Shown: piece by piece, positions 1 to 34,523 of the stretch | How the letters are laid out: each line of letters starts with the position of its first letter | Numbering within the stretch: position 1 is the stretch's first letter | Assembly (NCBI GenBank): GCA_009602725.1 | Contig: WELB01000162.1 | Location: forward strand, 124,729 to 159,251 | Origin: Spirogloea muscicola | Taxonomy: Eukaryota > Streptophyta > Zygnematophyceae > Spirogloeales > Spirogloeaceae | Direction: 5' to 3' | Length of the DNA stretch: 34,523 bases | Notes under the pieces: model-generated | What the model was told of the DNA's origin: nothing | What the model saw: only the letters and a program-made list of their open reading frames with translations | Database searches by the model: none | Made by a program: the position numbers and the translations under genes

Positions 1-1350
1 GCGCCGGCCGCGTCTTCGTGGTCGCCGGCGGCGGCGGCGGCGCGGCGACGACGACGCCCGCGGCGCTGGCTGAGGTCTCCGACACGCGGCTGAGCACGGC
101 GCTGGGCAGCGGGCCTGGCGCTGTGTCCACCGTCGAGCACCTGCTGTCGGCGCTGGAGGGCCTGGGCGTCGGCAACGTGCGCATCGAGCTCCATGGCGGG
201 CCGGAGGTTCCGCTGCTCGACGGCTCGGCGCGGCTGTGGGTGGAGGCCATCGAGGCCGCGGGCGTGGTGGATGCCCGGGACGCCGGCGGCGCCACCGTGC
301 CGCAGGCCGCTCTGGCCCCAACGTCGCCCGTCGTCGTGCGGGACGGCGAGTCCTTCGTCGCCGCCTTCCCGGCGCCCGTCGCCCGCATCACCTGCGGCAT
401 CGACTTCCCGCAGGCAAGTGTCGCGCGAACGGCCGTCGGTGATGGCTGGCAGCGCATGACATGGCTGCCTGCCTGCGGAGGGCGTCGCTGATCAGCACGG
501 CAGCACGCCAGTGGCGCAGCTCCCAGTAGTCGGCCGGCAGTGGTATACGTGGAATGCCAGCGAGCCTGGGACGTATGCAACGGACATTGCCGGCGCTCGG
601 ACGTTCGGCATTGCTGAGGAGGCGAGTGCTCTGCCCACTGAGCTCCATGTAGCCCCCTCCCGGCTGTCCAACCGCTGCTTGGGGCCTCTCAATCTGGGCA
701 GTCCACCTTCTGGAGCTGAAGCCGGGAGCAAGCATGGCAGCCAATACGTGCTGGCTTGACCGTGATGGCCGCTTGCAGGTGGAGTACTTGCGTGCTGCTG
801 GCCTCATCAAAGGTGGCTCCTTGGACAACGCGCTCGTCTGCAGGTACAATAATGATGATGGCCGTCGTAGTGCCTGGCTGGGCGCCGATGGCACAGTAGA
901 TGTCATCAGCTGCTCTCATGCGGGGCCGCTCGTCCGCCGCCTGCTGCTATCGCCCTGCACAGCAAGGAGCGGGGGTGGCTCAATCCACCCCTGCGCTACG
1001 CCGAGGAGCCCGTGCGGCACAAGCTGCTGGACCTTGTGGGCGACCTTGCACTGTGTGGCGAGCACGGTCACCCAGGCTTGCCACTCGCCCACGTTGTGGC
1101 CTTCAAGGTCCCCCTCATCACTCACTACCCACTGAGCCTGCAGCACCAACACCAAAGGTCAAACGCTAACTATGTATAACAGGTCATATTCTGATTCGTG
1201 TAGCAACTTCGTCTCTCTGATGACCCAAAGCCCTGCATGTATGTGTTAAATGTACTTGTCTTCTGAAACTCTTGGGACTCTGTTGCCGTGCAGGCTGGCC
1301 ACAGCCTCCATGTGAAATTTGGCCGCGCATTGCTGGATGCATGCCGGTAA
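1..1350 (+). CDS. lpxC: LpxC, UDP-3-O-acyl-N-acetylglucosamine deacetylase (5' end outside window)
   Basis: LpxC removes the acetyl group from UDP-3-O-acyl-GlcNAc, the committed step of lipid A synthesis; plants and algae keep it as an organellar enzyme. Proposed exons are 1-413, 520-621, 779-843, 963-1107 and 1294-1350 (TAA at 1348-1350); codons start at base 3 and all joins keep frame, giving 259 visible residues. The upstream exon(s) lie outside the window. Family hallmarks are seen in order: STVEHLLSAL (zinc His), GPEVPLLDGSA, GIDFPQ/LPVVGRQW across the first intron, RTFG, GLIKGGSLDNALVC across the second and third, GWLNPPLRY, RHKLLDLVGDL (zinc His and Asp plus Lys) and AGHSLH (catalytic His) in the last exon. 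The active-site residues are therefore intact. Introns 1 and 2 appear to use GC rather than GT donors (CAG|GCAAGT at 413/414 and GAG|GCGAGT at 621/622). The identity is firm; individual splice sites are inferred. Confidence 0.93.
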
Positions 1351-1908
1351 CCGAAGCTCTTGCGGGTATGCACCATTCTGGATGCATGGCGCGGAGCCAC
1401 TCATCAACTCATGTCTGTGGAAGCAGGAGGTTGCAGGGCAACAGGTCTGCTGCTGCCAATGTCACCAGCAGAGCGGGCCAGGCGGCAAGCAGCCCAATGC
1501 GTCGTGCTGTGCAGTAGTAACTTGAGTTGCACGGCTGGCACCCTCATCTGCTCAGTTTGTGCTAGCAGCTAGACTCAGGTAGAGCTTTGTCTGAACCGCA
1601 GGACCGCAACTCAATTTGAGTGCCTGCATAATCCTCATGCTTCAAAGCTTAGATACACGCCAAGAGCAACAGTCTGGGTGTTCACAGGGCTGCCGCTGAC
1701 CATGCACGGTCAGTGGACGCAGCCCCAGTCAGTAGACGCAGCCCCAGTCATGATGGCATCAGCAGCGCCACCAGAACGGGCGCCAGTTATGGATGTGGTA
1801 CGCAGTTCTCAGACTGCAAAAACCCCTGCACCCTCCTTGCACCCACTAGTTGGGCGGGCAGAGGGAGCAGTAAAAGGGAGGCCTCGGAGCGGATGTCTGC
1901 TCGGAAGT
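1351..1908. other. Convergent 3' intergenic region
   Basis: This 558-bp stretch separates the stop codon of lpxC from the stop codon of the SBP gene on the opposite strand. It must hold both 3' UTRs and both poly(A) sites. I found no exact TGTAA on either strand in it, so the cleavage signals are unassigned. A short imperfect direct repeat, CAGTGGACGCAGCCCCAGTC followed by CAGTAGACGCAGCCCCAGTC, lies at about 1711-1750. No open frame here has recognisable similarity. Confidence 0.6.
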
Positions 1909-4900
1909 CTAAAAGGCAGACGCATCAACATCACAGTCGATACAGAACCAGCCAGGGATGTCGAGCAGCATGATGCAGAGGATGGAGCACACGGATGCCA
2001 CAGTCGCGGTGACGATTAGCAGTGGTCGCCGTCGGCCCAATGCATGCCTGGCCTGTGCTTGAGCCGCAGCATGCTTCTCCGACACCGCTTTATGACCTGG
2101 CTGCATGGTAGTGCCACCCTCCTCTACGATGATGTTGCCATCCTTGCACTGGCAGCCATTGGGAAGTGCGACGGCACCCTCAGGCAGCCGGACATTTCGT
2201 GGCCTGCTCAGTGCTACGTCAAGCAGCGCCTTGGCACTTGAAAGAAGCCCTGGGCTCCTGGCTGCGGTGCCCACTTCTGCAGCGGCGGCTGCCCTGCCAC
2301 GGGCTTCTGCAGACACCCAATTCAGCGCAGAGCTCATCTCCAGCGCCACGTAGCTTGGTTCGCTTGCACTCGACCGATCTTCCTGCCGTGCTGCACTCAC
2401 GGGCCAGCCTAGAGATCGGTTGCCTGGGTCCACAGAGGCCAGACTCGACTTCCTGTTGTCGTGGCCCCTGCCTGCAACCTGGACCTGGTGCTCGGTAGTG
2501 GAGCAGCAGTGAGGTGCGTCCATAACAAAGCCAGGAGAACCTGTGAGGCTGGGTGCACTGTCATCTGCCACCATAACCACCCTCGCTGCGCTTGCAACGG
2601 CCTGAACAATGTGGCTCCAACCTCGCTGGGTCGCATAGTCCTGCAATCGATTCACTTGCCTCTCAGGCACTGCAAATGGGCTGCCAGCCGGGTCCTGTCA
2701 ATACAGGTAGCACTGTCAGAGAAGGCCTATGAAAAGGAACAGGACTGCATGCACTAGCCAAGCTGCAACATCATGATGCAATGGTGCCCTTGCTAGCTGA
2801 CAATCAGCAGAGATGCACACAAGCAACACTACCTCATACCATACGAAAGAGGCTTGCACAGTGGCTGCTAGAGACTTACGTGGCCCGCTATAGACACACC
2901 GTGGCCCATCCGCTGCGTAAACCAAGTCGCCTTCTGAAGCACCCAGCCAAGGTCATTCAAGAAAGCAGTAGACTGCGGCGCCACAGAGAAAGGGCAGAAC
3001 ACAGCCAAGTTAGTCCTGAAATGCACAGGCCATGGGCATTTCAGATGAGCACGCTATGCGAATACGAAGACCCCACTGGTCAACTTAGCTGTGTAAGCAC
3101 ATAACATGATAGTATACTCACAACTCTTTATGTACGTGCACCTCATCCATCGTTATGCATATGTACAAGGCCTTCTCATTTATTTGTAATATTATTAGTA
3201 CGTATCTGATTGATACATAGCAGTGTCTGTACCGACGCGCAGCTGCCTCCTTACACAAGTGCATGGTCACTGCTGCTGACCTCAGCTTCCATCAAGTTCA
3301 CGGCTTCTTGGTGCAATGCTTTGCACAGGTAAAGCGGTAAGTTCCGGCGCCGCCCATCTTCCTCGGCAGCCACGCCGGCCATGGCAATGACCTGCTCAAG
3401 CTCCCGAAGCTGGGACCGTGCTTCGGAGCTGACCACCAGAAGAGGGCAGGCATTGCTCCCACCAGCTCCATTCTCGACCTGATGCTCAAGAAGCAAACAA
3501 TGTCATCCAGCTATGGGACGTACAAAGTGATTGATACTTAGTGCGCATGTTGGCAGGAAGTCGAGTGTGCCGAGGATATTTGGTATGTAGAATCTGCCAA
3601 AAGAACGAACTTCATGAACACATTTTACAGACACGACTAGCCAACAATGATGCTGTGATACTTTGTCAGCAGAGGTCTACAAGTTGTAAATAGATTAAGC
3701 AATTAAAGGACACGTCCAAACAACCATGGGGTTGGAAGCTCGCTCTTTACCTCGATGAATGCTCGACCATGTGCAGACTCTGGCGGCAGGCGAAGCCGGA
3801 GGCACTGCTTAGAGATGGCCGCATCTTCAGGCTCATCGTCCTCACCTGCCCCATTATCATCCCAGCTAGGATTCTCTTGAGCTTCTGGCAGCTCTTGAGG
3901 GCCTCCTATGTCGGCACAGACATAGCCGCCTTGATACGCGAGCAGCACCCTATTTAACAGAGAAATTGAGGCCATGGTTAGAACATATCAGCAGGTCTCC
4001 TTGGGCACACTTGTATATCAGCACATACAGTAGCTCCGAAATACTCATTCCGTAATGCTTTGCACAACCGCTGAGCTTGTCGACTTGTCCTAGTAGACTG
4101 AAACATACGTGAAGCATTTGTCGATCAGTCGTTCTTACTAACCTTGAGCCGGGGAGGGACAGGTTGTTACCCACGATTGTGACCTCCGCCTCCTCGCCTG
4201 GACAGATGGCCAGGGGCCGTATTCTTGAGATATACGGCGTGTCGTTCTGCTCCAGGGGTGTGACTGACTCAAGCTTGCCTGCAGGGGGATGAGACAAAGT
4301 ATCGTTAACAAGCTCAGTCTAAAGGTTAAGTTTCGGGTCTCAGATCTATAAGAGGAGCACCAGACGACCTGTGATCATGCTTAAGATGGAGAGCTTCTTG
4401 CAGAACTCTAAGGATGATTCGGACATGCCTCAACAAGTTGATCAGTCCACAACCTCGCGCCAATTGTGGTGACCACCAACTCAGAGATAAATCTGACCAA
4501 TGAATGCTTGCTTATTTGGCAGCATGCCCAAGACATGCGCATGCGGCCTCCTGCAACGCTTGTGCCACTACTTGTCCCTTTCATGATGCCAGCCGAGGTG
4601 CTTGACACTGCTCAGTCTGCTCAGTCCCCAAGAAGCGACGAACAAATTCTCACCACAGCATGCAGAGGCCAGGTGCCTGTCCACTTGACAGAGTATTTTC
4701 TCATGGAGCCACTGTGAAGATCCCTCAGCATCCAGCAGTCGCCGGAGACTGAATTCTATATCGTCTTGCAACTGCAAGAGGTAGCAGAGTCACAAGCACG
4801 CGGTCTTAAGTATCTGTTGACTATTCTGTGACAGTCACTTCTCTAAGCACTGAGCACTGTCACATGGATCGCAAGGCTGCCACTAACCTCATCCCACCGT

Positions 4901-7820
4901 TGCTTGGGCAGGGCAGCATAAATAGTCAGCAAGAGGCACCCCGGTCGGATGTAGCTCTCCAAGTCCTGCGGACTTGTAGCCAGCCACTCCACGATCTGCA
5001 AGCGAGAGGACAGCCAGGTCTAAATAAACGGCGTAGCGCCCGGATTTCAATAGCCCCTATCAGTCAGTAGAGGCCGAAGCTACCGCCCACCTGGTTGCGC
5101 AGATTCAAGGGAAGGTCCTCCGGGTTCTTCTCAAAAAGCTTGAGAGAGATGCGCGAGGTCCGCTGAAGCTACAGAATGGATGAAGGATCCGTTAGTTGGT
5201 GGAATCGAGGTGCTTCATGCAACAGCGGCAGCTAGACACAGTCTGAGTTTCCAGGACAACTGGGCGGCTTAGTCTGGGCCTTGAGGACCCAGCCAAGGGG
5301 TCGACTGACCGGAAAACGGTACGCCTCCGCGGGCTTCTGTGTTGCGGCAGAGTGGGCTGGGAGAGGCGGCTGCGCAGGCCAGCCTGAAGATGGTCCTGGC
5401 ACATGTTGCTGCTCTTGCGGCAGCAAGGCCCCCATCTCCAGATGCCGATCCTTGGCCTGAGAATTTCAGGAAGCAAAAGATCGTCACCTTGCCCTCTAAG
5501 ATAGTTGCGAGTTTCAAATAGCACGCCCACCATCCTCAATGGCATCCAAGTAAATGGCAAGTAGGATCTGCTCGATGATGTCGGTTGGGTCCTGGACATC
5601 GAGGGCATGCCGTTCCCCAGGGAGCGCGCTCTGACCTGAATTGCAGCAAGCAATGCACGGCCCTCAGAGGAGTGCGACAAGAGCTCTGCAATCTGGTGGT
5701 TGTCGAGCTCGGGCCGCCGTAACAGCTGGCCTAGCATCTGTCCCTGCAGGAGCCCGGCATCGGTGCTGCCGCCGGCTGGCAAGCGCAGCTCCTGGCCTTG
5801 GCTCTGACTCTGGCTGTGGCTCTGGCTCTGTGCCGGGGGGAACAGCTGCATGCCGGTGAGAGCCTGCGACGACGGCGGCGGCGGCAGGCCGTCGCCACCG
5901 CCCTTCACATACGCTGGCTGCAAGCCCGACAGCTGGCTCGGCAGGAAGATACTGCGCGGGTCCGGCTCGGCATATGGCGGCCCGTGGTCGGCGCCGGGCG
6001 GGGCATGCGGCGCGCCCATGCCATTGAGAGGCAGCTGAGCAGCACCCGGCTGTGCTGCTGGATGCCGGTATGCGCCTCCGCCCGAGGTCGACGGGCCGGC
6101 TAGCGACAGTGCCCACCCTGGGGCCGCCTCGTCGTGCAGCTGCTGCTGCTGGCTCGGTCCTCCATCAGCGGCCGAATAGCTGCAAACACCAGCAGCGGCG
6201 CATCAACTCGGGCGCAGCCGCATGGAGGCCCAAGGTAAACCTGTCCATGGCTGGACAGCGCGTCCACAGGCCAAGTCACTGTGAACCCAAGTTCACAACC
6301 AAGAGTCAAACCCGTAGGTAATGTGGGCAAGGCTCAAAGACCTGGCGGCTGCTGGGCTGTCGCCCTTCTGCTGGCTGTGGAGGTACAGCCCGAGGCGGTC
6401 TGGCACAGGCCTCGACAGTGCTCGCAGCAGCGACTCCGGCTCCAGCTTTGAGCCGCTGCCGCTGCCACTGCTGCCAGCCGCCGTTGTCGCTGCCGCTGTC
6501 ACGCCATTGTCCTTCTCGCTGGCAAAGTTCTGAGGCCGCCCGCCTGCGTCCTCCAGGTCCTTCAGGCGCACCGGCGGGAACTGAGCCTGCCCTGGGAACA
6601 GATTGAGCTGGTCACCTGCAAGGGGACACAGCATGCCACGGCTCTGCTTAGAGGTTGAGGCTGCGAGACTGCCCTTACCGGCCGTTGCACTCGGATTATA
6701 GTACTCGCTGCTGCGATGGCCGTAGCGAGCTCGTCCTTCGATTTCATATGCAGGCAGGGGTAAGCAAGGACACCTTTGCTCTGGTGGGCGCTGCTGGTCG
6801 CCCCCAGAGCCTGCCCCTTGGGCTTGCGGCGCCGCCGGTTGTGGCCGAGCAGCCGCCGACGGCAGCTGCGCTTGCCCTCGTCAAACTCCCAAAGCATGTG
6901 AAACCTGCGGCAGCAGCATCGCAACAGGCAGCGGGCCATGGTCAGGTGGGTGGGCACGGAACTTGGCGGGCGCAGGCGGGAGTAGAGAAGGGGGCATGGA
7001 GGCTGACCTGCTGCACTGCTGGCAGAAGCGCTGCACCTGGCTGACGACGAGCACCGTCGTGGCCTTGGCGTGCACCTCGCATACCTTGTGCCGCCGGTGG
7101 TACTCCTTGGCGCTGCTCAGGTCCGCATCGCAGCCGTCCACCTGGCATGCTGCACGCGTCGGCGATCCCGCCCGTACCCGCTTGCCCACAGCGGTCTCCT
7201 TGAGCCTCTTGATCTGCTCCCGCACGTGCGGGCTGTCGACACCCTCCTCTGCGGTGGGTGCGCCGTCGGCAGCCGCCGCTGCGCTCTGCTTTGGGCCTTG
7301 GCTCAGCAGCTGTGCGTCAGTGGCTGCCGCCAGGCCTTGCGGCAGCGGCTCTTCGCCATCGTTGTCCTTGGCAGCGGCAGTAGCGCCTCCACCAATTGGG
7401 CCCCTGACGGCAGCCGGGCCGGCAGCATGACCACCCACAATGCTGATGCGGGTTTGCTGCCAAGACATATTGCAGAGCATTGCGGCGTAAGCCAAATCAG
7501 CAAAGCACGGACTGCGGCATGCGCAGCAGCGAAGCTGACAAGGCAGCCCAGCTTTCGCAGGAACCACAGATCGAGCAACTGGCGGTGCGAGCCTTGCCTG
7601 CCTCCTGGCGGCCTCCTCGGCGCCACTGGCAGGCGCATGGGCGATGAACAAGGGGCTGTCCCATTCCCACGCCTGCGAGCGCCGTGCAATTGGCCACATA
7701 GCATCAGTAACCTCCTACATTTGACTTGGCATGGGGAGGAAAAAGGTGGGGACAGGGAGGGAAGAGGGTGAGTTGATGAGGTGATGGACAAGGTAGCGAG
7801 GGACGTAGGATGAAGGAGGT

Positions 7821-7869
<49 letters not shown>

Positions 7870-8007
7870 GGAGAAAGAGGGGGGGACGGGCGGGTGTGGA
7901 GGGAGGAGACCCTGCAAGGGGCAGCCAGACGCTCTCTGGCCTCATACAGGGCTTGCGAGCGAGTGCGAACTTGACGTCGCCCCACGCACCTTGAGCGCGT
8001 GACTCAT
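1909..8007 (-). CDS. Large SBP-box (SPL1/12-class) transcription factor with C-terminal membrane segment
   Basis: SBP proteins bind GTAC-core DNA in the nucleus. Proposed exons, in transcription order: 8007-7990, 7672-7008, 6904-6774, 6615-6342, 6179-5636, 5456-5310, 5162-5091, 4995-4888, 4771-4654, 4278-4143, 3949-3751, 3478-3281, 2972-2880, 2640-1909. They total 3435 nt and join in frame (about 1144 aa). An N-terminal AWEWDSPLF box is followed by the SBP domain (about residues 182-258, split at QQCS/RFHM) with both zinc sites complete: CQVDGC, KVCEVH, FCQQC, FH, SC. The overlapping NLS is [20 protein letters not shown]. Next come linker regions and the blocks shared by long plant SPL proteins: [34 protein letters not shown], an IPT-like block ([19 protein letters not shown]), GRAFIEVENG and [11 protein letters not shown] hydrophobic segment lies at about residues 1108-1127, near the end. 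No ankyrin repeats were found, unlike CRR1 and land-plant SPL1/12. The start at 8007 is the least certain point; ATG at 7699 is the alternative. Confidence 0.88.
7822..7867. repeat. (GA)n microsatellite in SBP intron 1
   Basis: About 23 uninterrupted GA dinucleotides on the + strand. They lie in the proposed first intron of the SBP gene (7673-7989), whose transcribed strand product is therefore CU-rich. The flanks at about 7740-7910 are also strongly pyrimidine-biased on the minus strand, so the tract belongs to a longer strand-asymmetric block. Confidence 0.97.
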
Positions 8008-8741
8008 GGGTACGGCGAAGCAGAGCACGCCGAGGGGCCTCCAGTCGTCGGGTCGGGCCCTCCTGCTGCAACTGTGGGCTCCCGGCGCTGAAAAAGGGCG
8101 AGAGAGGAGCCTCCGAGCCGCCTGAGGCGCTGGCGCGGAGGCGCGGGACCGCCGAGCGAGCTTCCGCCCGCCCCAGCAAGACGGCGGAGGGCATCGGCTA
8201 GACGGGCGCGCCCGCCATCTGCCCCGGTGTCGCTGCGACGAGGAACCAGCGGCCGAGGCCACCGCCGACGCCGCCGCCGCCGTCAGCGGTCGCCGCCGCG
8301 CCGCGCCCACAGGGGGGCGCTTGAGTGGAGGCGAGGGGAGGGAGGTTGAGAGGAATTGGGCGCAGCCGCATCGCCTACAAATTATGAATGAGGTTACCAG
8401 ACGCCTCGCCCGCGGAGGGAGGGAGGGAGGACCGCTGGCGGCGCGCCCCGCCCGCGGGCGGGGCCGCGGCCTCGGGGGAGGGCGTTTTGAAAAGCGTGCG
8501 CCCGGCGAGGGGGCCGCGGGCTTGACGGGGCCGGCGCCCCGCTACGCCCCGCTAGCTCCCCGACAGGCGGTCATCACGCCAAGCCTGCGGACGGTGGACG
8601 AAAAATCCGATGAACATAGATATCCCTATGTTCTCATGTTACATTCCATCCAGCACTCGACATACATTGCTGTTGGTTCGAAGATCCGGGACTGCTGTGA
8701 CCATTCAAAGTCTATGGAGGTGCCTTGTCTTTGGCACTATG
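8008..8741. promoter_or_regulatory. Upstream region of the SBP gene
   Basis: This interval precedes the proposed SBP start and should hold its promoter and 5' UTR. It is very GC-rich (runs of CG, and GGGAGGGAGGGAGG at about 8417), with a lone AT-rich patch at about 8376-8392 (CTACAAATTATGAATGAGG). I cannot identify a TATA box or a specific factor site with confidence. The open frames across it are by-products of GC content. Confidence 0.35.
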
Positions 8742-8937
8742 GCTCTGGCCAGGGGACCCGCTTCCAGGAACCCAGTCTCTCTGACCTGAGGCTGCTTAGC
8801 AGGGGTTACTTGAGTGCTTCGTAGCTTCTTTTTGTGCTTGTTGTTCTTCGTACTTCCCCTGGCCCCTTCTCGTCCTTTGTTCATTCTTTTTTGAGCTGGC
8901 TTTTTCCAGCCCCTATCCTCAATGGGCGAGCCCTTCA
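8742..8937 (+). mobile_element. 5'-truncated non-LTR remnant with C-terminal motif and hairpin tail
   Basis: Bases 8780-8809 encode SDLRLLSRGY, the C-terminal motif shared by the elements of this window; the following stop is changed to TTG. Downstream are a short 3' UTR and a hairpin tail with the stem GAGCTGG/CCAGCCC at 8893-8913, then ATGGGCGAGCCC. Bases 8742-8810 match the minus strand of 18962-19118. They lack the 75-bp insert found there, so this copy shows the empty site. Bases 8801-8937 match 9815-9955 almost base for base, including the GTGCTTGTTGTTCTTCGTAC block. Confidence 0.82.
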
Positions 8938-8995
8938 TTCACGCACTATGTGACTTCAGCGCCTATACGGCCATGGTCTAGGTCTCATGACAAGA

Positions 8996-9133
8996 CCTCG
9001 TCCATTCTTGTTGGGCCGGCCTTTCACAGCCACTGCCTTAAAATTGGACGAGCTGTTGTATGGACCTTGTTCAATCTTTCTGGGCTGGCATTTCACAGCC
9101 CCCGCCCCCTCTCGCTTCTATGGGAGAGCACTG
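8996..9133 (+). mobile_element. Two consecutive hairpin-tail units
   Basis: Two copies lie head to tail. The first has GTCCATTC then the stem GGGCCGGC...CACAGCC at 9013-9031. The second starts TGGACCTTGTTCAATC at 9061 and has GGGCTGGCATTTCACAGCCC at 9082-9101, followed by CTATGGGAGAGC. No coding remnant precedes either, so they look like tail-only insertions. Confidence 0.75.
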
Positions 9134-9423
9134 CTCACTTCTACTTGAGAAATATAAACAGCCGTTCACTGGGTTGTCAGAGAGACGATCACGGGACGAC
9201 GAGGCGCGACCGGCGCCGGTAACTTCTCGGCAGACGGGCTACTGGCCACGGGGTCGGCGCTCTTAGCCCCGGGTAGCAGGCTGAGGCCGGACTGGTACTT
9301 TCACATCTTTCGACACCTTGCGAGCCTACGGTCCATGGCTACCGGCCTTACACTGGAAGAGTTAATTCTTCTCTCATCACCGGCGGTGCGCCAGAATATT
9401 ACGGCTTTCTAATACTTTTGCAC

Positions 9424-9545
9424 CCCGTCATTCCTTTGTGGGCTGGCCCTTTCTTTCCTTTGGTACAGCCGTCGCCCCCTTGTCAATGTGCTTGCCTTTG
9501 TACTGGCCAAACAGGCCCTTCATCTCTTGATACACACGCTTCCTC
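9424..9545 (+). mobile_element. Broken hairpin tail plus fragment of an 11.4-kb-type repeat
   Basis: CATTCCTTTGTGGGCTGGCC starts a tail whose second stem arm is displaced (ACAGCCGTCGCCCCC at about 9467). From 9487 the sequence TGTGCTTGCCTTTGTACT and the following 40 bases match 11514-11575 and 27672-27730. This is a composite of two repeat types. Confidence 0.6.
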
Positions 9546-9739
9546 CTTGGAAGAAGAAGCAGCTCTTCAGCTTCTCCTTGAAAGAGCAATTTCTCTCACT
9601 TAAGAAAATGCTGCTGTTGACATCGGGTCCCTGAGCGGCCATCAGTAGAAGCCACTTCTCTGCCGAGAGATCTGCGCTTCTGTAAGAGGGCTTCCTCCCC
9701 ACTGAACGCCTGTCCGTCCTTTTTCATGACCTGGTCACA

Positions 9740-9955
9740 CAATCATCGCCCTCTCGTTTTTGGGCTGGCTTTGCCAGCCTCTCTTCTCTATGGGCGCGCA
9801 CTTTCTCTCGTAGGAGGGGTTACTGAGTGCTTCGTAGCTGCTTCGTTTCTTTTCTGTGCTTGTTGTTCTTCGTACTTCCCCTGGCCCCTTCTCGTCCTTT
9901 GTTCTTTTATGGGCTGGCTTTTTCCAGCCCCTATCCTCAATGGGCGAGCCCATCT
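9740..9955 (+). mobile_element. Two overlapping remnants: tail unit, then RGY-stop, UTR and tail
   Basis: A tail with a near-perfect hairpin (GGGCTGGCTTTGCCAGCCT, 9762-9780, then TATGGGCGCGCAC) ends at about 9808. Directly after it comes AGGAGGGGTTACTGA (9813-9825), the last codons of the SDLxLLTRGY-stop motif, followed by the same UTR as at 8.8 kb and a second tail hairpin at 9911-9930. The second element is truncated to its final three or four codons. Confidence 0.78.
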
Positions 9956-10009
9956 CTCTTTCCTCTTCACAGTTACCGCCGCTCCATGTGGAACAGCTTC
10001 TTCTTCGGT

Positions 10010-10070
10010 AAGAGCCACTTCCAGCAGGGGGCGCTGGCTATGATTGGCCAGCCCAGAAATGAAACGAACA
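10010..10070 (-). mobile_element. Hairpin-tail unit, minus strand
   Basis: On the minus strand this reads CATTTCTGGGCTGGCCAATC, then ATAGCCAGCGCCCCCTGCTGGAAGTGGC. It is a diverged tail whose stem is partly lost (GGCTGG/CCAGC). It has no coding remnant. Confidence 0.6.
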
Positions 10071-10379
10071 TTGCCAGAAAAGCGCTTTTGGCTCCGCGAT
10101 TGGTAAAAAAGAAGAAGGGCGTAAACGGGCGGTGGGGGCGGCCTTTACAAGTTGTCCGTAAATCATCGCTTGCTTTTATGCTCAGTTCAGAGAATCTTTG
10201 ATGGTCAACGCAATAAGAGCTTCGTGGCCTGTAAGGCAAATGTTGGAGGGCAAAAGTCTGCCGTATCTGGGTTTTAGGCAGGTTTCAAACGGAGAACCAA
10301 CTGTAAAAGTTATTGGTCATTGCAAGCCAAAATCTTAATTAAGCTTCAGTGCCAGATGCTACGATTTCCTTCTGATACG
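10071..10379. other. Anonymous intergenic sequence
   Basis: Moderately AT-rich sequence between a tail unit and the GC island at 10.4 kb. I see no gene, no strong hairpin and no repeat shared with the rest of the window. Confidence 0.5.
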
Positions 10380-10600
10380 GTGCGGGTGGGCCGCCCGCCC
10401 CCCACGGGGTGCCGCCTACCGCGTGGCGGGCACGTGCCGGTGCGTGCCCGCGGCACGCCCACGGCGCGGCGCCACGTGGCTAGGGCGGCAAAAATCAACG
10501 CTGCGCGCTGGAGGCGCGACGCTGTGACCACCACGTGGTGGCCGGCCCCGCGCCGCATTTGACGCGGCGCCTCGACGCCGCGCCCGCGGCGGCGTGAGCC
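10380..10600. other. GC-rich island with three CACGTG palindromes
   Basis: An abrupt GC-rich block inside AT-richer repeats. It contains three perfect palindromes centred on CACGTG: GGCACGTGCC (10429-10438), GCCACGTGGC (10471-10480) and CCACCACGTGGTGG (10528-10541). No clear terminal inverted repeats bound it. It could be part of another DNA transposon, because a CACGTG palindrome also sits in the inverted-repeat element at 22.1 kb. Confidence 0.5.
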
Positions 10601-10610
10601 GAATGCAAAA

Positions 10611-10830
10611 CATTCTTCCAGTAGAAGGGCGATGGCTGTGATGGCCCACTTGCTGACGTCTTAGGAATCAGTCTCCTGCTCTTCTGCGCCATCCGGCCCT
10701 TATCGAACTTGTCCATTCCTTTGGGAAGGGCTCGCCCGTAGGAAAAGAGGGGCTAACAAAGCCCCTCTTTTTCCCAGAAAAGAAAGGGGCTGGCCTCTCA
10801 CAGCCACCGCTGTCAATCTGGAAGCGCTGC
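10611..10830. mobile_element. Cluster of three tail fragments with a long hairpin
   Basis: A minus-strand tail piece (10611-10640) is followed on the plus strand by 10647-10698. That segment matches the minus-strand 3' UTR at 22756-22800 and 23503-23550 (CACTTGCTGACGTCT ... TGCGCCATCCGGCCC), and runs into a tail at 10699-10720. Next lies a 12-bp perfect stem with a 5-nt loop (AAAAGAGGGGCT 10743-10754, AGCCCCTCTTTT 10760-10771). It is followed by another plus-strand tail with GGGGCTGGCCTCTCACAGCC at about 10788. The arrangement suggests repeated insertion into the same site class. Confidence 0.65.
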
Positions 10831-11009
10831 TTGATTTGATGGCAAGCCCAGAAGTAACGAATAAAGTCCGAAGGTGCCAGAAAAGTGCAAGAGCATAGCG
10901 ACGGTGTGGCCACGGGGTGCTCAATGTCCCCTAGTGATACACACTTCATTCTCCTAACGAGCAGCCGGAAGCTCGAGTGCTCGTAAAGGCCACTAGTGGC
11001 TGGCTTGTT

Positions 11010-11180
11010 CTGCCGGCCCTTCCAGACTTTGTCCTTCGGACCTTTGTCCACAGGGGATGTTGAGCACCCAGTGGCCACTTGAGTCGCTGTGTGCTTTCAC
11101 GCTTGTCTATTCCCTTCGAACTTTGTTCAATCCCTTTTCTAGGCTGGCCAATCACAGCCATCGCCCTCTACTGCGATCAG
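11010..11180 (+). mobile_element. Hairpin-tail fragments
   Basis: CCGGCCCTTCCAGACTTTGTCC at about 11013-11034 is a headless tail start. A full tail follows with AACTTTGTTCAATCCC, then GGCTGGCCAATCACAGCC (11142-11159) and ATCGCCCTCTACTG. No coding remnant is attached to the second. Confidence 0.65.
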
Positions 11181-11404
11181 CTCCTGCCGCGGCAGTCGAC
11201 ATCTTTGGCTGTCTGGGTCCTCGCTTGCACACTCTCCTTCAGAATATTGCCAATTTAGGCTACACACGACGTGCAGATGGCTGAGATGGGCTTGCCAGCT
11301 GCATATCTGTCGTTCTTGCGACGACGAGTTTTGGCCTGTTTGCAGCGTGCTCAGGCTAATGCTTGGCACCAGAACGCTGGGCGAGCTCTGGTTGGTGGCA
11401 GAAG

Positions 11405-11580
11405 GGCTCCGAATCTGACATGTAGTATTCAGGCATCGATTAGCGACCTTCATCTATTGACCCGTGATTATTCAGCGGGTCAATCTGCTGTAGGTTATGT
11501 AGGTCTTCAGATGTGCTTGCCTTTGTACTTGGCCATTTGGCCTTCGTTTGTTCTAAATACACGAAGTTTTCTACTGGAAT
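11405..11580 (+). mobile_element. Non-LTR remnant, second 3' UTR type (partner at 27.6 kb)
   Basis: The codons at 11442-11471 encode SDLHLLTRDY; the expected stop is TCA here. The roughly 170-bp unit aligns with 27572-27730 over its whole length: TATTCAGGCATCGATTAGC before the motif, GCGGGTC after it, then GTGCTTGCCT..GTACTT and GGCCTTCGTTTGTT. The partner keeps TGA, so this copy has lost its stop. GACCCG and CGGGTC flank the motif end and can pair. Confidence 0.8.
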
Positions 11581-11584
11581 AGTC

Positions 11585-11960
11585 TTTTCTCTGTCCATCG
11601 CTTCTGGGCTGGCTTTTCAAAGCCCCCGCCCCCTTCGGAGAAGTCAACCTTGTACAAGACCTTTTGGCTGGCGCTCTCACAGCCATTGCTGACATTGCAA
11701 GAGCTCTTGTTCCGAATAGTTCCGTGGTTCTTGCACCTGTCGGCCCTTTCAGACCTCGGTTTCCTTTGTGCTGCCTCTCACGGCCAGAATTACATTGAAA
11801 GAGCGTTTCCTCTCTTCCGGGCTGGCTTCTCACATCCTTCGCTCCCTTCGCATGTAGCGGATACTGTGGACCTTGTTCAACTTTGTGGGCTGGCAATTCT
11901 CAGCCCTCCGCCCCTTTGGACGTGCTGCTTCTTCTTTGTCGTGGACCTTGTTCATTCTTG
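11585..11960 (+). mobile_element. Array of four or five hairpin-tail units
   Basis: Consecutive plus-strand tails: GGGCTGGCTTTTCAAAGCCC (11606-11625), GGCTGGCGCTCTCACAGCC (about 11667-11685), a half-unit at 11736-11790, GGGCTGGCTTCTCACATCC (about 11819) and GGGCTGGCAATTCTCAGCCC (11887-11906). A 14-bp direct repeat, GTGGACCTTGTTCA, occurs at 11866-11879 and 11941-11954 on either side of the last unit. It is either a target duplication or two tandem unit starts. Confidence 0.75.
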
Positions 11961-11979
11961 CTCATGCTTTTGTGTTGCA

Positions 11980-12375
11980 TGTCACAGACTGCAGCTTCCG
12001 CTATGTTTGCAGCGATCCCAAGCTCTGGCTATTCAGCCAGAGCTTGGGATCAGCGTGCTGGGCGTGCTCTAAGCCAGGCATCCAGCTTTCGTGGCGGTGC
12101 TCCGGCTTCCCAAGTCAGCCTGTCGGATCTTGATGTGCTCACTTGTGGGTACTGAAGTCCCCCTTCGGCCGACTTCGGCAGTGTTAGTTTAGGCCCCCTT
12201 AGCATAGGGCTCCTCTTCATGTAGCCCGTTCTTAGCACCAGCTCTTGCTGAAAAATGTCTTGGCCTGATTTGGCATCATTCGGGCTTTCTTTTATGTACA
12301 CCCAATACCTTCTCTCTATCTCTCTTTGTGGGCTGGCTTTTCACAGACCTCGCCTTCTTCTGAATGAGCTTCTTC
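11980..12375 (+). mobile_element. Non-LTR remnant A: coding end, long 3' UTR and tail
   Basis: The frame ending at 12155 reads FRGGAPASQVSLSDLDVLTCGY-stop in pieces, with SDLDVLTCGY-stop at 12123-12155. A long UTR follows with GCATAGGGCTCC..CATGTAGCCC (about 12200-12230), and a tail with GGGCTGGCTTTTCACAGACC at about 12332-12351. Remnant B at 12.5-12.8 kb and the element at 19.6-19.95 kb share this UTR. A 17-bp perfect palindrome sits at 12014-12051. Confidence 0.8.
12014..12051. repeat. Perfect 17-bp inverted repeat, 4-nt loop
   Basis: GATCCCAAGCTCTGGCT (12014-12030) and its exact reverse complement (12035-12051) flank ATTC. The homologous position in remnant B (about 12770-12795, minus strand) has only one arm. 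The second arm therefore arose in this copy, for example by a snap-back inverted duplication. Confidence 0.95.
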
Positions 12376-12529
12376 TCTTGACGAGTAGTTGTGTCTTTCC
12401 TGTGATGGGCCCGGCGGTGGTGCTCTGTTCGGGAAAAGCGCCTTGTTAGTCATGCAGAGCAAAAGGCTAAGTTCAAAGGCAAAACTATTGACACATGTCA
12501 ATGTAGGTGATTGACCTACAAGGGGCAGG

Positions 12530-12835
12530 CGCGTGGTCCGCATGCAATGGAAGGGAGGCCAGATCAAGCCGATGATATATTCAGGCAACCTAGGCTGGGG
12601 CTACACAGAGCGAAGCCCTATGCTGAGGAGGCTTCAACTTATGAACCTGGCTGAAGAACTTCAGTTCTCACGAGTGAGCACATACAGATCCGACAGGCTA
12701 ACTCGGGGAGCCGGAGCACCGCCATGGAACTCAGTGGCCTTGCTTGGTGCGCGCCCAGCACGCCATTCAATAAGCCAAGCTTGGGAGCGCTGCAAACTCA
12801 GCGAGAGCCGCATTATACGACATGCAACCCGCGCC
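12530..12835 (-). mobile_element. Non-LTR remnant B, opposite orientation to A
   Basis: On the minus strand the coding end reads FHGGAPAPRVSLSDLYVLTREN-stop in outline, with the motif and stop at 12661-12693 (the final GY is replaced by EN). The UTR has GCATAGGGCTTC..TGTGTAGCCCC and then TGGCCTCCCTTCCATTGCATG (about 12540-12560). The same order is seen in remnant A and at 19.6-19.95 kb. A and B form a large inverted pair about 0.5 kb apart. Confidence 0.8.
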
Positions 12836-13394
12836 TGCGAAATGCCAGTACGCCCCAAGCTGCCGACCACGATGACGCGCGTCAACCAGCTGGGCCCGAT
12901 GCTGGAAGGGGGAGGACCATCTCTTACTGCCGCCATGCCAATCCATAGTGCACGGATGCAAGGCATGCATCGTAATGCCTGCGGGGGGCGTGGCGGCCTG
13001 TGCCTCAGCTCTCGCTTTCGCTTTCCGGACTAGCTCGGCGGCGGCTTCTGCACGGCCGCAGCTTGGGGGGTTTGGGCGCGGAGGTTGGCGTTTTCCATCC
13101 TCCCGCAGGCCAAAGAGGCTGTGAGTCGTGGCTAGACAGAGGCGCAGCGACCTGAAGCACGCCTCGGAAGAGCTAGTAGCTCCCTCAGGAGGCACTGGCC
13201 TTGGCGATCCAGGCAGAGAAGAGCGGACGAGATGACGGCAGGATCTGCTGCCGGTCAGATTAGACGCCAAATGGAGGACTCCAGCGAGCTGCCGCAAGCA
13301 CCCAACGATCCTACTCAGCGACTGAGACTTGAACGCGTGAAGAAAGTCATAAGGAGGCCCTGCAAGAACACCGAAGGCTGCTGCGAAGCGCGCC

Positions 13395-13778
13395 CACCTG
13401 CAGATGCAAGGCAAATGGCTGGCCTTGCTGGCGCGACACCTGGGCGTGAATGTGGAGAAATGAGGCAAGAGCCACCCGATGTGGCCTCCAGCTGCTCACT
13501 ACTTTGTGCCTATCCTCTTGCTTCAGTCCACCGAGCCGAAGAAGGCAGCTGCAGTGATCGGTGCTAGCCAAGAGCACCTGCGTCTGACAGCAAGTGATCG
13601 GTGGAGCTCCAACCTAGAACTAGTTGAGGAGCTGCGAGGGCAACAAGATAAGTCAAGTCGGATGTTGCTGCATGTGGAGCACTTGCTTCAGCCTGAACTC
13701 TTCCATACCTTGGGTATGTTGGCCAATGTTACAGTGACAGCCCTTGCTGTGCCGTTAGAGCAGGCCAGTCGCTGAATT
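13395..13778 (+). pseudogene. Degraded coding remnant, unrecognised family
   Basis: One reading frame from 13395 reads HLQMQGKWLALLARHLGV, is interrupted by TGA at about 13464, and continues to a stop at 13773-13775. Its composition is protein-like (HYFVPILLLQSTEPKK, LELVEELRGQQDKS, MLLHVEHLLQPELFHTL) and unlike the surrounding repeats. Coding-like segments in other frames lie upstream (about 13232-13340 and 13349-13380), consistent with frameshifts. I do not recognise the family. It may be a dead host gene or part of an element. Confidence that it was once coding is moderate. Confidence 0.35.
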
Positions 13779-14504
13779 TTGTTGATTGTGACCACATTTG
13801 ATTTCCTGACAGCAGTTTGCGACTGGAGGTTGACACAATATGCCTGCATCACTATACCCTTTGCCCTTCAAGGGCAAATCGCCTTTGTTCTTCATAGCGA
13901 ACTCTTCTAGTCTGGATCTGAGGACAAGGACATGATTGTAGGCAACCCGGTAACATTCGAAAAACGGACGAGTGAGATGAAATTGCAAGGGGCCGCACTG
14001 TGGATGTCATGGTCAAGTTCGCTTATTTAAAATTGCACCCAGAACAGTCTGCTTGCTACAGGTGTGGGATGCTACTTGTGGGCGGCCTTCCCATGTGGGA
14101 GAGGGGGCTCCGACCAATTATTTGAAGGAAGTAGCCAGGCAAAGTGGATGCCCGACAAAGCACTCTGATCACCAGACTCCCTTCCTCGCAGCGCGACGCC
14201 GAGGGGGAAGGGGGTTGGGGAGCAGGGAACAGGGAAGAGATTGGGGGGCCCCTCGTCTACGAGCTCCTCTAGTCACCAAAGCTGGGCGCGACGCCCGGCT
14301 AGGGACGCGAGTATCTTGGAAAAACAAATTATCTAAGGAATGTGGCTCAGCTACTCACACTACACCACAAATCAAAGTCCAACATTGTTGGCCCACACTA
14401 CCAACACGAGGACGGAAGAGAGAGGGCGGGGTTTGCAATCTCACAAGGTGCTCAGATTGAGCACTTGGGAGGCTGGAGGGTGGTGGCGAAGGAGGCAGCT
14501 GCAA
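13779..14504. other. 3' flank of the bHLH gene
   Basis: Non-coding. It contains a 9-bp stem with a single-base centre, TTTGCCCTT-C-AAGGGCAAA (13860-13878), and a G-rich purine tract (about 14200-14245). The 3' UTR of the bHLH gene must lie here on the minus strand. The nearest minus-strand TGTAA is at 13729-13733, about 770 nt past the stop, which is far. Confidence 0.4.
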
Positions 14505-15977
14505 TCACAGGGCGTAGTGGCCGCTGTTCTTGTTCCGGAGCTGCAGCTGCAGGAAGCGGACGTACTCGATCGCCTGGTCCAGCATTGTGGCAGTGTCGAG
14601 CCGGTTGCCGTTGGGCACAAGTGTCTGCAGCGTGCGCAGCTTGCGGCTGATGCGCTCGCGACGGGCGCGCGCCGCCAGCGACTGGGGATCCGTGGCGGTG
14701 CCTCGCTTCTGCCGCGGCTTCGCTGGCTCCAGCACGGGCGACATCTTGGTGCCATCGGCGCCGACAGCAGGTGCAGGTGGAGACTCGCCCTCGTTGTCAC
14801 CCTCGTTGTCGTTCTCATTGTCGTTCTCATCCTCCTCGAAGGGGCTGGCCAGGGCTGCAGCTTCCACATCAGCAGCGGGCGACGCCGGCGAGAGGGGCTC
14901 AAACTTGGCCGCAGGCATGGCCTCCAACTTTGCTGCTGCAGGGAGTGCCGCTGCTGCAAGGGCCACGGCTGCCGTGGGTTGTGCTTGCTCCGCGCAGACG
15001 CGCTTGGCTGGGCGGGGGCAACTGGCAGACGGTGCAGAAGAATCCTCCTGGGAGGAGTTCTCAGGCTGCCATGCAGCTTCGCGGCGGACCCGCTTGCCAG
15101 ACGACCCCGAGCTCGCCGATGTGCTGACCTCGTTGATCTCCGGCAGCAGGAAGAAGCGGGGGGGCGCCCAGTCGCCAACGCCGCCGCAGCCGGGCTGGTC
15201 GAGGTTGGCGAGCAGCGACGAGTCAGGGAGGCCTGCGTCGTCCATGCACAGGAGGGCGTCGCACCAGTTCTCGGGCTCGCCGCCAAGCGAGAACTCCGCG
15301 AGCGGATCGAGGTGATGGGACATCTGCGGCGCTGGCGGCGCTGGCGCGACGGCGGCGGAGACGGGCGACGGCGTCGCGGGTGCGGCGATGGCCGTCGTGG
15401 CCGGCTCGGCCGACTCCTCGCACTGCTCCGCCAGCAGCAGGCGGCTGGAGTCGCCGCCGCCGAGCATGGCCAGGGCTTGGCTTGCCGGGCTGGCCCGCAG
15501 CCGCTCCTGCTGCTGCAGCAGCTGCAACTTCCACAGCAGCTCGTTGGAGACGCCGCCGGGCAGGACGCTGGTCGGGCTGCCGCCGCCGCCGGCGCCGCAG
15601 CCGCCACCGCCGCCGAACATGGCCTGCGCCTGCTGGAGGTGCTGCAGCTGCTGCTGCTGCTGGATCTGCTGCTGCTGCTGGATCTGCTGCTGCTGCTGCT
15701 GTTGGGCGGCGGCCTGGACGAGCAGGGCGGGCGGCATCTGCGGCGCGTGGGGCTGCTGGAGGGCCAGCATCTGGGCCAGCTCCGCGTGGCCGAAGCCCGG
15801 CGGCGGCGGCGGCGGCGTAGCGGCGGGCTGCTGGGGCTGGCGGGCGCGGAGCTGGCGCAGGAGCGAGAGCGCGGCGGCCTGCTGCAGCAGCGGCTGCGGG
15901 AGGCCGTTGAGGCCGGCCAGCGCGCCGGGGAGCTGCTGGGCGATCACGCCGGCCACGAGCTGCTCCATGGCGGACAT
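14505..15977 (-). CDS. bHLH transcription factor, group VIII/RSL-like, intronless
   Basis: A single exon of 490 codons. The start at 15977 ([11 protein letters not shown]) is chosen because upstream sequence is GC-driven open frame without a convincing ATG. The C-terminal bHLH (about residues 428-481) reads [34 protein letters not shown] and [10 protein letters not shown], closest to land-plant group VIII (RSL/HEC) proteins. In the basic region the E-box residues His5 and Glu9 are Gln and Ala, while Arg10, Arg12 and Arg13 remain, so canonical E-box binding is doubtful. The middle is low complexity: poly-Gln (CTG runs on the + strand, 15648-15705), Pro- and Ala-rich, with an acidic DEN-rich block just before the bHLH. 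It probably dimerises and acts in the nucleus. Its target genes cannot be told from the sequence. Confidence 0.9.
15648..15705 (-). repeat. Interrupted CAG (poly-Gln) repeat in the bHLH gene
   Basis: Runs of CTG on the + strand, broken by GAT, encode three blocks of glutamines separated by isoleucine or leucine in the bHLH protein. Such tracts are prone to length change between strains. Confidence 0.95.
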
Positions 15978-17137
15978 GGCGGCCCGGGGGGAAGGAGGGG
16001 GGTGTGGGCGCAAGAGTGGCAGACTTGAGGCGCGGGGTCGAGGGGTTTTGAGCTCCGAGGCGGGGGCGGGGGGGGGAGTTCCGGGCGCCGGGGCTGGCGG
16101 GCAGGGCGTGCGGGGCGGCAGTGGTTGGAGCTGCCGGAGCTGCCCCCCCCCCCCGGCACCGGTTGCACGCCCCCGCTGAGCGCCTCGCCCGACGGCCCCC
16201 TCCCGCGGCGTCTCCCCCTCCCCTCTCGGGCGCAGGGCCCAGATCGTGGCGTGTCTCGTGGGCGGCACCAGCACCTCGCCGCGGACGGGCAGAAGCCTGG
16301 GCTCCCCCCTCCCCGCCGGGGCCCCCGGGTCCGGGACGTCTCCTGCAGGCCCTGGCCGCAGCGGCGCTGGCGTCGTGTACCTCCCAGGTACACTCCGGCG
16401 CCACCCGGGCGCTGTCGCAGCCTGCCGCCCAGGTGAGCTCTGCGGAGGCCAGGGGGCGCCCGCGCCCCGACTGCACGACCCGCCCTGGGCGGCCAGCCTG
16501 GCGCCCGGTAGAGCGGCTGGGGGGGGGGGGGGTTGCCCTGGGCGAAGCGGTCGGAACGAGCGGACTGCCAGTATCATCGTCAGAGCGGGTTGGCTAATCG
16601 TGGGGGGAGATCCCCAATGTTCGCAGCCCCCGATGCGCGCCAAGCGGCGGCCCGGCCCCGCGGCCTAAGCGGCTCGGCTTCCACCATATCTGCACCCTTC
16701 TGGTGGAAGCGCCGCGCTCGCCGCGGCGGTGGGTTTCATCGTCAAGCGGAAAGCCGCTTCCGCCGACGGCTCCCCGAGGCGGTTCGCCCCGTCGCCCCCC
16801 GCGGTACGCTCTCGTCGCCACCCGGTCGCCGGGATTTGCAGTCCGATACGAGGCTCGCGCGCTCGCCCCCAGCAACAACAGTTACCCGCTCGTGCGACGA
16901 TCTTTTCGGGCGGGGCCCACGAACCGCCGCTGCGGGGGCCGCGGGGCCGGGGGCGTGCCCGCATCCCCCGCCGCTACTCACGCCACTTGATGCGGGAGGT
17001 TGGCCGGCACCCCGGGGCTGGCCCGTGCGGCACGCCGCCCGTCGCGACCGCTCGTGCCCCGGCCGCCGTCCGCCCCGCTGTGGAAGACGAAGCAGCTCTT
17101 GGCCTGTGGAAAGCCAGCCCGAGAGAGAGAGTCACTT
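15978..17137. promoter_or_regulatory. Upstream region of the bHLH gene; GC island
   Basis: It should hold the bHLH promoter. It contains homopolymer runs (C at 16143-16152, G at about 16518-16532) and a very GC-rich, probably unmethylated-type island at about 16640-17090. GTGGAAGCG with the nearby complementary TTCCACC (about 16680-16710) can pair. No TATA-like element or gene was identified. Confidence 0.4.
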
Positions 17138-17530
17138 CCAGTAATGGGCGATGTCAGTGATTGGCCAGCCCATGAAAAAGTGACAAAAGCCCGACAGTAT
17201 TGACAAGGTCCAGGAAAGAGTAAGCTGGTAAGCTCCGGCACCCCTCCCTTCTCCTGCTCTGCACACAGGCGCCTTCTTCTGGCTGTGCTACATGCACATC
17301 AGCGTGCTAAGCCTGGGCCACTGGCTTTTGTGGTGGTGCTCCGGCCTCTCAGACTTTCCCCCTGAATTGATTCCAATTTCTCTCTTCCTTTCTGTTTTTT
17401 GAACTGTGTTCTTGCTTGCTTTGGCCTTTCTCTCACCTTATGCGCATCGCGCGCCTCCTCTTCGGCGAGGATAGGGGCTGGAAGAAGCCAGCCCAAAAAA
17501 GAATGAACGAAGGACGAGAAGGGGCCAGAT
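17138..17530 (-). mobile_element. Hairpin-tail units and fragments
   Basis: Minus-strand tails lie at 17138-17215 (AAAAGTGGCC-type end, GGCTGGCCAATCACTGAC) and 17465-17530, whose stem is GGGCTGGCTTCTTCCAGCCCC (17474-17494). Between them, at 17308-17352, the plus strand has GCTAAGCCTGGGCCACTGGC and GGTGGTGCTCCGGCCTCTC, a piece of the remnant A coding end without the final motif. The block TATGCGCATCGCGCGCCTCC (17438-17457) recurs in variant form at about 19317 and 24040. Confidence 0.65.
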
Positions 17531-17734
17531 GGGTAGCCCCCATTTCCGCACCTGGCTTCCTGTCTGAACGGTGTATCGGCGTGATTCGGCCTCCTCATTA
17601 GCTGTGAGAGGCCAGCCGGAAGGAATCTACCAGGTCTGAAATATCTCCCGATGCACGCGCACCGCGCGCGCCCTCGTTTTCCCTCACGGCCCACCCAAAA
17701 CACCGGGGGTGCTTGGAAAGAAGGAAAGACTCTT

Positions 17735-17998
17735 CCAGGAGTGGGTGATGGCTGTCATTGGCCAGCAAAGAGAGTATGATGGCCAGAACCCGCTGCCCGC
17801 CGCTGCCCACCGCGCCTTCCCCGCCGCGCAGCGCGCCGCAGCGCCGGGCGCAGCAGCGGCTGCGGCGGCGCGAGCTCCGTAGACCTCGCCGCATCTCCCG
17901 ACGACCGCCGCGCGGCGCGGCGGGCTCTCCGGGGTCCGCTGTGACAGGTACCGCCCCTGAGACGGGTATCGCTCGCTGAGACAGGTATTTTGTCAGAT
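17735..17998. mobile_element. Hairpin-tail unit and GC island with short tandem repeat
   Basis: A minus-strand tail (GGCCAATGACAGCCATCACCC) spans about 17735-17780. A GC-rich block at about 17786-17935 follows. It ends in three imperfect repeats of about 19 nt, each with TGAGACRGGTAT or similar (17940-17990). The block has no recognisable gene. Confidence 0.5.
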
Positions 17999-18029
17999 AT
18001 GCTGTAGTCTCTTGCATAGCTGTGTGGTT

Positions 18030-18530
18030 TTGGCGCCTTTCCGGCCCTTTGGACCTTGTTCATTCTTTCTGGGCTGGCCACTGACAGGCCCTTGCCCCCT
18101 TCGGAACGAGCTCACTTCTTGTTACCGCCGCCGCAAGAGAGAAGTGGCACTCCCAATGGGGGCAAGGGCTGTGAAAAGCCAGCCCGAAAAGAATTGACAA
18201 AGGTTCGAAGGGGCCAAATGACGGAGGGGCAAGAACAGAGGAAAAGAGGGAAAAGAGAGAGAAACTCTTCCAATAGTGGGCGATGGCTGTGATTAGCCCA
18301 GAAGGAGGCTCGCGGTGCGCATTGAGTAAAAGGGTGGCCAATTCAAGCAATACACTCTTCAAGCAAAAGCTAGTGTAGAACGAGCGCTAAGCTAAGGTGG
18401 CTGAGGTAAAAGAAGGTGAAAGAATGAACAAAGATCAAAGGGGCCAGAAAAGAGAGGGAGACTCTTCCATTGGAGGGCGATGGCTGTGATTGGCCAGCCC
18501 AGAAAATGGAATGAACAAAGTTGGCAGTGG
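18030..18530. mobile_element. Four hairpin-tail units on both strands
   Basis: Plus-strand unit at about 18040-18120 (GGCCCTTTGGACCTTGTTCA, stem GGGCTGGCCACTGACAGGCC at 18071-18090). Minus-strand units follow at 18141-18235 (GGGCTGGCTTTTCACAGCCC, 18166-18185), at 18262-18305 (shortened) and at 18461-18530 (GGCTGGCCAATCACAGCC, 18482-18499). None carries the coding motif, so they look like tail-only insertions. Confidence 0.75.
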
Positions 18531-18889
18531 CCAGAGAAAGCGCTAAACGAAGACCAACAGTGGCCGCTGCGCGCCCCTTCAGCTTCGCGCCGCGCCGAAC
18601 GGCGGCTGTTGCGGGCGCCCAACCCGCCGCCCGCCGCGACGTCCAGCCCCGAGATCCCCGTATCTGCCGCTTGCGCATGACGCCGCGACCCCCCGTTCGT
18701 GCGCACCTGCCCCTGCACCTACTCATCCCCGCCTTCGCCTTTGAACTTGGCAACTCGGGCCCTCAATGATTCACTGCACTCTCCATTTCCTCCTCCCGGC
18801 TGGCATTCTCGTCAGCGCCGCGTTTCTCTGGCCCACATTTCATCAAATCAAAGAGCTGGGTACGCTCCTAGATCTTCGCCTTCCGCTTC

Positions 18890-19118
18890 CGTAGGAAGGG
18901 CTCGCCCATTGAGGTCATGGGCTGGGAAAAGCCAGCAGGAAAAGCCAGTAGAATGCACACTGTAACCCCTGCTAAGCAGCCGCAGGTCAGAGAAACTTGG
19001 CTCCTGGAAGAGAAGTGGCTCTCCCAGTGGGGGCAAGGGCTGTGAGAAGCCAGCCCGAAAAGAATTGACAAAAGTTCCCAAAATGACTTGGCTCCTGGAA
19101 GTGGGTCCCCTGGCCAGA
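18890..19118 (-). mobile_element. Non-LTR remnant interrupted by a 75-bp tail insertion
   Basis: On the minus strand SDLRLLSRGY is encoded at 18962-18991, as in the 8.8-kb copy. A further tail (GGCTTTTCCCAGCCC, then GGGCGAGCCCTTCC) lies at 18890-18955. The upstream part of the remnant is split by the insertion at 19011-19085. Without it, the sequence matches 8742-8810. Confidence 0.85.
19011..19085 (-). mobile_element. 75-bp hairpin-tail insertion with 16-bp target duplication
   Basis: ACTTGGCTCCTGGAAG occurs exactly at 18995-19010 and again at 19086-19101. The 75 bases between form one tail unit, minus strand, with stem GGGCTGGCTTCTCACAGCCC (19037-19056). The paralogous site at 8761-8776 has one copy of the target (three differences) and no insert. 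Long, exact flanking duplication plus an empty site shows transposition. The duplication length suggests target-primed reverse transcription. Confidence 0.93.
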
Positions 19119-19136
19119 GCCAGAGATCTTCGGCTT

Positions 19137-19400
19137 CCGTGGCGGCGCTCCGGCTCGCCCGAGTTAGCCTGTCGGGTTTTGATGTGCTCACCCGCGGGTA
19201 CTAACGTCACACTGTTACCTTAGCCACCTAAGCGGGCTTTGATTCATGTAGCACGACTTTCTGCAATAGCTTTTGCCTGAATAGTGTATAGGCTTTACTT
19301 GGCCAATCTCTCATTTCATGCCGCGCGCCTTCTCTTTTAAACAGGCCACTGGCATCCGTGGCGGTGCTCCAACTTTCCAAGTTAGCCTGTCGAAACGTGC
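19137..19400 (+). mobile_element. Coding-end fragments of remnant A type
   Basis: Bases 19137-19204 match the remnant A coding end and finish with SGFDVLTRGY-stop (19172-19204, TAA). A second fragment at about 19350-19397 repeats GCATCCGTGGCGGTGCTCC..TTCCAAGTTAGCCTGTCG and stops before the motif. Both have lost most of the tail. Confidence 0.72.
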
Positions 19401-19529
19401 GTGATCCTCCCTGTTACGCCGGCCATCCGTCTGAGCCTGCCCTTCACTAACACCGCCCTCTATTCAAGAGCAATTTCTCGTTGAGCCCAAAGAGCGCGTT
19501 CTCTTTGGCTGCCACTTACCACTAAATCA

Positions 19530-19945
19530 AGAAAGTGGCTCTCCCAGAGGTGGCGAGGGCCAACCTTATCAAAGTTGTCATAGAGAGGGCGTGTATGAAA
19601 TGAAAGGGAGGCCAAGCCTAGCCATGTACTGTTCCATGCAAATGGGATGGAAGTGCAAACAGTGGGGCTTTACAGAGCGAACCCCAAGGCTAGGAGGCGC
19701 TAAGGAAGCAGGGCAAAAGTAGGGCCTGCGAGCGCGAAGAGAGACTGCTCTTCCCAAGAGCGAGGGCGCGCGTTGTTGTGGATCGAAATAAAGGAAAGGC
19801 CAGCCAGTCCACTGTTCAGGCATATCGTAGTGCACAGACAGGGCTACACAAAGGGAAGCCCTGGGCTAAGAAGGGCTCAAGTAATAGGTCGAAAGCATAG
19901 CCGAAGGAGGAAGTCAGGACCCACGAGTGAGCACACAATGTCGAC
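19530..19945 (-). mobile_element. Non-LTR remnant: degenerate coding end and long UTR
   Basis: On the minus strand the coding end reads VLTRGS-stop (stop at 19914-19916). A UTR of remnant A/B type follows, with CCCAGGGCTTCC..TGTGTAGCCC at about 19838-19870 and CCTTTC-rich blocks. It ends at about 19530-19590 in a degenerate tail (GTTGGCCCTCGCCACCTCTGGGAGAGCC) without the second stem arm. Confidence 0.65.
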
Positions 19946-21670
19946 AACTTAAGTTGGGGAACGGTGCCCACAGGAGAGGGCAGCTCACTAGCATAGACAG
20001 TCGGGCATTGTATGACGCATTGCTCTGAAGAGTCGCCGCTTGCTGATGCTGATCATTCGTTTGTTCTGTAGCCGCCACACCTTTGGACAATCGCTCCCTT
20101 CCATCCTACCCATGGGACCGCATTCTTCTTCGGGTGGTGCTTTGTTAGTCTTCGCGGTGCCTTCCTCAATGCTCGCAGGCGAGGTGCACAGCAAGTGAAC
20201 ATGTCGCGAGGTGCACAGCAAGCCGTGTCATGGAAGTCACTGATCTCATACAGCCAAGGAACCAGATAAAGCGGGTGATAGCGAAAGCTGGGCATGACCA
20301 AATTGTGTCCGTTATCGTAATGTCATATTGTGCAGCAGTAGTAGGAGTAGCAAGGAAGTATGACCTCAATTTCCGAGCACTTCTGGGCTATGCTGCAGAA
20401 GTACAGTCTACAGCGCCTGATGGCTGCGGCGTAGATGCACAAAATGAGATAACAACAAATCGTTTAAGATGCACATGGCAGCTACGAGGTGGACATTACA
20501 ACTGACTACTGCAATCATCTCCCATGACGAGGAGCTATACGACGTCAACAATGCAGAACGTGTATAGCACTAATCCTATAACCTGCTTACAGAATAGACC
20601 GAAGGGCTGCCTGTTGACCTAGCCTATATGTAACAACATGACAGGCTTGCCACAATTTCGGCGGGATCCAGTTGTAAAAGCTGGAGGCTCCAGCCAGCGC
20701 TCAAGCAGCACTTGAAGAGCTTAGTCACGGCCTGCAGGCTGCAAGATGATCGATGATTGCATGCTGAGTGAAATGTATGGAGGTGAAACTCAGATGAGCT
20801 ACCCCCTGCTGCTCAAGCCTGCAGCAGCGGCCTACCGCCAGACGGTTTGGGACAAAAGATTCATAGAGAGGGTTGATGATCAATATCGCAGAGATTTCTA
20901 TAGCGGGAGCTGCAGTTAACAGCGCTTTACTCTACTTACTTCAGAGTCCCGCTTGACCTCCCAGGTCCTCACACAGTGGACATCTGTTCCTAGCGAAGCC
21001 AACGCAGCCCATTATGGAGTACTTGGACAGTAAATTATGCTACTTGATGATAGTGGTCCAAACGAAAGAGCGAGCAGTGAGGGACCTCATTCCCATGGTC
21101 GTAAGCACGCCCCTTCTCGGCTGTCCAGGCTTTAGCTACTTAAGAAAGTTGCTTACTGGTACTTTCTGTTACGAGTAGACACCCATAAACGTTAGCTTGT
21201 CTATTGAGGACCATAAGTCGAGATGGCCTCTCCCCTATCTTGTGCACGTGCTAGTATGTCGAGGTAGCTTTTCCTTGTCAACAACACATGATGTTAACCA
21301 TCAAAAGATGATGGCCCTAGTCGCCCATATCGCAATGTTGATAGCCTACACAAAGCCAAATTATCGACTTGTTTCAAGGGTACTAGTGGCACCCTGGGGA
21401 CCAACACGCAGACTACACACGAAAAGACTAATTCTGTTGTCTCGAGCTCTTTTGCCTTCGTTTGGCCTCTACCTCCTTGCTTGCGGCCTGTGGTAGGCTG
21501 TGCACGGTCTGTGAGAAACAAGGTGCCCGGTGCGCATGAAGTGCAAGGGAGGTCAGATGGAGCCAAAATGTTCATGCAAGAAGGATTTGTGCTCCATAAG
21601 AGGGGGTCGCCGTGAGCGCCAGCGAGAGTGAAAGTTGACTGTGCTCTTTCAGAGAGTGCCTCTTTCCCAG
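19946..21670. other. Anonymous lower-GC intergenic region
   Basis: About 1.7 kb with lower GC than the genes and no tail units until its right end. It has an imperfect direct repeat, GCGAGGTGCACAGCAAG (about 20169-20192 and 20209-20222). GCATGAAGTGCAAGGGAGGTC at 21533-21553 recalls the UTR of remnant B. The short open frames have no recognisable domain. Confidence 0.5.
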
Positions 21671-21681
21671 CTGCAAGTTAC

Positions 21682-21850
21682 TCGGACTTGCTGCTGCTCA
21701 CCCGTGGGTACTGACCTTTCCTTTGCGTTGTGTCGTGTCTAGCTGTGTAGCTTTTCCTTTCGGCACCTTATGTGGCTCTTTAGATTTTGTCCATTCTTTT
21801 GGGCTGGCTTTGCCAGCCCCTCTTCTCTATGGGCGAGCAACTTCTTTCTT
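21682..21850 (+). mobile_element. 5'-truncated non-LTR copy closest to the 30-kb element
   Basis: It starts with SDLLLLTRGY-stop (21682-21714), identical in peptide to the end of the 30.5-kb element. A UTR with GTGTAGCTTTTCCTTTCGGCAC follows, then the tail TTTGTCCATTCTTTTGGGC with a perfect hairpin GGGCTGGCTTTGCCAGCCC (21801-21819) and TATGGGCGAGCAAC. The order and spacing match the 3' end of the 30.5-kb element, which ties the tail to the element. Confidence 0.85.
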
Positions 21851-21869
21851 GAGAAAGAAGAAGCTCTTC

Positions 21870-22070
21870 AGAGGTAAGGTGATGGCTGTTGAAAAGATAT
21901 CGTATATTTGGAACAATCGAAACTTTAGGGTTTAGTGGCCAAAATGGCCAAGGTGATGGCCGTTGAGAGGCCAGCCCTGCATCTATTCGGCTCTTTGGAT
22001 TTTGTCCTTTCTTTTAGGGCTGGCCTCTGCCAGCCCCTCTTCTCTATGGGCGCGCAAATTCTTCTTTAGC
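21870..22070. mobile_element. Two partial tails and one full tail
   Basis: Minus-strand halves lie at about 21880-21900 and 21950-21981 (GGGCTGGCCTCTCAACGGCC). A plus-strand full tail at about 21983-22060 has GGGCTGGCCTCTGCCAGCCC (22017-22036) and TATGGGCGCGC. Confidence 0.7.
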
Positions 22071-22077
22071 CCACTTG

Positions 22078-22484
22078 GGGCCACTATAAATGTGGCTGGT
22101 CGGTCACGCACGTGCTGACCACGTGGTCAAGGGGAGGTCGCCGCCACGGAGGCCGAGGCCGCCTGCACGTGCGGAACGGAGGGTTGGCGGGCCAAAAACT
22201 CGGCCCTCCTCGGGAGGAGGGCAGGGAACTTGACCACCCTCGTGGCACACGGCGCCGTTCCATCCTTAACGGGGTTAAAATTGTCCTAGTCAGCGCCAGA
22301 TGTGCTCAGACGGCGCGTTCTTCTTCCCGAACGGGGGCCAGAGACGTCCTAGTCAGCGCCTGATGTGGCGCCTCCGTGGCGGCTGACCACAACCGGGCGC
22401 GCAAGGTTGTAAAAGCCGGTCATTCTATTCACCGCGCGACACGTAAACCTCGGCGCGACCGACCGACCAAGTGTAAAGTGGCCC
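22078..22484. mobile_element. 407-bp terminal-inverted-repeat element (MITE-like)
   Basis: The ends are ungapped inverted repeats: 22078-22109 and 22453-22484 match at 25 of 32 positions when one is reversed. Both begin GGGCCACT and contain GGTCGGTC. The interior has a TGACCACGTGGTCA palindrome (22116-22129) and a direct repeat, GTCCTAGTCAGCGCC (about 22283 and 22347). It encodes no protein of note. The flanks show no clear target duplication (CACTTG left, TAGGTA right), so the superfamily is open; the GGGCC ends would fit several classes. Confidence 0.72.
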
Positions 22485-22494
22485 TAGGTACCAA

Positions 22495-22680
22495 GCTTTC
22501 TGCGCCATCCGGCTCCTTCAGACCTTGTCCATTCCTTCGGGCTGGCTTCTCTCACAGCCACCAGTCAATTGGGCCGCGCTTTCCAATTTCCAAATGCTTC
22601 TTAGCCCGAAGGGAAAAGACTCTTCCGGTAGAGGGCGGAGGCTGTGATCGGCCAGCCCAGGAAAAATAATAAACAACCAG
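22495..22680. mobile_element. Facing hairpin-tail units
   Basis: Plus-strand unit with CTGCGCCATCCGGCTCC, CAGACCTTGTCCATTCC and GGGCTGGCTTCTCTCACAGCC (22539-22559). Minus-strand unit at about 22621-22678 (CTGGGCTGGCCGATCACAGCC). They face each other across about 40 bp. Confidence 0.72.
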
Positions 22681-22840
22681 CTCTTCCAATTTGACGGCAA
22701 TGGCCGTGAGAGGCCAGCCCAAAGAAACGTACCAGGTCTGAAGAGGAAAAAGGCCGGATGGCGCAAAAAGCAGGATAGTATTTTCCAAGACGTCAGCAAG
22801 TGGGCTCTCAATAAGCTCTGGTCGACTAGTGCAAGTCAAT
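22681..22840 (-). mobile_element. Non-LTR remnant with third UTR type
   Basis: On the minus strand a decayed motif (DLH, stop, S, TRAY-stop; 22808-22840) is followed by GAGAGCCCACTTGCTGACGTC, then TTTTTGCGCCATCCGGCC and a tail with GGGCTGGCCTCTCACGGCC ending near 22681. The UTR recurs at 23503-23590 and 10647-10698. Confidence 0.78.
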
Positions 22841-22932
22841 ACAAGAAAAAACAGCTCTTCCAAGTTGACAAATCCAGATTGACAGCAATGGCTGCGAGAG
22901 GCCAGCTCAAAGGAATGGACAGGGTTCTGATA

Positions 22933-23492
22933 AAGAATGGCGCGCCCTGAGAGAAGAGGGGCTAGCAAAGCCAGCCCAGAATAGAATGGACAATGTCCGC
23001 AGGCCTCAAAGGCCACAAAACGGTGCCCGGCAAGACAAAATTACACACCGATAATGATGCAGATGGATGCTAAGTAATCCCGAGTGAGCGACAGCAAACT
23101 AGAGTAACTCGAAGCAGTCGAAGCGGCTTTCCGCCGAGACCCTGAGGCAGCAGCCATTGCGCGGCCAGCGCGCGTGGACCGCGTGAGCCAAAGAGCGCTG
23201 GAACGAGCGTGTGAACCGGTCCGCTCGCCCCCGTGCGCGCAGCGGAGCATGTGGGCAGCCAGCGTCGCAGGAAAAGCAAGCGCGGCTAGATCAACTGGTG
23301 GTTGGGAGAGGCCAGCCCAAAGGAATGGACAAGGTCTGAAGCGTCGCAGGGTCGCAGGGTCATCGTGGCGGGCACCACACTCGCACAGTTGGACCCCGAC
23401 GAGGCAGGGAGGGAGGAGGCCCAGAAGCCGGTGGACCGCCGTCCTGAAAACCTTGTCTGGTATTGTGAGCGCCCCGTAGATTGGGAGCCGGA
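22933..23492 (-). mobile_element. 560-bp 5'-truncated, internally deleted copy of the 30-kb element
   Basis: It aligns with the minus strand of 30405-30690 and 31065-31262. Shared blocks include TVHRLLGLLPPCLVGVQ, CECG, HMLRCAHGGERTG and the end SLLSLTRDY (23074-23103). About 370 bp corresponding to roughly 30690-31064 (the endonuclease region) is missing. TTCTGATA flanks it at 22925-22932 and 23493-23500, an 8-bp target duplication. Its 3' end carries a tail hairpin with GGGCTGGCTTTGCTAGCCCC. Confidence 0.9.
23272..23339 (-). mobile_element. 68-bp hairpin-tail insertion with 11-bp target duplication
   Basis: AGCGTCGCAGG occurs at 23261-23271 and 23340-23350. The 68 bases between are one tail unit: on the minus strand TCAGACCTTGTCCATTCC, then TTTGGGCTGGCCTCTCCC, with its second stem arm damaged. 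The unbroken paralogous sequence in the 30-kb element (31116-31126, AGCGCCGCAGG) proves the insertion. Confidence 0.93.
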
Positions 23493-23624
23493 TTCTGATA
23501 GGGCCGGATGGCGCAAAAAGCAGGATACTAGTCTCCAAGACGTCAGCAAGTGGGCTCTCAATAACCTCTATTCAGTAAGTGCAATTCAGAATGTTTAGAG
23601 CGGAAAAGCGTCGCCCTGACGGAA

Positions 23625-23870
23625 ACCGGAGGCAGCAGCAAAGGCCAGCCCTGCACACAAGCGACGGCAAAGGACGAACAAATAGTTGACGGAGCCCAAA
23701 GCGAATGGACGGAGACAAGGCTGTGGCTCCCAGAGGCCAGCCCGAAAAAGTGGACGAGGATTGGGGTAATGCACAACCTAAGATGATATTTCTTCCAGCT
23801 AAAAGCAAGCAATCTCTAATGAGAGCCACTTGGTCGCCCCAAGTCAACAGCCGCAAGTCGGAAGAGAGTG
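23625..23870 (-). mobile_element. Hairpin tail and a motif-bearing fragment
   Basis: A minus-strand tail spans about 23700-23775 (CTCGTCCAC, GGGCTGGCCTCTGGGAGCC). Upstream of it a fragment encodes SDLRLLTWGD (23833-23862) in the minus frame, a decayed version of the shared C-terminal motif. Confidence 0.65.
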
Positions 23871-24333
23871 ACAGAAACGTGTCGAAGTGGCTGCCGCTCG
23901 GGCTGCCTGATATGTAGCAGAGCGGTGGAATCACCTTCCATCCTGAACACGGGATCCCCGAGCCCATCAAACCCCTAATCCAGCTCAATGGCCCGTTACC
24001 AGGATTTTGTGAGGCTCGAATATGCCTCCCTTTGATTCTCATGCGCGCCGCGCGCCACTCCTCTAAACGGCCACTGTCGGCGAGGACGGGGAGGCCTGCA
24101 AAACGTTGAGCCGGAAACGAGGACCAACTCGTCGCTCGTTGATCAGGCGTCACGTTGCCCCATCGAATGATCGACCAAACCTAGGCCGCGCAGAGCCAGA
24201 CCCCCTCCCCCCGTGGCCCTCACCCCGAGCCCCGGCGGCGGCTGCGACGGCGGCGGCGGCGGCCGCGGCGGCGGCGGCGGCTGGCTTCTGTGGAGCCGGC
24301 TGTGACGACGCCGAGCGTGGCAGCTGTGGCGGC
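23871..24333. promoter_or_regulatory. Upstream region of the CCCH gene
   Basis: It contains the recurring block ATGCGCGCCGCGCGCC (24040-24055), also seen in variant form at 17.44 and 19.32 kb. A GC-rich stretch with GGC repeats follows and runs into the assembly gap. The promoter and 5' UTR of the CCCH gene should be here; no TATA box is evident. Confidence 0.4.
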
Positions 24334-24361
24334 NNNNNNNNNNNNNNNNNNNNNNNNNNNN
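24334..24361. other. Assembly gap of 28 N
   Basis: A run of N inside a GGC trinucleotide repeat. The gap size may not equal the real missing length, so a start codon or coding repeat of the downstream gene could be lost in it. Confidence 0.99.
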
Positions 24362-24391
24362 GGCGGCGGCGGCGGCGGCGGCGTGCTTGGC

Positions 24392-26602
24392 ATGCAGCCC
24401 AGCGCAGGCTCGGCGGCGGGCCTCCTGGGTCACGCTCCGCCAGGGCTTCTCGCGGCGGGGGTCCCGTCGCCCCAGCCGCAGCCGGCGAAGCGCGCCCGCG
24501 TCCGCCGGGTCTCCTGGTCCTCGGCCCTCACCCAGGTGGCGGCGAGCCCGCTGCCGCGCCTGCGCTGCCAAGACCTTCCGCTTGCATGGCATCCGTGCTA
24601 CCGGGGCCGCAGCCGCGCAGAGGCAGCGAGCTAGCAATATATGCCTCTCGTTTGTCCATGGCGTCTCTGACGCTGAGATCTTGACGAGACGAGGCTTCAC
24701 GCCCGTGCGGCACTGGCAGGTGCGGCTGTTCCTCGCGGAGGACGCGCCGGTGCTGGCAGGCGTCACACAGCACCTGCTGCAGCAAAAGCAGAAGCTGCTC
24801 GTGGAGAGTCTGCCGCCGGGCTTTGGCAAGCCCTCGCCGGGCAGCAGTGATGCTAATGCCGCGGCACAGACCACCGCCGCTGTTGCATGGCGAGTTCCGG
24901 ACATGGTCAGTAACTCACCTGCCTGCTGTATGCCGAGCGGCTCCACATTCTGGTGCCTGCAGCTTCGTAAGTCCGCCATGGCGACGGGCCGCCCTGCGCT
25001 TGCTGTGCTGCGACGCGCCCGCGCCACTTTAGCTTGGCGCCGCGGTCTCGCGCTCGTGGATCAGGTCGCGCTGGAAGCGGAGTGGATGGTAGCTGCCGGG
25101 GACGAGAGCGACGAGGCGCGGCTGCAGCGGGAGCGAGAGCAGCGGATCTTCGAGGCGGTCTACCCACGGGAGTCCTCCATTCCCGGCAGGTAGGTGTGGT
25201 CAGGGCAGCGCGCCGGTTGTCTGCACCACAACCATGGCCTCAGAGTATGCCACGAGAGGAACGATTGAAATGGCGCGGAGTCTCAGGCTCAGCCGTCAGG
25301 CGTGCGTGCTGGCGCTGCCTGTGCCTGCAGCCCCGCCGAGCCGGAGGAGGCACAGGCGCCACAGGACGACACTGCGACGCCGATCATCAGCCCCGTGCCG
25401 ATCGATGACGAAGAAGGACTTGAGCACGACGGGGATGAGGCTGCTGCTGTAACCAGTGCCGCTGTGGTTGCAGCCAGTCCTGCTGCCTCGGTGGCTGCTG
25501 CAGCGGCACCAGCTGCAGCGAGTACGCCGTCGGGCGGCCAAGAGTATGACCATGACTTGCTGGTGAAGCTCCTCAGCGACCCCGCGTTTGTCAGCGCGCT
25601 GGCGAGCCAGCCGCATGCGGCCGGGCCTGGCAGCCCTGCCGAGCTGATTGCCATGCTCCAGCGCTCCGCCACCGGGCCCGCTAGGCTGCCACTTCCTGCA
25701 GTCACTGCTGCAGCCGCCGCCACTGTCTCTGCCACTACTGCTCCTGCCGTCCCTGCCGCCGCTGCTGCCGCTGCCGCCGCTGCTGCCGCTGCCGCCGCCC
25801 GGGCGAGCAGTTCGCATGGGCAAGGGTGGGTATCTGCTCCTCCGCCACTTCCGCCAGGGCCGCCCCCCACGCGCGCATCGCTGCAGCAGCAGCAGCAGCA
25901 GCAACCACTGCCTGCGCTGCCTGTTGCTCTTGAGGCCAGGCGCCCTCTGCCGCAGCCCCGTCTGCCGGATGTGCTTGAGCACATGACTGCCACGTCGGCA
26001 GCACGTGATCCTGCGCTGCTGCTCGCTGCCAACACCCACCAGTTGCTCTCAGCGGCAGCGCCGCAAGGTCATTCTCTGCGGCCCAAATTCCAGCCCCCAT
26101 TGCCGCCAGGCCCTCCTCCTGCTCGGCACCTCCATAACGGTAACGCATACATGGGCCACCCGCCACCCTCCACCGGCGGCGACGTCTACCACCCGCCAGC
26201 TCCCATGGGCGTCAGGTTCCACGACCCGGGCAGAGCCCAGCCCCAACCCCGGCCTGGCCTGCAGCATCCAGACTTGCTCCCGATGCAACATCCTTTGCGG
26301 CAGCTGCAGCAGCAGCAGCCGGAGGCCATGTTTGTGCAGCGAGGGCCAGTGGCAGAGCTTGAGCAGCTCCATCCATGGAAGCTGAGCCTGCCCGGTGGTG
26401 TCGGGCGATCTGGGCAGCCTCCCAGTGCCGCACCCCGACTGGATGCCTTTGCTTCACTGGGCATGGGCCCTGGTGCAGGGGCGCCACCCCCTCCTCTCCC
26501 CCCCTACCCTTCTATGCATTCGCAATTCCACGAGCAGCATGCTTCCCTTCCGCTTGGAGTAGGTGAGATTGGCGCTCCTCCTCGCTCCCTGGTCGAGCAC
26601 AT

Positions 26603-26680
<78 letters not shown>

Positions 26681-26852
26681 GAGGCGGCAGCAGCAACCGC
26701 AGCAGCAGCGGCGGCGGGGCAGGCAGCCCGAGCCTGGTGGGAGAGGCGCGCGGGGGCGGGGTTCGAAAAGGCATTGCGCCTTCTATCGCACGCCCAGCGG
26801 GTGCCGCAATGGTACAAGGTGTGAGTACCTGCATGAGGGCAGGGTCGATTGA
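24392..26852 (+). CDS. CCCH zinc-finger protein, plant C3H6-like, poly-Gln-rich
   Basis: Proposed exons 24392-24535, 24720-24905, 25065-25189 and 25331-26852 (TGA) total 1977 nt in frame, about 658 aa. Family blocks cross the introns: KRARVRRVSWSSALTQ joins VRLFLAEDAP, then LPPGF, WRVPDM joins VALEAEWMVAAGDES, REQRIFEAVYPRESSIPG, and DDTATPIISPVPIDDEEG. A single C-terminal zinc finger of spacing C-x8-C-x5-C-x3-H (CAFYRTPSGCRNGTRCEYLH) ends five residues before the stop. Plant proteins of this kind are nuclear and probably bind RNA or DNA; the exact role is not known. The middle is Ala-, Pro- and Gln-rich, with 25 glutamine codons at 26607-26681. The start at 24392 is the first ATG after the assembly gap and could be too short. 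Clean splice sites are GTGGCG, GTCAGT and GTAGGT. Confidence 0.85.
26607..26681 (+). repeat. CAG repeat encoding poly-Gln
   Basis: Twenty-five in-frame glutamine codons, all CAG but one CAA, near the C-terminus of the CCCH protein. The near-pure tract is expected to be length-variable. Confidence 0.97.
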
Positions 26853-27571
26853 CCTGATTCTCGCTACTATTGGGTGAATCCGAGAATCACACAGTGGAAT
26901 GGAGGTATAGCCAATATGAGTAACAAGGAAGCATGCAACTCCTCAAAGCGCAAAATTTGAGTGGCATGCAACACATCCCGGTAAACATTGCAGTTATATG
27001 AAGGGAATGGCGGCGGCTGAGGCCATGCTGCGCCTAGGACCATGCTGGGGAAAGCCATACACAAAATCAGATCTTAATCCAGAATTGTTCATGCAAGAGG
27101 AATGACAGCGTTGTGTATACAAGTTGAGCGCTTGTTGTAGACGTTGCTGTCAAAATGTAGAAGCTGAGGTGGTGGAGCTCTTGCAGCCTTGCTACACCTC
27201 AAGCTTTTCAGGGGGACATGTAGAACCTTATAGCGGTAGGGTCTCGCTCATGAACTCTGTAAGGTTGTTTTGCACCTTGAGTACGTGTGCATCTTGTCAT
27301 TGTCAGAGTCAAGAAAGCTGCAGCAAACCCACGACTGACGATCATGGCACTTGAGCTGGCTGTTGCATCGACATACATATACCTGCTCAACACTGGCCTG
27401 GCAGGCCAAATCCACTCTACTGCCCATCTCTTGATTGCATGGACATACTACAGCGAGGCTGAGGCACTGCTAAGTTGCAGCCTCTATAGAAGCACAAGCA
27501 TTGTAGTATTGCATGTTTTGCACTTTGAAATGTACTGTGTGAAGCCTATCGTGGCTGAAAGGTGCCCTTTG
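26853..27571. other. 3' flank of the CCCH gene
   Basis: Probable 3' UTR and intergenic DNA. A TGTAA on the + strand at 27258-27262, 406 nt past the stop, is a candidate poly(A) signal. No gene was recognised. Confidence 0.45.
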
Positions 27572-27730
27572 AATCTGCCATCTGGTATTCAGGCATCGAT
27601 TAGCAACCTGTATATATTGACTCGTGGTTACTGAGCGGGTCGATTTGTAGTGGGTGATGTACGTCATTAGGTGTGCTTGCCTCTGTACTTAAGCCAGTTT
27701 GGCCTTCGTTTGTTTCAAATATACGACACT
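27572..27730 (+). mobile_element. Non-LTR remnant, second UTR type (partner of 11.4 kb)
   Basis: It encodes SNLYILTRGY-stop at 27602-27634, keeping the TGA lost in the 11.4-kb partner. Shared blocks are GTATTCAGGCATCGATTAGC, GAGCGGGTC, GTGTGCTTGCCT and GGCCTTCGTTTGTTTC. It is about 4 kb from the nearest tail cluster, so it is a separate insertion. Confidence 0.82.
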
Positions 27731-28230
27731 TAGTTTGTAGCTGCAGTGCTTATTCTGCAGCCCTGTGCTCGACTGGCGATCGGGATCAGAGGTTGCTTAT
27801 ACTTGTTCTCAGTTTCTGCAAGAGGTACTGTGCACTCATTCAATGTGATTGTCACACCATTATGCACATATTATTGCTGTCACAAGCAATACACTCTTTG
27901 TAGAACTGACAACTCGCACAAGGCTGCTTGAAATGCAGTTACAGCTGGCTTGTCTGAGGGCATACACTGTGGAAGTTTGCATTCATAATGTGAAGCCTTT
28001 GACATAGAAGATGCAAGAAGAGTCTGAGTCTCTCTGTGTGTATGTTGCATCCGATGATGCAACCGCATCCACTTGCACGCAGAGCTTGCACATTACAGTG
28101 CGCACCTGGAGCTCTGGCAGTATAGAATGTCCTCACCAACTTGAAATGGGACTATGAGTACGGCCTACTTGCTTGACCTGCACGTGCGTCAAGGTCTGTA
28201 AGAAAGTGCTCTGTACTCAGGCTGTGAGCA
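27731..28230. other. Intergenic and ankyrin-gene 3' UTR
   Basis: Low-GC sequence without a recognisable gene. The ankyrin gene's 3' UTR enters from the right on the minus strand. Confidence 0.5.
28093..28097 (-). promoter_or_regulatory. Candidate poly(A) signal TGTAA of the ankyrin gene
   Basis: TTACA on the + strand reads TGTAA on the minus strand, 134 nt downstream of the ankyrin stop codon. TGTAA is the usual poly(A) signal of chlorophyte algae. A single five-base match is weak on its own, but position and strand fit. Confidence 0.5.
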
Positions 28231-29706
28231 TCAAGGCATCAGGTCAGCATGGCTCTCAACTTGGAGGCTGCTGGTGCTGCGGGCCGCAAGAGCAAGGTCG
28301 ATGGCCTGCACAAGCGCGGCGTGGCCCTGGCTGAGGGCCTCATCCACGGGTGTCCTCTCGTGCCTGTGGCATGGGATCCACTTGCAGTATATCAGGCGGA
28401 CGACTATTTCTGCTTTGGCACATGAGGACCATAGCCAGCCAGGCTCTCTGTAACAAGTAAAGACAGCCCCTCGCTGACGGGAGCTATCACTTCTAGCAGC
28501 GGCAGTGCTGGATTCTTGATCGTCCTGCTTTTTTCATGAATATCTTGACTGACCAACTTGAGGTGGCAAGTTACCAAGAAAGCACCCAAGCCGCACAACA
28601 AAGCCAATCTACTTCAATAACTGACTCAAGCTAGAGACTTAGGCAACCTGCGGCTGCGAGGATGCGGCAGGCATGTTATGACTAGTCACCAATCCCCTTG
28701 TCTGACCTGGGAAAAGTGGGCCAAGGCGCTTACTGATTGAGAGCAGCCGGGTCTGCACCTTGCTCAATGAGCAGCTCCACCACCTGCAGATAGCTCAGTC
28801 AAGCAGATTGCACCGACATTCTCGGGTTTAGGTGGGTTTAGGTGCTTGGGTGGCTTACACACTGCACTTTCTGGTGTGCTGCCGAATTGATGACCAGGAT
28901 CCAAGTCAGCAGACACAGCGCTAGCTGCTTTGGCACTTCACTTGCAGCATGAGGTGCACAAGCATGTCCTGTGCAGGCCAGCAACAGGTGTAGACTGCAG
29001 ATGCACCTGCTGGTGGCCGTTGAGGGCGGCCCAATGCAGGGCTGTGGAACCTTCCAGATTGCATGCACTGACGTCCTGCGGCGGCAGAGCCGGGCAACCA
29101 AGAACAGCTTTTAGAGTGCCTGGATTGCGATAGACGTCACCGATACTTGTGGATGTTGACGAGGGTGCTCCAGCCTGGCCTGCCGACCAAAGCGGAATGC
29201 AAATGTGGCATTCACCTACCGCTTGGCCGCTACCAAGGAGAAGCCGCACGATGGTGGTATTGCCATTGGCAGCGGCCATGTGCAGCGCTGCAGCGCATCA
29301 GGGCAGCGCCAGCAGTGGCGCTGTCAGGGTCCTCGTCGCAGCTGCTGCCTCCTAGCAGCTGCATGGAGGCAGGGGTTGCCCAACTCGCCACCTGTCCTGC
29401 CGAGGTGGTCGGCAGCATCAGCGTGTGCGCCTGCCGCCAGCGCTGCCGCCACGTCGACCTCGTCGCCATACCGTGCGCCCTGAAGTCGAAATGGGTCAGA
29501 GTGCAGCTAAGCGGCAGAGTTCCACTAGACGCAGCATGGCTGCAGCAGTGCCCGTGGCTGCTGCGTCCCGTTGCAAGGCAGCCACGCACCTCCAGCAACA
29601 GTGTCTGCGCCTCATTGGGGCCCCTGTCAGTGGCGGGCTGCTCCTCAGGCGCCCCATGCCCGGCGCCACCAACCGCATCGTCTTCAGGGGATGTGCGCGG
29701 CACCAT
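28231..29706 (-). CDS. Small ankyrin-repeat protein (YAR1-like)
   Basis: Six exons in transcription order, 29706-29590, 29479-29392, 29287-29220, 29075-29007, 28783-28734 and 28363-28231 (TGA), join in frame to 525 nt, 174 aa. A short acidic N-terminus (about 39 aa, ending NEAQTLLLE) precedes GARYGDEVDVAAALAAGAHA and then two full ankyrin repeats: GRTALHMAAANGNTTIVRLL and GSTALHWAALNGHQQVVELL. A last partial repeat, ERTPVDEALSQGHAALVQAI, follows. Exon junctions fall inside repeats and restore the consensus each time, which supports the model strongly. Size and layout match the YAR1 group of two-to-three-repeat ankyrin proteins; yeast YAR1 is a chaperone of ribosomal protein Rps3. The function here is inferred from that likeness only. 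The start is the first in-frame ATG. Confidence 0.85.
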
Positions 29707-30389
29707 TGGGACGCTGGTTGCGGTATTGGGCAGCCCTAGGCTCCGGGCATGACGACGGTGTCGTGGAATCCGAGATGATGCCGCTTTTAGCGGCACTAGC
29801 AAGCCGCAGGTGCCCGAGCTTGCTGTGCGAGAGCTTCTGCACTTCGCGAGTCTAGCAGCAGCAACCCAGTCGCCAGCAGCAGAGGGCTCTTGGGCCTGCG
29901 CTGCGACCCTGCTTCAAGTCAGCGCCGTCCATGCGCCTGATTGCAATGGCGAGCTCTTGTACGAGACAAACGTGGGGTTCAGCAACCACACATCCGCTCA
30001 GGCTCATGGCCCTCCCGGATGCGCAGCGCTTGGCGCAAAAGCAATGTGGGCAAGGTGCCAGTCACAGCCACCCCTGCCGCTGTCGACAGCAATATGTCCT
30101 GTCGCTGCTCTGGCGGTGCTCATGTCCGAAGCCGGCTGTCACTTGGGCTGCGCTCGCCGCGGCATGTGGTCGTGGATGATGGCTTGTAGTGGGCATGCAT
30201 GTCTGGGGCTGTGTGAATAATAGTGCCCTTATGACAACTCCCAACCCCAGCATGGTGACCCCAGATGCTTTCCTCCTCGTCGAGTGTAGCCCCACTGGCA
30301 ATGTGGGCTGAATGAGAGTTGTTGCTTTGGTTCTTAGCTGTTGCTTCATTGCTCAAAGCTTCAATCCCACTCCACTCGCGCATACTAGA
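29707..30389. other. Upstream region of the ankyrin gene
   Basis: It should hold the ankyrin promoter. A plus-strand frame from about 29810 to 30220 and two overlapping frames are open but have no recognisable domain and unremarkable composition. I leave them unannotated. A divergent plus-strand gene exon cannot be ruled out. Confidence 0.4.
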
Positions 30390-30550
30390 AGAGAGGGAGA
30401 GAAGGGGAAGGGCTCGCCCATAGAAAAAGAGGGACTGGATAAGCCAGCCCAGAAAAGAATGGACATTGTCCGCAGGCCTCAAAAGGCCACAAAACCGTGC
30501 CAGGAAAGAAAAAACTACACACCAAGACACGAAGTGATGCAGATGGATGC

Positions 30551-33500
30551 TCAGTAACCACGAGTGAGCAACAGCAAATCAGAATGAGTCGAAGCAGGAA
30601 AAGCGGCACTCTGCAAAGACCCTGAGGCAGCAGCCATAGCGCGGCCAGCGCGCGTGTGGACCACATGAGCCTGAGAGCGCTGGAGCGAGACCGCCAGTCT
30701 CGTTCGAAAGACCTGAGCGAGGGAGCCGGCAGCATTGAAGCCTGGCGAGCCCAGCCGCCGCTCGATGGCCCGCCGGGCAAGCCGCTGGAGGAGATCCAGC
30801 CAGCCACTGCCGAAGGCCCCGTGACATCAACGGCCAGAGCCGCAAAGGCATCGCCTGGAGGGGCGGAGGTGACGCTATCTGCAGTCACCACATCTGCGAA
30901 CGATACGCGGACCTCCTCCGGGCGGGATGGCAACCAGGTCAGCGCAGCGGGTGTGAAGCTGTCCGTCGACGCCACGCTGGATGGGCATCATTGTCGTACT
31001 TTCCAATGCCACCTGCTAGCCGGCCTCCAGGAACACACCCTGCATGGCGTCTCGCAGAAGGTCGTGTGTACCAGTCCGCTCGCCCCCATGCGCGCAGCGG
31101 AGCATGTGGGCAGCCAGCGCCGCAGGGTCATCGTGGCGAACACCGCACTCGCACTGTTGGACCCCGACGAGGCAGGGAGGGAGGAGGCCCAGAAGCCGGT
31201 GGACAGCCGTCCTACAAACCTCGTCTGGCATTGTGAGCGCCGCGTAGAGTGGGAGCGCTGACAACCACGCCGCTGCCCCAGGGGAGGAGGCGGAGAGGAT
31301 CCGGGCGCGCCCTCGAAGATCGTGCGGCGGAAGGAGCTCCACCGCCTGGTCATAGGCCGCTTTGTCCACCAGCGCAGTGAAGCGGGCCTGGGCCCGCAGG
31401 TCGGGGGTGTGCGCGAGGTGGCCAAACGGAACGACCTGCTTTGACATGTCAGGGTGGGCCGCCAGGAGCCCGTCGCGGGCAGCGCGGAGAGCAGCCTGGA
31501 AGGGCAACGAGCCGCTCTCCACTTCAGCTACCACCCGCTCCAAGGTGCGGTTGCCATGAGCTTGGAACCGCTGGCAGATAGGGGCGGCGACCTGGGCCCA
31601 GCTGCCCAGGTAGGCGGCCTCGCAGGCGCAGGCGACTGGGCGGCAGCCCAAACCGCCACGGCTAACAGGCAGGCTAGCCTGGAGCAGCGCGGCTGGCGTG
31701 GTGAGGAAGCTGGGGTGTTGGAGGAGCGTGGCAGCGGTCGCCAGAATGCCAGTGTCAAAAGCCTCGTACGCCGCCTTCACCACCCGGGAGGGAGGGAGGA
31801 CGCGAGCCAAGTGGTGCGGACGCTGGGCAATGCACCTGGTCAGCATATCGGTCGCCAGCTGCATGTCTTGCAGCGTGTGGAGACGGTCCGCCGGCTGGAG
31901 GTGCTACAGCAGTCGTACCTGGAGCTGCTCCACCACAAAGGCTGGGGAGCCTATGGGGGCGCCAAGGAGGGTGAAGCCCCCGGCTGGTGTCTGGCAGCCC
32001 GAGGGCAGGCACAGGTGGGCTGGCAGGCCCTTGGGAGACCAAGCACTGCATTTGGCTGCGCGGATGCCCAGGCCGATCGCACCCAGCTGCACTTCGAGGG
32101 TGGCAAAGGCTGCCACGACGTCGTCTGGCGGCCCCACCAGCGTGGTGTCGTCCGCATACGTGGGGGCGAGGACGCCAGGGTGAGCCGTGACTGTTGCCAG
32201 CAGCACACGGTTGTGAGCGAGCGCGTATTTGAGCCCCGCCAGCGGATCCCCTTGGCGTGCGCCTATGGAGGAATGGAGGACCTTTACCCCACTGTGCCCT
32301 GTCTGCCACAACAAGTCGCTTGGCTGTCCATAGCCCAGCCTGAAGAAGGGTAGGACTCTGGGGAAAACCGCCCGCAGCTCCTCAGCGATGACATCCCGGT
32401 CTGCGCTGTTAAAGTGTTCCGGACATCTACCGCCAAGGCCATCCATCCGAGGTTCAGGTCCAAGGCGGCCCGGACGCCGTGCACGACCACCTCACCGCCG
32501 CTCCGGAGCCCCGCGCCGAACTGGTGGGGCCCCAGGTGTGCCTGGGCCAGCCCCGCGTGCTGTTGGCATAGAGCGCGTCCCACCAGGCGGTAGAGCACTT
32601 CCCCAACGGCAATTGGCCGGACCCCCCCATTGGCCTTGCCGAGGGCCAGCAGCGTGCTGGAGCAGATGACGCCGCGAATGCTGGCCGGGACCTGGTCGCG
32701 AGCAAGGAGCTGGCACACCTGGTGGAGTGCCTGGGAGTCACTTGGTTCTCCCTCCAGGAAGAGCTCGCGGAGATGCTCGGTGAGCATGTGTGACGGGCCT
32801 CCAGCGGCTGCGTGCGGCTGCTCTGCAGAGCCTGCCGAAGAGCGTCGGCCTCGAGGGCCACCTCCTCCGGCGGTGCGAAGGTGGCCAGTCGCGGAGGCAG
32901 GGGAGAGCGGGCCTCAGGGTGCTGGGACTCCAGGGCCGCCCGTGTGGCTTCGTTGATGGCGCCAGCACCGAGTCGTCCAGGGCCTGGACTGCCCTGGACA
33001 ACTCGCCCGCATGACCGAAGCGCAATGCCCGGCGGACGTTGGCGGCCCTGTCTGGCGCTGCACGCACATCACCTCGGTTTGCTGCCAAGGCTGCCACTGC
33101 TGCGTCATGGCGCTCGAGAAGCTCCTCCCAATGCCCGCTCTCGAACAACTGGACGCGCTCCAAGAGGGGCTGCTGGCCCTGCCAGCGGCCGTCGTGGGGG
33201 GCGCGCCCGAGCAGCAGCCGGGGGAAGAGGAGAAACTGCTTCCAAGCCGCCTCGTCTCGGTGGTCCCTGACAATCCGCTGCATCGCCGGGCGGAGCGCGC
33301 GGCGAATGTGCGGGCGCACCCAGCTGGGCACATGGTGGAGGAGCGCGAGGGCCGCCTGGCGGTCGATGGCAGCCAGGTCGAGGCTGGCCAGACACTGCCA
33401 GTCTTGAGGCATGGAAGGGGTTGGCGCAGGAGGGAAAGGCCTGCCTGGTCTGCCCCGGCGGCCGCCCGCAGCCACTGCGCTCCGCGCCGCCGCACGGTTG

Positions 33501-34430
33501 TTGTTGTGCGGGCAGGCGCGCTCGTGGTTGGCCCGGCCTGACCGCGTGATGAAGGTCGTCTGGCAGTGCTGGCACAGCAGTGGGTCAGGCGTGCGAGGTG
33601 GGGGCGAGGGAGGTGGAGCTGGTGCGCTCGGTGCAGGCGGAGGCGGCGGTGGCGAGGGCGGCGCTGAGGGCGCCAACGGCGGGGGCAAGGGCGGCTCGAG
33701 AGGCGGGATGGTGCATGGCTGGGAAGGCGAAAGCGCAGACGAGGGAAGCCGCGGCGAGGTCGAGGCGGGTGGCTGGCTTGGCGGAGGTGGACTCTGGGGT
33801 GGCGGTGGCGGCGGAGGCGGTGCCGGCGGTGACGGCGGCAGCGGCGGCAGCGACGGCGGTGGGGGCGGCGGCCCTGGGGCAGGAGGCGATATATGCTCCT
33901 ACATGGTCTGCTCCTGAGGTGAGGCTGCCAGGACCGTGGTGATGGGCCGCAAGCCGCGGCGGCCGCATCGGCTGGCTGGCACGGCGAAGGTGGACTCTGG
34001 GGTGGCGGTGGCGGCGACGGCGACGGCCGCGGCGGAGGTGACGGCGGCGGCGGCGACGGCGGTAATGACGGCGGCCGGGCGGGAGGCGATATATGCTCCT
34101 CGGGGATCTGCTCCTGAGATGCGGCTGCCATGACAGTGGCGTTGGGTTTGCGGGCTGCGGCGGCCGCAGCGGGCGTCGAGCCAGCGGGGCTGGGATACCC
34201 CTTGCAGTTTTCCGGTGCGAGGAGACACCGCGGGGAGTAGCGACATCCCGCGGACAGGTTGGGCACGGCACGCGCGCGGGTTCCGCAGGCGGGAAAGACG
34301 CCGGCGGGAGAATGGGGTGGGTGCAGGTGGGGGCGATGGCGCTGGGAGAGGGAAAGGCGGAGGGGGCGGCGGCGGAGGCGGCGTGGTGGCGGCATGGAAG
34401 GCGGAGAAGGCGAGGAACCGCTGCGCCCAA
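30551..34430 (-). pseudogene. Retrotransposon polyprotein, several frameshifts and stops
   Basis: The reverse transcriptase spans about 32700-31930: GGVRPIAVGEVLYRLV, LGPHQFGAG, then LAVDVRN, RQGDPLAGL, the catalytic TYADDTTLVG (YADD at 32147-32158) and LGAPIGSP. Breaks seen: a frame change between zinc fingers 1 and 2, others in the linker at about 32.8 kb, a one-base loss at about 32415 just after DVRN, TAG at 31904-31906, TAG at about 31016, and frame changes in the endonuclease (ADLVAIPPGG in one frame, AALAVDVTGP in another, 30.85-30.95 kb). The final 80 codons again read through to the SDLLLLTRGY end. The element is inactive as it stands. Confidence 0.87.
33767..34170 (-). repeat. Two-copy tandem repeat encoding the proline-rich linker
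   Basis: Two direct copies of about 190-200 bp, at about 33767-33965 and 33967-34170, share AAGGTGGACTCTGGGGTGGC-like starts, GGAGGCGATATATGCTCCT and TCTGCTCCTGAG. On the minus strand each encodes EHISPP followed by a PPSPPP-rich stretch between the two zinc fingers. The copies differ in repeat length, giving a frame change. Confidence 0.85.
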
Positions 34431-34523
34431 GCGAACTTGGCCGGGGGAAGCTTGGGACTCCGGCTTGGAAGGCGGCGCCGAGAACGCGCGGGTGGGGCGG
34501 GGGCGGCGGCGGGCGGCGCGGCG

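Follow-up and report, generated by a model that had tools for sequence, protein, structure and literature searches.

The hairpin-bearing units that crowd the repeat zones of this 34,523-nucleotide stretch of the Spirogloea muscicola genome (hereafter the window) are the last ~55–60 nt of the 3' untranslated region (UTR) of LINEs with a probable restriction-like endonuclease (RLE), and not an independent repeat. Very probably these LINEs form a large and diverse group of related families, whose copies all end in such a tail, each one a putative site where the reverse transcriptase binds and starts, early stops of synthesis leaving the tail-only copies. The units lie at element 3' ends, differ in their 3' half from lineage to lineage, and occur with target-site duplications (TSDs) and 5' truncation to ~70 nt.

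Detection of the tail units

At least 30 hairpin units on both strands had been claimed in the preliminary description, and the observation was borne out. A profile HMM iterated from LINE tail ends identified 28 units in the window at E<0.01, from 8878 to 30465 and on both strands, and gave no match in any of 20 random windows with the dinucleotide frequencies of the window. A covariance model trained on 39 rows, seven of which were window copies, identified 36 at the same threshold, a few of them overlapping. The strict pattern ATTCN{2,7}GGGCTGGCN{3,8}AGCC was found in five window copies and in none of 100 shuffles, and the exact core pattern had 13,991 matches genome-wide against 1 for its reversal. 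Pattern searches with free stems were judged by eye only, and the profile-selected alignment (A1) is biased towards GGGCTGG. No Rfam family matched at the gathering threshold, and no prior report of these tails was found in the open-licence PMC literature. The units are as follows, with covariance-model values in brackets; the unit that closes the LINE of the window itself is given further below.

8866..8931, +, tail unit (3.7e-20)
8987..9053, +, tail unit (4.7e-10)
9056..9129, +, tail unit, model seed (1.6e-17)
9414..9489, +, tail unit, degenerate (1.5e-6)
9735..9799, +, tail unit (9.4e-11)
9888..9949, +, tail unit (6.4e-17)
10016..10082, -, tail unit (3.4e-9)
10698..10783, +, tail unit, weak, overlaps next unit (0.0082)
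10768..10875, -, tail unit, weak (2.9e-6)
10787..10817, +, partial tail unit (HMM and covariance model)
11112..11178, +, tail unit, model seed (2.3e-16)
11580..11644, +, tail unit, model seed (5.6e-14)
11791..11855, +, tail unit, weak (0.0042)
11862..11925, +, tail unit (2.4e-15)
12301..12369, +, tail unit, degenerate (6.2e-7)
17133..17197, -, tail unit, degenerate (1.5e-5)
17457..17521, -, tail unit (5.9e-15)
17588..17643, -, tail unit, degenerate (2.3e-4)
17730..17790, -, tail unit, degenerate (1.3e-4)
18045..18109, +, tail unit, model seed (4.1e-18)
18147..18211, -, tail unit (4.2e-22)
18265..18333, -, tail unit, weak (0.0027)
18386..18442, -, tail unit, weak (2.4e-4)
18462..18529, -, tail unit, model seed (3.6e-16)
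18900..18971, -, tail unit (7.7e-8)
19018..19082, -, tail unit inside the 75-nt insertion (1.3e-19)
21776..21838, +, tail unit, model seed; LINE C-terminus (..SDLLLLTRGY*) 123 nt upstream (2.9e-21)
21991..22055, +, tail unit (2.3e-20)
22514..22579, +, tail unit, model seed (1.5e-15)
22620..22676, -, tail unit (1.7e-10)
22680..22745, -, tail unit (4.6e-9)
22878..22927, -, tail unit (2.8e-9)
22940..23004, -, tail unit (9.7e-18)
23280..23343, -, tail unit overlapping the 68-nt insertion (1.4e-12)
23707..23768, -, tail unit, weak (0.0027)

Tail units as LINE 3' ends

The window carries a broken LINE copy of its own at 30.4 kb, on the minus strand.

30412..30477, -, tail unit, 3' end of the LINE (covariance model, 1.4e-15; HMM; genome matches)
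30551..30553, -, stop codon of the LINE ORF (..SDLLLLTRGY*), 138 nt before the tail end
30385..30975, -, ORF piece, endonuclease remnant (..FADVVTAD..DAFAALAVDV..), by eye against protein alignment A2
31016..31864, -, ORF piece, linker and CCHC-like motif (CECG..H..C)
31904..32446, -, ORF piece, reverse transcriptase with YADD (RVT_1 E=0.00018, below the Pfam cut-off)
32284..32787, -, ORF piece in another frame (broken copy)
32738..33688, -, ORF piece, C2H2-like motif (CQHCQTTFITRSGRANHERACPH) by eye, no Pfam match

At least 150 genomic homologues of the reverse-transcriptase piece were found. With a 111-nt query for this LINE family, 42 other genome matches started 12–32 nt in, just past the tail end, which supports the earlier proposal that the unit forms the 3' end of this retrotransposon. 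Likewise, homology between copies stopped sharply at the tail in 14 of the 20 fetched LINE copies (young families A, B, C and E). Both fetched copies of family F also have the tail, one of them reading N one base later, and owing to this masked stretch the family was left out of the bounded ones. L081 has the tail and no sibling copy for comparison; as for the rest, L080 is chimeric, L082 reads N and L083 has a different end. At the 5' side of the copies, the first windows held no element sequence in common and the next ones did, two copies per family being used.

LINE C-terminal codons were located 60–220 nt upstream of 77 of the 143 tails, and tail class agreed with ORF lineage in 60 of 68 cases. 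The T6/7 class had ORF links in 6 of 25 tails.

Insertions and target-site duplications

Of the solo units in the window, two were proven to be inserts, of 75 and 68 nt, each flanked by exact duplications and matched by empty sites.

19011..19085, -, 75-nt tail-only insertion (19 empty-site matches)
18995..19010, -, its target-site duplication, copy 1 (16 bp, exact)
19086..19101, -, its target-site duplication, copy 2 (16 bp, exact)
23272..23339, -, 68-nt tail-only insertion within a LINE ORF fragment (28 empty-site matches)
23261..23271, -, its target-site duplication, copy 1 (11 bp, exact)
23340..23350, -, its target-site duplication, copy 2 (11 bp, exact)

Outside the window, two further inserts with empty sites were found, of 131 nt (TSD of 15 bp) and 99 nt (TSD of 11 bp), and GACATTAG was present on both flanks in one of four full-length copies. 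The empty-site test covered 152 candidates, and four cases were used from 20 listed; those left out, either unchecked or likely homology between LINE pieces, include L072:945 (715 nt, 15 bp), L074:681, window 9798, L002:607, L079:960 and L072:316. This validation favours insertions into repeats. A TSD scan without empty sites gave 22 of 137 at a score of at least 9 (12 permutations: mean 11.3, maximum 15.3), and four of 137 at a score of at least 12, where the excess over permutations (mean 2.6, maximum 4.4) is unclear. As the excess is modest, reliance was placed on the empty-site cases. No fixed target site was seen, since flanks vary in the 14 bounded copies and TSDs differ; the junction is often C/T-rich.

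The fixed 3' end, the 5' truncation and the TSDs, all of them marks of target-primed reverse transcription, were all found. According to the mechanism we propose, the tail would be the part of the RNA bound by the element's own reverse transcriptase, binding would start target-primed synthesis at a nick, and synthesis would often stop early, giving tail-only copies.

Random satellite DNA lacking insertion boundaries had been named as one of the outcomes that would refute the preliminary reading. The units do form dense clusters, with some tandem pairs ~100 bp apart, as satellite DNA or tandem duplication without transposition would produce. However, the copies have insertion boundaries with TSDs and therefore are not random satellite DNA; for the validated insertions this origin is refuted by TSDs and empty sites, and core-pattern matches are nearly even between strands genome-wide, so that we give it hardly any credence overall. 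It is also improbable that the short units belong to a SINE family in its own right, driven by a promoter of its own and ending in a tail taken over from a LINE. Such a family would fit the very numerous short copies, the 66 of 143 tails without LINE codons upstream or a LINE ORF nearby, and the near uniformity of one T4 subfamily. Nevertheless, each of the four validated inserts differs in length from the others (68, 75, 99 and 131 nt), no common 5' head was apparent by eye among the T4 copies listed, and several T4 tails adjoin a LINE UTR and C-terminal codons.

Organization and conservation of the tail

From 5' to 3', the tail opens with the box GTYCATTC (one class has GTCAATTC instead), which is followed by a pyrimidine run and then by GGGCTGGC-loop-CAGCC; next come a segment that differs between lineages (in some of them, TGGGCGAGC) and a few C/T-rich bases. 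The segment CGCCC..TATGGGCGAGC, which had been described as part of the unit, is indeed present, but as just one of at least four lineage-specific forms of the 3' half. Nor did the fixed length of ~70 nt hold: homology to another copy extends upstream from 38 nt up to the 700-nt limit of the comparison, within which only one of 143 tails had no matching copy upstream.

Between lineages, identity was 0.88 in the 5' half of the tail (shuffled, 0.57), 0.71 at the LINE coding end (shuffled, 0.61) and 0.54 in the neighbouring UTR, about the shuffled level (0.51). The 5' half is kept as sequence, and the 3' half is lineage-specific. We tentatively propose that the tail could be a two-part address, in which the protein, through one of its conserved parts, would read the sequence of a 5' module common to the lineages seen (GTYCATTC, pyrimidines and GGGCTGG), and a diverged 3' module would make each lineage copy its own RNA only.

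Rather unlikely, in our opinion, is that the tail serves instead as a signal for processing the 3' ends of LINE transcripts or for terminating them, kept because the RNAs must end there, and is no enzyme-binding site. Its position at the extreme 3' end, the lack of any poly(A) run at the ends of the fetched LINE copies listed, and a conservation of sequence and not of pairing agree with such a signal. By itself, though, it leaves the match between 3' half and ORF lineage unexplained, and both roles can coexist.

Folding of the hairpin

The preliminary description took the variable loops and stems for the pattern left by a conserved RNA structure. Most copies can pair, as was stated there (91.5% of stem cells in 39 diverse copies), but this equals the shuffled expectation of 91.2% because the columns hardly vary. 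The 5' arm of the hairpin is nearly invariant, and stem length varies mainly on the 3' side. None of the six stem pairs changed on both sides in those 39 copies, and all 500 shuffles reached the covariation score; for this set of copies the idea of compensatory change already fails. Pairing of the box before the hairpin with the segment after it was not improved when both came from the same copy rather than from different ones (swap test, p=0.19). The expected hairpin was in the lowest-energy fold of seven of ten tails; the other three, which are family F, a T6 copy from the window and the tail of the LINE in the window, adopt different pairings. Some families, A (-4.5) and B (-3.2), fold well below shuffles, as a fold selected through compensatory change would lead one to expect, and z-scores of both T4 copies (-0.3 and -0.3) and the T5 copy (-0.65) are near background. 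All in all, we consider selection of this kind poorly probable.

Two other pairings were considered and rejected. An upstream GGAC/GTCC hairpin had 66.0% of its cells paired, against 65.7% in shuffles. An outer stem GTYCATT/AATGGGC was hinted at by folding in several families; T5 boxes paired better with T1–T3 3' segments (-9.36) than T1–T3 boxes did (-7.89), which indicates no coevolution.

The element protein and related LINEs

A single protein is encoded by the element. It combines motifs resembling zinc fingers with a reverse transcriptase, a CCHC-like motif and a probable restriction-like endonuclease, and a short UTR comes after its ORF. The ORF of L016 matched RVT_1 above the cut-off (E=9.6e-12), as a reverse transcriptase of the LINE kind, and the nearest named relatives are in Closterium and Ephydatia. 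Judged by its motifs, this single-ORF arrangement, with an endonuclease carrying KX2KY, appears to be like that of R2, CRE, R4, NeSL, HERO and Utopia, as outlined in passages of PMC5678591 and PMC4640811. Unlike R2, CRE, R4, NeSL and Utopia, no fixed target was seen here. The endonuclease core, recognized by sequence motif only, has KERKY and both D (RADLV..IIADVV), with SH replacing RH and AD replacing PD of the consensus RH, P-D, D, KX2KY; KX2KY is given in PMC5678591 as the RLE variant of the catalytic lysine. In an alignment of 18 proteins the three C of the CCHC-like motif are invariant and H is present in at least 90%, but its spacing, CX1CX12HX3C, differs from the CX2-3CX7-8HX4C knuckle that the same source describes in the linker of RLE LINEs.

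The tail is most likely of the stringent type, in which, as part of PMC4176376 reports for ZfL2, the protein binds the 3'-tail stem-loop of its own RNA. A stem-loop at the 3' end of LINE RNA is likewise described for UnaL2, ZfL2-1, ZfL2-2 and a green-algal L1 (parts of PMC4176376 and PMC5135761), the last being mentioned among stringent-type tails in PMC5135761. In the tails studied here a 3'-terminal sequence is common to lineages, with a stem-loop in the best fold of seven of ten and no covariation. Recognition was demonstrated for ZfL2 (PMC4176376), whereas in this element, which has a probable restriction-like endonuclease, recognition of the tail by the reverse transcriptase is plausible by analogy.

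Biological meaning

The tail is probably a known kind of device, here in a little-studied algal group. R2 needs its 3'UTR of ~250 nt, according to a part of PMC5135761, in contrast to the tail of ~60 nt described here, and a natural signal of ~60–70 nt would be compact by comparison. If the two-part address were true, ~70 nt would be enough for insertion, and rival LINE lineages in one genome could share a reader and yet exclude each other's RNAs. Within a single genome, nature provides a series of tails that correspond to ORF lineages, and the template specificity of RLE LINEs is thereby testable by tail swaps. The repeat zones of an algal relative of land plants are built partly from tiny products of reverse transcription, and repeat annotation may class stubs of this sort as unknown short repeats.

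Distribution of the Tail Units

Starting from LINE 3′ ends, an iterated profile HMM identified 28 copies of the hairpin tail in the window at E<0.01; the 20 random windows generated with similar dinucleotide composition each gave none. A covariance model built from 39 diverse tail copies, seven of which were window copies, gave 36 at E<0.01, a few of them overlapping. Both counts bear out the repeated hairpin-tail units of the preliminary description. In the 153-Mb assembly (471 contigs), the exact pattern ATTCN{2,7}GGGCTGGCN{3,8}AGCC gave 7024 + 6967 matches and its reversal only one. This strict pattern fits only five window copies and, therefore, the real genome-wide number is probably several times higher. 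Among the matches listed of 1417 for tail class T4, many were identical and some were paired ~97–112 bp apart, which could be read as a recent burst or tandem duplication.

The following host genes or gene pieces were also located in the window:

18–491, + strand, LpxC exon
6881–7699, − strand, SBP-box factor
14505–16643, − strand, bHLH factor
25302–26852, + strand, possible CCCH zinc finger (below cut-off)

Across 309 residues, the bHLH protein is 90% identical to a eukprot entry labelled as Spirogloea muscicola. The 106-nt repeats at 12053–12158 and 12658–12763, an inverted pair with 81% complementarity, are apparently LINE C-terminal fragments.

The Units Are LINE 3′ Ends

The reverse transcriptase (RT) fragment of the window has at least 150 scored homologues in the genome, several in near-identical groups. 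When the 2 kb downstream of the RT were compared for 20 LINE copies, pairwise identity of 94.8–100% ended at the hairpin tail, or at most ~13 nt past it, in 14 of them (families A, 3; B, 4; C, 4; E, 3). The tail was also present in both family F copies, whose 3′ boundary is unproven, one reading N one base later, and in a locus lacking a sibling copy (L081). The rest comprised a chimeric copy, one running into N and one with a different end. For the LINE family of the window itself, 42 other matches to a 111-nt query began 12–32 nt into it, at or barely beyond the tail end, in agreement with the earlier proposal that the unit forms the 3′ end of the 30.4-kb retrotransposon.

The UTR was preceded by the codons ..SDLxLLTRGY-stop or near variants, 102–149 nt ahead of the tail end, and LINE C-terminal codons lay 60–220 nt upstream in 77 of the 143 tails from all loci gathered. 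Tail class corresponded to ORF lineage in 60/68 cases over four named classes (T1/2, 25/27; T3, 18/21; T5, 9/9; T4, 8/11). Some of the loci overlap, and the counts are not fully independent. All these results evidenced that the units are LINE 3′ ends.

At locus L074 the ORF end is of the T5 lineage and the tail behind it (941–1002) is T1/2-like; tail exchange between lineages is possible. A second LINE-like 3′ end, in which C-terminal codons are followed by GTGCTTGCCTTTGTACTTGGCCATTTGGCC.. with no GGGCTGGC tail, occurs at 11386–11530 and 27546–27690 of the window (77% identity) and also in locus L083; it seems to belong to a sister lineage whose 3′ end differs.

Solo Units as Truncated Insertions

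Two short inserts of the window lie between exact target copies:

19011–19085, 75-nt insert between two 16-bp copies; 19 BLAST matches elsewhere across the empty site
23272–23339, 68-nt insert between two 11-bp copies; 28 BLAST matches elsewhere across the empty site

A wider scan gave 19 and 24 empty-site loci for them, respectively, and revealed inserts of 131 nt (15 bp) and 99 nt (11 bp) outside the window, each with three supporting loci. Insertion boundaries, on which the preliminary description had set its reading against random satellite DNA, were thus found, and solo units are tiny truncated LINE copies. Insert length varied, and alignment between tail copies extended upstream from 38 nt up to the 700-nt comparison limit; thus, the "70-nt unit" described earlier stands as the portion kept by most copies and not as a fixed length.

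One of the four full-length copies examined was flanked on both sides by GACATTAG, and no clear target-site duplication was detected at the other three. A scan for duplications without empty sites gave 22 of 137 at score ≥9, permutations averaging 11.3 and reaching at most 15.3; the excess was not clear at score ≥12. Loci L084 (near 1323), L030 (277–315) and L079 (960–997) show an inverted junction of two tails, tail to tail, and partial tails arranged head to tail; fresh copies seem to land within or next to older tails.

Conservation of Sequence and Structure

The variation among copies had been taken as the pattern left by a conserved RNA structure, a claim that was not sustained. RNAalifold gave five pairs, none changed on both sides, and the covariation score observed for six stem pairs was matched in 500 of 500 shuffles; within this sample, which was selected by profile, the 5′ arm of the stem is nearly invariant. 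When ten tails were folded, their z-scores lay between −4.46 and −0.32. Seven have the expected hairpin in their lowest-energy fold; the LINE tail of the window itself, a T6 copy in the window and family F pair in other ways. An outer stem using the GTYCATT box appeared in several folds. As a coevolved pair it was rejected, since on swapping 3′ segments among 40 copies the own partner was not preferred (p=0.19). A hairpin is thus likely in many families, but covariation does not bear it out, and the conserved property of the tail is its sequence. Between lineages (ten representatives, 38 pairs), identity was 88% vs 57% for shuffled partners in the tail 5′ half, 70% vs 55% in its 3′ half, 71% vs 61% at the coding end and 54% vs 51% in the UTR ahead of the tail.

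The Element and Its Proposed Mechanism

A family C ORF (L016), whose opening part looks foreign, contains an RT scoring over the Pfam cut-off, a CCHC-like motif and RADLV..IIADVV..KERKY, in alignment with 17 relatives. KX2KY is described as the variant of the catalytic lysine in the restriction-like endonuclease (RLE) (PMC5678591). The CCHC spacing departs from the rule of that source, and the element has SH and AD where RLEs usually have RH and PD. Each of two families (two copies each) had one common 5′ start point, and two C2H2-like motifs were seen by eye close to the 5′ end of family A. Among RT relatives the best (42%) is an unnamed protein, and of those with names the nearest come from the sponge Ephydatia and from Closterium, an alga of the same class as S. 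muscicola (Zygnematophyceae). From these relatives and the bHLH match, the host is taken to be a zygnematophycean.

Stringent-type LINEs are reported to require their 3′ stem-loop, and for ZfL2 it was proposed that stem and loop are read by different regions of the protein, one conserved and one variable, respectively (PMC4176376). The common 5′ half and lineage-specific 3′ half of the tail agree with this two-region picture. By analogy, the LINE protein would bind its own tail, and the RT might often abort soon after passing the hairpin, giving truncation at ~70 nt.

Conserved LINE 3′ stem-loops, including those of green-algal L1, and an RLE LINE requiring its 3′UTR (R2) are already described in PMC5135761. 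As far as the literature searched goes, a compact tail common to several RLE-like lineages within one streptophyte alga, and its tail-only stubs, are new.

Follow-up and report, generated by a model that had tools for sequence, protein, structure and literature searches.

Copies of the human LINE L1 that are truncated at the 5′ end share a fixed 3′ end, begin at random internal positions, and are flanked by target-site duplications of varying length. In the sections of the L1 study used here, the duplications of full-length copies peak at 14–16 bp, and 5′-truncated copies more commonly have short duplications, show 5′ microhomology, and carry extra 5′ nucleotides in 14.6% of cases (PMC2912911). 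According to the portion of a study of Chlamydomonas SINEs on which we draw, these elements have 3′ tails in common with LINEs (PMC3747384). We compared with these systems a 75-bp insertion in a stretch of 34,523 nucleotides (hereafter the window) from contig WELB01000162.1 of the streptophyte alga Spirogloea muscicola.

The LINE family that very probably supplied the insertion, here termed family A, resembles 5′-truncated human L1 in its fixed 3′ end, random 5′ truncation, and variable duplications. Unlike human L1, family A lacks a 3′ poly(A) tail and has a putatively hairpin-forming tail ending in CTTCT, and its detected duplications are mostly 7–10 bp long. Its insertion sites are dispersed, unlike those of R2-type LINEs, which lie in one conserved gene, and no separate 5′ head was seen on its short copies, in contrast with the Chlamydomonas SINEs. 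The RandI/Dualen elements are likewise green-algal LINEs, and with these the comparison is by description only. A literature search combining non-LTR retrotransposons, restriction-like endonuclease, and green algae found no match, which is no proof of absence in print.

Elsewhere in the window, two minus-strand open frames (6881–7699 and 14505–16643), in which an SBP domain was matched at E 2e-18 and a helix-loop-helix domain at E 1.6e-07, are likely, from these domain matches, to be transcription-factor genes. To our knowledge, SBP proteins occur solely in plants and green algae, so that the SBP match points to the green lineage.

The insertion and its uninterrupted counterparts

The 16-mer ACTTGGCTCCTGGAAG occurs exactly at 18995–19010 and again at 19086–19101, with 75 bp (19011–19085) between the two copies; there is no third copy in the window and none on the other strand. 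Since the adjoining base differs between the copies at both ends, the duplication is exactly 16 bp long, and the exact flanking described in the initial annotation is confirmed. The features of the locus and of its counterparts in the window are as follows.

18895 to 18936, minus strand: 3′ tail of the filled family B copy, 90% identical over 42 nt to the B copy L103
18955 to 19010, minus strand: host family B, part 3′ of the insertion (ORF end and start of the 3′UTR), 89% identical over 56 nt to L103
18995 to 19010, no strand assigned: target-site duplication on the side of the element's 3′ end, reading ACTTGGCTCCTGGAAG on the plus strand
19011 to 19085, minus strand: 75-bp inserted unit, very probably the 5′-truncated 3′ end of LINE family A, subtype A2, with the element's 3′ end at 19011 and its 5′ end at 19085
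19037 to 19056, minus strand: putative hairpin-forming tail motif GGGCTGGCTTCTCACAGCCC within the unit (GGCTGG..CAGCC pattern at 19038–19055)
19086 to 19101, no strand assigned: target-site duplication on the side of the element's truncated 5′ end; the target is single-copy in 528 exact uninterrupted host sites
19085 to 19125, minus strand: host family B, part 5′ of the insertion (C-terminal coding end, the coding sense taken from copies L102–L106), 93% identical over 41 nt to L103
8737 to 8936, plus strand: paralogous family B copy without the insertion, 94% identical over 209 columns to L103
18138 to 18218, minus strand: second family A tail in the window, 81 bp aligned at 96% identity

Judged from its sequence, the host belongs to a second LINE family, termed B and related to family A, of which it forms the C-terminal coding end. 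In copies L102–L106 the coding end runs to RALAAASGSGQGTRFQEPSLSDLRLLSRGY followed by a stop, and the family B 3′UTR after the ORF ends in CAATGGGCGAGCCCTTC. The segment 19086–19101 is at once host B sequence and duplication. The filled B copy, read on the minus strand from 19125 down to 18895, is itself truncated, and the middle of its 3′UTR is missing or replaced. It seems to be flanked by a duplication of its own, reading ACGGAAGCCGAAGATCT on the 5′ side and ACGGAAGCGGAAGGCGAAGATCT on the 3′ side (by eye; 18860–18894 and 19122–19145). The empty B copy has GCACTATG at either side, the 3′ occurrence being preceded by a few additional bases (by eye; 8727–8738 and 8937–8955), and this is probably its own short target duplication.

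The paralogue at 8737–8936 lacks the 75 bp, and the empty site reported from the same window is therefore genuine; its target, at 8761–8776, reads ACTGGGTTCCTGGAAG and differs from the 16-mer at two positions. On the other strand, 8737–8809 shares 92% identity with the joined flanks of the filled copy over a length of 73 bp. Across the 153-Mb genome the uninterrupted host site GGACCCNCTTCCAGGANCCNAGNNTCTCTGACCTG has 528 exact matches (252 + 276), and its reversed control has none. The exact form present in the window, CTTCCAGGAGCCAAGT, occurs in 4 of the 100 uninterrupted sites listed out of these 528 (C2:806304, C5:115895, C13:1032663, and C15:149281). All the empty sites compared are paralogues within one genome. 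Because the 16-mer belongs once to the host repeat and not to the inserted one, the duplication is not part of the inserted repeat's consensus, a doubt that the initial annotation had itself raised.

These counts bear on whether there was an insertion at all. Were the filled form the older one, the 75 bp would have been lost elsewhere by recombination between the 16-bp repeats, or a local rearrangement would have made the filled copy. That rearrangements or template jumps happen is shown by family A tails, which often form tandems joined at CTTCT. Against such an origin, the 528 uninterrupted sites compare with 2 exact matches (the window and C47) to a strict pattern in which an A tail is joined to this target, the latter figure being a lower bound. 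The uninterrupted host also reads through as the end of an ORF in L102–L106, and the insert edge at 19011 coincides with the 3′ edge of family A at unrelated loci. We consider this alternative extremely unlikely. The 75 bp are a genuine insertion, and reverse transcription almost certainly produced it.

Family A and its relatives

On the minus strand, the inserted 75 bp read as the 3′ end of family A, ending in CCCCCANTGGGAGAGCCACTTCT. The exact 3′-end pattern of this family has 1583 matches in the genome (775 + 808), and its control has none. The unit is 98% identical over 63 nt to L020, the reference copy of subtype A1, and 96% identical over 67 nt to L009, the reference copy of A2, which is the closest subtype; it is 94% identical over 67 nt to the second A tail of the window. 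Its first 8 nt fit the CATTTGG of A2 if a 7-nt deletion is allowed (by eye). We had considered these foreign-looking 5′ bases as untemplated filler and dropped the idea in favor of the better-fitting deletion.

An alignment of fifteen loci (L011–L025) anchored at the 3′ end breaks up at 5′ positions from about 192 to beyond 720 bp, two of the copies near 192 bp being cut off by runs of N. Three of these loci (L016, L020, and L022) continue upstream into an ORF that ends in SLSDVRLLTRNY followed by a stop, and this ORF end is homologous to that of family B. The initial annotation had treated the 75 bp as a mobile unit; they are instead the terminus of a LINE whose other copies extend more than 720 bp, into the ORF.

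A reverse transcriptase domain (RVT_1) is found in the A copy L059 (E 2.6e-17) and in L060 (E 2.4e-13), a member of a sister family that is 67% identical to L059 over the shared part. L060 contains an uninterrupted LINE ORF (226–4407; 1393 aa from stop to stop) in which, by reading, two C2H2-like fingers precede the reverse transcriptase and a Cys/His motif follows it. Further related frames of more than 1000 aa exist and, together with the long ORF of L060, point to possible recent activity of the sister family. A 2854-aa open frame on C10 was set aside as the product of a run of N (3592 bases in the stretch examined).

The layout of L060 resembles that of Utopia elements as given in the part of PMC4640811 consulted. 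A two-sequence profile searched against the PDB matched R2 proteins alone at E values up to 1 (two proteins, E 0.0011 and 0.0013), over the reverse transcriptase. The spacing of the Cys/His motif in L060 and L059, CX1CX12HX3C, differs from the CX2-3CX7-8HX4C given in the portion of PMC5678591 used here. The C-terminus contains, by eye, an R-x-D-L-V-A..D motif, a candidate motif of a restriction-like endonuclease (a PD-(D/E)XK variant); Pfam gave no match in the C-terminal 383 aa. Since the Cys/His spacing differs and no endonuclease domain was confirmed, our reading of these sequences leaves family A and its sister unassigned to the LINEs with a restriction-like endonuclease (Utopia, NeSL, and R2). 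In a PDB search with a 309-aa C-terminus, three TAL-effector chains were matched (E 1.7e-12 to 2.7e-11). This likeness is probably one of composition, since the full homologous ORF of L060 gave no match at 0.001 and the two-sequence profile matched R2 chains only.

The tail of the unit contains the pattern GGCTGG..CAGCC, which has 24 matches in the window against 1.35 expected, a number attained in none of 100 shuffles (both strands counted, palindromic matches twice). Most of the matches lie between 9083 and 22657, and such tails are common to several related LINE families in the window. The motif would form a hairpin, and a role for tail hairpins in recognition by the enzyme is proposed by analogy with other LINEs, as presented in the part of PMC3747384 used here.

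Lengths and flanks of family A copies

Copy lengths were determined for a sample of 40 copies with an intact 3′ end, those that come first by contig order among the 100 places listed out of 1583; degraded copies fall outside it, as the search pattern needs that end. Measured against the two reference copies (A1 and A2), the 40 copies are 27–718 bp long, where the stretches of 750 bases bound the upper end and the lengths may be underestimates at places where the references break. Fifteen copies are no longer than 100 bp and 11 no longer than 75 bp, and the suggestion that the window insertion is among the shortest retroposed units known is not supported; it is not the shortest in this genome. 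A cluster at 72–79 bp in our first length table is partly an artifact of the A1 reference, which breaks where A2 differs, and it shrinks when both references are used. At other points of the host region in family B, A tails of 73 bp (L003) and 89 bp (L007) interrupt B copies, with B sequence on both sides, so that the window insertion is one of at least three such cases.

The frequency of short copies could be explained by a discrete mobile unit of about 70–90 nt, SINE-like and consisting of the tail, which would have a short transcript of its own for the LINE enzyme to copy. Consistent with this, CCTTGGAACC stands at the start of both L003 and L075. The 5′ ends of the 40 copies nonetheless scatter, with three start positions used twice (A1 390, A1 489, and A2 335) and none more often. 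An own 5′ end for the short unit, as L003 and L075 might suggest, was dropped as a candidate, since CTTGGAACCTNGTCAATTCTTTTCGG is matched exactly at 4 places in the genome, of which three are the other variant; no SINE-like 5′ end common to short copies was found in the 40 copies or with this genome pattern. The window unit also aligns with the longer subtype A2 to its end, save for the 7-nt deletion (by eye), and tRNA and Rfam searches of the window found nothing. With scattered 5′ ends and no amplified short class that has its own 5′ end, mobility of the 75-bp unit in its own right is unsupported, and we regard such a unit as very unlikely. It would be just as improbable that a hairpin RNA made up of the 3′-terminal 70–100 nt serves as a stable short template copied apart from the full-length RNA. 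If it did, many of the short copies would stem from a headless LINE parasite of under 100 nt and not from aborted copying.

Flanking duplications were measured by comparing the beginning of the 3′ flank with the 36 bases surrounding the 5′ breakpoint and taking the longest exact match. Excluding L078 and L100, which lie beside runs of N, left 38 usable copies; the start of L066, below the alignment cut-off, was set by hand, and within each of the pairs L091/L092 and L093/L094 the stretches overlap, so that the two copies do not count as fully independent. Over the 38 copies the matches sum to 223, whereas the highest sum in 10,000 shuffles of the flanks among copies is 219. Matches of at least 8 bp are found in 10 of the 38 copies and in 24 of 1406 swapped pairs, and matches of at least 9 bp in 8 and 12, respectively. 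For the 15 copies of up to 100 bp the sum is 80, attained in 9 of 10,000 shuffles. An earlier version with one reference and a wider region, which left out L078, L085, L096, and L100, gave a sum of 232 for 36 copies against a maximum of 216 in 5000 shuffles. The tabulation of flanks that the initial annotation had called for thus yields duplications beyond those of shuffled flanks within the 40 copies sampled, while most single copies have none distinguishable from chance.

Individual copies illustrate this range. In L070, 48 bp long, a 9-bp flanking match is equaled by 1 of 35 swapped flanks. The 10-bp match of L083, whose 3′ flank is another A copy, is possibly family sequence. The longest match among the 38 is 14 bp, so the 16 bp of the window lie at the long end of the range; 16 bp is attained by 2 of the 1406 swapped pairs. 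None of the 3′ flanks of the 38 other copies matches the 5′ side of the window copy over 16 bp, as the window copy's own 3′ flank does. Eight of the 10 matches of at least 8 bp start with CTTC, TCTT, or TCTG, an apparent preference that is partly built in, as a match was allowed to start inside the element's terminal TTCT.

Truncated A tails joined head to tail at CTTCT were seen at L021, L027, L030, L035, L041, L051, L052, L083, and L091/L092, with internal starts recurring at CTTC (reference positions 611 and 684). From their arrangement these tandems look like the outcome of template jumping or of repeated insertion at the 3′ end of a previous copy. Separately, L030/L032 and L012/L013 present the same copies with the same flanks on different contigs, and would be segmental duplicates or haplotypes left unmerged in the assembly.

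A short unit with a direct repeat on either side is also what a miniature DNA transposon (MITE-like) would leave. The ends of the unit are, by reading, not inverted repeats of each other, however; only one of the two ends is fixed, the lengths of the flanking matches vary between copies, and the longer copies encode reverse transcriptase rather than transposase. A MITE-like insertion is hardly conceivable here.

A probable nested, 5′-truncated LINE copy

Family A shows the hallmarks of a LINE: a fixed 3′ end, scattered 5′ truncation, duplications of variable length, reverse transcriptase in its longer copies, and a target that is single-copy when empty. The fixed 3′ end, the scattered 5′ ends, the variable duplications, and the relatives that encode reverse transcriptase argue for target-primed reverse transcription that stopped prematurely. 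We therefore consider it very probable that the 75-bp unit is a severely 5′-truncated copy of family A, inserted by this route into the C-terminal coding end of a family B copy, both on the minus strand. The retroposition that the initial annotation had read from the 16-bp duplication agrees with the fixed 3′ end, scattered 5′ ends, and variable duplication lengths of the family.

In the proposed mechanism, the LINE enzyme would nick the target at CTTC/GAAG, and the exposed GAAG end, pairing with the terminal CUUCU of the RNA, would prime copying from the RNA 3′ end (..CACUUCU). Copying would halt about 75 nt in, the other strand would be cut 16 bp away, and the 5′ end would be joined there, possibly over a GT microhomology. 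The 7-nt internal deletion relative to subtype A2 would account for the 8 odd bases at the 5′ end.

We regard the window insertion as an ordinary event rather than a tiny mobile unit in its own right. Tails of 27–100 bp are routine debris of LINE activity in this genome, which settles the claim of an exceptionally small unit. The contrast between the filled copy and hundreds of paralogous uninterrupted sites makes the locus an instructive example of nested LINE truncation. The LINE families that share such tails could serve the study of how an algal LINE recognizes the 3′ end of its RNA and chooses CTTC-like targets.
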